Positions 1-64,000 of a DNA stretch of 64,000 nt are shown here, in pieces. Position 1 is the stretch's first letter. The number at the start of each line of letters is the position of its first letter. This DNA comes from Narthecium ossifragum. Its lineage: Eukaryota > Streptophyta > Magnoliopsida > Dioscoreales > Nartheciaceae. Where the stretch lies: NCBI GenBank assembly GCA_963920575.1, contig OY986964.1, forward strand, positions 10,290,663 to 10,354,662, read 5' to 3'. The notes under the pieces were generated by a model. That model was given only the letters and a program-made list of their open reading frames with translations. It was not told the DNA's origin and ran no database searches. A program made the position numbers and the translations under genes.

Positions 1-353
1 GGGGCATTGATTTCATGGGCCCTTTTCCACCCTCGAATGGAAACATGTATATTTTATTGGCCGTCGATTATGTTTCGAAGTGGATAGAAGCCATTGCCAC
101 TAAGACTAATGATCATCGAGTTGTCATCATGTTTCTTCATGCCAACATCTTCTCTCGATTTGGTCACCCTAAGGCTATCATAAGTGACGGAGGGTCTCAT
201 TTCATGAATAGGCATTTCCGAGCCACCCTTAACAAATACAACATCTCCCATAAGGTTGCCACACCATACCATCCTCAAACAAGTGGGCAAGCGGATGTGT
301 CTAATCGTGAAATCAAGCGTATCATTGAAAAGGTGGTGCGCTCAGACAGAAAA
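1..353 (+). CDS. Athila-type Ty3/gypsy integrase, first fragment (cut at window edge)
   Basis: Integrase catalytic core of a Ty3/gypsy Pol polyprotein, which joins retrotransposon cDNA to host DNA. The frame is open from base 3 and begins GIDFMGPFP, the usual entry to the core. Visible are the first Asp (GIDFMG), the second Asp ([10 protein letters not shown]) and [20 protein letters not shown]. At the third catalytic position the family normally has Glu (SGQVEISNREIKR); here the residues read ADV, so the acidic residue appears lost. Wording matches the Athila/Tat branch. The frame ends abruptly at a solo LTR and resumes at 2975 without a shift, so the two pieces were one gene. The N-terminus lies outside the window. 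Confidence 0.88.
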
Positions 354-643
354 TGTGAGGACCCGTACCTCCAACCCGGTCCGATCGCGTTAGGTCGAGG
401 GTCTGGGTTTGTGGTTTGGCTCAGTTGGCCTTGGGATGCGATCGGTTGATCGCATCGCTGCTTTTGACCCCAGTGGCATTTTAGTAAATATGCTTCATGG
501 TGGTCAGTTTCACACCCGCGTTGCACACATGACCTTTGATTGATGTATGTGTTTGATTAGAACCTTTAGGGCGCTTTCGATCGAAAGATCGGAGCTCGAT
601 CGGGAGAGATCGAATCGGACGACTGTGATCGATTCCAGCTTTC

Positions 644-650
644 TATTTAA
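644..650 (+). promoter_or_regulatory. TATA-like box of the L1 solo LTR
   Basis: TATTTAA lies 290 bp inside the LTR and is followed by a pyrimidine-rich tract (650-715) like the leaders of other L1 copies. Its position corresponds to TATAAATA at 28272 in another L1 copy. The role is inferred from position. Confidence 0.45.
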
Positions 651-1185
651 GCTCCTTCTTTCTCTTTCTTTCCTTCTTTCCTTCTCCTGTCGTTCTCTTT
701 CTTCTCTCTCTCTCCTGCGGCTGGGTGCTAGGGCATCGGAGTGTGGATTTCGAGGAGCGGTTTCGGGCGATCGGAGTTGGGGGATGCGTGGAGGAGCTGC
801 CCTACTTCATCAGGTAGGTGTTTCTACCTTGATCTCGTGATCGGGTTTTCCTAGGATAGGTTTTATGTACTTTCGCTATAGGAATACATGTTAGAATGCT
901 TTGTAGCTCTTTGCACATGTGGTGTAGTTCATTTCCTGTATTCCTACGTTGCGAATTCGGTATTTTAACGGTTAGTTTCCGTATTATCGCCGTTTTGTCG
1001 GTTTTCGTCCATTTGGACCTAGATAGGAGATTTAACCTTCAAAAATGTGATTTCTTTATACCATTGGATTCCCCATCGAGAATTACACTTGCTTGCAAAA
1101 TCTCATTGTTTTCCAACTTGATTTGATCCTTGATATCCAAGAAATTGGATTTCCGGCATTGTTATGATGAACTGTGCCTAAGGCT

Positions 1186-1545
1186 CGACGGTCGATCGGT
1201 GCATCGACCGTCAAGCGTTGATACGCTCTTTCTGGGCCTGACGGTCGACCGTCGGATCGACCGTCGCATCGTCCGTCAGGCTCTGTCCGGATTTTGGCCT
1301 CCCACGGTCGATGGACCGATCAACTGTGGGCTTCTTCCCTTTTTCATCCCGCCTCACGGTCGACCGTTGGATCGACCGTCGCATCGTCCGTGAGGCTCTG
1401 TCTCGTTTTGGGCTCCCCACGGTCGATGGGCCGATCGACCGTCGCCCATGTGGTTTTCCTCATTTTGGCCTCACGGTCGACCGTGGCATCGACCGTGGCC
1501 TCACAGTCGACCGTCGGATCGACCGTCGCATCGACCGTGGACCCT
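1186..1545. repeat. ACGGTCGACCGT palindrome array in L1 LTR
   Basis: A higher-order tandem repeat of roughly 110 bp. Each unit holds several TCGA-centred palindromes or half-palindromes (GGTCGACC, GGATCGACCGTC, CATCGTCCGT) separated by sequence such as AGGCTCTGTC. It lies about 540 bp downstream of the TATA-like box, so it would be in the transcribed leader. The same palindrome class recurs at 63190-63440 inside an LTR of a different family. Confidence 0.85.
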
Positions 1546-2974
1546 TGAACATGGTTTTCTAGCCTTTCTTGGTTGGATTTGATTTGTGATTAATATCTAA
1601 ACTTGTTAGGAAGCATGTGTGTGGATTTTATGAGGTTTTCAAAGGATTTCTATCGAGTTTGAGGATCGATTCGAATAATTCCCTTTTTGGGCAAATCTAT
1701 GGTTTTGATTGCATTTAATACATGTTGGATTGTTGTTAAATGTTTATTTGATTGCCTAACCATTAGCTAGCTATGAATGTTAGCTAATGAGAAATTGTGG
1801 AACCTTAGCCTGTTGCCGGCGAGTGCCGAGGGCTATTGTATAACTGTGGCCAGTTACCTGCGTGATAATTGTGGAACCTTAGTCTGTCAAGTGCACGAGA
1901 GCACTGAAGACTATTGTATATTTGTATTCATAGCTTTGTTCTAATCTTTGTTTGGTTAGTTTAGATTATCTGTATTTGAGGCCTTTGCTATGCTTACCCT
2001 TTGGCTAGTTGTAAGCTATGCCTAGACCTGTATGATTAATGACATCTTGTTGCATGCTTATATATCTTTATGTGTGCCTGAGCATTGCATGCATCTTGAT
2101 TGCATTAGAGGCATTTGAGGTTAGGCGGGCGATGGGTTGATCGCCGATCCGAGGCTCTCGGGTAGCTCGGATCTAGCCTTATGGCCATGGATGGGTAGTC
2201 AGGTTTAGGGTGTGATTGTATGATCAAATCTCATGTGTTGAGGATTTGCGATAGTTGACTCTGATCAATGGTTGAGGTTTAGAGGTCGTGTTGTCTTCCA
2301 AGGCTAAGTGCTAAGGATGCAATCGATGTGTTCCCGACGTGGTCCCCAGGCAGTGGTATCCCTGCTGGGTAAGGGTGATCCTGCATGGTACTGTTTCCCT
2401 GTTAGTGCTTAGGGTGATCTTGGTAACATATTCAAGAGAGAGGTTCATGACAGGAGCCCTTGGGACATCGATGGGTTATGGGACCCGTGGCATCCGTTAA
2501 ACTTGAGCTGGGAGACAACATTGTTGTTGTTTTCCTCCCTTCTGTGTGCCGTAGAGTAGAACCATACTGAGCTTATCGCTCACTCCTACCTGGGCTGCGT
2601 TTGCAGGTGCAGGCGCCAGTTCTTCTTCAGTAGAGCCGGCAGGATCAGCTTTTGGTGTCGCGACTACATCCAGAGGTGCTTGAGGTTGCACCAGGAAGAT
2701 TGTTGTACTTTGGCAGTTTTGTAAATTGTAAACATCTTTTGAGGACTTTTGGGATTATATGTATTATATCTTTACTTGGAGAATTTTGTATCTAATGTTG
2801 AATAGTACAACTTGATGAATATATGAATTGAATTTCTGTTTCACCTCTGAAATATAATTTGTTTAAGTTTATCTATAATTCCGCATTGTACCGCGCCAGC
2901 TGGAGATGAATAGTGTAGGTTTCCCCTCACGCCTCGGGTCGGATGGGTTTTCTGGGTCGAGGTGTGATAGAAAA

Positions 2975-3511
2975 GATTGGTCCATGAGGTTAAATGATGC
3001 ATTGTGGGCATATAGAACCGCTTACAAGACACCCATAGGGATGTCACCCTATCGAATGGTTTATGGAAGGCACTGTCGCCTACCTATAAAACTCATGGAT
3101 AAGGCCTGGTTGAATATTCTTAAGATTAATTGGTTACCCACCGGCCTTGATGCTCGATTGCTTCAACTAGATGAGTTAGAAGAACTCCGAAATGAGGCTT
3201 ATGACAATGCCCTCATTTATAAGGCCCGGACAAAGGCTTATCATGACAAGTTCCTCATCCGCAAAACGTTCAAAGTTAGTGACAAGGTTTGGCTTTTCAA
3301 TGCCAAGCTTCGACTCTTTCCGGGGAAGCTAAAATCTAGATGGAATGGCCCCTTCCAAGTCACTCAGGTCTTTCCTCATGGGGCTATTGAAATCCATAAT
3401 CCCATGTCCGGTTCTACTTTCAAGGTAAATGGCCAAAGGTTGAAACCTTATGTTGACAATTCCCTCACCGTAGAAGCCACCATGATCTTGAATGAACCGA
3501 ATTATGAGTGA
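2975..3511 (+). CDS. Athila-type integrase, C-terminal fragment of Pol
   Basis: Continues the integrase after the solo LTR, in frame with 1-353. It opens with [20 protein letters not shown] and then [16 protein letters not shown], typical of Athila/Tat integrases. [17 protein letters not shown] follows, then a GPF-type C-terminal module ([20 protein letters not shown]) and a short tail ending at the TGA at 3509-3511. No frameshift or stop is seen. An upstream reading-frame extension (2906-2974) is LTR sequence and is not part of the gene. Downstream lie the env-like ORF and 3' LTR of the same element. Confidence 0.88.
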
Positions 3512-3860
3512 TTGTGCATGCATTGTGTCAAGCTAGAGACGGTAAATCAAGCGTTTGGTGGGAGGCAACCCATCCTTTCCTCGTATTTTTTATGATTGTG
3601 TGTTTGATATTTCTTCTTTACATGATTGATTGTTTTTCCCATTATTTGCATGTTTGATTTTGGTGTGTTTTTGAATTGATCTTTGTTTGAATAATTGTGA
3701 TGTCGAGATGGTATGTTGAATTTGTGTGATGATTGATGAGTTGTCTGAGTTGGAGGGTTTGTATTGTGGTATTTTATCGCCTAAGGAGCTTACTATCCAT
3801 GCTTGAGGTATGTGAGGCTAATTCCCAGGTTTTCAGCCCAGTTTTGCATTTTGGTACACA
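3512..3860 (+). other. Athila untranslated segment between pol and env-like ORF
   Basis: No coding sequence. It contains GGGAGGCAACCCA (about 3560-3572), a motif I associate with the region just after pol in Athila/Tat elements, followed by a T-rich stretch with no recognisable feature. Confidence 0.5.
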
Positions 3861-4430
3861 AAAGATCGATCTTCCCAGAGGAGAAGATCGATCTTCCCAG
3901 AGGAGAAGATCGATCCTTTATGTCCGATTGAATGTAAGCTGGAGCCTGGGGACGAATGATCGATCCTTACATACCTAAAGATCGATCTCCCTTGCGCATT
4001 TATTTGTGACAGGGGGATGGTTTTGAGGTGATCGATCCTTCCATACCTAAAGATCGATCTCTCTTGCGCATTTATTTGTGACAGGGGGATGGTTTTGAGG
4101 TGATCGATCTTTTATCACTGAAAGATTGATCTTTTATGGAGTTTATGCAATTCTCAGAGACAGAAAGATCGATCTTCCTGCATGGATGATCACTCTTTCA
4201 CTTTAGCTGAGAGGCCAAGTGAAGAAGATCGATCTTTCAAGCGGAAAAGATCGATCTTACTTACTTGTACACATCAGCACGACTTAAGCCAGATCCGTTA
4301 TGATGCTGTAACGTGTTAAGAGATCGATCTTTCGCTTGCAAAAGATCGATCTCTTGCGGGGTTTGTTAAAAAAAATATAAATCCAGGAGACCGATTTAGA
4401 GCTCACAAGCCCTAAGATCGATCTCCCCCC
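3861..4430. repeat. AAGATCGATCTT palindrome array upstream of env-like ORF
   Basis: Many copies of AGATCGATCTT/AGATCGATCC with irregular spacing. Part is a clear tandem duplication of an ~87-bp unit (about 3957-4115, each unit containing TTATTTGTGACAGGGGG). The array stops just before the env-like ORF and brackets a TATA box at 4376. The same palindrome fills the 3' LTR of this element at 9941-10271. Confidence 0.88.
4376..4382 (+). promoter_or_regulatory. Candidate internal TATA box before env-like ORF
   Basis: TATAAAT follows an A-run and lies 166 bp before the first ATG of the open frame (4542) and 340 bp before the more likely start (4716). Because it sits at the edge of the palindrome array, as the LTR TATA boxes do, it may be an internal promoter. 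This is inferred from arrangement only. Confidence 0.4.
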
Positions 4431-4715
4431 CCCCTTCTTCCCACAGTCGACTTCGCCGCCGCCTCCGACCATCGAGCCGCCGTTTCTCTGACCATCGAGC
4501 CGCCGTTTCTCCGACCAAAGCGCGTCGCCTCCCACCTCCCAGTGTGTCCACGACCCTTCCCCACCACTCCCTTTCCCTCAATCGACCTCGGCGCCGTCTA
4601 CATTTCTCCCTCACCTCCCACCGGCGGCGTTTCTGTTCCAAAGAGCTCCTCGCCGCCAGCCACGTTCGTTGTTCCGCTTCACCCCAAGCCAACTTCCTCC
4701 TTCTACTTACCTCTG

Positions 4716-5723
4716 ATGGGCCGCAAGCCAACCGCCGCCACCAAAAAGGCCGCCGAGAAGGGAAAGGCCGCCACTTCATCTTCCACACCACCGGCAAGAC
4801 CTCCCTCCGCTCCTTCAACAAGGCCTCCAGCACTTCCGGCACCTCCACGGCAAGCTTCCACCCCTCCAGCTTCACCATCTCCCCCACAAGCTTCTGTCCC
4901 TCCAACTTCTTCGACCCGGCCAGTCAGGACTACGACAGCGCCGTCTACATCATCCACGAGGGCTCTGGCTGCATCACCCACGGCTCCGACAATATCAAAG
5001 AGGAAGAACGCATCTTCATCCAACCCTCGCCAATCCAAGAAGATCAAGAAGAAATCCAGACCTTCCACGGCGCCCACAGTCGTCCGAGGTCTCCATCCAG
5101 ATTGGCAGCGGGAGGTAAACCTTGAATACACATTTGATGTGGAATTCTTCCGCACTGTCGAGCATGCCCAGGATTCCATAGAAATGATCGAAAACCGTGG
5201 TCTTCTTCCTCTTTGTACACCTGAGACCACGGTGCACCCTAGGCTTGTGTACATGTTCTACCAGAACATGACAGCCATCACCTACGGGGATGATCGGGAC
5301 GACGCTGTCGATGGATACTTCCCTTGCCTTGGCTTCACGTCCATGATTGAGGGGGTCGAGGTTACCTTGACGGCCAAGGCCATCTGCGAGGTTTTGGCAG
5401 TTCCGTCGCGCTGCCCCGGTCTTCATAAGCTCCAGCCCGAGGAGTTGTTCCTTCATGACTACGAGGCTCATCTCGTCCTCAACCCGGATCGCATAGGCCA
5501 GGGCAAATTTACACGGGCAGAGCTGTCGCCTTCACTTTGGCTGATCGACGACATTTTGCGCCGCAATGTCTTCCAGAATGGCCATGACCAGTATCGAACT
5601 GGTGGTTGGCTTTGCATATTGTGGTTGTTGGCCAAGGAGTGGGCGGTCAACATACCTCAGAAAATTTTAGAGGACACGGCGCAGTTTTACCGCGGGGAAA
5701 TCAGGGATAAGAAACCGAGCTAA
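4716..5723 (+). CDS. Athila env-like / putative plant transposon protein ORF, N-terminal part
   Basis: Extra ORF located between pol and the 3' LTR, the place where Athila elements carry their env-like gene. The open frame extends up to an ATG at 4542, but the first 58 residues there are Pro/Ser-rich, so I prefer the ATG at 4716 (MGRKPTAATKKAAEK), giving about 335 residues. Order: basic start, a long Pro/Ser/Thr/Ala-rich stretch (residues 15-95), a basic cluster resembling a nuclear localisation signal (KRKN...KKIKKKSR, about 100-115), then a conserved globular domain (LEYTFDVEFF, RGLLPLCTPE, LVYMFYQNM, CLGFTSMIEGVEVTLTAKAI). The globular part resembles the 'putative plant transposon protein' family. 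It is interrupted by TAA at 5721-5723. The molecular function is not known. Confidence 0.65.
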   Translation: MGRKPTAATKKAAEKGKAATSSSTPPARPPSAPSTRPPALPAPPRQASTPPASPSPPQASVPPTSSTRPVRTTTAPSTSSTRALAASPTAPTISKRKNASSSNPRQSKKIKKKSRPSTAPTVVRGLHPDWQREVNLEYTFDVEFFRTVEHAQDSIEMIENRGLLPLCTPETTVHPRLVYMFYQNMTAITYGDDRDDAVDGYFPCLGFTSMIEGVEVTLTAKAICEVLAVPSRCPGLHKLQPEELFLHDYEAHLVLNPDRIGQGKFTRAELSPSLWLIDDILRRNVFQNGHDQYRTGGWLCILWLLAKEWAVNIPQKILEDTAQFYRGEIRDKKPS

Positions 5724-6199
5724 GACAAAAAAGCCGTCCCGCACCCATGCCTTATTTCGGCTTTTCTCGCTAGCCAGGACTTAGTCCCTGAGGGCGAGCC
5801 GATTGTCTCGAACGAGGCCTTCAGGTTTGCCCGCTTCAGTGCTCCCACCTGGGGCAAAGTCCTTGGTCACATGCGGAAGGCCGGCGCTCCTGTCCAACAG
5901 CCGCGACCTGTGCGTCCCCACCAGAGTTCGGACCCGTGGAGCACCCTACCTTGGGCGAGATTTATCGTGAGCACCGGGCATTTCAGGACGCCGTGCTCCA
6001 TCGTTTGGACGCAGTAGACGCGCGTGACGCCGCCTTTCGAGAGGACATTTCCGGCCTTCGCCAGGACGTCTCCGCACTTCCCCAGGTTGCCGCGCGTATC
6101 CTCGCACGTCTCGATGACCTCCACCCTCCTCCTCCGCCGGTCACCGCTATCGTTCCTTACCGACCTCTTACCTTTCCAAAGCCGAGACCTCAGGGATGA
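5724..6199 (+). pseudogene. C-terminal continuation of the env-like ORF, broken
   Basis: Reading on in the same frame through the TAA at 5721 gives a plausible continuation (CLISAFLASQDLVPEGEP, EAFRFARFSAPTWGKV) until about 5930. A frameshift then moves the conserved-looking sequence to another frame (HPTLGEIYREHRAFQDAVLH, a charged helix with coiled-coil character, ending PKPRPQG). One stop and one frameshift therefore separate this copy from an intact protein. The frame 5936-6199 alone could be mistaken for a separate small gene. Confidence 0.55.
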
Positions 6200-7443
6200 T
6201 ACATGTCCTTCCAGCTCAGCGGTTTGTATGTCGTCTGGATGCTTGCTTGGTTGCATGTTTACTTTTTAGGTTTCTTGCATCTAGAGGCATGTAGTACTAA
6301 GGACTTGTTTTTGTTGATAGACTGTATCTAGGGGTAAATTCTGTATTTTGTGGATGGTTGGAGCGTATTCTCTTTGTGGTTGAAGGGTGGTAATTTTTTG
6401 TATTCCATTCCTCCACTTTTGTATTTGGTTAACATCTTTGATAGTGGATATATATATACTTGATTTTTGGCTTTGGGGGTGGGCTATGTGTGTGATTGTA
6501 ATTATGGTTATATGGGGGAGGACGTGAATATGTGAGTTGTAAAGATGGGTGTAGATGAATGTATGTTTTTGGATGTGAATGAATGTATATATATGTTTGG
6601 ATGCAAATGTCATCTTTGTACAACTCTTGGGCTTATTGAATAAATAGAGGGAATGCTGCCCAATTTTTCTCCAAAATTTGCATCTCTATGCTTTGATTTC
6701 CATAATGTTATGATGGGTACTTCCTCTATGATCTTACAGGGCAAACATGCTATGGATAGCAACTCGATATACGACATTTTGACATCACAACATTCCTGGT
6801 TTTTCACGACTAACCTTGACCCTAGTTCCCTTCGTATCTTTTGTCAAGGTTACAAATTCATCCATAACTTCACAAGGTTATCTCTACACTTTACCCTTCT
6901 GCCGTGCTTGAGGACAAACCCGCTTAAGTTAGGGGGTATGATTTCATCATGTTTATAGACGACCTGTGATTGACCTACATTTAATCATATGCTGATTTGG
7001 TGGTGAATATGTGAAAAAAATTTCAATTCTTATGCTAACATGGATGATTATTGCATAATTCATCTTGATTCTCATGCTTTGTAGAATTTGGCGACTCATT
7101 TCATGAGTAGGGTTATTCATCCACTTTAATTCTACTTGCCATGCATTAAGGACATTTAAGTGATCCAATCCACTTGTGCACGTACATTTGTATGAGGGGG
7201 CAAGTAGTGTTTGATTGGGGGACCTTGACAGATTGGGGGTCCAAGGCAATTTACACTCGATTGAGATGACTTATAGTAGGGTTCGAAGCCAAGTTAGAGG
7301 TCAAGAACTAGTTTAATGAAAGTGACTAGTCTTGATTCGTAGCCTTCTAGGCTCGAGTGTGTAGGTCCGAGGGGTGCTTCAATACCTAATGCCTCAAAGC
7401 CATCTGGCTTGGGAGTCATTGACCTAACACTCGTTAAATGGGC
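6200..7443 (+). other. Athila 3' non-coding region with a first polypurine tract
   Basis: No credible gene. It holds a TG/TA-rich low-complexity stretch (about 6430-6610) and a motif CTTGAGGAC...AGTTAGGGGGTA (6907-6938) followed by TGATTTCATCATG. That motif is nearly identical to the true polypurine tract at 9741-9772. The end (7355-7443) is the first copy of a tandem segment repeated at 9211-9320. Confidence 0.5.
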
Positions 7444-7792
7444 TGATGAGAATGCATAATGTTATATTTTTATTCCTTAATATTTAGTCTCCTATGCTTA
7501 TTTAGTTCCTAAATACACTCATTATTCTTATATTTTGATTTAGGATGCAATTGAAGTCCTTAAGTCGAAAAGAAGCTGAAAAGAGTGCATGGATCAACTT
7601 TAAAGATTTATCTGTACCTGTTCATGAAGAACCAGAGGATGTGCCATACATGGTTGGAAAGCTCTTGAAGTCTAGATTCTGGAGAATTTTACGGTTCGTG
7701 ATTCTGAGTTTCCTAGAGGAAGTTACGGCAATTTCAGTACCGATGCGCAGTCTGAATGGCAGAAAGGAAAATAAGCTGGAAGTCCGAGCGAA

Positions 7793-8139
7793 GGTCCGAT
7801 CGATCGGACCTGGCAAAACCGTGACAGAACATGTAGTTTTTGGCTGAATATGGTTCGATCGATCGAACCATCACTCCTACTGAGCCCGATCGATCCGACT
7901 CCTAGAGTTGGATCTATCGGACTCAAAAATACCCAGAGAATGTGGATTTTTATGCATCCGATCGATCCAGCACTTAAAGTTCGATCGATCGGACTTGGGA
8001 ATTAAAGTTGACAGAGCGTATGCTTTCTAAAGGAGCAAAGTTCGATCGATCCATCCATCGATCGGACTCGGGCGTGACTACAAGTTGAAGAGTTTAATGA
8101 GGCCGATCGATCCAGCATCCAAGGTCCGATCGATCGGAC
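7793..8139. repeat. TCCGATCGATCGGA palindrome array in L2 LTR
   Basis: GGTCCGATCGATCGGACC occurs at 7793-7810 and near-copies follow to 8139, including GTTCGATCGATCGAACC and mixed half-sites such as CCGATCGATCCAGCA. Spacers are irregular. The array ends about 60 bp upstream of the TATA box. Confidence 0.85.
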
Positions 8140-8198
8140 TTTCCCAGTAACAAAAATCAACGATTGTGATCTAATCCGAGGGTGGATACAATTGAGGC

Positions 8199-8207
8199 TA
8201 TAAATAG
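8199..8207 (+). promoter_or_regulatory. TATA box of L2 solo LTR
   Basis: TATAAATAG preceded by GAGGC. The same context is found in other L2 copies (40949, 52924 and, reversed, near 63128) and in L3 (10333). Confidence 0.7.
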
Positions 8208-9096
8208 GACTCTTTCTAGGGTTTGAGGGGGGATTCTTGGACACTTTTGGCTGCTCTTTCTCCTCCTTTATATTTTTTCTAGGTTTTATTTTCTTTATTA
8301 GAATCTTTTGAGGATTGTTCTCGATGGCCCTGCGTGGCTAAATCTTGATCCTTGGTCGAGAAGACTGAAACCTCGGAATCAACTAGACTGTGAGATCTAA
8401 TTTATTTTTATTGTTCAGTTTATAGATGAGTATTGAATGTTCTTCTGTGTTTATCTTCATGATTGTCTTGTCTAATTGCTAGGAGCGCTACTAGTTTATT
8501 ATTCATGGTGATCTACCGCTAGGTTTGATATCAAATCCGGAATTGTTTGATCCCTCTAATCTGCGAAGCAACTAGGATCTAATAATTTACTGCTGATCAG
8601 ATCTTGTTAGATCTTAGGAAGAATATTCAACTAGATTAAATGCAACCGCTTGTGCTTGTGTTGTTTAGCTTCATCGATCTCCCTATTCTTAACGCTGCTA
8701 CTAGATTAAATCTACAGCGCTTGTCTTAGGTTGTCTAGTAGTTAGGGTTGATTAGATCGCTTGTTTCTAATTAACTATGATCGAGGAGAGCTTCGAATTG
8801 AATTCGGACGGTGAATATTCATGGTATAAATTGATTGATACTTGCATCTATGATCAGTTATTGGATTCCGATGGTGGATGTTGACTCAGACCAAGGTTTG
8901 TTCTCTTGATTCAACTCATTTCTTCGCTTTAGATTATTTCTTTATTGTTTTTTCTCACGTTTAAAACCCCCCCATCTTTGTTCACTAAGCACAAAACACG
9001 ACTGAACACTCTTCGTGGGATCGACTCGTACTCGCACTACTACATTTATTTTAACGAGTACTGGATTTATTTTTGAGTGCCTGCGACAGCACATCA

Positions 9097-9772
9097 TGGG
9101 CCTAGTAGAAAGCTTAAGGGATCAAGGCATTGCACAGTCACGCTAGTAGCAAATAAAAGATTATTGGTCAGCTGTGATTCGTGGCCTGCTAGATTTGGGA
9201 GATTAAGCCCGAGGGGTGCCTCAACACCTAGTGCCTTTAGGTCATCTGACCAGGGAGCCACTGGCCCAAATCCTGTTACATGAGTCTAGTAGAAAGTCTA
9301 AGGGATCATGACATTGCACGACCACTAGTTATTTTCATTAATAAAAAATAATGCTTTAAATAAAACTTGTCATTTGTTCAACCGGTGTAAAGTACTAAGG
9401 ATGCCTAATTTTGATTGGAACCCCAATTGAATGACTATGAGACCCCGAGTACTTGAGTAGCATCTTTCACTACACGGATTGCTTAGATGAGCTTTGATCT
9501 TGTTCAAGTGCTTTGAAGTGTTTGAATGATGCTAATGATGGAATTATTTGCTTGCATTTTACTTGTGCTATGGGTTGATGGATGGGGCTATGCATTTTAA
9601 TCTATGTGTGCATACGAATGAATTTTGATCGCATAGGAACCGAAGCTACTTGAGAAATGACTAATTGTAGGTCGGGTGATTGCTGTTAGATAGTTTTTAG
9701 TTCTTTCATCTTCCTTCCTTTTTCTTCTCTTTTGCTTTGCTCGAGGACAAGCAAAGATCAAGTTAGGGGGTG
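9097..9772 (+). other. Athila 3' region with tandem segment and polypurine tract
   Basis: Resumes the element after the solo LTR. A segment reading CGAGGGGTGC...CACCTAGTGCC...AGTCTAGTAGAAAG (about 9211-9310) is the second copy of 7370-7443 plus 9097-9130. The unit is broken by the solo LTR. At 9741-9772 the motif CTCGAGGACAAGC, then AGTTAGGGGGTG, is a polypurine tract immediately before the LTR start, the priming site for plus-strand DNA. Confidence 0.65.
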
Positions 9773-9940
9773 TGATAAGACGTGAAAAGTGCACAAATCA
9801 CCCCCTTCAACTTGGCCTCGTTAGTCTCCGAGCAAGGCCTTACTGACAATTATTACCCCATTACAGGTACAAGAGCCCTCAACGAGGATTAGATCAAGTT
9901 CTGAGCTAAAACGAACTCATTCGGGCCAGTTTAGTATGAA

Positions 9941-10271
9941 GAAGATCGATCCTTTATTGACATTAAGAAGAAATCCAGTCGGAACAACAAAGATCGATCT
10001 TCCATCATGAGAAGATCGATCCCTTATGTGCATTTTTCAGTGACAGAGCGCAAGTGTTGGAAGGATCGATCTTTCCCAAGTGCATGATCGATCTTTCACG
10101 GGAAAAAGAGATGACAGAGCGCGACATTCTAGAGGATCGATCCTCGTCTACTAAAAGATCGATCTTCATCGGGGCGCAGCCAGCAGTCAAGAACAAAGAT
10201 CGATCTTCCACGGGACCAACGATCACACGGAAGAGGAAGATCGATCTTCTACCCTATAAAGATCGATCCTT
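9941..10271. repeat. AAGATCGATCTT palindrome array in L3 LTR
   Basis: Repeated AAGATCGATCTTCC, AAGATCGATCC and GGATCGATCTTTC units with irregular spacers, some containing GTGACAGAGCGC. It ends about 60 bp before the TATA box. The palindrome is the same as in the internal array at 3861-4430 of the same element. Confidence 0.88.
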
Positions 10272-10332
10272 TTGTGCCAGCCGAGCAAAATCAATGGTCC
10301 AGATCTAATCTGAGTGGGAGAGGCTTGTGTAC

Positions 10333-10340
10333 TATAAATA
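10333..10340 (+). promoter_or_regulatory. TATA box of L3 LTR
   Basis: TATAAATA in context GTACTATAAATAGACCCC, just after the palindrome array. It is the expected transcription start region of the element. Confidence 0.7.
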
Positions 10341-11396
10341 GACCCCTTTTGGGGGATTTTGGGGGGCTACTTTTAGACTTTTCTCCAGCTTTTCTTCTTT
10401 TAGACTCTTTTTACCCAATTGAGAGGGGGACTTTTTTGAGGAGATCCATGGGAGGAGAGCTTCATCAACCTCCATCTATGGATCCAACCCCCAAGATGAG
10501 TCACTAACTCTTAGCTTAGTGATTTTTATGATGTAATAAGGGTTTCTATTAGGGGTTCTTAGGATGTAGGGCTTTTTGCTACTCTATTGAATGGTTGTAT
10601 GGATTGGAGTTAATTTCTTTATGAATGTGGTGTTATTTTCATTGATGAATGCTTGGATTGCCCTATTGTGCCCTAGATCTAGGTCTCTTGCATGTTAGGG
10701 CTTGGATGGAACCTCTCGTGAGAGGGATTCATGCTAAAACCATGGATTCTCTCATGACGAAGGATTCTAATCCAAGATTGGGCTAGATTGTGGTGCTAGA
10801 ACCACCACCAATCTATTCCTAACCCTCCACCCATCATATCATTGTGATTTTGGCCAGCGAGGTGTTTCCAACACCTCGCTATCACACCTAGATCCATACC
10901 ACCTTAACTCTCTTGCGACGAGTCCTTCTTAATTAGAGGATTTGTTAGCGGCGATCGTAACTCATCCTTCGATCGCCGATTGTTAGGCGATTGCTCTTGC
11001 CAGCGAGGGTTCTTAACCCGAGTGATAGGTGGAACTAGCCATTCGCCTATCAACAATTTGGATTTAACCATTCAATTTGAGGAGACATGCCCTTATCTTA
11101 GGAAGACCTATTAGAACCCTTGTTTTTGATTAATGATCCCTCGGCCTCTCTTTATATCTTAGTACCTTTTTGCATTAATTTTGGTCTAGTCTAGTTAAAA
11201 ACCCAAATCTAAATCTTTTCCTCCAACTTCTTGGTAGACAATTATGCTTAGTATGTCATTTCAACTCTAGTTTCTTCCCTGCGGATCAACTCGGACTCAC
11301 CACTAGCTACCCCATAGGTAGTTAGTTAGGAGTTTGATTATAAATTTCTAATTTTGATCGGGCGCGTTAAGCCGTGACATTTTTCACGTCCCATCA

Positions 11397-12518
11397 AAGG
11401 GCTATAAGAAGAATAGGTAGACAGGGTATACAAATGATGAAAAACTTGCCGGAAGGACTTGGGAATGAAAGGCGAAGTAAGGTACAAATGGCCTTGAGTT
11501 CTGGCCGATAATGAAGAAGGCGGTATATAAAGCACAGGAAAGTAAGCTCTGAGCCACAATTGGATGAGCCAAAGAGGGCCAAAACCTGTTAAGTTACTAC
11601 CCTTTTTCAATTGAACAAGGGCGAGATACATGCCTCGATAAATGGCCAACAAAATGAAACAAGAAAGAGAGAGAGCTTGTTTTCCAACAGCGAGTTTTTG
11701 GGCAAGTTGAATGTAACCATTGACAGGTTTCTTAGCAGGGTGACAAAGGACAAATTTACAATGCCAATAATAAATGAACGGTAATCGTTCACGGGAGTTT
11801 GGAGGATCATTGGTCTCGGATAACTTGGCATAAGAATTAATAAAAAAAACCATAATTCTTATCGGCCTCAAAGATTGTTTCATGGCCAGGTAGTTCCATA
11901 TTGGCCGATATAAGAGATCCAAGAGGAGAGAGACCAGTTAAGAGAGATATGTACAACAAGGTGATGGTAAGTGTATCCAAAAGGGAAAAAAAACTTGTTA
12001 TATTTTGTCAACCAAAAGAGGAGTTACGAGATAAGTAAGTTGGGTTCTTGATGAGGGATTTTAGTGCTTAAATCCAAGAAGTCTAAGATGCCAGCATTAA
12101 AAAAAAAAATCTTAGACTCGGGATGGTTAATCATCCTATTATGTCATTCAATGAATTTGTCATCAGTCAAAGGTCAAGAGGTGATAGGATTCTTTGAAGA
12201 AAGGGAAGACTAATTAAGGTCTTGAGAAAGAGGCAAATCACCAGAAAGGGGGAATGAATGCATAAAAGGCATAGCCTCAAGGTCAAGAGAATGAATGCTT
12301 TTAGGGACAAAACAATGACCCAATATAAATAGTTTAGAATTATGGTCACCTTCCCGGACAAGATAGGCGCTCCTTATCTCATCCGCCTTCATGCTTTCAT
12401 TAAACTCCCCAATGGCAGAATTCACTTCTTTTTGCACGTCATCATCAGCTTTGATCTCGCGACCCATGATGATGAATAAGATGCAGACACCAGAGTTAAG
12501 CAGAAGAAAACAATGCAC
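11397..12518 (-). pseudogene. Antisense plant mobile domain (PMD) ORF, degraded
   Basis: Read on the minus strand, the segment near 11400-11900 contains hallmarks of the C-terminal half of the plant mobile domain: WHCKFVLCHPAKK, YIQLAQKLAVGKQALSLSCF, LLAIYRGMYLAL and GPLWLIQLWLRAYFP. Upstream on the same strand (12130-12518) are weaker remnants (DDKFIE, HNRMINHPESK) in several frames, with stops and shifts. The apparent C-terminal end runs into the L3 LTR and is not original. The ORF lies just before a polypurine tract and LTR of opposite orientation (12801-13972), the arrangement seen for extra antisense ORFs of Tat-lineage elements. It could also derive from a PMD-bearing Mutator-like element. 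Confidence 0.6.
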
Positions 12519-12812
12519 CGCCGTAGTGGTAGGTAAAAGGGAAATAAAACCCTAAGAGACCGGAAGAAGACGACATGCAGAAAAATTTCTTTATCAGCCG
12601 AGGTAAGCGGCTTAAATAAAGAATAAAAGACTTTTTGTCGTCACATTAAATGCCATATCCAAAAAGATTTGAATAGAGAGAGGAAACGGCGCCAGGATTC
12701 AACTTCCCACACGTATGATATGATTAGGTTTGGAAGCTAAACGGTCAAATCCCGTTTGATGCGGCCACCTCGTCATTAAAAAGTATTCCTCGATTACCGC
12801 ATGGGGGCAAAA
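12519..12812 (+). other. Untranslated segment ending in a polypurine tract
   Basis: No gene seen. ATGGGGGCAAAA at 12801-12812 is a polypurine tract placed directly against the LTR start TGTTAGCC. Confidence 0.55.
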
Positions 12813-13972
12813 TGTTAGCCAAAATAATGGCTAAATAATTAATGACGGACACGTAAGCAATATAGCAATGACTGATGACCGATAGGTATATGGTTTCATC
12901 GTCCAGATGTAAACCGTCAGTCAAATGGGCGATCATATATAGATGTGTAGAGACAGAGCATCATCCATAAGCCATCAAGCCAAATCATCGCCCAAAGACA
13001 AGTATGAAACATGCAAAAGAAAATGATCGACCAAAGGTCATGACGAAGCAAGCCAATTGAAGCTATCGTCCAGAAGCAATTAAAACATGTGCCAATTAAG
13101 GTTATAAAACACATCAAGTATGACGTGGATAAAGAACGATAAGTAATCCGACAAAATCATGACGTGTGCAATAAAGGATCATCGGCCACGTGTGATCACC
13201 AACTCAAAACTGAACGTCGAAGGGTCAATTGCGGCGCAGTTAAAGTACGATCTCCTACATTTACGCCATAACCACTAAAGGCAGGAGCAGTTATTTGTTC
13301 ATTAGATATAAATAGCCTTCCTTTCACTACTGTACTATCTCTGACACTCTTGTAACCAACCTATGAGTATGGATTTCTACGTTCCTGTTTTACTTGTAAG
13401 TTATTTTCATTAATGAAAATCTTTTTAGTTTAATTAATGTTCCTCTTTACTATTTTCCTAGATTAGTTTAGGTAATATGGCTTAATGATATATGTTCATT
13501 TATTTTTCAATAGATTAACTTAGGATTACTGTAGGGTTAATCTATGTTTATTCTAGGTTTAATTAGTTTATATTAATCTTTAGATTAAGTTAAACTAGTT
13601 TAATTTATAGTTTATGTTCTTTCCAATTGTAGTATTAACATAGAAATAATCTAGGTTTAGTTAGGTTTAAATATTGTTCTTCATTTTTCTAGTTACTGTT
13701 CTTCATTCTCTGCTTTAATTAGTTAATTTAGATAATCTCAGATTAAAATTAGGTTTTATCTAGGAGTAATTTAAATCTATGTTTGATTTTCTTCACCACT
13801 ATTAATATAAAATATAGTTGAATTAAGTCTGGTCATATTTTCCATTTAATTTGACACATCCATTCGAACTGAGTGTTTAAAGGAGTTGAACCTTATCACG
13901 TCTCGCTGATTTTGACATTTTAACTAGCTAGTTTGACCATTGTCGGTCTATGATAAGATTTTCTCGTCAACA
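12813..13972 (+). mobile_element. LTR (family L4) of a Tat-like Ty3/gypsy element
   Basis: Starts TGTTAGCC after a polypurine tract and ends CTCGTCAACA, giving short inverted termini TGTT/AACA. TATAAATAG at 13307-13315 suits a core promoter. The last 110 bp (ATTCGAACTGAGT, GAGTTGAACC, GATTTTGACA) recur at 19970-20065. No primer site is recognisable after the end, so it is taken as a 3' LTR. Family assignment rests on the adjacent antisense PMD ORF. Confidence 0.55.
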
Positions 13973-14967
13973 TCTTCCAAGATAAAGTTTCCAATAATCA
14001 ACTTTATTTGATCTAAAACCCAAAAACAGTGGATTTATCCATAAAAAAAAATGGCTCTAAGATGCTAAACAAACCTGGCATTTTAACTTTTTTTCTTTTT
14101 AAGCCAAATGCTGGCTAATAAAAGGCCATATCGATATTGGCCTATATATATATATATGTCGGTGATGGATATGGTGATCATGATGAAGATGATGATAATG
14201 CCCCATAAGGCGTATTCGAATGGATGGATGCTTGGGAGTGGTCCTCATAAGCCTCTCAACAGTGACGGCCATCGAGGAGATCAATGAGTACAAGGGAGCC
14301 ACCGTCAAAGGCACTTGCACCACCGCGAGAGATGGTGGTGGTGGTGGTGCTGGCGAGAGGGGGTGGAGGAGGGCTGTCTTATTTCCAGTTGACCATATCT
14401 TTTGTCCAATGAGGGTGTGTGAGTGGTCCTGGTCCTCTCTGCTCTCCTTCATCCCTACCGAAACCTCTCCATCCATGTTCAAAAGATGAAATGATGGTAA
14501 TCATGATGCTGGTGGTGATGAGTCCATGTCCTATAATTTGCAAGGAAAGTAAAAGATGAGTTGTTAGCCTCTCATTATCGCAGTCATAGTAGAACTACTA
14601 TTTTATTTATTTATTTATTTGAGACTATTATCATGATTTAGGTTGACAAATTTCTGCATCACGCATTCTAAATATCTTCTTCCAGTCGACCAGAGTCTGT
14701 GTCCAATCTTAGAGCGTTCCCCCAATTTATTTCCTATTCTTAAATTTAAAAAATTTGATTAAAAAACGTTATCCCATCTTATTCTCTGTCTCTAAATTTA
14801 AAAAATTTGATTAAAAATAATTACCCAACAGATTGTCTGTCCTCGTATTCATTCCCTATATCAATGTGATTTATTCAAATTAGGGTCTTCTATCCCTTTT
14901 CGTTTGCATGCAATAGAGATCAAATCGGCGATGTCGTCGCCTAGAGAAAGCATGTGATTGGTTCACT
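13973..14967. other. Intergenic stretch with GGT/ATG triplet runs; no recognised gene
   Basis: A plus-strand frame at 14220-14489 (89 residues, Gly run in the middle) and an overlapping minus-strand frame at 14099-14482 both arise from GAT/GGT-rich triplet sequence. I recognise neither. An A/T-rich ~60-bp near-duplication lies at 14740-14815 (ATTTAAAAAATTTGATTAAAAA twice, in two halves), and a short (ATTT)n run near 14600. Confidence 0.4.
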
Positions 14968-15072
14968 GGGCTGTTTGGCACCGCCGGACCGCCGGGGATC
15001 CGCGTGATCCGGCGGATGGGCGGGCGGATCCCAACTCACGGATCCCGTGGATCCGCCGGAGCCAAACAGCCC
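14968..15072. mobile_element. Small foldback element with GGGCTGTTTGGC ends
   Basis: Perfect 12-bp terminal inverted repeats GGGCTGTTTGGC and GCCAAACAGCCC bound a 105-bp GC-rich palindromic core (GGATCCGC, GGCGGATC, GGATCCGCCGG). It can fold almost completely on itself. This is typical of very short hAT- or Mutator-type MITEs, but I see no convincing target duplication, so the superfamily is unassigned. Confidence 0.6.
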
Positions 15073-16290
15073 CGAAGACACCGGCGCCAACGTCCTTCTC
15101 CACTGGCATGTGATAGATTCAAGGAAACGCCCGGCGCTTGGATTTCTTGTTTTCATCCCATTTACTATAGATTCATCCATATAATTTATTGAAGAATGTC
15201 ATAAAATCAAGAAAGTTGTTGGGAATACTCTTACGAAAAAATTGAGTGTCTGTCTCCACCAGTGCGAGGAGGCGTAGGTCGTATTTATATGTGTAATCTA
15301 CTTGTATCTAAGCCAGCATCATTAATTAGGATGGTCTTCGCAGTGCTAATAGATTTTGAGGATTTAGATATGATGTCCTTTAAAACACTAGTTGTCACAA
15401 AAACTTAACTAGGTGGGAAGAGTTGAATTTAATCACTTAATTTAAATTCTAACAGTACCTTTACTTTTTTCAAGCAAAAATTGAAGTCCTATTGTTTGAT
15501 GATCACGACATAGAAATCAATGAAAGTTGTAGCTAGGCTCTCATTGAGTAGACAAAGAAAAGGTTTTTAAGGGCTATTCTGTAACAAACATTGACTCTAG
15601 AATAACTTTGGGCATCAAATAAGCCACACCCAAAAAGACCACTCCTTTTAATGTCATAATTAAGATGCTAAATGGTCTTTTTTTCTACCTTATTCCTGAT
15701 CTAGATCAAGATGCCATTGTCCTCTTTCTTCTTTTTTTCTGGTCAACATCATTAAGGTGGGCATCTCATTCCAATTTCAAGTGGGAAATTGAGTACCCCC
15801 ACAGAATTCAACATTTCTTTTATCTTTCTATCATCAAAGGAAATGAAGCTTGAAACATGTTGCTAATTGGTTGGCAATTTTCTCAATTAAGAGCTCATAT
15901 CTCAATCTATTACTCAGACAGACCTACACATAGATTTGATCTACAGCTAACAATTCAAGTCCTATATGGAAAGCAAATATGGTACACATGCATCAAATGC
16001 AAATTATCACATCAAGGCTAGCTCAAATATCCAATGAAGAAGTTGGAAAATTTCAAGAAAAGGTTTGTAATACTAAAAACACAACTCAATGAGAAGAGCA
16101 GAATTGATATCTGATTCCCTTTACGATCTCCATAGCCGACCCAATCATGAGATGCTGATATTTATTTGTGGGGAGCCATCACTCTTTATGATTCTTGGGA
16201 ACCATCATTGCGAATCTACTGTCCCGTTCTTTCCTGTGTGCCTGCATGATCGATCTCATGTATCTCAAAGTTTATCCACACATTTTTGTG
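15073..16290. other. Intergenic sequence upstream of the LITTLE ZIPPER gene
   Basis: A/T-rich, with no reading frame, repeat or RNA gene I can support. It is the presumed upstream regulatory region of the gene at 16371. Confidence 0.4.
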
Positions 16291-16298
16291 TATAAATA
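16291..16298 (+). promoter_or_regulatory. TATA box of the LITTLE ZIPPER-like gene
   Basis: TATAAATA lies 80 bp before the chosen start codon, placing transcription start near 16320. A short upstream ORF (16321-16356, ATGTATATG...TAG) begins about there and might or might not be in the mRNA. Confidence 0.5.
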
Positions 16299-16370
16299 TG
16301 GAGGGAGTGCCCATGCAACAATGTATATGATCGGCCAAATTATAGACCAAATCTAGAGAAAAGGGAGAAT

Positions 16371-16757
16371 ATGTGTTCAAACCAATGCCTGGCCAAGAAC
16401 AAAGCTCATCTCAGAAGGTTATAAACAACCCATAACTTATAAGCATCGATATCCTTTCTTACTTACCTGTGTTGATGATTCTGAATTTTTTTTAGTAGTG
16501 AGCTTTGCAGAGGAAGAAGGAGAAGCAAAGCCCGGCGAAGGGTCGAGGCGGAGAGTACTAGAGGAGCAGACGCCAAAGAGTTGGAGCTGGCGAATCTCAG
16601 GCTTTGCATGGAGAACAGATCCATCATGGAGAAGAGCAAGATATTGAAGGAGAAGGCCATCCTCCTGCTGAGAGAAAACTTGGCCCTGCTCTCCCACATC
16701 CTCTCCAGCAGCCCTGCTTCTCGTGCCGCCACCGTTGCCACGGCCACCGTCGACTAG
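16371..16757 (+). CDS. LITTLE ZIPPER (ZPR) homologue, two exons
   Basis: Predicted 97-residue microprotein. In the known family, ZPR proteins pair through a leucine zipper with class III HD-ZIP factors and block their DNA binding, setting leaf polarity and meristem activity. Exon 1 is 16371-16417 (start MCSNQCLAKNK), intron 16418-16510 (GT...TTTGCAG, phase 2), exon 2 16511-16757. The unspliced frame hits a stop at once, while the spliced join opens a basic stretch (RRGRRRSKARRRVEAE) followed by the zipper: ELELANLRLCMENRSIMEK, then ILKEKAILLLRENLALLSHI. This fits the family pattern LNLKLYLEN..I.EEN..LRKKA..L..EN..LL. The MC start, basic region and length near 95 residues match ZPR1/ZPR2-type members. 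The donor GTTATA is weak, and this is the main doubt about the 5' exon. A TATA box lies 80 bp upstream. Confidence 0.75.
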
Positions 16758-18205
16758 CTATCATAACAGCCCTTAATTAGCTTCTTTCCTGTTACATTAG
16801 TGTCTGTGCTGCTATTGCTGATGATCAACACTACTGTTAGCTTCTTTCTTCTTATATTACGTACTTTGGGCATAACGTATATTTCTTTTCATTTAGCCTC
16901 GCTCGCTCTGTAAATGTCGTGTGGCATGTTTTGTTTTTTGATTTTTTTTTGATTAGATAAGCCTTATGGCTGAGGGTGAAGGAAAGATTATAAGGAAATG
17001 GGCAGACCCAAAGGACCACCCCGTGTTAAGCCTGCAAGATAATCCTCTTCCATGTTGAATTCATGGAGGATAAGAACGAAGAGGACATTGATAATAAGGG
17101 AAGAGAAACGTCAGATTTACAGGTAATGATATGAGAAAACACAGCGTGGCATGTTTTGTTTTCATCATGTTCTTTAATTGCAGGAACATATATAAGTATA
17201 ACCCTTGATTTACTGCACGCACGTCTGTCTTTATGTGTTTTTTGAGCGAGCTGATAAATTAAGAAGCATATATGTTTTTAGATGGCAGAACCAACAAGAC
17301 TTTTGATGGAAGTCTTCTTGATATATAAACATGATGGTTCTCAGTTCAAATAAAACTGACATATGAATTCATTCTCAATTTTTTCTCTCTCTAACAACTA
17401 ATCTCCACCTAAACTGATCACTGATGGCTATATATATATATATTCTCACATTTTGTTGCCCGAATATTAACCGGTGAAGAAAATTTGAATCAAGGAAAAA
17501 TGTGGCCAACTCAAAAACAATAACAAATACTTAAGGATTTAACTAAAAAAAAGCAGATGCGCTATTTGACCATCTTAATATGATGATGCAATACGTATAA
17601 AAAATATTTCTTAATAAATTTTAAATCTTAAATAAATTTTAAATTTTAAATTTTAAATTTTAAATTTTAAATTTTAAAAAAGCAGGTGCGCTGTATGTTG
17701 TGCATTTGCACCTGTAGGTCTACGGAATAGGCTCAATGAATGAGAAAACTAGAATATATAGTAACAGGTTCTTGATGTACCAAGAACTATACGGTGTCAT
17801 GCACACTAATCTAATTAATTAGCCATACCAAGCTAATTAAGAAAACAAAGTTTAAGAAGAATTCAAACGACTATTAAGTATCTTGTTTGCTTACTGATCA
17901 TTAGAAACAAAATTATCACGCAGATTGGCTCACATAAATAACAACAGCCCGTTAATATTTAATAGCCTGATCAAAAGGCTTATTTTGAAACAAAGCAGAT
18001 GAAAGAACATACCACCAATATCATTGTCAATGGCATCTGTCTTTCTATTTCACATAATTAGCCAACTGAGAAGAAACATACATATACATGTGAAAAATCT
18101 AATTAATCTCCAAATTAAACAAGTAGGACCAGGACGCTTTCTAGAAGGCGAGTGCAATTAATGTTGAAAGAATAATGTTTTGTGTACATGAACATGTGGC
18201 CATCG
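16758..18205. other. Intergenic region downstream of the LITTLE ZIPPER gene
   Basis: Contains the presumed 3' UTR and then A/T-rich sequence with no gene I recognise. A (TTTTAAA)n-type tract lies at about 17625-17680, with TA-rich microsatellites near 17430. Confidence 0.4.
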
Positions 18206-18440
18206 AATCAGTAGGGGACTACGATTCGTCCAACTAGTCCATCGGTAGTGATCAGTCTATCGATGGACTAGATCAATGAATCAGTAACTCCTTACCGATT
18301 CAATTGTACCGGTAACGAGATACCGATTGGTTGATAGAATCCATCGATAGTGAGTATCAATGGACTATTCATCGATATCTCACTATTAATGGACTATATC
18401 AATGAATCGATAGTCCATTCATTGATTCAGTCCATATGAA
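18206..18440. repeat. Cluster of overlapping inverted repeats
   Basis: Segments such as TAGTCCATCG, CGATGGACTAGATCAATG, CACTATTAATGGACTATATC and CGATAGTCCATTCATTGATTC are repeated in both orientations, allowing several alternative hairpins. No termini or target duplication define a transposon. It could be a decayed foldback element. Confidence 0.5.
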
Positions 18441-19130
18441 TTATATATAATGCACGTACCACATCACAGGTATACAAATCAGTACTCATGTTGAAATATC
18501 ACTGTTGCCTCGTGTTTGTACGGTAGTTGACAGATGCTTCAGGGAGTCATGATAACCACATTAATTGGTGCAAGAAATAAACCCAGAAATCTACGAACTC
18601 ATTCATCACCTGACTCATCACGCTCAAAGAGTCACCGGATGTACAATGAGACGCGTGCGTGTTTTCAGATGAAAATATTTGCATGCATGATTGCTCCTGC
18701 ATGCATGATTCACTTGCCAATATAATTATGATTCACTTGCCAATATAATCAATCACCCGTGGAGAAAAGTTTGCTCATTCAAAGCAAGTAGTCATGAGAA
18801 TGGCGAACCCAAGCAGGAAGATCTGCTGCTCAAGACACCAGGTGTGTTCCTCTTTTGTTCTTCAACAGTGAAACCACATTTGTCACTGCAAGAAGACCGA
18901 GATACGACAGTTTATTCAAGAATATATGGAAATTGACTCGAAAACTATTAGCCATAAATACAATCATATATATACTAAAGTCATTAATTAGGACGATTCG
19001 TAAGATATAATAATTTCGTAAGTATTGTCATTAAATGGTCCTTATCTTTAGCTTTAACATAGTTGAAGTATTTTGATCATAATTTTTACATTAAATATTT
19101 AAATTCGCCGATGCTTAAATCATTGTAAAG
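18441..19130. other. A/T-rich intergenic sequence
   Basis: A short duplication (GATTCACTTGCCAATATAAT twice, 18708-18750) is visible. No gene, RNA or transposon signature recognised. Confidence 0.35.
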
Positions 19131-20065
19131 AAGACGAAAAGATCTACAACTTTAATGTTGATGAGATTTTTAGATTCCATCGTTTAATGTGTCAAACTGG
19201 CCTATCATTTTAATAATGACCGTCAACGTATTTCAGTCATAACTTTTTTCATACAATTTTCAAATGGGTTGGTTTTTAAACCAGTTGGAGAGGGAATTTG
19301 AAGACCTAGCAACTATCATGTTCATAGTTTTTTCAAATTCCAAGGTTATCGTAAGTCAAATTACAGTGGAAGACAATACGCTTAATCTTATGACAGTTTC
19401 ATAAATAACTGGAGATGTCGAACAGTTATTAAAAAGCAGTTCTGACAGTTTCAGAACAATTCTGACGGTTCCAAAGCAGTTCCAGACGGTTCCAAATTGG
19501 TTATGTCATAAGCTCTATAAAAGACATGAAGATGAAGAAAGAACTCTCTCGCGAAATCAAGAGCAAAACCAACCTTTATCTTTATTTTCAATGTAGTCTT
19601 TTATCTTTATTTTCAATATAGCCTTATTTATCTTCATGTATCTTTAAATTTCAGTAATGAAGTCTTTTCTTTCTTTTAATTTTCTACAATGAAGCTTTTA
19701 TTCATAGGAGTACTTCTAGCATAGTTCATCGTCCATTTTTCATCATCCATTTTCCATGGCTTATCATCGTCCATTTTCCACCACTTCTCATCATCCATTT
19801 TCCATGACTTCTCATCATCCATTTCCATCACTTCTCATCATCCATTTTCCACCACTTCTCATCATCCATTTTCCATGACATTTCATTATCTATTTTTCAC
19901 CACTTCTCATCATTCATTTTCCACTTTATATCTTTATTTCTCATCCATTTTTTCGCAGCTTCAACACCTCTATTCGAACTGAGTTCGAATGAGTTGAGCC
20001 TTTGCATATCCTTGATTTTTACTATTTTGACTTTGCCAGTCAACAGCAAGATTTCCACATCAACA
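19131..20065 (+). mobile_element. Probable L4-related LTR, 5' boundary unresolved
   Basis: The last ~95 bp (ATTCGAACTGAGTTCGAATG, GAGTTGAGCC, ...CCACATCAACA) parallel the end of the L4 LTR at 13860-13972. A TATA-like CTCTATAAAAG lies at about 19513. The start is not defined because no TG terminus with flanking duplication is evident. The interior carries a minisatellite (19730-19935). Confidence 0.4.
19730..19935. repeat. CATCATCCATTTTCCA minisatellite
   Basis: Roughly 26-bp units (CACTTCTCATCATCCATTTT, then CCATGA or CCAC) repeated about seven times with small changes, in the transcribed part of the LTR-like region. Confidence 0.8.
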
Positions 20066-20188
20066 AAAACATATAATGGGTTTTGAGGACTACCTGCTAT
20101 GATGCTTTAATGTCATCCGAAAAAGATGGGCAGGATGCAGGATTCTCTAGTTGTTATATTTGATAATTAAACGGGGAGCATAAATTTT

Positions 20189-20799
20189 ATGCTAAAAGGG
20201 CAGAGTCCCAAATGTGGCTCCATCTTTGTCCAAAACCCCAGCATCTTTGCCAAAAACCTCAGTTGTAATTTTTTGGGGCCAATAACCCCAAATCTCACAA
20301 AAAAGACCAAAATACCCTTTTCTATTTTTTTCCCAATCTTTTCTCTCTCCTTTCTCTCCTCTCTCCTCCCAACATCCGGCGGACCTCCACAATCCCGGCA
20401 ACTCCTTCTTCTCCGACGTACTTGCAGCCACCCTCGACCTTGGCCACCACCCTTTCCCCCTCCAACCTTCTCGTTCACGGCCACCCCTGACGCCTTCCAA
20501 GCTTCATACCGACATCGCCGCCTCCTTCTCCTTGTTCCCTCTCCATTCCTGACGACGCCCGACCTCCTCCGATGCTGCCCTTCCACTCACCGGCAACCGC
20601 CATCGTTCAAACCCTCTGCCCCCTCCAGTTCCAGCACCCACTGACGGTTCCGCTCCGTCCGAGGACGCCATCTCGCCGCCACCGTCGCCTCATTCTCCTT
20701 GTTCCCTCTCCATTGCTGACAACGCTCGACCTCCTCCGACGCTGCCCTTCCAGTCACCGACGACCGCCATCCGAGCTTGGCCATCATCTAGATCCTCCG
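20189..20799 (+). pseudogene. Unrecognised Pro/Ser/Thr-rich tandem coding-like sequence, left part
   Basis: C/T-rich DNA with open frames on the plus strand. It contains a tandem duplication of about 170 bp: TTCTCCTTGTTCCCTCTCC plus CCTCCTCCGAYGCTGCCC occur near 20530-20585 and again near 20695-20750. A third related unit lies beyond the inserted LTR at 27767, where GTTCCAACACCCGCCGATGG echoes GTTCCAGCACCCACTGACGG here. The protein would be rich in Pro, Ser and Arg. I cannot identify a family, and the true frame is uncertain. The LTR at 20800-27766 splits it. Confidence 0.35.
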
Positions 20800-21099
20800 T
20801 ATGAGGACCTGTCCCTCTACTTCCGGGTCGACCGTCTGGGTCGGGCCCGTGGCTCGCTTGCTTGTTTCACGTCGAGCGCGTGATCTGGTGGATCGTATTA
20901 TTTCTTGGACCGCAAGGGCAATTTGGTAAATTATGCATTGTCGGTTTGTTTTACACCCGCATGTGCACACACTGACTGTATATGTGGTAATGGTTGTTTA
21001 GAATAGTTAGGTGAACCCGGGATCGAAATATCCGGGTTTGGGCTTGTGTTTTAGCTCAAGTCTAGGTTTCTGCACAAAAATATTGATATTTTCTTGCTA

Positions 21100-21755
21100 A
21101 GAAGATCGATCATTTGGTGCCAGAAAGTCAAGTTCCTCGTCATGAAGAATTGATTCATAAGTCGGTTCGTCCGTCTATAAAACGGACGCAACCCCTTCTA
21201 TTTTTCTCATTTTGAAATCCGCCATTCTTGAGCTTAGATCTGGTGAGATTTTGGAGGAGATTGAGGACGATCTTAGGCTCAGCAGCGTGGATTGAAGCTG
21301 CTTTAGTCTAGGTAGGAATGCTACCTACTTGTCTTTCCGATTTTTTGTACGTTTTGAGCTTGTCTGTGCTTGTTTTGAGTAGATCTCCTTGCATGCTCTT
21401 TGGGTTTTAGTAAAAGTATCAGTTCTTGACTCGTGGTCTTTCGGACTACTAGATCACAGAGTTTTGTGGGATTTGGTAGTGTTTTCCGACGGTATATTTT
21501 CTTCTCCGGTTCGCCGGAGAACCCATGAAGATTGATATTCCTTGAGGAAGGATTGATCATTCTTGAGGCGTCATGCCTGACCCGTGCATGATTGATCTTT
21601 CGGTAGAAGAAGATCGATCTTTTGCTTGGCGACATGGACGGGGTCCTTGGTCACGAAGGTGATCGATCTTCAGGAAGATCGATCCTTGTTGGCTTGACAG
21701 GGATGGAACTCCCTGTTTGCTAAGAAGATCGATCCTTTCTTATCGATCCTCTTGG
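21100..21755. repeat. AAGATCGATCTT-type palindromes on both sides of the TATA box (L1)
   Basis: One palindrome (GAAGATCGATCATTTGG, about 21100) lies upstream of the TATA box. A denser cluster (21530-21755) lies downstream with AAGATCGATCTTTTG, GTGATCGATCTTC, AGGAAGATCGATCCTTG and decayed GATTGATCTT forms. Confidence 0.75.
21168..21188 (+). promoter_or_regulatory. TATA box inside a short inverted repeat (L1)
   Basis: CGTCCG, then TCTATAAAA, then CGGACG: the TATA box forms the loop of a 6-bp inverted repeat. The same layout occurs at 47378 and 60241 in other L1 copies. Confidence 0.65.
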
Positions 21756-22340
21756 TAACAGGGAGGTGTTTTCGTTGGCTTTTGCCCGTGGGACTTTGTA
21801 TGTGCGGTTTTCTTTACCGCTTTATATCTTGTACATACCTTTAAGCATGTTAGCCCCATAATGAGGGGTAGTGGTGAACTGGGAGAGTGACGAATCCCGA
21901 GATGTGTAGATAGCATGTTGTACTATTAGCCGTGGTTGTTGGGGTTGCTTTCCGTAGCATGAAGTTCTTTTGTGGACTGGCTACAGTTGGTGGGGTTACC
22001 ACTACAGCAGTTCTTTGGCCTGTATTACCTATTCACCACCCCGGGCCGGCAGGGTGCCGAGCCCAGACCATGTTCTTTATCATCACATATGTTGCATACT
22101 TATCTGTTTTCCTGCGTATGTTCATAACATACATCTGGTTGTGCATTAGTTGCATAAGGTTAGGGCATGGGCGATCTGCGGTATCTTCGTCCCGAGAGCT
22201 TGGAAGCTCGGATTAGCCTTAGGACTGGGCCTAGGTTGCTTGGTCTAGGTTTGAATGGTTGTGTTCAGTCGAATTCGATGATAGGCCTATATGACTTGAA
22301 CACTTATTGATCAATGATTTAGAGGTGAGATCGTGTCGGC

Positions 22341-23888
22341 TGATGAGTGCATGAAAATACACTCTGAACATGACTAAGAGCAGCTTATTTGCTTAGTTTT
22401 CATGATTAATATAGATGATTTCGTCCGTAGATGTTGCTTCACAAAGTTATTTGTATTATGCAGGAAATTGAAGCAAATATGGGTCTTTAACGCCAAACCT
22501 GTACCTTTTCGGAAGGAACCAGATGAAGTGCCATATATGGTTGAAAAGCTATGGAAGTCTAGTTTCCGAAAGTTTTTACGGTTTGTGATTTGGAGTTTCC
22601 TAGAGGAAGTTACGGCAATATTAGTACCAATGGCGCAGTCTGGATGGCTAAACAGTAAATACTCAGGAAAGACGGATCGATCATGTTCCCTACAAGGATT
22701 GATCCTTTTATGCAGATAGACCTGACAGAACACACACTTTTTGAATGATCACAGAAGGATCAATCCTCCTTTCACTCGAGAATATTGAGGAGAAGGATCG
22801 ATCTTTCTCCTATAGAAGGATCGATCCTACTCGGGTGACCCAGGTTACGGAGAATATTGAGGAGAAGGATCGATCCTACTCGGGTGACCCAGGTTACGGA
22901 GAAATAGAGAAGAGGAAGATCGATCCTTGGCCTTCAGAGGATCGATCCTTTGTCGGGCGGAACTGAATATGAGCCATCAGATTTAATCCAAAAGCTGAAA
23001 TAAAAGCTAGGGTTTCATGTCCATATATAAGGGGAGTTCTTGGACGTTTTTGGGGGCTCTTTCTTGAACGTTTTCTAAGGGAAGAATATGAAGATGTCTC
23101 CATCCATGGCCGAGTAATCCGCGGGCATGGCGGACGGATGATTTAGCGATGACTAGGGTTTCTTCTCCAACAATGGTTCATAGTTTTAATCTTTATTGTT
23201 AAACTCTTTTTTATATATTGAATCTTCAAAGATTGTTTTCAGATTATAGATTCCTATGTGGATGATTAATATTATAAATCCAGTCATGCTTCTTTCATGA
23301 TCTTATAATCCCATAGTTTTATCTATTGTTTACCTACTTTATCTCGTAAAATCTTTGCTATGCATTGCCGATTGTGAGAGTTGGTATTGTGTATTCTTAG
23401 AGATCTGGTTAGATAGAGTTAGGGCTTTGTCCCGATGAACTTTTGTTGTGCATTGCCTGTAGTGACAGCCGGTATCGTATATTCTTAGGTTTGGGTTGGA
23501 TGAAGTTAGAACTATAATACAGAAGAATCAATCATAGGAAGAGACATTTATATATTTTGTTAGGTTTATAGTTCCATATCTTCCGGTTAAGGTGATTGGG
23601 ATGTGAATCCCTTAACTGAGTATTATATGAACCATTGAGAAGAGAAGAACTTAAATCCGAGTGAAGTGATTCCTGAAGCCTAGCCTCATCCAAATCTTGA
23701 TTTCTTTCGTTAACTTTATCTCATCATTACATCTACGATCTACTTTCTTAACTTTAACGTTCTTGATTGTTCTCGATACATTGTTATTTGTGTTTCTGGA
23801 TCTTTCCTGCTTGTCTCTCTGTGGGTTCGACCTCTCTTATGCTGTACTGCACCGCGACCGCTGTGCGTGACACATTTGAGCGACATCA
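22341..23888 (+). mobile_element. Solo LTR of family L2 nested in the L1 LTR
   Basis: Begins TGATGAGTGCATGAAAATAC and ends TTGAGCGACATCA. Flanks TCGGC (22336-22340) and TCTAC (23889-23893) match at only three of five positions, suggesting an old or mutated target duplication. It carries the palindrome array, TATATAA at 23024 and a leader with CCATGGCCGAGTAATCCGCGG that is nearly identical, in reverse, to 62990-63040. The host L1 sequence continues on both sides. Confidence 0.82.
22674..22955. repeat. AGGATCGATCCT palindrome array in L2 LTR
   Basis: Repeated AAGGATCGATCCT/AAGGATCGATCTTTC units. Includes an exact ~55-bp duplication with GATCGATCCTACTCGGGTG, GACCCAGGTTACGG (about 22817-22915). 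Located 70-350 bp upstream of the TATA box. Confidence 0.85.
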
Positions 23889-24339
23889 TCTACCTCGAGC
23901 CTGATCCTGAGGTGTAGCCGATGTCCGGTTTTCTTATTTCTTGAGTAGATGGTGTGCCTACTCAGCGGTGTTGTCATCCCATCTGGCAGTGCTAGTTTCC
24001 TGCTTGTGAGATGGCAGTGTTGGTTTCCTATCTCGCTGAGGGTGACCCAGTATGTGACCAGCTCGGTTGGAAGACCATGACTGAGACCCCTCAAGGACGC
24101 GCGGTGGGGTTATGGGGCCGCTGTGTAGACCCAGACCTTGCTAGAGGGGGTTACCGTCGCGTTTCCCTCTTCATTTTGTGAGTTGTAGTGTAGTTTCCCT
24201 GCTGAGCTTAGTTGCTGTGTGAGACCCGAGGTACAGGGTGTCGGTGTTCGCTTAGAGGGCGTATGGCCGAACTAGGTAACCGGGTAAGCTACCCCACGTA
24301 TATATAAGTATATTAGTAACCCTTATAAGACACAACGGG

Positions 24340-24437
24340 TTTTAAAGCAGTGATGGCAGTAATCCGTCAGAAAACTCCAAGGTTAAGCGTGCTTGCCTTG
24401 GAGCGGTCCCGGGATGGGTAACCTACTGGAAAGTTTT
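24340..24437 (+). ncRNA. 5S rRNA-derived sequence within the TRIM element
   Basis: GTCAGAAAACTCCAAGG, then GTTAAGCGTGCTTG and GGGATGGGTAACC with CTGGAAAGT, follow the 3' two thirds of plant 5S rRNA in order and spacing. Box A-like GGTTAAGCGTGC is at 24381-24392 and box C-like GGGATGGGTAACC at 24411-24423. Several changes from 5S and a weak 5' third mean it is not a functional ribosomal gene. It could still act as an internal polymerase III promoter. Confidence 0.55.
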
Positions 24438-24559
24438 CTCAGATTTCTACGGTGAGGACGCTGGGCCTCTAAGGGGGTTGGGTTGTGAGACTCGTGGTAC
24501 TGGGTATCGGTGTTCGCCTAAAGGGCATGTGGCCGAATTAGAGTGGTCCCGGGATGGGT

Positions 24560-27223
24560 TGTGAGGACCCGTTCCTCCGACCCGGCTCAACCTTGTCAAT
24601 CGAGGGCCGATCCCTTCTTGGCCTATTTCCGCGTCGAGCATGATCGGCTGATCGCATTGCCTCTTGCGACCCCAGGGGCAATTTAGTCAAATTGCGCCAT
24701 GTCGGTTAGTTTCACACTCACGTAGCGCACACACAACCTTGTAATGATGTATGTGCTTGATTAGATCCATAAGAGTGCTCTGGATCTGATGATCGGAGTT
24801 CGATCAAGTAGATCTAGATCTAAACGGTTGTGATCAACTTAGGCTGATCGAGCGGCCGTGGACTTAAGTAACCCGGGTATATAAAACCCAACCCTACTGT
24901 TCACCCCCCTTTCACGAGACATTTGCCTGGGTCACGGCACGACGGCTGAGGAGAGGGAGAGATCGCGACGGTTGGGAAGAGGCGGCGGCAACTCGACCGG
25001 AGAGAGAGGAGAGCTTGGCGGCGGTGGTCGCGACCGAGAAGGAGAGGAGGACTTGGCGACGTTGGCGGCGACGACGGAGAGCTTGGAGGCGGCAAAGACT
25101 GCCGCGACTGGAGAAGAAGAGGTAGGACGCGACCTCGACGCCCAGAGGTAAGGAACCTACCCTTATCTCATATCAGGGCAATAGGAATGGTTTTGGATGC
25201 ATGATAGCTTGGATTTCTGGATTTTCCTTGTTGCTTTCACGGCTTCCTCTCCTTCTTGTTTCGTCAGGATATATGTTAACTTAGGATATTGTGATGTTCT
25301 TCCTTCTTCTTCACTGTTGTCGCCTAGATCTTTGGAAGATAGATTTCCGATGAGTTTTTCTTCTTTTCTTTTTTGGTTGATCGATGGGTTTCCTCCCCTG
25401 TTTCCTTGGGTTTGATCGGACCCTCTGTTTTCCTTGGATAGTGGGTTTTCCATAGTGATTTCATGGCCCTTGCGAAGCTTTCTTCTTCCTCTCCTAGCTG
25501 TAATGGTTGTGGCTTGGGTTTTCAAGGATTTTAGTGAGTTTTCTCTCCTTTGTGGATTGCTTGCTCTTGTTCTCGATTCACTTGAGCCCCATGGTGTTTC
25601 ACCCGGCTTCCTCTCGACAGCCTTTCCAGCCCTGTTTGCCAGCCGGTCGGTAGGGGAGCCGACGATCGGCAGCTGAACAGGGGTGAAGCTGGGACGAGTT
25701 GTGGAGGTTCTTACTCGCTGTCCCGGTGGCTTTGAAGTTGCGATTTCCTGATTCCTAGCTTCCCAGCCTAATTCATTTATGCAATGTCTTATAGTTGGTT
25801 GTTGAAATGTTAGGCTGCCTATAGTTCCCTGCAATTATGGTATATATATGTCAACCATGACAATTGCCTAATATTGTATCATGTCCCCTTTTTTGTTCAA
25901 TTCTTATGAACTCGTGTTATCTTTGAAATTCTAATGACCACTTGTTAATTGTCCAAATATGTATGATCATGTCATGTTTATGCCTAGGGTTGGCTGTGTG
26001 CCCGTTTCTATTTTATTTGTGGGGCTAACTGAGGAAGTGATGTCCTTGGGAATGTTTAGATTTATTTTGGCCGAAGAGGTGCCTTTTTGTATGTGTTGAA
26101 TGATTATGGACCATTGGAATATGTGAATGTTATGCTTGGCTTTTGTTTATTCTTGAATGCTAAACCTACCCTATAGCTATGCTATCCCTTGTTGGACATG
26201 TGCTTGATGAATTGTCATGTAGAGACACCTAGGCCTAGTTGCTTGATTAGGCTCATGCATGTTGTATGCATTAGAAGCATTAAAGCTAGGTGCGGGCGAT
26301 GGGGCTCGATCGCCGATCCGAGGGCTCGGGTAGCTCGGATCCAGCTCTAGGACCGATGTATGGGTAGGAGGACTAGGGCGAGATTGTGTGGTTATGATCT
26401 TGTGTTGATCGAGGTTGCAACCTAGATATACTCATTTGAATTATGATATTGAGGTGTATAGGTCATGTCTACTTTCGTTCCAAATGCTAGATATGGATGT
26501 CGATGTCCCTGACTTATGTTCTCGCAAGGGATGGTGGTATTGAGACTGGGCAAGGTGGAACCTGGACAGGAGCCCGCAGTCGTGTTGTTTCCCCTCGTTG
26601 TTGGGTGAGTGTGGGACCTGGACAGGAGCTCTCGGGGAATCGACGAGGCTAGGGTTAGCCTATTGGCATACTTAGCCTTGCCGAAAGTGGATACAGTTGC
26701 AGTTTTACCCTTTCCTTGAAAGTACCGTAAAGTAGAACCCTACTGAGCTTTATGCTCACCCTACCCGGACTGCGTTTTGCAGGTGCAGGCGCCGCTCTTC
26801 CACTTCAGTAGTCCCAGACATATCAACTCTCGGAGGCGCTTCTACTTCGAGTGGACTTTGAGGTTGTTGGCAGATTAGAGGGCTCAATTAAGTATTTTAC
26901 ATTTATTTGATGTAGTTAAATCTTGGGAACTTATGCTTCTTATTTGAGGACAAATTGTATAACTTTAAATTTGATATTAATGTGGAATGATGTTTCTTTA
27001 ATTATTTAAATTGGGTTTGTAATAGCTATAGTAGTTGCAAATCCACATTTATGCCCTCATGATCAAGTATTTAAATTTATCATGAAGTATAGAAATTCTA
27101 CAGGTTCCTTGTGTAAGAATTATAGAGGAGACTCTGTCGAAGTTTTTTGCGTCCATTGATGATTTAACATGTTTAGGTTGCTCACTCCCCGATCTGGATG
27201 GGTTTTCTGAGTCGGGGCGTGGC
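24560..27223 (+). mobile_element. L1 solo LTR nested inside the Cassandra-like element
   Basis: Begins TGTGAGGACCCGTTCC, ends near GGGGCGTGG. Flanks share GGGT (24556-24559 and 27224-27227), so the split 5S-type GGGATGGGT|GACCC is restored on removal. Contains the L1 U3 block (GGGGCAATTTAGTCAAATTG, CACACTCACG), TATATAAAA at 24878 and the GCAGGTGCAGGCG region near 26780. No TCGA palindrome array is recognised in this copy. Confidence 0.75.
24878..24886 (+). promoter_or_regulatory. TATA box of nested L1 LTR
   Basis: TATATAAAA in context CCGGGTATATAAAACCC, at the position equivalent to the L1 promoters elsewhere in the window. Confidence 0.55.
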
Positions 27224-27766
27224 GGGTGACCCACTGGGAAGTTTTTCCATATTTCTATGGTGAGCCAAAAGCGGACAATATTGTGTCGGGTAGGGCCCTC
27301 GGGTGGATCCTGGACGGAGCCCACATGCCCTGGGCGGCCCCGGACGGTGGGGGCCGTTACATGCTCATTCCTACCCGGGCTGCGTTTTGCAGGTGCATGT
27401 GTTAACTCCTCTTCGGTGGCCCCTACCAGGCAATTGGTTGGCGGCGCAGCGGTGCCCGGCGAAGTTTGAGGAGCAATGATCTTTTTTGTTTTCAAAACTC
27501 CTGTAAAGTTAGCCTCCTACGGGAGTGTATAAATGTTTGTACTTGATTTCCCCTCTTCGAGATTTTGTAGACTTGTATCACTTTGGATTTGTAATCTGTT
27601 AATCTTGAGGTTTTTGTTGTTTTTAGAATTGTTAATTGAGGGTGTTTAATGAATGCTTAGGGAAACCAGTAGACTAGAGGGAACCCTCACCAAAATTTTC
27701 GTAATTAGTTAGGTTCCGGTTCGCGTCCCCCGGCCCGGTTGGGCTTTCGCGAGTCGGCGCGTGACA

Positions 27767-27990
27767 CTCCACCCCCTCCGGTTCCAACACCCGCCGATGG
27801 CTCCACTAATTCTGACGACGCCATTGACGCCGATCGTCACCGAGCTCCCGTCTTCACCGGAACCCGTCGCCGCCCCACCTCAACCACACCGTCTCCGGCC
27901 TCCCTGACCCTTTCTACCATCGGATTTGGGGTGTTGTTGCTGTTGCAACCCTCGTCCACCCCCTTCCAGGCGAGGTCCGTCGATCTAGTG
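27767..27990 (+). pseudogene. Unrecognised Pro/Ser/Thr-rich coding-like sequence, right part
   Basis: Continues the C/T-rich sequence interrupted at 20799. One frame reads PPPPVPTPADGSTNSDDA, then DRHRAPVFTGTRRRPTSTTP and a hydrophobic stretch (IGFGVLLLLQ). It ends where an L1 LTR begins. No family recognised. Confidence 0.3.
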
Positions 27991-29393
27991 GTACCTCCAA
28001 CACGGCCCGAACGCGTTAGGTCGATGGTTTAGTTTGGTTGGTTTGGCTCGATTGGCCTTAATTTGCGATCAGTTGATCACATTGTTGTTTTTGGACCCCA
28101 AGGCAATTTGATAAATTACGCCTTGGCGATCAGTTTCACACCAACATAGTGTACACACTGCCTTGAATTGATGTAGGTGATTGATTAGAACCTTAGGGGT
28201 GCTCCCGATCGAAAGATGGGAACTTAATTGGGAAATATCGAAACGGACGGCTGTGATCGATTCCAACTTTCTATAAATACCCCCTCCCCCTTTCTCTTTC
28301 TTCCTCTTTCCTTTCTCTCTCTCCCTTGGGCTGCCGGTTTGGAGCGTGGATCATGGGTTCGTTGAGCAAATTGGAACGGCAAGACTTGGAGGATTGGTAG
28401 ATCATCTACCCAGCTAGTAAATGTACGTGCTTCTACCCTAATCGTGTGATTAGGTTTGTCTAGAATTTCTTTTTGGATGTTTTAATATAGAAGTACATGT
28501 TGGAATGTGTTGTAAATTTGTATTCTAGTTTAATCGATGTTTTAGGAACACCTGGATGTCCTAGTTTTGTGTTTCGTCAGTCACTTTTCTTTTTATCGAT
28601 GTTTTATCGGTTTTGTCGGCTCTTCAAATGAAACAAGCAAGATCTGATATTTTGCAGTTAAAACCTTGATTTCTTGATGACAATAGATTCCCAACATTCT
28701 TCTCTAGCTCATCTCAAAGTTTCTTTTGATTCCGACAAGTTTTGATTTCTTATGGTGCATAGTTAGTTGAAATTGATCCTGATTTCAAAGATTTTGATTT
28801 CTTTTCAACCTGGATTTCTTGTATGTCTTTCCCAATGACACGTAATGACTAGTATGATATTGTAATTTAGATTTTGACTGATTTATCTTTGAATTATGCT
28901 ACAATTCGCATTTTGGATTGATTTATCGAAATTCTCCGATTTCAAGCCGTTTCATATCAAGCATGCGATATATAGTTTGTGATTGCTTTAATAGCTTTTC
29001 TAACCACTTGTACATAACCTTTTACCACTTTATGGTTATCTGGGAGAGTGATGACTCCTGAAAATATGTAGAATAAATCGGCCGATGGTGTGCCCTACTG
29101 CTTTAATTGACTGTTTATTGTTGTTGTTATTTGTTTGGCCGGGTTGTATCCCCATTGTAGAAATTATGGTTGACGGTTGAGGATGTCGTCGTAATGCCGA
29201 AATTTGGATTGTTGAGATGTTTAATTGTTTGGTTAGCCTCGTGGAGGCCTGTAGGCCTGTTGCGTCTATTTCTTCTCTTTGTTTAGACATTTGCTATGTT
29301 TACACCATTTTGTGAGATGTCTGTTATGCCTATCCCAGAAAATTGTTGTGGCATATTATTGCATGCTTGTATTCTTATTTATGTGTGTGTGTG
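27991..29393 (+). mobile_element. L1 LTR, left half, split by the chromovirus
   Basis: Starts GTACCTCCAAC, which aligns with base 12 of the copy at 354, so the first ~11 bases are missing or altered. Contains the L1 U3 block (AAGGCAATTTGATAAATTACG, 28098) and TATAAATA at 28272 before a pyrimidine tract. It stops in a (TG)n run where the complete element was inserted and continues at 38963. Confidence 0.75.
28272..28279 (+). promoter_or_regulatory. TATA box of split L1 LTR
   Basis: TATAAATA followed by a C/T-rich leader, the core promoter position of L1. Confidence 0.55.
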
Positions 29394-31691
29394 TGTGAGG
29401 ACCTGTCCCTCTACTCCTGTGGCTCATTGTAGACCGCAAGGGCAATTTGGTAAAATTGCGCCTTGTTGGTTTGTTTCACACCCGCGTGTGCACACACTGA
29501 CCTTGTTTGTGTTAGTGCTTGATTAGAATGGTTAGGTGGACTCGGGATCGAAAGATCCCGGCTCGGGCACGCAGAAGCCCGTTTTTGGGCTGCTAGCGGC
29601 CCGTGAGCGATCGATCGCTCCTTGGAGCGATCCATCGGACTCGGGTCGGTGGCTTTTCTGCTTCGAGAGGACGGCCGCCGTTGGCCGTCGCTCTCTCCTG
29701 TCAGAAGGGGAGGACTTTTCCTCCCTTCCTTTCTTCTTTCCCCTCTTTCCCCGGCTTTCCCCTTCCCTTTTCCCTCCTTTTCTTCCTCTTCTCCTCCTCC
29801 TTCTCTTTTCTTCTTCTTCCTTCTTCTTTCTTCTTCCCGGTTCTATTTTTCCCCTGTCTTCCGGCAGCCACCTTCTTCTCCTCCGTTCTCCCTCCTTCGG
29901 CCACCGTTTTGGGTGTTCCAAAGCTCGTTGGAACCGTGGTGGCGTGAGGAAGATCCCTAGTGTGGTTTTGAGCCACGTTGGTGACCAGTTCGCGGGGAAT
30001 CAGCCGAGAAGTGTGTTTCCGGTAGGTTTCTACCTACTGTTGTTGTTTTTGGGTTTTCTCTAGATCTAGCCGTTGGATCTTACTGATCTTTGTGTTGTTG
30101 GATGCATCTTGCCTAGTATAATTTATGTTATAAGTTTCATAAACTTTGGTTGAGATTTTAGTAGGATTTATGCATGTTTAAAATCGGATTTTCCGGTTTC
30201 TGCTGTTCTTGAAGAATTGCCGGTTTTCGGCGAGTTTTTCGATCAGTACGTTCATGTTCTTGGGTTGTGATGAACATAAGAGTTGTAGATCTTTGAATCT
30301 ACTCTCAAACCCAACTGATTTCATAATTTTCCGATGTTCCTACGATTTGTTATGAATTTATTATTGGAGGGCTGCGTTGCAGCAAGTAATTGGTAAGTTG
30401 GTTTGATTAGCGGTTTTGATTAGTGTTTTCCCGTTAATCCAACCATGGGATGATTATGGATTTTGGATATGTTTATCCCGGCATGTTGATCTACTGATGG
30501 CTAAGTTGGATCTTGAATGTCGGATCGACGGGATCAATTAGCCTCTAAGTAGAGGTTTTGGTGTTTTGAATAAAATATTATATGTTCGGATTATAATATT
30601 ATTTTTTTTTCTGTTCATCAACGTTTTCGGGGTTGTTTCCCATTGTAGGAGTCCACTGTTGACGGTCACGGTACCGTCATAATGCCGGGACCCGCTACGG
30701 ATCGGCTGGCAGCGACTGGTAGTACCGCTGCAGTGATCCGGTTGACTTATATGATGCCTTATTATACTGTTGCATGCCTATCTCCTGTTTCTGTATGTTC
30801 ATAGCATGCATTGTTGATTTGTGCATTAGTTGTATGGTTTGGGCATGGGTGATCTGTGGGTCGCCGACCCGAGGCTGGAAGCTCGGACTTAGCCCTAGGA
30901 CCGGGGTTGGGTAGTTTGGACCCGGTTCGAATGGTGGTGTCCAGTCGATTTCGATGATAGGCTTAGATGACTGGTACACTTGTTGCTGGATGATTGTAGA
31001 GGTCGTGTCGGCCTCGAGTTGGATGCTGGGGTGTAGCCGGTGTTCCGCTGTGTTGACTCTTGAGTAGAGGAGTTGCCTACTCAGCGGTGTTTTTTCCCGC
31101 CTACAGTATCGGGTCCTGCATGTGAGTTAGCAGTGTTTGCTCCTGCTTACTGAGTGATGTTCCTGGGCCTCAAGGACACACGGTAGGGTTATGGGACCCA
31201 TGTATACACCCAGGTCTTACTTGAGGGCGACACTGTTGCGTTTCCCTCTTCCTTCTGTGTGTCGTAGTGTAGAACCTTACTGAACTTAGTGCTCACTCCT
31301 ACCCAGGCTGCGTTTTGCAAGTGCAGGCGTCAGTTCTTCTTCTGTGGCCCCTACCGGGCAGTTGGTCGGCGGTGCGGCGGCGCCAAGTGGAGTTTGAGAG
31401 GTGGCGATCTTTACAGCTTTTTACCCTTTTGTTACTTAGCCTCCTACGGGAGTATAAATGTTGTATTTGGATCTTCCCCACTCCGAGAATATGTATATTA
31501 AATCTTTTTGGGTTTGTAATCTGTGATTCGAGGTTTCATTAAATTAATGTCTTTTAATTGAGGGTGCTTTTGGTGAACTGTTAGGGAGACCAATAGGTTA
31601 GAGGGAACCCTCGCCAGCTTTTTCCAAGTTTCGTTAGGTTCCGGTTTTCGTCGCCCAGCCCGGTTGGGCTTTCGCGGGTCGGGGCGCGACA
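29394..31691 (+). mobile_element. 5' LTR of the chromovirus
   Basis: TGTGAGGACCTGTCCC to GGTCGGGGCGCGACA. Carries GAGCGATCGATCGCTCC at about 29606, a long pyrimidine tract (29715-29900) and the AGGTTTCTACCTACTGTT segment near 30023. No TATA box was recognised in the usual place. Confidence 0.92.
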
Positions 31692-31694
31692 GCT

Positions 31695-31706
31695 TGGCAT
31701 CAGAGC
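31695..31706 (+). promoter_or_regulatory. Primer-binding site, initiator tRNA-Met type
   Basis: TGGCATCAGAGC begins 4 bp after the LTR end and differs at one base from TGGTATCAGAGC, the complement of the 3' end of plant initiator tRNA-Met. It primes minus-strand DNA synthesis. Confidence 0.85.
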
Positions 31707-31894
31707 ATATGTTGTAGATCCCAGGGATAGGATCAGGATTCGGTTGAGATTGAGCGTGGTTTGGGTTAGTTCTATGTCTAAAACATCTGTGCATGCTCCT
31801 TTTGATGTGTTGTGCTTTTCCGCTTTCTATTTGTGTTGCCTTGTTTTGCGGCTTCTGACGAGTGAATGCTCGTTTGTCATTGGTGATTGCGCAG

Positions 31895-33087
31895 ATGGCG
31901 GGAGCTCGAGACCGGCCTTTGGTTATCGGTCGGGGTGGGGCACGACCCGGTCGGCCCGCCCGACCGAGCAGGGAGGTTCCCGCTAGGGCGGTACGAGCTC
32001 GACGGACTGAGCCATCACCAGCGACGGTTTCGGTCACACGGGAGGAGACCCTTCTCGCCGAGGAGAGGGTTCTCGCTCCGGTCGACGGGTGGGCCGCGGC
32101 GGCGATTATGATGGATTTCCAGCGGCTGAACCCGTCTAGGTTCAGCGGTGAGATTGGAGATCCGACCACGGCAGACGGCTAGCTCCGAGGAGTCACGCGC
32201 GTTCTTGACGCTCTCTTCGTCGGGGATGACCGGGTCCGGGTCACCCTCGTGGCGTTCCAGCTCGATGGTGACGCCCTTGACTGGTGGTGCACTGCCCAGC
32301 ACACCAGTAGCGGAGAGGAGCCGACGTGGGACGAGTTCAGGGCGTTGTTCTTGGACGCGTACTTCCCGGAAAGTACGCGTGACGCCTTGTCTCGATTACC
32401 AGTCCCTTTGCAGGGTAATCGCTCTGTTCAGCAGTATGCTACCCGGTTCACTCACTTGGTCCGTTTCACGGGGCAGTGGCAACAGATCCAGTGGCCAGGG
32501 CACGACAGTTCGAGTGGGGTCTTCGTCCAGAGATCAGGCGCCAGACGTGTTCCCACCGCTTTCAGACGCACTCAACAGTCCTGAACTGCGCCTTGGTAGT
32601 GGAGGCGCAGTTGCGAGACGAGACGGGCTGGGCAGTTCCACCGGCATCCTCTACCAGCGCACCGCAGAGACCCCAGTTCATAGGGGGATTCCGCGGAGGG
32701 CACCAGCGGCATCAGCGACGCTTTCAGCAAAGGTCGCAGCGCCTGCAGCAGTTCTAGGCACAGTTGCCGAGGCCGCCTGGCAAGTTTCTCCTGACGGCCG
32801 GGCCGTCTGGGCAGGCTCCGTCAGGGGGAGGCCAGGGTCAGCAGCCTGGTGGCGCGTTAGCCACTTGTTTCCAGTGCAGGCAGCCGGGACACTTCCGCCA
32901 GGACTGTCCCATGCGAGGAGCGCGGGGCGCTGTGCCGCAGGGCAGTAAAGGCGGGGGGTCCGATGCCTGGCAGGGGAGCAGTGGTGAGCGCGGGTCAGGG
33001 GCTGGACCGGGCCGTTCCAGAGGTGGAGGCGGCCAGCGGGGGCGTGTGTTTGCTCTTCCGGGGCGTGAGCAGCCGGACACCGTTTAG
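31895..33087 (+). pseudogene. Chromovirus Gag, broken
   Basis: Capsid/nucleocapsid precursor. Starts MAGARDRPLVIG. The core retrotransposon Gag domain reads AFQLDGDALDWWCTA, WDEFRALFLDAYFPES and QYATRFTHLVRF (about 32249-32475). A CCHC zinc knuckle CFQCRQPGHFRQDC lies near 32866-32907. Lesions: TAG at 32180-32182 where Trp is expected, a frameshift near 32480, and TAG at 32755-32757. After the frameshift the frame is the same as pol, so the ancestor probably had one gag-pol frame. A Gly-rich stretch precedes protease. Confidence 0.85.
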
Positions 33088-33780
33088 CTTTAATAGCCGC
33101 CAGTGCAGTACCAGCAGTATAAGCAACCAGCGGCAGAGCCATCTGTGCTCAGAGGTATCTTTCGGCTTTCTAGTTCTTTAGTAGATGTGCTGATAGACTC
33201 TGGGGCGTCTCATTCCTATGTTGCTAGCATGTGTGTGGCATCGCTAGGACTAGAGACGAGTTGGCTAGAGGTGGCTCAGTCTGTAGACTCACCGATCGGC
33301 GGCACAGTCAGGGTAGACCGGGTCTGCTGATCTTGTTCCTTGGAGGTTGGAGGCCTCCGTGTCTGTCTAGATCTGCCGGTGCTAGACATGACAGGCTTTG
33401 ATGTGATACTCGGTATGGACTGGTTAGCAGCATACCGAGCTATCAACGACTGTGGTCGCCGGAGGGTGGTCGCTTGGACACCCGACGGGACACAGTTTGT
33501 GTTGTTGAGGGATCGGTTCTCAGCCGATTCCTTTTCTTGTGGTGCGGAGAGGCGTTGCAGCGAGCTCTCAGCCTTGTTGGCCAGTCTGTCCCTGTTGGGT
33601 TCTGAGAGAGTGCAGCAGAGCAGTTTTCCCAGGATCGTGTGCGACTACACCGACATGTTTCCCGAGGTGTTACCAGGGCTTCCGCCGCCTAGAGAGGTCG
33701 ATTTTGAGATCGACCTAGTACCAGGTACCGCACCGATCTCTCTCCCAGCTTTCAGGATGGCATCAGCAGAGCAGAGTTAG
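33088..33780 (+). pseudogene. Chromovirus protease and linker, broken
   Basis: Aspartic protease that processes the polyprotein. The catalytic motif is in VDVLIDSGASHSYV (about 33184-33225) and the second conserved region is DVILGMDWLAAY (33403-33438). In-frame stops occur at about 33085-33099 and at 33328-33330. The linker ends with the RT entry region PEVLPGLPPPREVDFEIDL and a TAG at 33778. Confidence 0.85.
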
Positions 33781-34401
33781 TTGAGGACCCAGCTAGACGA
33801 GCTTACCAGCAGAGGGTTCATCCGTCCCAGCATGTCTCCCTGGGGGGCGCCAGTGTTGTTCGCAAAGAAGAAGGATGGTATCCTTCGATTTTGCAAAGAC
33901 TACAGGCGGCTCAACAGGGTGACGGTGAAGAATAGGTATCCGATGTCGAGGATCGACGACTTGTTTGACCAGGTAAGAGGATCTTCAGTGTTCTCGAAGA
34001 TCGACCTCCGCACCGGCTACCACCAGTTGAGGGTTCGGGATTGCGACATCCCGAAGACGGCTTTTCAGACTCTGTACGGCCTGTACGAGTTCGTGGTGAT
34101 GCCGTTTGGGCTGACGAACGCACCAGCAACGTTCATAGATCTCATGCAGAGGATCTTCCGGCCTTTCCTAGACAAGTTCGTGGTGGTGTTCGTCGACGAC
34201 ATTCTTATCTACTCCCGATCAGAGGCGGAGCACGAGCGACACTTGGCGACAGTGTTGCAGCTACTTCAGGAGCATCGGCTTTATGCCAAGGCTTCCAAGT
34301 GCGAGTTCTGGCTTGCACGGGTAGGATTCCTTGGACACGTGGTGTCGGCAGCAGGGATCTCAGTTGACCCGGCCAAGGTCGAGGCAGTGGTACAGTGGTA
34401 G
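33781..34401 (+). pseudogene. Chromovirus reverse transcriptase domain
   Basis: RNA-templated DNA polymerase. Blocks seen in order: [70 protein letters not shown] and [15 protein letters not shown]. The catalytic YVDD box appears as FVDD, common in this lineage. [17 protein letters not shown] follows. Uninterrupted within the domain but bounded by TAG stops at 33778 and 34399, so it is part of a broken Pol. Confidence 0.9.
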
Positions 34402-35040
34402 AGACCGAGGACAGTGTTCGAGGTCCATAGTTTCTTAGGCCTGGCGGGTTACTACAGGCGGTTCGTGTGGGACTTCTCCAGAGTTGCCGGACCGTTGACC
34501 AGACTGACACAAAAGGCCGTCCCGTTCGTGTGGGATGATGCTTGTGAGCGAGCCTTCGTGGAGCTGAGGACCAGGTTGACCAGTGCGCCGGTGCTGATCG
34601 TCCCCGAGCGAGGTGTTGGTTACAATGTCTACTGCGACGCCAGCGGTAAGGGTTTGGGGTGTGTCCTCATGCTGGAGAATCACGTAGTTTCCTATGGTTC
34701 TCGTCAGCTGAAGAACCATGAGAGGAACTATCCGACTCACGACTTGGAGCTAGTAGCGGTGGTCTTCGCCCTGAAGACCTAGAGTCACTACCTCTATGGC
34801 GAGAAGTTCTCTGTCTTCTCGGACCATAAGAGCTTGAGGCACGTTTTCACCCAACGTGACCTCAACCTGAGGCAGCAACGCTGGATGGAGCTACTGGAGG
34901 ATTACGACTTTGAGTTGCATTACCATCCTGGTAAGCCAAACGTCGTAGCAGACACGCTGAGCAGACAGGTGAGAGACACCAGAGCAGCAGTTGCTGGGTT
35001 GTCAGCACGGCAGTGGCAGTCTCTAAAGACGGCGGGCTAG
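34402..35040 (+). pseudogene. Chromovirus RT connection and RNase H domain
   Basis: Begins [17 protein letters not shown], then the RNase H fold with [14 protein letters not shown] (first catalytic Asp), [20 protein letters not shown] (catalytic Glu region) and [16 protein letters not shown] (final Asp). TAG at 34780-34782 replaces an expected Trp before SHYLYG, and TAG at 35038-35040 follows. RNase H removes the RNA strand during reverse transcription. Confidence 0.88.
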
Positions 35041-36563
35041 TTGGGGCTCGAGTTTGAGGATCGAGGATCCAGCAGCTTTCTCTACACAGTGCAAAGTATG
35101 CCAGCAGTTCTTACCATAGTGTTAGAGGCACAGCACAGTGACCCAGAGCTCGAGGAGTTACACACATCGGCGGGCACGGAGGGCGCAGACGGGGACTGGA
35201 CAGTATCGTCAGACGGAGGGCTACGGTTCAGAGGCAGAGTAGCGGTTCCAGCAGATCCAGTTCTACGAGACGACGTCCTACGAGAGTTCCACTACTCTCG
35301 TTTTGTAGTTCATCCCGACGGCACCAAGATGTACCAGGATCTTCGGCGACAGTTCTGGTGGCGCGGGATGAAGAGGGCAGTGACGGAGTTCGTATCGCAC
35401 TGCCTTACCTGTCAGAAGGTCAAGGCAGAGCACCAACGGACTCCTGGGTTACTTCAGCCAATTCCACTAGCTGAGTGGAGTGGAAGCACATCACGATGGA
35501 CTTCGTGACCGGGCTACCGAGATCTCCTAGGGGGAATGACGTGATTTGGGTCATCGTTGTTCGATTGACCAAATCGGCGCACTTCCTGCCTATGCGGACG
35601 ATAGACTCGACGGACAGGTTGAGCAGCTTGTACGTCAGAGAGGTGGTCAGACTACACGGAGTTCCAGTTTCTATCGTGTCAGACCGTGACCCCAGGTTTA
35701 CCAGCAGGTTCTGGTGAGGCTTTCAGGAGGCAGTTGGCACACTCCTGACTTTCAGTACGGCTTTCCATCCGCAGACAGACGGACAGTCAGAGCGGACGAT
35801 CCAGATCTTGGAGGACATGCTGAGAGCATGTGTCCTCGACGTCGGAGGCAGCTGGGAGAAGCACGTCCCCTTGGTGGAGTTCGCCTACAACAACAGCTAC
35901 CAGTCCAGTCATGGAGTAGCACCTTTCGAGGCGTTGTACGGTAGGCCGTGTCGTTCCCCAGTGTGCTGGACAGAGTTTGGAGAGGCTTCACTCATCGGTC
36001 CAGACATCGTCAGGCGGTCGTTAGAGAGGTTAGTGCAGATCAGGCAGAGACTTCTGACGGCTCAGAGCCAGCAGAAGAGTTATGCATATCAGAGGCGACG
36101 ACCGTTGGAGTTTGCAGTCGGCGACCGAGTGTTCTTGCGAGCATCGCCGTACAGAGGTTCCGTCATGTTTGGCAAAGGTGGCAAATTGGCGCCGAGGTTC
36201 GTCGGGCCGTTCGAGATCCTAGAGAGGGTCAGCGAGGTAGCTTACCACCTGGATCTTCCTCAGCACATGTTTGCTATGCACCTGACTTTCCACGTGTCGA
36301 TGCTAAGGAAGTATCACCCAGACCCGTCTCATGTCATCAGAGTGGATGACATCGAGCTTGAGGCAAATGCGAGCTTCGTCGAGCAGCCAGTTCGGGTACT
36401 TGACCGGAGGGATCAGGTCTTGTGGGGAAAGACGATTCCCTTGGTCGAGATACTGTGGAGGCACAGAGGCATAGAGGAGATGACCTGGGAGCGCGAGGCG
36501 TGCATGCGGCAGGAGTTTCCGCTGTTGTTTTCTTCTCGATGTACCTTTTGTCCTGTCTTCTAG
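35041..36563 (+). pseudogene. Chromovirus integrase with chromodomain-like tail
   Basis: The HHCC zinc domain includes RFVVHPDGTKMYQDLRRQFW and CLTCQKVK. A frameshift near 35470 separates it from the catalytic core. The core shows [13 protein letters not shown] (first Asp), [16 protein letters not shown] (second Asp), a stop at 35715-35717, then [14 protein letters not shown] (Glu). The GPF module is [16 protein letters not shown]. The C-terminal [20 protein letters not shown] plus MRQEFPLLF resembles the short chromodomain of Tekay/Del elements, believed to steer integration to heterochromatin. Confidence 0.9.
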
Positions 36564-36611
36564 TGTAGCTGTTTTGTTGTTTCCGAGCCCTACCTTTATC
36601 GAATCTCGGGA

Positions 36612-36637
36612 CGAAATTTCTTTTAAGGGTATTAGGA
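36612..36637 (+). promoter_or_regulatory. Polypurine tract region of the chromovirus
   Basis: ACGAAATTTCTTTTAAGGGT directly precedes the 3' LTR. It is the characteristic Tekay/Del pre-LTR motif and contains the plus-strand primer. In this copy the tract is short (AAGGGTATTAGGA). Confidence 0.75.
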
Positions 36638-38957
36638 TGTGAGAACCTGTCCCTCTACCCCTGTGGCTCATTATAGACCGCAAGGGCAATTTGGTAAAAT
36701 TGTGCCTTGTTGGTTTGTTTCACACCCGCATGTGCACACACTGACCTTGTTTGTGTTAGTGCTTGATTAGAATGGTTTGGTGAACCCGAGATCAGAAGAT
36801 CCCAGTTCGGGCGCGCAGAAGCCCGTTTTTGGGCTGCTGGCGGCCCGTGAGCGATCGATCGTTCCTTGGAGCGATCGATCGGACTCGGGTCGGTGGCTTT
36901 TCTACTTCGAGAGGACGGCCGCCGTTGGTCGTCACTCTCTCCTGTCAGAAGGGGAGGACTTTCCCTCCCCTCCTTTCTTCTTTCCCCTCTTTCCCCGGCT
37001 TTCCCCTTCCCTTTTCCCTCCTTTTCTTCCTCTTCTCCTCCTCCTTCTTCTCGTTTGTTCTTCCTTCATCTTTCTTCTTCCCGGTTCTGTTTTTCCCATG
37101 TTTTCCAGCAGCCACCTTCTTCTACTCCGTTCTCCCTCCTCCGGCCACCATTTTGGGTGTTCCAAGGCTCGTTGGAACCGTGGCGGTGTGAGGAAGATCA
37201 CTGGTGTGGTTTGGAGCTCCGTTGGTGACCAGTTCGCGGGGAATCAGCCGAGGAGTGTGTTTCCGGTAGGTTTCTACCTACTGTTGTTGTTTTTGGGTTT
37301 TCTCTAGATCTAGCCGTTGGATCTTGCTGATCTTTGTGTTGTTGGATGCATCTTGCCTAGTATAATTTCTGTTATAAGTTTCATAAACTTTGGTTGAGAT
37401 TTAAGTAGGATTTATGCATGTTTAATCTCGGATTTTCCGGTTTCTGCTGTTCTTGAAGAACAGCCGGTTTTCGACGAGTTTTCCGATCAGTACGTTCATG
37501 TTCTTGGGTTGTGATGAACATAAGAGTTGTAGATCTTTGAATCTACTCTCAAACCCAACTGATTTCATAATTTTCCAATGTTCTTACGATTTCTTATGAA
37601 TTTATTATTGGAGGGCTGCGTTGCAGCAAGTAATTGGTAAGTTAGTTTGATTAGCAGTTTTGATTAATGTTTTTCCGTTAATCCAACCATGGGATGATTA
37701 TGGATTTTGGATATGTTTATCCCGCAATGTTGATCTCCTGATGGCTAAGTTGGATCTTGAATCCGACGTCGTTTGGATGTTGGATCGACGGGATCAATTA
37801 GCCTCTAAGTAGAGGTTTGGGTGTTTTGAATAAAATATTATATGTTCGGATTATAATATTATATTTTTTACTGTCCATCATCGTTTTCGGGATTGTTTCC
37901 CATTGCAGGAGTCCGCGGTTGATGGTCGCGGTACCATCGTAATGCCGGGACCCGCTACGGATCGGCTGGCAGCGGCTGGTAGTACCGCTGCAGCGATCCG
38001 GTTGACTTATATGATGCCTTATCATATTGTTGCATGTCTATCTACTGTTTGTGTATGTCCATAGCATGCATTATTGATTTGTGCATTAGTTGCATGGTTA
38101 GGGCGTGGGTGATCTGTGGGTCGCCGACCCGAGGCTGGAAGCTCGGACTTAGCCCTAGGACCAGGGTTGGGTAGTTTGGACCCGGTTGGAATGGTGGTGT
38201 CCAGTTGATTTCGATGATAGGCTTAGATGACTGGTACACTTGGTTCTTGATGATTGTAGAGGTCGTGTCGGCCTCGAGTCGGATGCTGAGGTGTAGCCGG
38301 TGTTCCACTGTGTTGACTCTTGGGTAGAGAGTTGCCTACTCAGCGGTGCTTTTTCCCGCCTGCAGTGTCGGGTCCTGCATGTGAGTAAGCAGTGTTTCTT
38401 TCTGCTTACTGAGTGTTGTTCCTGGGCCTCAGGGACACGCGGTGGGGTTATGGGACCCCTGTATACACTCAAGTCTTACTTGAGGGCGACACTGTTGCGT
38501 TTCCCTCTTCCTTATGTGTTTCGTAGTGTAGAACTCTACTGAGCTTAGTAACTCACTCCTACCCGGGCTGCGTTTTGCAGGTGCAGGCGTCAGTTCTTCT
38601 TCTGTGGCCCCTACCGGGCAGTTGGTCGGCGGTGCGGCGGCGCCAGGTGGAGTTTGAGAGGTGGCGATCTTTACAGCTTTTTACCCTTTTGTTACTTAGC
38701 CTCCTACGGGAGTATAAATGTTGTATTTGGATTTTCCCCTCTCTGAGGATATGTATATTAAATCTTTTTGGGTTTGTAATCTATGATTTGATGTTTCATT
38801 AAATTAATGTCTTTTAATTGAGGGTGCTTTTGGTGAACTGTTAGGGAGACCAATAGGTTAGAGAGAACCCTCATCAGCTTTTTCCGCGTTTCGTTAGGTT
38901 CCGATTCGCGTCGCCCGGCCCGGTTGGGCTTGGGCTTTCGCGGGTCGGGGCGCGACA
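36638..38957 (+). mobile_element. 3' LTR of the chromovirus
   Basis: TGTGAGAACCTGTCCC to GGTCGGGGCGCGACA. The GAGCGATCGATCG palindrome at 36850 pairs with a second intact one (GAGCGATCGATCGG, about 36870) that has decayed to GCGATCCATCGG in the 5' LTR. Confidence 0.92.
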
Positions 38958-38962
38958 GTGTG

Positions 38963-39882
38963 AGCATTCATGTATTTGATTGCATTAGAAGCATAAGGCT
39001 AGGACATAGGCGAATATAGGTCTTCGCCAATCCGAGGGCTCAGGGAGCTCGGATTTAGCTTTACGACCGATGTTGGGTAGCAAGGCCTATGGCGTGATTA
39101 TATTATTCAAATCCTTATGTTATCGAGATTGATGTCTACTTGGCTACAATTAACTTGTTGATTGAGGTTTAGAGATCGTGTCGATTATCCAAGGCCAAGT
39201 GCTAAGCATGGTTGTCGATGTGATCCTGACGTATGCCCCCAAGCATGGGAGTCCTGCTTGGGTAAGGGTGTTTGTACCTCAATTATGGTTTCTGTTTCTC
39301 CCAACGTGATAGTGCCAGTCCTAGCGTGGTTGGTTGAGAGAGGTAGGAGCCTTTGGGACATCGATGGGGTTATAAGACCCTTAGCATACCTTAAACATAG
39401 GTAGAGAAACGACAATGTTGTTGTTTCCTCCCTTTTCAGTGTGACGTTGAGTAAAACCGTACTGAGCTTGTTTCTAACTCCTACCCGGGCTGCGAGTACA
39501 TGTGTAGGCGCTAGTTCATCTACTGTAGCTCCAGGTGGACAGATCTTTGGCGGCGCATCGACTTTAGGAGGTGCTTGAGGATCCCGAGGGCCCAGTTGTA
39601 CTTTTACAGATTTTGTTGTACAATTATAATTTGAGAATTATGTTAAATGTATAATTTCTCTCTTTAAGGAATTTGTTGATCTATTGCATAATTGAGGAAC
39701 AATTGTATTTTTGAATCTTATATCATGCAATAGTAAATTATTAGATTACAGTTTTGCCCTTAGATCAGTTTTGTTCAAATTAATTGTGATATTTGTACAT
39801 AAATGCGTCATAATGGAAAGTGAACAGGAGTAGGACCCCTCATGTCCCAGATCAGATGGGTTTTCTGGGTCGGGATGTGACA
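38963..39882 (+). mobile_element. L1 LTR, right half
   Basis: Continues the LTR interrupted at 29393: GCATTAGAAGCATAAGGCTA, the GGCGAATATAGG region, the GCAGTGTGTAGGCG-like segment near 39500, and the end GGGTCGGGATGTGACA. Confidence 0.75.
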
Positions 39883-40227
39883 TGGCATCTTCTTCCCCAT
39901 CGAGAGGCCCTGGGCTGAGGTGGTTCAGCCAAGCCAGCCTCAAAGAACTGGATCAGATCCCACCCGATCTGATTCAGATTGATCCCTTCAAATTCAGCCC
40001 CTCAACTAGCTTGATCTTATTAGACCCAGCCTGATATGATCTGATCCAACCCAGCTTGATCCAGTTCTCATTGGACTAGATCTGATCCAACCAGATCGAG
40101 CCATCAACCCAGACTTGCTTGAATTGGACTAGAGTAGATCAGATCCGAGCCGGATTCGAGCCTGTTTGAGCTAGATTCGAGCCGAGACCCGTTACGAGCA
40201 AACCCACTAAGCTACTGGCCCAGTGAT
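39883..40227. other. GATCTGATCC-rich low-complexity segment
   Basis: Imperfect repetition of GATCTGATCCAACC and GAGCCGAGACC-like words. No gene recognised. It lies between the end of an L1 LTR and the start of a truncated L2 LTR. Confidence 0.45.
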
Positions 40228-40596
40228 TGTCGAGTGCATGAAAGTACACTCTGAACAGCCTTATCACCAGCCCAATTGCTAGATTCTACATCCTTAATTA
40301 GCCTATTTAATATTGTTTTACAGTTATATGTTGCTTCACAAAGCTTGTTGAAAAATCTAGGAAATAGGAGTCAAAAGGAACAAAGAAGGCAAAAAGATTA
40401 CATGAGTCAACTTCAAAGATTAAATTGTACCTATCCAAAAGAACCAGATGATATTCCATAGATTATTAGAAAGCTATGAAAGTCTAGTTTCTGGATAATT
40501 TTACGGTTCATGATTTCGAGTTTTCTAGATGAAGTTACGGCCTTTTTAATGCCAATGGTGCAGTGTTGATAAAGAAGCTGAAATTTTAGAAATAAA

Positions 40597-40890
40597 AGAT
40601 CAATCTTTTTTGCATTAAAAGATCGATCTTCTGTGCGCCAGAAATGACATAGAGCAATATTTGAGTCTAAGAAGATCGATCTTATCTCTAAGAATATCGA
40701 TATCTTCTTAAACTGAAGTGATATTTGAGACAGAAAAGATCGATCTTCTTCCTAACAAGAACGATCTCTTCTGAGTCTGAACCAGACAGAGAGTACCTTT
40801 TGAAAAGATCGATCTTCCTCGGGCGCAAGCAACTATACGGGATGAAAAGATCGATCTTATTTTCATCCCTAAAAGATCAATCTTTTGTTT
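40597..40890. repeat. AAAGATCGATCTT palindrome array in truncated L2 LTR
   Basis: Repeats of AAAGATCGATCTTC and decayed AAGATCAATCTTTT forms, ending about 60 bp before TATAAATAG. Confidence 0.82.
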
Positions 40891-40948
40891 GACGGACAAG
40901 GAAAATAAAGAGGCCAGATTTAATCCGAGTTTGAGAAGCCTTAGGGGT

Positions 40949-40957
40949 TATAAATAG
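40949..40957 (+). promoter_or_regulatory. TATA box of truncated L2 LTR
   Basis: TATAAATAG, same context (GGGGTTATAAATAGAAG) as the other L2 promoters. Confidence 0.65.
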
Positions 40958-41085
40958 AAGACTTAGGGTTATTCAAGGGGGAGGTTGGAGAGCAATAGGA
41001 GGTGAACAAAAGAGGAGAATCTTCATCTATGAGCCCTCAGCCCACTGCTTCCAGTCATTCAAACCCAGCCCCCTTGTTGCCATCA

Positions 41086-41620
41086 TAGGCAAGGAGTAGC
41101 ATCGAGACCCCGGGTGCACCCCGTCGATCCAATTTTGTAAACTACAATTGACGCAGAAGTTAAAACATTTGATCAAAATACAATTTACACGTCAAAATTG
41201 TACATAAAATTTGAAAATTAACAACCTAAAATTGACGCCAAAATTTTAAAAATTTTGAAAACTCCAAAATACATATGTATATACCAGTCTTGACCTCCGG
41301 AGAGCTCATTTAGCCATCAATGCAATTTTTATCTTTCATGTATTTTTATCTTTTTAACTTCATTTTTATCTTTTCTTCATTCTTACCTTTTTAACACCAT
41401 TTTTATCTTTTTAATTCCATTTTCATCTAATTATATCTTTTTAACTCCCTAAATCACAACTTAATGCTCAATTGGTTGATATTCTCTATCAAGAGTCTCC
41501 TTCATTCCATTTTCATCTTTTTAACTGCACTTTTATCTTTTTAACTCTATTTTTATCTTTCCTAAATTTTTATCTTTCCTCCATTTTTAACTTTTTAACT
41601 CCATTTTAATCTATTTTTAT
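41086..41620. repeat. A/T-rich DNA and TTTTTAACTCCATTTTTATC minisatellite
   Basis: The first part (to 41330) is A/T-rich with TAAAATTGACGC words. From 41330 there are ~20-bp units CTTTTTAACTCCATTTTTAT, with a longer interspersed unit (AATCACAACTTAATGCTCAATTGG). The array is cut by the hAT element and continues at 42857. Confidence 0.65.
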
Positions 41621-42856
41621 TAGGGGTGGCAATCCGGGTCATGACCCGTGAACCCGACCTGACCCGACCTGAGTTAAACAGGTTTGGGTTTGGCATAAAC
41701 GGGTTCGGGTCATAAACGGGTCGACCCGTCTATGACCCGTTTATAAACGGGTCGGGTCGGGTTGACCCGCGGGTTAGGCGGGTCAACCCGTTTACCCGTT
41801 TAAAAATAAACAAAATTCAAAAGTCAAAACCCTCTCTCAGCTGATCTCAGCAGCTCAGCCTCAACCTCTCTCAGGTGATCTCAGCCTCTCTTCCTCTCCT
41901 CCTCGCCCAACTCTCTTCCTCTCCTCCTCTCCCAACCCTCTTCCTCTCCTCCTCCTTCTCTCCGACCATCCTAACCCACCGCCCCTCTGTTCTCCTCCAC
42001 TCCCAAGTCCCAACCCTCTCTTCCTCTCCTTCCCGCCCTCCCAACCCTCTTCCTCTCCTCCCTCTCTTCTTCCCCGGCCATCCTAACCCACCTGCCACCT
42101 CCTACTTCCTCCACCTTCTCCTCTCCAACTAGCAGCGGCGCGGCCCCCTCATCCTCCACGGCAGCGCCCCCCTGGTCCTCCACGGCGGCGCGGCCCCATC
42201 GTCCTCCACCGCGGCGCGGCCCCCTGGTCCTCCACGACTCAGATCACGAAGCCACCGACCACGACCACGAAGCCCCACTGCCGTCCACGACTCAGATCCG
42301 GCCAGATCCGCCGTCCATGACTCAGATCCGGCCAGATCCGACCATCCACAACTCAGATCTGCCCGTCCACGACTCAGCCGGCCGTCCACGACTCAGATCC
42401 GGCTAGATCCGGCCGTCCACAACTCAGATCCGCCCGTCCACGACTCAGCCGGTTGTCCACGACTCAGATCCACCCGTCCACGACTCAGCCGGCCGTCCAC
42501 GACTCAGATCCGCCCGTCCATGACTCAGTTGGCCGTCCACGACTCAAATCCGCCCATCCACGACTCAGATCTGACCAGATCCGGCAAGATCCGGCCAGAT
42601 CCGGCTGCCGGCGCCGCCTCTTCCTCCTGGGCCGTGGCGGGTTGCCGTGTCGGGTCAACCCGAACCCGATCCGACCCGTTTCATAAACGGGTTAGACGGG
42701 TCAGGTCGAGTTGACCCGTTTATAAATGGGTCGGGTTTGGGTTTTATAAACCGGACCCGTTTATTAAACGGGTCGGGTTCGGGTTTGGTATTTAATAAAC
42801 GGGTCAGTGTATGACCCGACCCGAACCCGACCCGTGAACCCGAATTGCCACCCCTA
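41621..42856. mobile_element. Non-autonomous hAT-type element (8-bp TSD ATTTTTAT)
   Basis: Terminal inverted repeats begin TAGGGGTGGCAATCCGGGT and, at the other end, reverse-complement to TAGGGGTGGCAATTCGGGT. Both are followed by ACCCG/CGGGT-rich subterminal repeats. Perfect 8-bp duplications ATTTTTAT flank it (41613-41620 and 42857-42864), diagnostic of hAT. At 1236 bp it has no transposase. The centre is C/T-rich and then a tandem array of GTCCACGACTCAGATCCG. Confidence 0.9.
42225..42600. repeat. GTCCACGACTCAGATCCG tandem array inside the hAT element
   Basis: Units of about 25-35 bp: CCGTCCACGACTCAGATCCG alternating with GCCAGATCCG or CAGCCGGC. Short open frames here are products of the repeat, not genes. 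Confidence 0.8.
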
Positions 42857-43300
42857 ATTTTTATCTTTTCAACTCCCCAAATCATAACTTAATGCTCAAT
42901 TGGCTGAGATTTTCAATCACGAGTCTCTTTAACTCCATTTTTATCTTTCTAACTCAATTTTTTTATTTTTAACTCCATTTTTTTCTTTTTAACTCCACTT
43001 TTATCTTTTTAACTCCATTTTTTTCTTTTTAAGTGCATTTTTATCTTTTTGACTCCCCAAATCACAACTTAATACTCAATTGGATGTGATTCTCTATCAA
43101 TGGTCTCTTCAATCACCTCCACTTTTTTCCCGTAATTTTCTCCACATTTTCCCATATTTTTCTACCCCTTTTCATATTTTTTTCTCGCTTTTCTCTCAAA
43201 TTTTCCTATTTTCCATATTTTTCCTCTATTTTTGAACATTTTTCTATTTTCTCTCTCCCTTTCCCTGTCAGCTCACTCACCCCCACACCCGCGTAGCTAA
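42857..43300. repeat. Continuation of the TTTAACTCCATTTTTATC minisatellite
   Basis: Same units as 41330-41620, including two more copies of the longer CAAATCA(C/T)AACTTAATRCTC segment, then T/C-rich sequence. Confidence 0.65.
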
Positions 43301-44805
43301 GAGTAGGGGCTAGTACTTCATCATCCCGGCCCACCTCGGATTGGGTCGACTTGTTGAAGTGGATCACCTCTAATTGTTCCATTTCCCATATTTATCATTT
43401 TTCCATTAATTTTCTCTCTTTTCCACAGACCAGCTCGCCATCAGCTTACCTCGGAGCCACGAACTGAGCCATGATATTAGATTAACATATTCACTTCTCA
43501 TATTTTATTTCCATATTTCTCTCACTTTTTCTAATTTTTCCCTAATTTTCTTGATTTTTTTCTAATTTTTCAGATTTTTCCTTTGATTTCTCTCTCTTTC
43601 TCGGCCCGGCTCAGCTCGGCTCACCCGCATAACCAGACTTCATCCCAACTTGTTTGCGACTGGATCAGCTCGATCGGGAACAACAACTTCGCCTCCCCAA
43701 ATCAATCCCTAACTCACACTCTTATCTCTCCTGCATCATCACCGACCTCCTTCACCTCCTACAACTCCTCCTCTAACCCTGATGAACCACCGCCAAGAGC
43801 CCTCCTGCCACTCTACCAGCCTCTACACTCCACCAAATCCCACTACAACATCACCAAATCAATCCTATTAACCACCCCGACCTTCCCGTACCCTTCTTCA
43901 CCCTCGCAAACGCCTCCTCTGACGCCGATCAACCCCAAACCCACCACGCCGTCGACTCTATATCCAACCAGCTCAGGGCTCTATTCCACGATCAGATCGG
44001 GTGGATCGCCTCCTAAGACCTCCATGAACTCTCCTACACCGGTCTCACACTCTGAAGAGCCCTCCTCGCCGACCAGCAAGTTCTGGCGAATCTCAGTCGC
44101 CGGATCTAGCCAATCAGTCTTTTGATATGTCATATAGGTGTATTTTTGTCACTTAACATTAGCAGCTAATTAAAATGGCTAACAAATTGTGTTATTGTAT
44201 TAAAAACTTACAAATGAGGTTTTTAGCAAAATATTTCATTAAAGCGGGCTTTTTACCAATTATTTATAAATTTTATTCATTTCTCAAGAGAAGTCACTAA
44301 ATCGGCAACGGAGAAAGAAAGAGAAAGAAGGAAAACATCGGAGACAAGGAGGCTCACGAATTAATAGACAAAAAAAGGTTGCGAGCCAAAAAAAAAGAAC
44401 TAGTGCAATCTGGTCTCTTCTTTTACTGTGGATGGCACAAATGCTGGCATCTGACAGTCGGGATAAACAATATTGTCATAACTATTGAAATGAACCCTGA
44501 AGTATTTTATCTTGAAGTCAACCATACTAGGCATCAAGTGCCATGCAGGTTACATGTTCTAAATTGCAATTGGATTCCATTGTTCAAAGATCGTAACGCG
44601 ATATGGTATGTGGATCAAAGAGGATGAAAGCATACTTGGGATGTGATATGGAGATTCTGTTGAGGTTGTAGCTTGCAAGGTAAGGAGAATGGTGAAAGAG
44701 TAATTAGAGAACACTAAGTGACCAAGTCATGTTGCTCCGCCTAGTTCGTCTGGTTGTGTTTTCTTTTTCGTAGAGCACTCAAGTGATTCAAACTGATGTT
44801 TCATA
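43301..44805 (+). other. Region with two unrecognised frames (43583-44125, 44379-44627)
   Basis: The frame 43583-44125 (180 residues) is Ser/Pro/Thr-rich. Another frame of the same DNA gives a less biased stretch (PFFTLANASSDADQ, HAVDSISNQLRALFHDQIGW, with stops), so this may be a gene remnant. The frame 44379-44627 (82 residues) contains CGWHKCWHL and RHQVPCRLHVLNCNW. I recognise neither. Sequence between them is A/T-rich. Confidence 0.25.
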
Positions 44806-45200
44806 CACTACAAGAGAAACGACCTATATTAACGGTCGGAAACACTGGTATCGCACTAAATTGACCGCTAGCATTGCCTATACCAGCGGTCAGCAAGCAT
44901 TGCTGCTAACCGCATCGGTATAGGCAATGCCAGCGGTTATGGAGACCACCATTAGCGCTGTTATTGAGTCCAAACAAGCGCTGGTATAACACCAACATAA
45001 TCGACCAATTGTGGGGTCAAAAGTGCTGATATTGAACGAAGTGAGCACTGGTACAGGTCTCCTACTCCCCGTTTATTGAAAATGTGGGTATATGTTGCCA
45101 AGAAAGCATGGCTTATGTATGGGCATAACCGTTGGTATAGCAAAAAAACGATTGCTGGCATTACATGTCATATTCTAGCGATATTGAAAAACGTGGATAT
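44806..45200 (+). mobile_element. CACTA (En/Spm-type) transposon terminus
   Basis: Begins CACTACAAGAGAAACGACC, the CACTA-type terminal repeat, followed by subterminal motifs CCAGCGGT/ACCGC and GCTGGTATA. A hairpin with 14-bp arms (GCATTGCCTATACC and GGTATAGGCAATGC) lies at about 44872-44930. The right boundary is unclear. Confidence 0.6.
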
Positions 45201-46488
45201 ATGGCCAAAAACGTTGATTATAATTGGAAAAAAATGATGGTAAAGCAATGAAATAATGATGGTTTTTCCCTTCTATTCCAGAGCTTTTATACTTGTTTTT
45301 ATAATATGAGCGAAAATGCCGGATAATAGTAGTAATAATAGTCTTGTATTTATTTTCTATATCAAATATTATATAAAAACCTGTAGAACAATTACCATAT
45401 CAACAAATTGGATACAATTTTCGTTTTCCAAATATCAAATACCAAAAAAGATAGAAAATATTCATTCAACCTGTATGTAATTGTAAGATTTCGAATATCC
45501 AGCAAAGATACAAAATATTTAATCAACTATTTCATTCGTCTGGTAATACTTAGTATTAAACTAGTTCGTTGGAAAGTCAGATACCCAAAATTACTCCCAT
45601 GAGAGCAAGGCTTGAAAGCTAAATTTTAGTAAATGATCATAGTTCTTAGTCACATGCATTGAGCAATAGAAAATATTCATTCTTATCTTCATAAATTAAC
45701 TATGTAATTCTATTAAGGTACAACTTTTAGAACTATATATGTACCATGTGAAGCAGAGGTGGGATGATGACTTGATGTCAAAGAGCGCAGGTTAGGATAT
45801 GGACTTGATTGAGGCGCCTAAACACCAAAATTAACAATCAATATGTTAAATGAGTCATCTTTTGCCACTTTGATCACAAAAAAACAAGATAGTACGAACC
45901 CACCAATAACAATAAAGGTACTAGAAAAGTGTGAAAATGGTTTCATTTCTATTCACTACGTGCATACAATCGACCTTTAATTGGAAAGTGTGAAAGTGCA
46001 AAAATGATTTCATGACATAACGAAAACTCCTCTTAAATTAATTGCCTCATCAAAAACATGGTTTTCACTACTACAGAACTAAAGAACAGCATGTTTGTTT
46101 TTTATCTAATCCAAAGCAAAGTTGGCCCAAATGTAATAGGTCATTAGATAAGCTTGAGCTTAAATGTCTCCTAATAACACCTTCAAGTACTCAAGAGACA
46201 ACCACTGCTAATGTTAGAATTCAATTTGAAACAATGAACCCAAGATGCTTGATGAGAAACAAAAATAAGGCCTTATAAACATCCATGAGGTTCCAACTCA
46301 GTTTGGTTGAGCAAAGACAGTTAAGGGTTAATAAAGGCCATTTAATCTGCAACTATATATATCACAAGATATGATGCACAAAAAATCAACATGCATAAAC
46401 ATATGCATAAACATGTTATTACAGTTTATCATGCTTCCAACAAAAAGATAATCAAATATCTTGCTGCCAAGATGCTTGATAAAATTGA
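45201..46488. other. A/T-rich intergenic sequence
   Basis: Nothing recognisable. Small frames (45408-45602, 46042-46278) have no family features. Confidence 0.35.
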
Positions 46489-47286
46489 TGTTGGATTAAG
46501 GCTTATATAAAAGCCCAAAACACATATTAAATAAGTGTGGGCTAAGCCTAGAATAGTTGAATCAAATGGGCCAAGAGAAAGCCCATTTGTTAATAACCAA
46601 ATGGAGGAGCCCATATGGTGTAGTAAAATGTTTAGTCCCACATTGGTTATCGAGAAAACATTTCACTAGTTTATATAGTGTTTGGAGCTTCTATGCTTTG
46701 AACACTTGAGTGGACTAGAGAGAGGCACCCACACAAGTGCATTGTCGCTCGCCGGCCGGTCGTGCGTCGTGTCTTTCTATTTTGCTACGTGGTTATCTAG
46801 TGGAATCAGGTCGAATACACTAGACCGATTGGGCTGAATCAGCTTGACTTTTCAGCTTCCAAGTCGGTTATAGTTGGGTTGAGTCGGCTTGACTTTTCAG
46901 CTTCCAAGTCGGTTACAGCTAAGTTGTCTGAGTCTAAATGACTAATTTACTCACAATAATGGGATGAGTCAGTTATGACTCTTGGGCTACCCATGACTAG
47001 GCAATTATGGGTGATGTGGAAACCCATGTCAAGACATGTCCCTCTACTCCTTGGTCGACCGTCTGGGTCGGGCCCGTGGCTCACATGCTTATTTCGCATC
47101 GAGCGCTCTTGGGTTGCAAGGGCAATTTGGTAAATTGTGTTTTATCGGTTTATTTCACACCCCGCGTATGCACACACTGATCGCGTTTGTGGTAATGTTT
47201 GCTTAGAACGGTTAGTTGGACCAGGGATCGAAAGATCCGGGCTTGGACTTCTGTTCTAGCCCAAGTCTAGCTTTCTGCACCAAAAT

Positions 47287-47960
47287 GATCGATCATTCCT
47301 TGTTAGAAGGATCGATCATTTAGTGTCAGAAAGTCAAACTGCATCGTCATGAAGGATCGATCATTCATAAGTCGGTTCGTCCGTCTATAAAACGGATGCG
47401 AGCCCCTCCTTTAATCTCTTTTGAAATCAGCTGTTCATGAGCTCAGATCCGGCTGGATTTGGAAGGGGTTGAGGGCGATCTTTGGCTCAGCGACTGGGAT
47501 TGAAGCTACTCTAGTCTAGGTAGGGATGCTACCTACTTGTCTTTCCGGTTTCTGTGAGTTTTGAGCTTGCCTGTGTTTTCTTTTAGTAGATCTCCTTGCA
47601 TGCTTGTTGGTTTTCAGTGCAAGTATCGGTTTTGGACTCGTGGTCCTTCGTACTACCAAATTTCAAGGTTTTGTGAGATTTGATAGGGTTTCCTGACGGT
47701 ATTTCTCGTCGGCCGGTCGCCGAAGAACCCAACATGATCGATCTTTCTTGCAAAGGATCGATCATTCTTGAGCGTCATGCCTGGCCCATGCATGATCGAT
47801 CTTCTGGTAGAAAGAAGATTGATATTTTACTTGACGGCATGGACGGGGTCCCTGGTCATGAAACTGATCGATCTTCCCATCGATCCTTTTTGGCTTGATA
47901 GCGACGGAACCTTCCCATCACTAGGAAGATCGATCATTTCCCTTCGAAATGATCGATCCT
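47287..47960. repeat. GATCGATCATT/GATCGATCTT palindromes around the TATA box (L1)
   Basis: Upstream cluster 47287-47372 (ATGATCGATCATTCC, AAGGATCGATCATT) and downstream cluster 47735-47960 (CATGATCGATCTTTC, AAATGATCGATCCTTTG and others), mirroring the arrangement at 21100-21755. Confidence 0.8.
47378..47398 (+). promoter_or_regulatory. TATA box inside a short inverted repeat (L1)
   Basis: CGTCCG, TCTATAAAA, CGGATG: the inverted repeat seen at 21168 with one mutated base in the right arm. Confidence 0.6.
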
Positions 47961-49137
47961 TTGTGCGACAGGGAGGTGTTTTCAATGGCTTTTGCTCGTG
48001 GGGCTTCGTATGTACTGGTTTTCTTTATAGCTTTATACATTGTAAATATGTTTAAGCATGTTTGCCCCATAATGAGGGGTAGTGGTGAACCAAGAGAGTG
48101 ATGACTCCCGGGATGTGTAGATAGCATGTTGTACTGTTAGTCGTGTTTGCCGGGGTTGCTTTCCGTAACATGCTATTCCTTTGTGGACTGGTTGCAGTTG
48201 ATGGGGTTACCACTGCAGCAGTTCCTTGGCCCGTATTACCTGTTCAGCACCCCGGACCATGTTTATTATCGTCACATATGTTGCATGCTTATCTGCTTTC
48301 CTGTGTATGTTCATAGCATGCATCTGGTTGTGCATTAGTTGCATAAGGTTAGGGCGTGAGTGATTTGTGGTATCGCCGTCCCGAGGGCTTGGAAGCTCGG
48401 ATTAGCCTTAGCACCGTGGCTGGGTAGCTTGGTCCATGTTTGAATGGTTGTGTTCAGTCGAATTCGATGATAGGCCTAGATGACTTGAACACTTGTTAAT
48501 CGATGATTTAGAAGTCGTGTCGATCTCGAGCCGGGTTTTGAGGTGTAGCCGGTGTTCGGTTTTCTTGTCTCTTGAGTAGAGGGTGTGCCTACTCAGCTGT
48601 GTTATCTGCCCACCTGACAGTGCTAGTTTCCTGCTTGTGAGATGGCAGTGTTGGTTTTCTGCCTCACTGAGGGTGACCCAGTATGTGACCAGCTCGGCTG
48701 GAATACCATGACTGAGGCCCCTCAAGGACACGCGGTAGGGTTATGGGACTCTGTGTACACCTAGGCCTTGCTAGAGGGTGACACTATTGTGTTTCCCTCT
48801 TTCTTCAGTGAGTCGTAGTGTAGTTTCCCTACTTAGCTTAGTTGCTCATTCCTACCCGAGCTGTGTTTTACAGGTGCAGGCGTTAGCTCCTCTTCGGTGG
48901 CCCCTACCAGGAAATTGGTTGACGGCGCGGCAGCGCCTGGCAGAGTTTGAGGAGCGATGATTTTTTTGTCTTCAGAACCCCTATATAGTTGGCCTCCTAC
49001 GGGAGTATATAAATGTTTGTACTTGATTTCCCCTTGTAGAGGTTTCGTAGATTTGTATCACTTTGGATTTGAAATCTTTAATCTTGAGGTTTCTGTAAAT
49101 TTTAGAATTGCTAATTAAGGGTGTTTGATGAATGCTT

Positions 49138-49466
49138 AGGGAAACCAGTAGATTAGAGGGAACCCTCGCCAAACTTTCGGGAGTTAATTAGATTCTGGTT
49201 CGCGTCCCCTGGCCCGGTTGGGCTTTCGCGGGTCGGGGCGCGACAACTTGCCCAAGGGAAACCAGTAGACTAGAGAGAACCCTCGCCAAAATTTCACGTA
49301 GCTAGTTAGGTTCCTGTTCGCATCCCCCGGCTCGGTTGGGCTTTCGCGGGTCGGGGCGCGACAACTTGCCCAAGGGAAACCAGTACACTAGAGGGAACCC
49401 TTACCAAAATTTCCCCAATTAGTTAGGTTCCGGTTCGTGTTCCCCAATTAGTTAGGTTCCTGGTCA
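49138..49466 (+). repeat. Tandem copies of the L1 3' terminus
   Basis: Three units starting GGGAAACCAGTA and containing TAGAGGGAACCCT. The first two end in GGTCGGGGCGCGACA, joined by ACTTGCCCAA; the third is truncated with a short internal duplication (CCCCAATTAGTTAGGTTCC twice). Confidence 0.85.
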
Positions 49467-50007
49467 GCTGTTACTGCTAACGTAGCGACCCTTGAGCTCC
49501 CTAAGTAGAGGTTGCAGGTGATGTGGTAGCACCCATAACTGGGTTGCTACTGCTGATGTGGTGAGTCTCTTCACCTTCCCACTGAGTGGCTGATCAACTA
49601 GCCATCGTAGCCTATAAATAGGACCTTACCCATCCAGTTAAAGGCTAAGATGCATGCATCCACAATTGCACACCACCACTTCGTAGAGGGTCAGGCAGGT
49701 TGAGAGTACCATACCGGCGAAGGCTTGACAGGCGATCGGAGACTGGCTTCCTTCCGTTCGCGCAGAAGATCATTGTACCCTGGGAGCTCCTTGCCTCAAG
49801 AACCAGAAGCTTCGGTTGTGGTGGGCAATACGAGCTTAAGGGCACAGTATGATACACTGGCCTCAATCAAACTATTCTTTTGTGTTGTCTTGTTCTTACT
49901 TCTCCCATTCGGATCAGCGGTAAGAATCAGTGGTTTTATGTTATCGTTGTAAAGGATTTCTTGCTACCCTAGTAAAAGCAAGAATCCTAGCTTAATTTTT
50001 TCCAACA

Positions 50008-50479
50008 ATTGCTCGGTTAAGTGATGAGCAATTATACATATGGTATCTGAGAAGAACTCAACAAGGAAAACAGAATAATAATACTTGGAGAGAAGGACAG
50101 AGAATTAACAGATGAAGAAACTACCAAAAATTATTTAAAAAAATCAAAAACCAGAAATAGAATAAAGCACTCCTCGTTCAAAGATTGCAGTGTGAAATGG
50201 ATTAACCAGCTGCTCAAATTTTGGTACCTGAAACTATCGAAGATTGAGAATTAATGGTACAAATCAATTGTAGACATGACTTTACACAAACTGCAACAAC
50301 TAACTAAAAAAAGATATGCTAATTGTACATTTTCCTGAATTAACGAGCAATAAATGGCCAATAGTGTAAAGAATGAAGCCAACTATATGAAATAAGAAGA
50401 CAATAGTGTTGTGCCTGAGCATCTATCTGATTTGTTTGTAAATACACAATTAACTATAATTCTTGGAATACAAACATAC
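50008..50479 (-). other. Spacer between copia LTR and APC10 exon
   Basis: A/T-rich, no exon of APC10 recognised here. 50008-50039 contains ATTGCTC...GAGCAAT, a small hairpin between the LTR end and the primer-like site. Confidence 0.35.
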
Positions 50480-50880
50480 CGGCGATCAGTCTTAGACAAG
50501 GCCATATATGGACCCAACCAACTGGCTTCACCAGCTCCACAATTTTTATCTCCTACACAGAGGAAATGCTAACAATATAAGTTATAAAACACCAATTCTA
50601 GGAGATCGGATAATAAGCCATTACATCTTTCAACTACAACATGAGTATAATTGGTCTGGTACATAACATCATTCGTCCAAAACCTTGCATACAATAAGCA
50701 TCATGCATATTATGGCATAACAGTACCAAGCATCATAAAAACTTTAGTCACTTCTTCAAGTTTGAAGCCCTAAAAAACAAGAAGCACCTTCAGGTTGTGG
50801 AAACCATCTCCTGCACGCAGAGAGATCTTGCTTGGTGTGTAACTCTCGTCAAGCTTGAAATCAACAAAAAGAACAAATAG
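50480..50880 (-). pseudogene. APC10: APC10 (anaphase-promoting complex subunit 10) gene fragment, two exons
   Basis: On the minus strand, exon 50880-50788 encodes [20 protein letters not shown] followed by [11 protein letters not shown], flanked by CTGCAG and GTGCTTC splice signals. Exon 50552-50480 follows an acceptor TGTGTAG and encodes EIKIVELVKPVGWVHI, then after a 2-bp insertion LSKTDRR, ending at donor GTATGT. These match consecutive exons of the DOC domain of plant APC10, which helps the APC/C ubiquitin ligase bind substrates. The exon phases suit the intact gene. The +2 shift and absence of earlier and later exons make it a pseudogene or captured fragment. Retained introns exclude a processed copy. 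Confidence 0.8.
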
Positions 50881-50948
50881 CTGCAGATGATATTCGCGAT
50901 AAGTTGGTACAAACCAACAAGCTAAGACATGGGTTCACATAAAGAAAA

Positions 50949-51388
50949 GGGTAAATTATAATTATGGGTCCTGTGGTTTAGATCAAGTTTCATTTAAGGC
51001 CATATAGTTTCAAAACATTCAAATAAGACCCTAACATTTGGATTTCATTTCAAATAAGGCCGTAGAGCCGACACTGTTTGTGGGTTGACGACAAATGAGT
51101 CACGTGACATCACATAACCCAAACCATAAGGTATTAAATGAAACTTAATCCAAACCATAGGGCCATAAGTGAACCTTGATACCAATCACAGGGTCAAAAA
51201 ATGTAATTTACCCTTTATATTTTATGGTCACATGATATCACGTGACTCATTTACCGTTAATCCACTAATGGTGTCGACGTCTAGGACCTTATTTGAAATG
51301 AAATCCAAACTACGGGGCATTATTTGAAAGCTTTGAAACTACATGGCCTTAAATGAAACTTGACACAAACCACATGATCCATACTTGT
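50949..51388. mobile_element. Foldback MITE with GGGTAAATTATA end, truncated
   Basis: The left arm (50949-51115: GGGTCCTGTGGTTTAG, AAGTTTCATTTAAGGCC, ATGAGTCACGTGA) is mirrored by the right arm (51227-51388: TCACGTGACTCAT, GGCCTTAAATGAAACTTG, AACCACATGATCC). The right terminus is cut by the L2 LTR that begins at 51389. It lies in the APC10 intron region. Confidence 0.7.
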
Positions 51389-51457
51389 TGATGAGTGCAT
51401 GAAAGTGCACTCTGAACAGTCTTATCATTACTCCAATTGTTGGATTCTTTATCCTTA

Positions 51458-52487
51458 GAGCATCCACATCAGCTCTTCTTAACATATTCTCTAAAATACA
51501 GTAAAAAGAGCCATTTCTCTACTTTACAGATTCTCTATCCAACAACACTCTGCATCAGATACTCTAAACAATTCTCTATCAGACTTAAATATTAATATCT
51601 TCATTCTTTCTTTATATTTTCTATTTTTTATCCATTGGTCATATTGTACATTGATAAATATATTTGACAACAACATTAACATATTACATTAATTATATAA
51701 TAGTAATATATTCATACTTTCATTATTTCTCTAGGCTATAGTAAAAAGAGCCATTTTTCTAGTTTACTGATTCTTCATCCAATAACACTTCCCATCATAT
51801 ACTCTAAACCATTCTCTATACCACTTAAATATTCATACTTTCATTATTTCTTTATATATTTTATTTATTATTTATTGGTCATATTATATTCATAAATATA
51901 TTTGAGAATAGTCATATATTCAAATAACTATATAATAGTAATATATATTAAATAAAAATATTAAAAATTTGGAAATATTAATGTATTATCATTTCTTATT
52001 CATTGGAGAAGATGGGTTTGGAGAAGAGATAAAAGGATAAATGGGTTTGGAGAAGAGATAAAAGAATAAATGGGTTTGGAGAAGAGATAAAAGGATAAAT
52101 GTGTTTTGAGAATCTTTTTTGAAAAGTAAAAAAGTCACATTTTATTATTAAATAACTATAGAATAGTAATTTGTTATTACTTGAAATTATTAGAATATAA
52201 AAATCATAATATCTTATTATTTCTTATTCATTAGACAATATGGGTTTGGCTAAAAGATAAAAAGATAAAGTAGATTTGGGTAAAGGATTAGAAAATGCCA
52301 AAAGTTCATATTATATGATTAAATAGTGGATACAGTGATACTCTACATCTAAAGTATCACTGTAGCAATTTCTAGTTTAGAGTATTCCTTACAAGAGCTG
52401 ATGCAGGCCATTTTTTGACAAAACTTGCACTATAGCTACTCTACTATAGAGTATTTGGCTCTTTTACAAGAGCTAATTTAGATGCTC
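51458..52487. mobile_element. Tourist-like (PIF/Harbinger) MITE in the L2 LTR
   Basis: Terminal inverted repeats GAGCATCCACATCAGCTCTT and GAGCATCTAAATTAGCTCTT (reversed at the right end), flanked by TTA duplications (51455-51457 and 52488-52490), the PIF/Harbinger signature. The interior has a duplicated segment (AGTAAAAAGAGCCATTT... at about 51500 and 51740) and three ~30-bp tandem units of GGGTTTGGAGAAGAGATAAA (about 52013-52100). No transposase. Confidence 0.85.
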
Positions 52488-52738
52488 TTAATTAGCCTCT
52501 TTAGTATTGTTTTTACACTTATATGATGCTTCACAAAGCTATTTGAAAAATGCAGGGAATAGGAGTCAAAAGGAGCAAAGAAAGTGAAAAGATAACATGG
52601 ATCAAGTTCAAAGATTAACCTGTACCTGTTCAGGAAGAACCAAATGATGTTCCATGTATGATTGGAAAGCTCTAAAAGTCCAGTTTCTGGAGAATTTTAT
52701 CGTTTGAGATTCTGAGTTACATAAAGGAAGTTACCAAA

Positions 52739-52870
52739 AGATTGATCTCTTATGAAGCTGAAGGAAACAGAGAGTATCTTTTCAAAAGATTGATCTTCTC
52801 CTTTAAAAAGATCGATCTTCCTCGAGTGCAGGCAACTACACGGGATGAAAAGATCGATCTTTGTTTGACG
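52739..52870. repeat. AAAAGATCGATCTT palindrome array in L2 LTR
   Basis: Four to five sites, some decayed (AAAGATTGATCTTC), ending about 55 bp before the TATA box. Sparser than in other copies. Confidence 0.75.
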
Positions 52871-52923
52871 GAAGAGAAAAATAAAGGGCTCAAATTTAAT
52901 CCGAGGGGGGAGGCTTTGGAGGC

Positions 52924-52932
52924 TATAAATAG
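52924..52932 (+). promoter_or_regulatory. TATA box of L2 5' LTR
   Basis: TATAAATAG in context GGAGGCTATAAATAGGGG. Confidence 0.7.
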
Positions 52933-53717
52933 GGGACTTAGGGTTATCAAAGAGGACAATTCAAGAGTGGTTTTCAAGGAGGAAAGCATCTAGTTTGGTT
53001 TTAGTTTTTCTTCTTCTTTATTTATTTATTTTGAGCACTTTGGTTGTATTCATGATGAACATGAGTGGCTAGTTTTCTTGCTAAGGAACCAATGTAGCCT
53101 AACTGAATCATTGAATCAATTTATTTCTTAATCAAATTATATTCCTTGTTTCATTCATTATTATAACTGAGATCTTGGTGCTTTTATCTAGCCAATAGAA
53201 GTATTGTAGATTGTTTTATGTGAGATTATGCGAGGGTTCATCCTTAATCTTGCACGATCTATGAATGCATGAGTTTATGTCAAAGCCGGGTTTAAGCTTA
53301 GACAATTCTTAGTTCATGAGTGTTTTTCAAAACTTAATGGGTTCATTAGCTAGGGTTAGTTAAGAGTACTTGGTGACACCGCGGTCGAACGAATTATCAT
53401 ACTGGAAGAATGAACTCTTGGAATTAAATTGAGATTTTGCTGATTCAATGCATAGAATGAGGATGTTATGGCGAAATCGGAACCTTAGTCTTCATCTATC
53501 ATATTTCTGTCGCTTTCTTCCATTATTGTTAGATATTTTACTTCGAGCAATTCTTCCTTCTTACTTCGCTTTGTTACTTTCTTTAATTTATGTTCTTCTT
53601 TAGCGTTTTACCCTAATAACATCTACAAATCTCTGTGGGTACGATACTCGTCTTGCTGTTATATTGATTTCACTGATTTGTATACTTGCGAGACATAAAA
53701 TTTATTCATCAAGTTTT

Positions 53718-53735
53718 TGGCGTCGTTGCCGGGGA
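53718..53735 (+). promoter_or_regulatory. Primer-binding site, tRNA-Asp type
   Basis: TGGCGTCGTTGCCGGGGA differs at one base from TGGCGCCGTTGCCGGGGA, complementary to the 3' end of plant tRNA-Asp and typical of Athila-type elements. It shows L2 belongs to that branch. Confidence 0.85.
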
Positions 53736-53799
53736 TTTGATTAGAGTTTATTAGTGGTGAATGCAAGGTCGCCGAGGTCGTCGATCATGAAAAGAAAAG

Positions 53800-53975
53800 T
53801 TGCTACCCTTGGATGATAAAGTAGATCAAATCGGGAGGAAGAAGATGTCTAACAAAGGTAACCTGTCTACATCAAATCCAGAAGTTCAAAAGGAGGAACT
53901 AGAGAAAATGAAGGTTAATAACAACGCACGTCCGCTAGAGGAGTATGTGAGGTCTACTATTTCTACTTCACCTTC
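53800..53975 (+). pseudogene. Gag start of the L2 element, truncated
   Basis: Open frame starting at 53800 (TTG in place of an ATG) with a basic, Lys/Glu-rich stretch (KKMSNKGNLSTSNPEVQKEE). It is cut at about 53976 by a CACTA transposon end. Assignment rests on its place after the primer site. Confidence 0.5.
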
Positions 53976-54129
53976 GGGCTATGTCAACACCAGCGGTCGG
54001 TCAAAGTGCTGGTAAATAACACGTTAATGCCAGCGAGTTTCTCGGCCCCTGGTATAGACTAAATTCACCTTCATTTTTTTTATGAGCACTGGTAGAAAAA
54101 CATTGGAATAGGCCGTATTTGTTGTAGTG
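53976..54129 (-). mobile_element. CACTA transposon terminus (opposite orientation)
   Basis: Ends ATTTGTTGTAGTG, the reverse complement of CACTACAACAAAT. Subterminal words ACCAGCGGTCGG, GTGCTGG and GCACTGG resemble those at 44806. Orientation suits the 3' end of an element whose 5' end could be at 44806, but the bases beside the two ends (ATA and AAA) do not match as a 3-bp duplication. Confidence 0.6.
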
Positions 54130-54545
54130 AAATGACCCATTGTCTGAAACTGCTGCAATTGGCTCCGTTGTTCTATCCTCGGATCGGAGAGAGGTTTGGA
54201 CTTGGGGTAAGCCATTAGTTATTGCTTCAGTCTTAGAACGAGAGATGGAAGCAATTATAAAGGGGATGAGAAAGGCTAAAATACATGGCCTCAAGAATAT
54301 CATCATAGAGACGGATTCACTCACCGCAGTTCAAATTCTTAATGGGCTAAGGGTATGGCCTCAAGACTTGGAGCATATCACTAAAATGATTTGGCTACAT
54401 GCAATCGTTTTTTATTCTGTTCTCTTTTAATACATTTCTGGAGAGTATAATATGAGAGCCGACAATGTTGCTCGAGCGTGTCGCAAATCCAGGTTGATGT
54501 TTACCTGGTCTTACGAGTCACGGACCATGTTGTTAGGCAACTAGA
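54130..54545 (+). pseudogene. RNase H domain of a non-LTR retrotransposon (LINE)
   Basis: Frame reads AAIGSVVLSSDRREVWTWG, then LEREMEAIIKGMRKAKIHGL (catalytic Glu helix) and IIIETDSLTAVQILNG (catalytic Asp). After a frameshift near 54425 it reads ISGEYNMRADNVARACRKS, the final Asp motif. This is the RVT_3-like RNase H found at the C-terminus of plant LINEs. The first strand is missing at the CACTA junction. Confidence 0.7.
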
Positions 54546-54738
54546 TTTGTTATAATGATTGGATGTAAATATTAGTCTATGGGCTCATCTCATCAAAACA
54601 AAAAATTGGAAGCCGTTGTCAAACTCCTCCCAATCCAAACATACATTATATGGTCTTGTTGAGAGTCGAGTCACATCCTTGCTCAAATCCGTCAAATGGC
54701 ATAATATCAAGCGAAGTGGGACTAGACCCCTTCTAACG
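54546..54738. other. Short spacer, no gene seen
   Basis: Possible LINE 3' UTR leading to the copia LTR. Confidence 0.3.
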
Positions 54739-55171
54739 TGAATTGAAACCATGTACATGGTTTAGACAATGAAAGTGGAAAATGAAGTTTGACCAATTTA
54801 GGCATGCAAAAATCCAAGAAACAAGGATAGTGAAAACATCCCCATATATTCTTTAGACAACAATAGCGGAAAACGAAGTCTATGTTATAATATATGCTAA
54901 ATAGCACCCACTCTTTAAGTTAAACTCAAAGCATAAGGAGAAGAAATTGAGAGTAATATAGATAAGGTAAACACCAATACTTCTCTTCCGATCTCACATT
55001 CATTCATTAACCAGATGCCTATTTATAGGCAAATGCATACACACGAAGACAAAATTATCATCACGTGGGTGAAAAATATCTCCACCCTCATTAAATCTAT
55101 GTCAGTAGTTACCCAAGCATGGTCATCCATTTGTCAATTATGGCTGCATATGTGTTTCACATGTTACAACA
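54739..55171 (-). mobile_element. 3' LTR of minus-strand Ty1/copia element
   Basis: In element sense it begins TGTTGTAACATGTGAAAC (plus end at 55171) preceded by the purine motif AAGACGGAG, and ends near GTTTCAATTCA (54739). It is followed by coding debris in the expected 3'-to-5' order on the minus strand. Confidence 0.7.
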
Positions 55172-55390
55172 CTCCGTCTTTGGATGAACACTAAAAAATA
55201 TGCCTCGTTAAAAAAACTTTACTAAGAAAACCCTGTGTTATAAAAACTTGAAAACAAAGTGCACTATTCTTTTAGAGAGATATCAGGTTATCAAGATTGC
55301 CTCATTAAAACCTTGCCAAGGAAAACACGGTGGGAAAAAACCTTAACGAGGGAAAAAGAATACAGTATCTGAATATCTCTATTTCTCCCC
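55172..55390 (-). other. Copia 3' UTR with repeated CCTCATTAAAACC-type motif
   Basis: On the plus strand TGCCTCGTTAAAAAAAC and TGCCTCATTAAAACCTTGCC begin two related units with AAGAAAACCC/AAGGAAAACAC. This motif is common next to the polypurine tract of plant copia elements. Confidence 0.5.
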
Positions 55391-57230
55391 CTCACGAAGA
55401 TGTAAGATAACGTTAAGTGCTTAGATTTTTGAGACGGCGCATACCGATCTTATTTACTAGCTTTTTGAATGTCGTCGTCAGTAATGCCTTTGTAAACAAA
55501 TCGGCCAAGTTATCACTAGAGCGGATTTGCTAGACATTAATATCACCATTCTTCTGGAGCTCATGCGTGTAGAAGAACTTTGGAGATATATGATTGTTTC
55601 TATCACCTTTGATATATCCACCTCTGATTTGAGTGATGCAAACTGCACTATCTTCATATAATATCATCGGAATATTCCTGATTGAAGATAACCCACAACT
55701 ATCTTGAATATATTGCATCATACTTCTTAACCAGATACATTCTCAACTTGCCTCATGAATAGCAAGTATCTCAGCATGATTTGAAGAGGTGGCCACTAAT
55801 ATCTATTTCATAGATCTACAAGATATAGCAGTGTTAGCATAGAGAAAGATATACCCGGTTTGAAAAAAATAGTCCGAGATTTGTAGTACCACGAATATAA
55901 TCAACATCTGCATAGCCAACTAACTGTGGCCTCGAAACAATTGACAAAAAAAATAATTTGAAATCTATAGTTCCACGAAGATAGCGTAATATGTGCTTGA
56001 TCCCATTTCAGAGCCTTCGGGTCGGTGCAGAACTAAATCTTGCTAATAAATTGACTGCAAAGGCTATATCATGTCGTGTGTAATTTGCAAGATACATGAG
56101 AGCTACAATTGCACTAAGATATAGTACTTCAGGACCAATGAGCTTTCCACCATCTTCTTGAGGGAAAAAAGGATCCTTTTTCATATCAAGAAATTGGAAA
56201 ACCATTGGAGAGCTCAATGGATGGGTTTTGTCTATATAGAATTGCCTCAAGACCTTTTCTTTATATGTTGTTTGGTGAACCAATATTCCACTTGGAAGGT
56301 GTTTGATCTGCAGGCCGAGACAAAATTTTGTCATTCCAATATCCTTCATTTCAAATTTCTTCTTTAGATAGTCAAATGCCTTTATAAACTCTTCTAGAGT
56401 CCCAATTAGCTAGATTCAAGTCATCTACATATATTGCAATAATAGCAAATCCAAAGGCTGCTTTCTTGATGAATACACATGAACAAACTAAGTTATTCAT
56501 GTATCCATCTTTTAGAAAAATACTCACTAAGCCGATTGTACCACATCAGTCCATATTGTTTTAACCCATATAAAGATCTTTGAACTTTAATAAAATACAA
56601 ATCCTGAGATTTATTTGCTTCAGGCAATTTTAAGTCCTTCATGGACTTTTATATAAATGTCACTATTTAGTGACCCATATAGGTATGCGATGACTACGTC
56701 CATTAGACGCATTTTCAATCTTTCTGAGACCGCTAAACCAATTAAAAATTAAAATATTATTGCATCCACTACAGGAGAATATGTTTCCTCGTAGCCTATA
56801 TCATATTTCTGCGAGAAACCTTATGCTACAAGTCGTGCCTTATATCGCACTATTTCATCTTTCTTATTTCGCTTGTGCACAAATACTCATTTGTATCCCA
56901 CAGGTTTGACATCTACTAGTGTCTGGACTACATGTCCAAAAACATTTTGTTTTGCCAGTGAGTTTAATTCAGCTTGAATAGTTTCCTTCCATTTTGGCCA
57001 ATCAACTCTACGTCGACACTCTTCGACGGTTTTTGGCTCAAGCTCTTCATTACTTCTAGTAATGTCAAGAGCAATTGCATATGCAAATGTGTCATCGATA
57101 ATCACTTTATTTCTAGTCCATCTTTTCTCAGTGTATATACAATTTATTGATATCTCATCATTTTTAGGTAGCCGAGCCTCTTCTAAAGGCACATAAACTC
57201 CTTCAAGGGGTTTCTAAGCCTCATCGAGAG
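55391..57230 (-). pseudogene. Copia reverse transcriptase and RNase H, degraded
   Basis: Minus-strand pieces in order: WPKWKETIQAELNSLAKQNV with VKPVGYK (RT entry, 56887-57192), KFCLGLQIKHLPSGILVHQT and YLANYTRHDIAFAVNLLARF (RT C-terminal, 56008-56349), and RNase H (ILYEDSAVCITQI, ISPKFFYTHELQKNGDI, 55530-55721). Many stops and frameshifts separate them. The wording matches plant Ty1/copia Pol. Confidence 0.85.
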
Positions 57231-58395
57231 GTTTTTGGACCTCTTCAGAAGGTACCCTTTCGAATCAATTCGGAATAAAAATTTCAAATTTGTCAATCTC
57301 TTCAGGAGTATCAATATTTTGGCCAATTTGTCTATTTGCCTTTCTTTTCCTTGGGACTTTATCCTTGACGCCAATAGGCCTGCCACACTTCTGTCGTGCT
57401 TTAGAATCACATGCTTTAAGATCCTCAGATAGTCCTTCAGGAACATCAATCTGTGATGGAGCATTTGCAACTTGGATGTGGGATTTCATCACCTGCTGTG
57501 AATCAGTAAATGCATCAGTCATCTGATTCGCAATTTTCTGCAAATGTATGATCTTCTGAACTTCTAGTTCAGCTTGACTCGTCCTAAGATCAAGACGAGA
57601 CAACGTCGAAGTGTACCATACAATTCATTTTGAGCTTCTGGCTTCTTCTTGTCTCCCCTAATGGTGGGAAAACTGACTCGTCAAAATGGCAGTCAACAAA
57701 GCATGCCCTAAACAAATCCATCTCAAAGGCTCTAGGTTTCGAATGATAGAAGAAAAATCAAAACCAACATAAATCCCAAGTCATAGTTTATGCCCCATCT
57801 TGGTTCTCTGGGGTGGGGGAATTAGAACATAAATAGCACATCCAAAAATCTTCAGGTGGGAAATGTTTGGTTGCTGACCAAAAGCAAGTTGCAATTGTGA
57901 GAACTTATTATATGCAGATGGTCTGATACAGATCAAAGATGTTGTATGTAATACAGCGTGTCCCCAAGCATATATAGATAACTTAGACTTCATAAGTAAT
58001 GGTCTAACTGTGAGTTGGATACGTTTAATAAGTAATTTTGTTAGGTCATTCTGGGTATGTGTGTGTTCAACAAGGTGGTTAACATTTATCCCTATCGATA
58101 CACAATAATCGTTAAACACTTGAGAGATAAACTCACCAACATTATCTAAACGTATGGCCTTGATAGGGTAGTCAAGGAATTGGGCACGGAACCGAATAAT
58201 CTGAGCTAAGAGATTAACAAAAGCAATGTTACGAGTGGAGAAAACATAGATGTGACATCGTGTTGATGCATCTATTAAGACCATAAAATACCAAAATTGT
58301 CCACTAGAAGGATGAATGTGCTCACATATATCGCCTTGAATTCTCTCCAAGAAATTTGGAGATTCATATGTGACCTTACAAGGAGATGATCTCAC
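57231..58395 (-). pseudogene. Copia integrase and linker, degraded
   Basis: Integrase core at 57781-58395 on the minus strand: FLERIQGDICEHIHPSSGQF (first Asp), VLIDASTRCHIYVFSTRN, IKAIRLDNVGEFIS (second Asp), then HTHTQNDLTKLLIKR. The family has Glu in the last motif (HTQNGLAESLIKR), so the third catalytic residue has been lost. The linker to RT (57231-57780) shows the usual Pro/Ser-rich stretch with stops. Confidence 0.85.
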
Positions 58396-59096
58396 TATCA
58401 GTTTCCCTTAGGAGCAAGAAGCACATACATATTCATTGGTAAAAGAATCTTCTGTTTCTTAAGGTTATGCCTATATGAATTTTCAATGATTTGACACATC
58501 ATCATCGATTCAGGATGACCAAATCAATCATGCCAAAGCATAGACTCCTTTGGATTAGAGCACTTATGGTGCATCACAGCATGTGATTCTATTGATCTTA
58601 TTTTTGTATAATATAGACCAAAAGAAAGGATAGGAAGTCTTTCAAGTACATGCTTCTGGCATGAAGTTTTAAATGTGATGCATAAATACTCAACACCACT
58701 CTCACTCATCGTTTCAACATGATATCCATTACAACATAGATCCTTGAGAGTGAGTAAATTTTTTCTAGATCTAGTGGAGTATAATGCATCATCGATTGAT
58801 AGTTTTGTTCCTCTGGGTAAAACTATTGTTGCTCTTCCAGAGCCTTCAATCAAGTCTAAATGACCATATATTGTATTAACATTTGATTCTTTCAATATTA
58901 ACTATGAAAAGTACCTACGATATCGAAATATCATTTTTGTTGTTGCACTATCTGCAAGACATGCATCATCATCTATCTAGGAAACAATTAGAGCAGTAGA
59001 TATATCCATAGAATATTCATAAACATTAAAGTATATAAAGATAACAGGTCAACTTCGTACTAGTAGAATAAAACACACTAATTATATTATATAATA
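58396..59096 (-). pseudogene. Copia protease/GAG-pre-integrase region, degraded
   Basis: The GAG-pre-integrase segment reads IYGHLDLIEGSGRATIVLPR, DDALYSTRSRKNLLTLKDLC and NGYHVETMSESGVEYL (58524-58895). The region upstream to 59096 should contain protease; only ADDDACLADSATT-like remnants (58950-58980) are visible. Interrupted by stops. Confidence 0.7.
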
Positions 59097-59911
59097 CTAG
59101 CTAGTATCCATCCAGTCTTCAAGACCTGCAAGGAAATCCGATAAATCCAGAGATGTACCAACCATGGGGTCATCAGGGAATGGGATATCAGGCAGACCCT
59201 CAAAATCTATGAAGTTCATTTCAACACACTTCTTCTTCCCTTTTTTGTGTGTTTCTCTATGACATATTTGGGTGCACGACATGTGCGAGACCAGTGCCCT
59301 TTCTCCCCACATCGGTAACAATCATCATTCCCTCTCTTATAAGTTTCCTCCTTAGGTTCAATTCTCTTTCTATTCCCTATTTGATCATTTTTAGGGAAGG
59401 GTTGAGGGGCATTGTATCCTTCGTGATAATAATGAAACTTATCATTACCTCACCCATGACTATGGCCTCGTCTGCATTCACATCCACGACCACGTCTATG
59501 ACCCTGTCCACGATAGGCACTAGCATTTGCTTCTGGAAATAGAGCAGAACCAGAGGGACGGGACTCATGATTTTTCAACATGATTTGATCCTGTTTCTCA
59601 ACTCTAAGTAAGGCGTCAATCAGTTCATAATACTTCTTATAATCACGTTACCTATACTATTGCCGTAAAATCAGGTTCGAGGCGTGCATGGTGGAGAAGA
59701 TCTTCTTAAGTTTGTCTTAGTCGGATACGGGTTGGCCACATAGTTCTAATTGGGAGATGATTTTGTGGAGGGTTGAACTGTACTCATTAATGTTCATAAA
59801 ATCTTGACAGCATAGGTGCATCCAGTCGTACTGACAGTGAGGAGGACAATAGTTTTTAGGTGTTGAAACGTATCACTCAAGTTTTTCCACAAATCTAGTG
59901 GGTCCCGCACA
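59097..59911 (-). pseudogene. Copia Gag, C-terminal part with zinc knuckle
   Basis: Minus-strand reading gives LDLWKNLSDTFQHL near 59880-59911, NEYSSTLHKIISQLELCGQP (UBN2-type Gag), FSTMHASNLILRQ, a charged linker, then the zinc knuckle DCYRCGEKGHWSRTC (about 59280-59325) and a tail KKKCVEMNFIDFEGLPDIPF ending at 59097. Stops and shifts occur throughout. It is separated from its N-terminal part by an L1 solo LTR. Confidence 0.82.
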
Positions 59912-60124
59912 GTAAGTGTGAGGACCTGTCCCTCTATTCATGTAGCTCGTTGTTGACCACAAGGGCAATTTGGTAAATTGCACCTTGTCGGTTTGTTTCA
60001 CACCCGCGCGTTCACACACTGACCTTGATTGTGTATGTGTTTGAATAGCATAGTTAGGTGGACCCGGGGTCGAAAGATCCGGAATTGGACTTGAGTTTAA
60101 CCCAATTCTGTTTCCCTGTGCAGG

Positions 60125-60235
60125 TTGGATCGATCCAAACTCCACTTTGGATCGATCCAGGATGCACTAGGGAGTGGTGGCTGCCAGTGGAGTTTGGATC
60201 GATCCAAGGTGGAGTTTGAATCGATCCAACTAGAA
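60125..60235. repeat. TTGGATCGATCCAA palindromes upstream of TATA (L1)
   Basis: Four sites with spacers such as ACTCCACTT: GTTGGATCGATCCAAAC, TTTGGATCGATCCAGG, TTTGGATCGATCCAAGG and a decayed TTGAATCGATCCAAC. Confidence 0.88.
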
Positions 60236-60240
60236 CTGGA

Positions 60241-60262
60241 GCGTCCGTATAAGAGCGGACGC
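60241..60262 (+). promoter_or_regulatory. TATA-like box in inverted repeat (L1)
   Basis: GCGTCCG, TATAAGAG, CGGACGC: 7-bp perfect arms around the TATA-like core, immediately after the palindrome cluster. Confidence 0.62.
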
Positions 60263-60611
60263 GATGCTTCCTTTCTCTTTTCTTTTTCGATTCCGCTGCG
60301 ATTGGGCTCAGATCCGGCGAAATCTTGAGAGGATTTAGGAAGATCCAAGGCTTGGCTTCGTGGATTGAAGTAGCTCTTGTCGAGGTAGGGTTTCTACCTA
60401 CAGATTTGGTTGGGTTTTTCTCGTGTTCTTCATCGTTTTCGCCGAATACGGGTTTGTTTTGAGTAGATCTCCATGTATAAGTGATGGTTTCCGGTTTTGA
60501 AGCCATGAGTAGCTTTGTGAGCATCAGATCTACCAACCCACAAGGTTTGGTGAAGTTTGGTTTGGTTTTTCGACCGTGATCGCTGTCGAAAGTTGGCCGG
60601 AGGGCCGGTTG

Positions 60612-60840
60612 GGATCGATCCAATTGGATATTGGATCGATCCAAGTTGCACTCAAGATGGTCTGTTCACTGGTGGAAGTCCATGGGTATGTTGGATCGAT
60701 CCAGTGTTTCCCAGGAACAGTGTTTGAGGGTAACAGAGAATGGTTTTCTTGGTTTTTCTGAGTCGGATCGATCCAAGGGCAAGTTAGATCGATCCGAGGG
60801 CAAGTCGGATCGATCCATGGGTATGTTGGATCGATCTAAC
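60612..60840. repeat. GGATCGATCC palindromes downstream of TATA (L1)
   Basis: Sites read GGGATCGATCCAATTGG, TTGGATCGATCCAAG, TTGGATCGATCCAGTG, and then a run at about 20-bp spacing (CGGATCGATCCAAGGGC, TAGATCGATCCGAGGGC, CGGATCGATCCATGGG, TGGATCGATCTAACG). Confidence 0.88.
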
Positions 60841-62219
60841 GTGCACCAGAATGCGTTTTTGAGTCTGTTTTGCCCGCGGGGCTTCGTATGTATGCGGTTT
60901 TGGCGGTTTTGCCCACGGGGCTTGCCATGATAGTTTGTTTACCGCTTTAATGGCATGTTTAGTAATATTGCTATAAACTGCTGTCTATTACCGCATTGTG
61001 GTTGAACCGGGAGAGTGATGACTCCCGGGATTGTGTAGAATAAATGGGCTGACTGTATGCCCTTTATCGCTTTGTGGTTAACCGAGGGAGTCATGACCCT
61101 CGGGAATGTTTAGTATAAATGGGACGAAGTTGTGCCCTTGATTGTTGTCTGTTTATACTGATGTATTGCTTAGCTTTCTTGTGCATTAGAGGCATGTTAG
61201 GCTAGGCATGGGCGGTGGTTGACCGCTGATCCGGGGCTCTCAGGTAGCCCGGATCTAGCTCTAGGACCGAGGCTGGGTAGCGAGGCCTAGGGTTTGACTG
61301 TAGCACTGTTAATCTGATGTTTGAGGTTCGTTCCTTGTACTCCTGTATCAATTGCTAAGAGGTGGATGTCGTTACCCCGACATGTGTCGTCATGCTTGGT
61401 ATCCAACATGGGTAAGGGTGTTCGACATGTGCTGAGGTTCTCCTTGTTGTGGCGGGAGAGGGTTACATGGACAGGAACCCTGGAGGTATCGATTGGGATT
61501 TATGGGTTCCCTGGCAAGTCTTAGCTTTTGATTTGGAGTCTAGAGGTTGTGTTAACTCTGTTGCTTTGAGTGCTGAGAGTTGGTTGTCATAACCACAGTT
61601 GTTCCGCCAAGTGTGGAGGTCCTGCTTGGAGAGGAGTGTCCTACTGGTATCGTCATGTCCACCCTGTGTCAGGGATTGTCGGAGGTGGTCCATCCTTGAA
61701 CAGTGGTTGTCGGATGAACGTACTTGGACAGGTACCCTTCGGGTTATTGACGGGATTTATGGGGTCCTTGGCATGTCTCAGTACTTGGCACATAGTTAGT
61801 ACAGTTGTTGTTGCCTTCCTTGTGTGTGTCGTAGAGTAGAACCCTGCTGAGCTTTTGCTCATTCCTACCTGGGCTGCGGTATTTGCAAGTGCAGGTACCA
61901 GCTCTTCTGTAGTGGCCCCCAGTTGTTCGTCCTGTGGCGGCGCGACGACATCAGGTCATGCTTGAGGGTCAAGAGGGCTTCTGCTGTGTTTTTTAGAGAC
62001 TTCTGATGACGAAACTTTTTGAGGACTGATATATGTAAATTTTGATATGACTCTGATGTATGTACAGTTTTGAATTGTGATGGAATAGTAGTTGTTAGAA
62101 TTACTTTTGCTCTCTGACTTGTTTGTAACTGTTTCCACCGGTTGGATGTTAGTAGATGTAGGAACCCCCCCCTGTGTCCCGGTCCGGATGGGTTTTCTGG
62201 GCCGGGACGCGACAGTAAG

Positions 62220-62250
62220 GTACTCATTTTTCAGATCCTCATGGATGTGG
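62220..62250 (-). pseudogene. Copia Gag middle fragment
   Basis: Thirty bases between two solo LTRs. On the minus strand they read HLHEDLKNEY, bridging the Gag parts at 63776 and 59911. Confidence 0.75.
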
Positions 62251-63127
62251 TGATATCACTCAAATGTGTCACGCATAGCGGTCGCGGTGCAGTACAGCAT
62301 AAGAGAGGTCAAACCCACAGAGAGACAAACAGGAAAGATCCAGAAACACAGATAACAATGTATTGAAAACAATCAAGAGCGTAAAAATTAAGAAAATAGA
62401 TCGGAGATGTAATGGTAAAATAAAGGTAACAAAGAAAATCAGGATTTGGTTAGGGCTAGGCTTCAGGACTCACTTCACTCGGATTTAGGTTCTTCTTTTC
62501 TCAATGGTTCATCTAATACTCAGTTAAGGAATTCACATCCCAATCACCCTAACCGGAAGATATGGAATTATGAATCTAACAAAATATATAAATGTCTCCT
62601 CCTACGATTGATTCTTCCTTATTATAGTTCTAACTTCATCCAACCCAAACCTAAGAATATATGATACCGGCTGTCACTACAGGCAACATATAGCAAAACT
62701 TTATCGGGACAAAGCCCTAACTCTATCTAACTAGATCTCTAAGAACACACAATACCAACTCTCACAATCGGCAATGCATAGCAAAGATTTCACGAGATAA
62801 AGTAGGTAAACAATAGGTAAAACTATGGGATTATAAGATCATGAAAGAAGCATGACTGGATTTATAATATTAATCATCCACATAGAGATCCATGATCTGA
62901 AAATAATCTTTGAAGATTCAATACATATAAAAGAGTTTAACAATAAAGATTAAAACTATGAACCATGATGAAGAAGAAACCCTAATCCTCGCTAGATCAT
63001 CCGTCCACCATGCCCGCGGATTACTCGGCCATGGATGGAGATGTCTTCATCTTCTTCCCTTCAAAAACGTCCATAAGGAGCCTCCAAAAATGTCCAAGAA
63101 GTCCCCTTTTGGCTTACCCTAACTTTC

Positions 63128-63138
63128 CTATTTATAGG
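63128..63138 (-). promoter_or_regulatory. TATA box of the minus-strand L2 LTR
   Basis: The plus strand CTATTTATAGG corresponds to CCTATAAATAG in element sense, just downstream of the palindrome array. Confidence 0.65.
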
Positions 63139-63189
63139 GTCCAAAAATTAGCAAACCCGGGTTAAGTTTAAACCAGTTATACGCCCCTG

Positions 63190-63440
63190 ACTGATCTGGC
63201 GGTCGACCGTGAGGTGCACAATTTATTTTAACAAGCTGCGGTCGATTTTCGCATCGACTCTGCGAAGTATTTTCCTTGACAGAGGCTGACAGTCGATGCC
63301 ACGGTCGACCGTGAGCATCTTACGGTCGATCGTGAGGATTTTCGAGCTTGACGGTCGACCGTGAGGATTTGACGGTCGACCGTGAGGATTTTTGAGCGCG
63401 ACTGTCGACCGTGAGATTTGACGGTCGACCGTCACTATTC
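63190..63440. repeat. GACGGTCGACCGTGAGG palindrome array in L2 LTR
   Basis: Repeats of GACGGTCGACCGTGAGG with short spacers (ATTT, ATTTTCGAGCTT), several at 17-25 bp spacing. Same GGTCGACC core as the L1 copy at 1186-1545, and unlike the GATCGATC arrays of the other L2 copies. Confidence 0.88.
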
Positions 63441-63775
63441 ATTCAGCATTGCGCACTGGTACGAAAAATGTTGTAACGTCCTTTACGTAACTCGGAATCA
63501 TGAACCGTAAAATTCTCCAGAAAGTAGACTTCAAGAGCTTTCCAGTGGTATATGGTACATCATCTGGTTCTTCTTGGAAAGATATAGTTTAATTCTTGAA
63601 GCTGACCCATATAATCTTTTCAACTTCTTTCAGCTCCAATTTCCTGCATTTTCCAAGCAACTATGTGAAGTAACATATACTATAAAAATAGTGCTAAAGA
63701 AGTTGATTAAGGGTGAATATATAGCAATTGAGATGGTTATAAGGTTGTTCAAAGTGCACTTTCATGCACTTATCA

Positions 63776-63960
63776 TGTGGCGACGGAGAAATATAATGGC
63801 ACTGTCCTTTTCATTTGACGTGATTGTATTCCCCTCCTCAATAGTGCTTCCATGTTTCTAGCATTAAGATGGAGTTCAGCATCCAGCACTCAGGATAAAT
63901 AGTTGCTACCTGTAAGATCTAGGGGGAACTCCAACTTCACTAAGTTATGTATGATCAAAC
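63776..63960 (-). pseudogene. Copia Gag N-terminal part
   Basis: Minus-strand reading with frameshifts gives LVKLEFP, DLTGSNYLSWVLDAELHLNA (Trp replaced by a stop) and EKDSAIIFLRRH, the standard beginning of copia Gag. It joins the fragment at 62220-62250 across the L2 LTR. The 5' LTR of this element should lie beyond the window. Confidence 0.8.
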
Positions 63961-64000
63961 TGTACAAAATAAATATGCCAATAATTAAAGAAAGGAAAAG

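Follow-up and report, generated by a model that had tools for sequence, protein, structure and literature searches.

The U3 enhancer boxes of Tnt1 are repeated, partly symmetric activators that differ between subfamilies; they can be likened by description only to the arrays reported here, as they belong to a copia element and have different sequences. The symmetry of Tnt1 box I is mentioned in PMC2829016, which describes palindromic repeated motifs (RM boxes) in Ty1/copia elements of the Sirevirus type, with at least 8 copies per element. According to this source, RM are high-copy and CpG-rich, have element-specific arms, lie upstream of and close to the TATA box of the LTR and occur in extra copies upstream of ENV. 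They are termed Sirevirus-specific, since classic retrotransposons are devoid of them, and the authors could not name a factor for them. Their signature is CGG-CCG with Tnd-1 as an exception: Table 3 of PMC2829016 gives the grapevine RM as CGGTCGACCG and that of Tnd-1 as ACAATCGATTGT, which is TCGA-centred. In VANDAL transposons, the VANC targets are short motifs located in noncoding tandem repeats and varying among related elements, and the cognate encoded protein has been identified (PMC5735166, PMC10398659); the target motifs described for VANC21 and VANC6 are non-palindromic (PMC5735166). ONSEN is a heat-responsive LTR element bound by HSFA2, and its promoter is described as free of symmetric methylation sites (PMC3907296). 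A limited literature search, including the accessible text of PMC11963269 and PMC10794571, yielded no report that LTRs of Athila, Tekay or chromoviruses carry arrays of palindromes.

The arrays in the 64-kb stretch of DNA analysed here (the window) resemble Sirevirus RM in being high-copy, CpG-rich palindromes with varied arms, often upstream of TATA. They differ from RM as presented in PMC2829016 in that they reside in Ty3/Gypsy-type LTRs of two groups and not in Ty1/copia elements, that 11/13 contain GATCGATC, with CGG-CCG restricted to the ACGGTCGACCGT arrays C0 and A63m, that B LTRs have second arrays downstream of TATA, and that they exhibit a 20-23 bp pair step and a TGACAG co-motif, neither of which was seen for RM in the available parts of that source. 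The initial annotation regarded Sirevirus palindromes as different in sequence. This is only partly right, as the grapevine motif CGGTCGACCG equals the 10 bp at the centre of ACGGTCGACCGT, and the Tnd-1 motif shares the TCGA centre (PMC2829016). The kind of palindromic array is already known from Sireviruses; the Ty3/Gypsy setting, the spacing rule and the partner motif are a new variation. Like VANC targets, the arrays consist of short tandem motifs differing between related elements, but VANDALs are not LTR elements and their motif YAGTATTAY is non-palindromic (PMC5735166, PMC10398659). ONSEN provides a precedent for recruitment of a host transcription factor to an LTR, as proposed below for the arrays, albeit through a different site and, unlike the intact sites in the window, which have a CpG at their centre, in a promoter described as having no symmetric methylation sites (PMC3907296). 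Two IMG/VR contigs considered as relatives (L001 and L002, 58-59% G+C) were rejected: their TCGA-centred palindromes, 4 in one and 3 in the other, are scattered and form no array, and a 21-base pattern seems to have matched them by chance.

Palindrome arrays in two groups of LTRs

TCGA-centred palindromes of at least 10 bp occur 54 times in the window, compared with a mean of 3.9 and a maximum of 10 in 200 local dinucleotide shuffles. For lengths of at least 12 bp and at least 14 bp, the counts are 39 (mean 1.0, maximum 5) and 17 (mean 0.28, maximum 2), respectively. The clusters at LTRs and their enrichment over shuffled sequence, both raised by the initial annotation, are thus confirmed. Its positions proved accurate to about ten bases, although the starts at 40597, 52739, 22674, 1186 and 9941 are degenerate copies, with perfect ones further on. 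GATCGATC is present 73 times and GGTCGACC 11 times, while the median over all 256 palindromic 8-mers is 1. Of these 84 exact cores, 68 fall into 14 LTR intervals, which were set by us and have in part approximate ends, 14 into an internal array and 2 elsewhere. Two of the 14 LTRs, C24 and C28, have no exact core, and B29 and B36 have one and two. When one core mismatch is allowed, the site number is 11 in B59, 10 each in C0, A07, ATH and B47, 8 each in A22, A40 and B20, 7 in A63m and 4 in A52. Eight of the 14 LTRs thereby have at least 8 sites, the copy number given for Sirevirus RM boxes. CpG observed/expected exceeds the window value of 0.78 in 12/13 arrays.

Athila-like LTRs and associated features:
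7444..9096, + strand: A07, solo Athila-like LTR, TSD TGGGC
7790..8142, + strand: A07 array, 10 sites, three 23-bp pairs, CC-GATC as commonest half-site (10/20)
9773..11200, + strand: ATH 3' LTR, beginning after a PPT-like tract, placed by alignment to A LTRs; the end coordinate is a placeholder
9940..10272, + strand: ATH LTR array, 10 sites with four 22-bp pairs, AA-GATC plus some AG-GATC half-sites, two gaps with TGACAG
22341..23888, + strand: A22, Athila-like solo LTR inside B20, flanked by TCGGC/TCTAC as an imperfect TSD
22672..22951, + strand: A22 array, 8 sites, AG-GATC type, 3 pairs at 22-23 bp
40594..40886, + strand: A40 array, 8 sites, AA-GATC type; TATA at 40949
52736..52863, + strand: A52 array, 4 sites, AA-GATC type; TATA at 52924
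62251-63775: A63m, solo LTR, TSD CCACA
63197..63434, - strand: A63m array, ACGGTCGACCGT type, 7 sites; TATA at 63136
3862..4426, + strand: ATHint, internal array with 72-bp tandem units, 15 sites including seven 22-bp pairs, half-sites mainly AA-GATC
4716..5723, + strand (sense): ORF matching PF20167 Transposase_32 at 37.4 bits, short of the curated cut-off (45)

LTRs of the B/C group:
354..2969, + strand: C0, solo LTR, recognised by BLAST to B LTRs and by its ends, TSD GAAAA
1186..1545, + strand: C0 array, ACGGTCGACCGT type, 10 sites (up to one core mismatch), CTGTC in two gaps
20802..22340, + strand: first part of the B20 LTR, interrupted, resuming at 23893-24212 and 27362-27766
21545..21752, + strand: B20 second array, 7 sites, mixed half-sites
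29396..38957, + strand: complete Ty3/Gypsy element with LTRs B29 and B36 (93% identical), TSD GTGTG
47283..47366, + strand: B47 first array, 3 sites, AT/AG-GATC; TATA at 47386
47732..47962, + strand: B47 second array, 7 sites, mixed half-sites, downstream of TATA
59917-62214: B59, solo LTR, TSD GTAAG
60124..60230, + strand: B59 first array, 4 sites forming two 22-bp pairs, TG-GATC type; TATA-like at 60248
60609..60840, + strand: B59 second array, 7 sites, TG-GATC in 8/14 half-sites, four 21-bp steps

The A LTRs are classed as probably Athila-like by PF20167 and layout. LTR and PPT features typical of Athila were also used for this label, in them and in the element around 0-11 kb. The B/C LTRs may be compared with Chromovirus/Tekay-like elements on the basis of the Ty3/Gypsy-type pol domains in the complete B element. 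Six of its eight ORFs scanned against Pfam carry gag-pol domains (among them RVP_2, RVT_1, RNase H, Integrase_H2C2 and SH3_Tf2-1) and two gave no match; a chromodomain was not matched in any of the eight. Overall, the Pfam scan comprised 27/208 stop-to-stop ORFs of at least 75 aa. An integrase core (rve) match lies directly upstream of C0, and the interrupted gene continues downstream by eye; the downstream ORF at 2879-3511 had no Pfam match.

The arrays lie upstream of TATA in all six Athila-like LTRs, as do the first arrays of B47 and B59 and one further B20 site at 21102. The distance from the last site to TATA amounts to 73 (A07, counted from where that site starts), 74 (ATH, TATA at 10333), 86 (A22), 76 (A40) and 74 bp (A52), and to 74 bp for A63m by its coordinates. 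Proximity to the TATA box, supposed to be invariable, is not: ATHint is internal, and in B20, B47 and B59 the second array begins after TATA, some 350-375 bp further downstream. The C0 array is well downstream of its U3 (the C0 promoter was not located). ATHint has a TATA-like sequence at 4376, followed by one site (4414), and precedes the sense Transposase_32 ORF, which may or may not be ENV-like; this arrangement occurs in one element only. ATHint and the ATH LTR likely belong to one element because the intervening A07 is a nested solo LTR, although the presence of a PPT-like tract near 6930 makes this less certain.

Spacing, partner motif and arms

A spacing of 20-23 bp is seen in 33/87 gaps between neighbouring sites, above chance in both LTR groups. 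For exact cores the value is 24/68, compared with a simulated mean of 4.96 and a maximum of 14 in 5000 simulations. Athila-like arrays reach 23/55 against 5.6 simulated (maximum 13), and the B/C group 10/32 against 3.5 simulated, with a maximum of 11, meaning that the observed value was reached in some trials. B29, B36, C24 and C28 were left out of the spacing tests and A63m out of the array-unit alignment. Since the spacers are distinct in 27 of the 33 pairs, the spacing is not only a matter of tandem copying. Strict 10.5-bp phasing over the whole array was ruled out: periodicity is rough only, with 9.8 bp the strongest of 13 periods tested on consecutive gaps, 10.2 bp the strongest for all pair distances and 10.5 bp weaker in both.

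Outside the sites, TGACAG is found 10 times in array sequence versus 0.59 expected, with enrichment in the longer gaps of Athila-like arrays. GACAG or CTGTC is present in 12/26 gaps of 47-64 bp and in 0/45 gaps of up to 31 bp. In Athila-like and C0 gaps, the co-motif is 19-26 bp from the palindrome centre in 11/14 cases versus 3.9 by chance, for a range picked post hoc and with B20, B47 and B59 left out; in B20, TGACAG has other offsets (14 and 30 bp).

The half-site type depends on the array (mutual information 1.73 bits, shuffled maximum 0.70). The arms had been described as uniform within a copy, but the commonest outer dinucleotide accounts for at least 75% of half-sites in only 5/13 arrays (B59 first 8/8, A40 15/16, A63m 13/14, A52 7/8, A22 12/16) and for only 36-67% in the other eight (C0 13/20, ATHint 19/30, ATH LTR 13/20, A07 10/20, B20 second 6/14, B47 first 4/6, B47 second 5/14, B59 second 8/14). 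Arms differ between related LTRs. Nor are they element-specific, as had been proposed, because unrelated LTR groups have identical arms: AA occurs in Athila-like LTRs and 6/14 half-sites of B20, AC in A63m and C0. Excess symmetry of the outer arms within sites was rejected (47/101 versus 49.9 predicted from the array pool), so that arm symmetry cannot count as separate evidence that individual sites are under selection. A22 and A63m are 90.8% identical after TATA, and their U3 and arms differ. This discordance suggests U3 exchange, although fast U3 change could mimic it.

Candidate readers of the arrays

The reading that we favour, with a probability of roughly 0.5, is that the arrays represent composite U3 enhancers recognised by a homodimeric protein that the host probably encodes. 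The proposal that they are sites of a dimeric regulator remains the best one available, in line with the symmetric core, the array-wide half-site preference, the 20-23 bp excess and the co-motif. Each 12-bp palindrome would be bound by a homodimer reading NNGATC (or NNGGTC) half-sites joined at TCGA, and two dimers may cooperate on palindromes separated by about 22 bp, roughly two turns of the helix. A partner protein might occupy TGACAG in Athila-like arrays, some 22 bp from a palindrome. Such modules, at a set distance upstream of TATA, would activate rather than repress the element, and in one Athila-like element a similar array would act upstream of the extra ORF. Arrays would expand through tandem duplication, which would make the arms of one array resemble each other. 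A member of a related transcription factor family, most likely host-encoded, would be selected by the outer two bases, and strand transfer during reverse transcription could swap U3 together with its array from one LTR to another. Note that a host factor alone does not by itself explain the arm differences between related LTRs, and that a limited literature search found no plant factor with a strict TCGA-centred palindrome.

Alternatively, though this is unlikely, an element-encoded regulator or anti-silencing protein similar to VANC, i.e., the product of the Athila-like extra ORF or a protein of another element, would bind the LTR and internal arrays of its own element, with site and protein co-evolving. 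Arms indeed change between related LTRs, AA-GATC is the commonest half-site in both ATHint (19/30) and the downstream ATH LTR array (13/20), tandem growth is reminiscent of VANC targets, and the unrelated AT9TSD1 carries the VANC6 motif as well (PMC5735166). However, the VANC motifs YAGTATTAY and AGTTGT(C/A)C, non-palindromic as described (PMC5735166), are absent from all 13 arrays, with 2 and 4 matches elsewhere in the window, and none of the 27/208 ORFs scanned had a Pfam match suggestive of a VANC-like protein. The Transposase_32 ORF matched only PF20167, below the cut-off, had no relative at E<=0.001 among 7995 candidates scored and gave a single-sequence fold of no use (pLDDT 39). B/C LTRs possess the same arms, yet the ORFs of the complete B element yielded gag-pol domains or nothing, and the doubt about ATHint and the ATH LTR forming one element weighs on the same side. 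The VANDAL-like protein suggested earlier as one option thus finds no backing here.

Less probable again is an action through nucleic-acid structure, whereby identical palindromes would pair in U3 RNA and the hairpins be cut into siRNAs or tolerated as such. In the two arrays folded, RNA structure was stronger than in 100 shuffled versions of each (A40 z -6.9, ATH z -4.5), and maize Sireviruses show excess small RNAs at palindromic regions (Bousios 2016, cited in PMC10760457). Good folding is, however, expected of any array of identical palindromes and might merely follow from the arrays instead of explaining them. The core and the spacing are conserved, while facing arms across the 33 pairs at 20-23 bp are not clearly complementary above chance (outer 17 versus 17.1; inner 21 versus 17.0, p 0.07; run without B20a1). 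A neutral by-product, with chance palindromes amplified by slippage and CpG-rich arrays visible through recent duplication, is very improbable: tandem arrays with periods of 22, 72, 49, 50 and 21 bp exist in the window and duplication accounts for array homogeneity, but the TCGA core and the 20-23 bp step recur in two LTR groups with different arms and spacers, and Athila-like LTRs add the co-motif and a near-constant TATA distance.

The arrays bear on how LTR retrotransposons of plants are switched on and on the ways in which their promoters outpace silencing. Returning to enhancers read by a host dimer, we tentatively extend the idea: unrelated retrotransposon lineages in this genome might share a cis-regulatory language of TCGA palindromes paired at 22 bp, to which one lineage adds TGACAG, with outer-base dialects read by paralogous dimeric factors, and dialect-bearing U3 cassettes might be exchanged between LTRs near the U3/R boundary. 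If so, cassette exchange would let elements switch regulator while keeping their transcribed leader. The 22-bp pair rule and the partner motif offer a concrete signature to search for, as well as a probe with which the protein could be isolated. Should both copia and gypsy elements obey the rule, this would point to one host factor family exploited by many LTR elements.

LTR groups and the palindrome excess

Nested LTR retrotransposons fill the window, which is plant DNA judging from the transposon domains. Fourteen LTR intervals, some with approximate ends, were set via self-BLAST, common ends and target-site duplications and fall into two groups:

Group A: A07, A22, A40, A52, A63m (minus strand) and ATH (3′ LTR)
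Group B/C: B20, B29, B36, B47, B59, C0, C24 and C28, with the common start TGAGGACC or a relative thereof

Group A looks Athila-like, and a sense ORF of the element that ATH terminates matches Transposase_32 (PF20167) with a score under the Pfam cut-off. B29 and B36 are the two LTRs of a complete Ty3/Gypsy-type element, whose target-site duplication is GTGTG. We infer the lineage names of both groups from domains and general lineage features. How far the first Athila-like element extends is somewhat doubtful, given a PPT-like tract near 6930. Further features of the window are:

6915-6945: this tract, which precedes a further PPT-like one near 9756; it may mark an older boundary
11341-11937 (minus strand): ORF matching the Plant Mobile Domain (PF10536) at 31.1 bits, short of the cut-off of 34.9, near an Athila-like LTR
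41628-41800: ACCCG/CGGGT repeats clustered in direct and inverted orientation, with a 20-bp palindrome around TTTATAAA among them; presumably akin to a hAT-type subterminal region
49138-49437: tandem repeat of the B47 LTR end (unit 118 bp, 2.6 copies)
56011-58901 (minus strand): degraded copia remnants with RVT_2 and rve under cut-off, a retroviral SH3-like domain and weak gag_pre-integrs

The TCGA-centred palindromes reported in the initial annotation are in real excess: 54 of at least 10 bp, 39 of at least 12 bp and 17 of at least 14 bp were counted, versus means of 3.9, 1.0 and 0.28 in 200 local dinucleotide shuffles of the window. Among 256 palindromic 8-mers, GATCGATC ranks first with 73 copies (median 1). 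Exact 8-bp cores number 84, with 68 inside the 14 LTR intervals, 14 in an internal array (3862-4426) upstream of the Transposase_32 ORF and two elsewhere; C24 and C28 contain none, B29 one and B36 two. A looser scan within arrays, tolerating one core mismatch, yielded 101 sites. All counts stem from one 64-kb window, and sites were picked by core, so that tests on the arms (the two outer bases of each half-site) are conditional on it. By eye, C0 also shows a small cluster around TCGATCGA at 574-640 (CTTTCGATCGAAAG, next site about 21 bp further), upstream of TATTTAAG sequence; C28 seems to hold a degenerate relative of this cluster at 28200-28260.

Position in the LTR and possible exchange of U3

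Group A arrays sit between the TATA box and a conserved U3 stretch, the last site starting 73 (A07), 74 (ATH), 86 (A22), 76 (A40), 74 (A52) and, from coordinates, 74 bp (A63m) upstream of TATA. The first arrays of B47 and B59 end 33 and 31 bp upstream, and B20 has a lone site at 74 bp. The internal array has a TATA-like sequence 34 bp after one of its sites, and one further site lies beyond that sequence. The earlier statement that arrays always lie near the TATA box is nevertheless contradicted by the second arrays of B20, B47 and B59, which begin about 350-375 bp downstream of it, and by the C0 array, far downstream of the C0 U3. Three B LTRs have the TATA box itself within an inverted repeat (GTCCGTC-TATAAA-ACGGAC or a similar sequence):

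21169-21187: B20
47379-47397: B47
60241-60262: B59

From about TATA on, A22 and A63m share 90.8% identity across 868 columns, but their pre-array U3 regions reach only 71.1% over 149 columns and their arms differ; the best U3 match of A22 is A07 (83.4%). The shared BLAST alignment begins 5 bp (A22) or 28 bp (A63m) after the TATA start, which should be near the transcription start. Strand transfer between two RNAs is an established mechanism during reverse transcription and would account for this one case; fast U3 change is the alternative.

Spacing, co-motif and arms

A 20-23 bp spacing of the palindromes can be added to the initial observations. Between consecutive exact cores in clusters of at least three, 24 of 68 gaps have this length, whereas random placement gave a mean of 4.96 and a maximum of 14 in 5000 trials; with one mismatch tolerated the count is 33/87. 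Athila-like arrays contribute 23/55 (simulated 5.6, maximum 13) and B/C arrays a weaker 10/32 (simulated 3.5, maximum 11, so that some chance trials reached the observed value). Tandem copying alone does not explain the spacing, since 27 different spacers occur among the 33 pairs and, of 71 non-identical gaps, 24 measure 20-23 bp. Remaining gaps group near 41-43, 47-50, 59-61 and 72 bp. Periodicity at about 10 bp is 0.54 (maximum 0.37 in 1000 random placements). Of the tested periods, 9.8 scored highest for consecutive gaps and 10.2 for all pairs, and 10.5 came out weaker each time; helical phasing is thus only rough.

Outside the palindromes, the top array 6-mers are GACAGA (11 versus 0.64 expected) and CTGTCA/TGACAG (10 versus 0.59); we take TGACAG to resemble a TALE-homeodomain site. 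GACAG or CTGTC occurs in 12/26 gaps of 47-64 bp, 1/11 of 38-45 bp, 1/5 longer ones and 0/45 of up to 31 bp. Athila-like and C0 arrays hold 14 matches (2.5 expected), two of them tandem copies; for 11 of the 14, the distance to the centre of a flanking palindrome is 19-26 bp (chance 3.9, maximum 10), a range picked after the gap-length result was known. The B20 co-motif, at offsets of 14 and 30 bp, was excluded from this test. Ten gap units align at z above 3 in 10 of 45 pairs, some between different arms, with a score that includes the motif itself.

Outer-base identity tracks the array (mutual information 1.73 bits; shuffled 0.55, maximum 0.70). That arms are uniform within a copy holds for 5/13 arrays, in which a single arm type makes up at least 75% of half-sites, but not for the other eight. 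The prevailing arm is AA in ATH, A40, A52, the internal array and B20, and AC in A63m and C0. Symmetry within sites (47/101) is no greater than the array pool predicts (49.9 in shuffles within arrays, 17.0 across), and the unit is therefore a half-site preference that spans the array, which would be expected of homodimer subunits that each read their own half but also of arrays grown by duplication. Among 100 sites, 24 core mismatches were counted; nine of these are C-to-T or G-to-A changes at the central CpG, versus two expected if all changes are equally likely, which suggests methylation of silent copies.

Known systems and the putative regulator

According to the consulted part of PMC2829016, 13 Sireviruses have palindromic RM boxes, with 8-32 copies upstream of TATA, further copies upstream of ENV, CpG islands and no common factor identified. 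Two RM consensus motifs given there are TCGA-centred, one of them matching the ACGGTCGACCGT site found here exactly over its central 10 bp. The present arrays are of the same kind, but in Ty3/Gypsy-type elements; their main core is different, and neither their spacing rule nor their co-motif is mentioned for RM boxes in this part of the source. Assignment to Sirevirus RM proper was rejected on two defining features: the CGG-CCG signature is confined to the C0 and A63m arrays, and the host elements, from domains and layout, are not Ty1/copia Sireviruses. As far as the consulted parts of PMC5735166 and PMC10398659 go, likeness to targets of VANC, the VANDAL anti-silencing protein, is limited to tandem growth, and a search of the arrays for the VANC target motifs described there gave 0/13.

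Binding by an element-encoded factor ranks first among three less likely rival explanations. A host-encoded regulator is more likely, because arms are common to both LTR groups and because, of eight ORFs examined in the complete B element, six matched gag-pol domains and two matched nothing. Second comes a role of the palindromes in RNA structure, for which the folding of two arrays (z of -6.9 and -4.5) speaks; neutral growth of the arrays ranks third. Judging from sequence, we favour the arrays as a predicted U3 enhancer, in which a homodimeric protein would read the palindromes, two dimers would bind about 22 bp apart and TGACAG would serve as a partner site in the Athila-like arrays.
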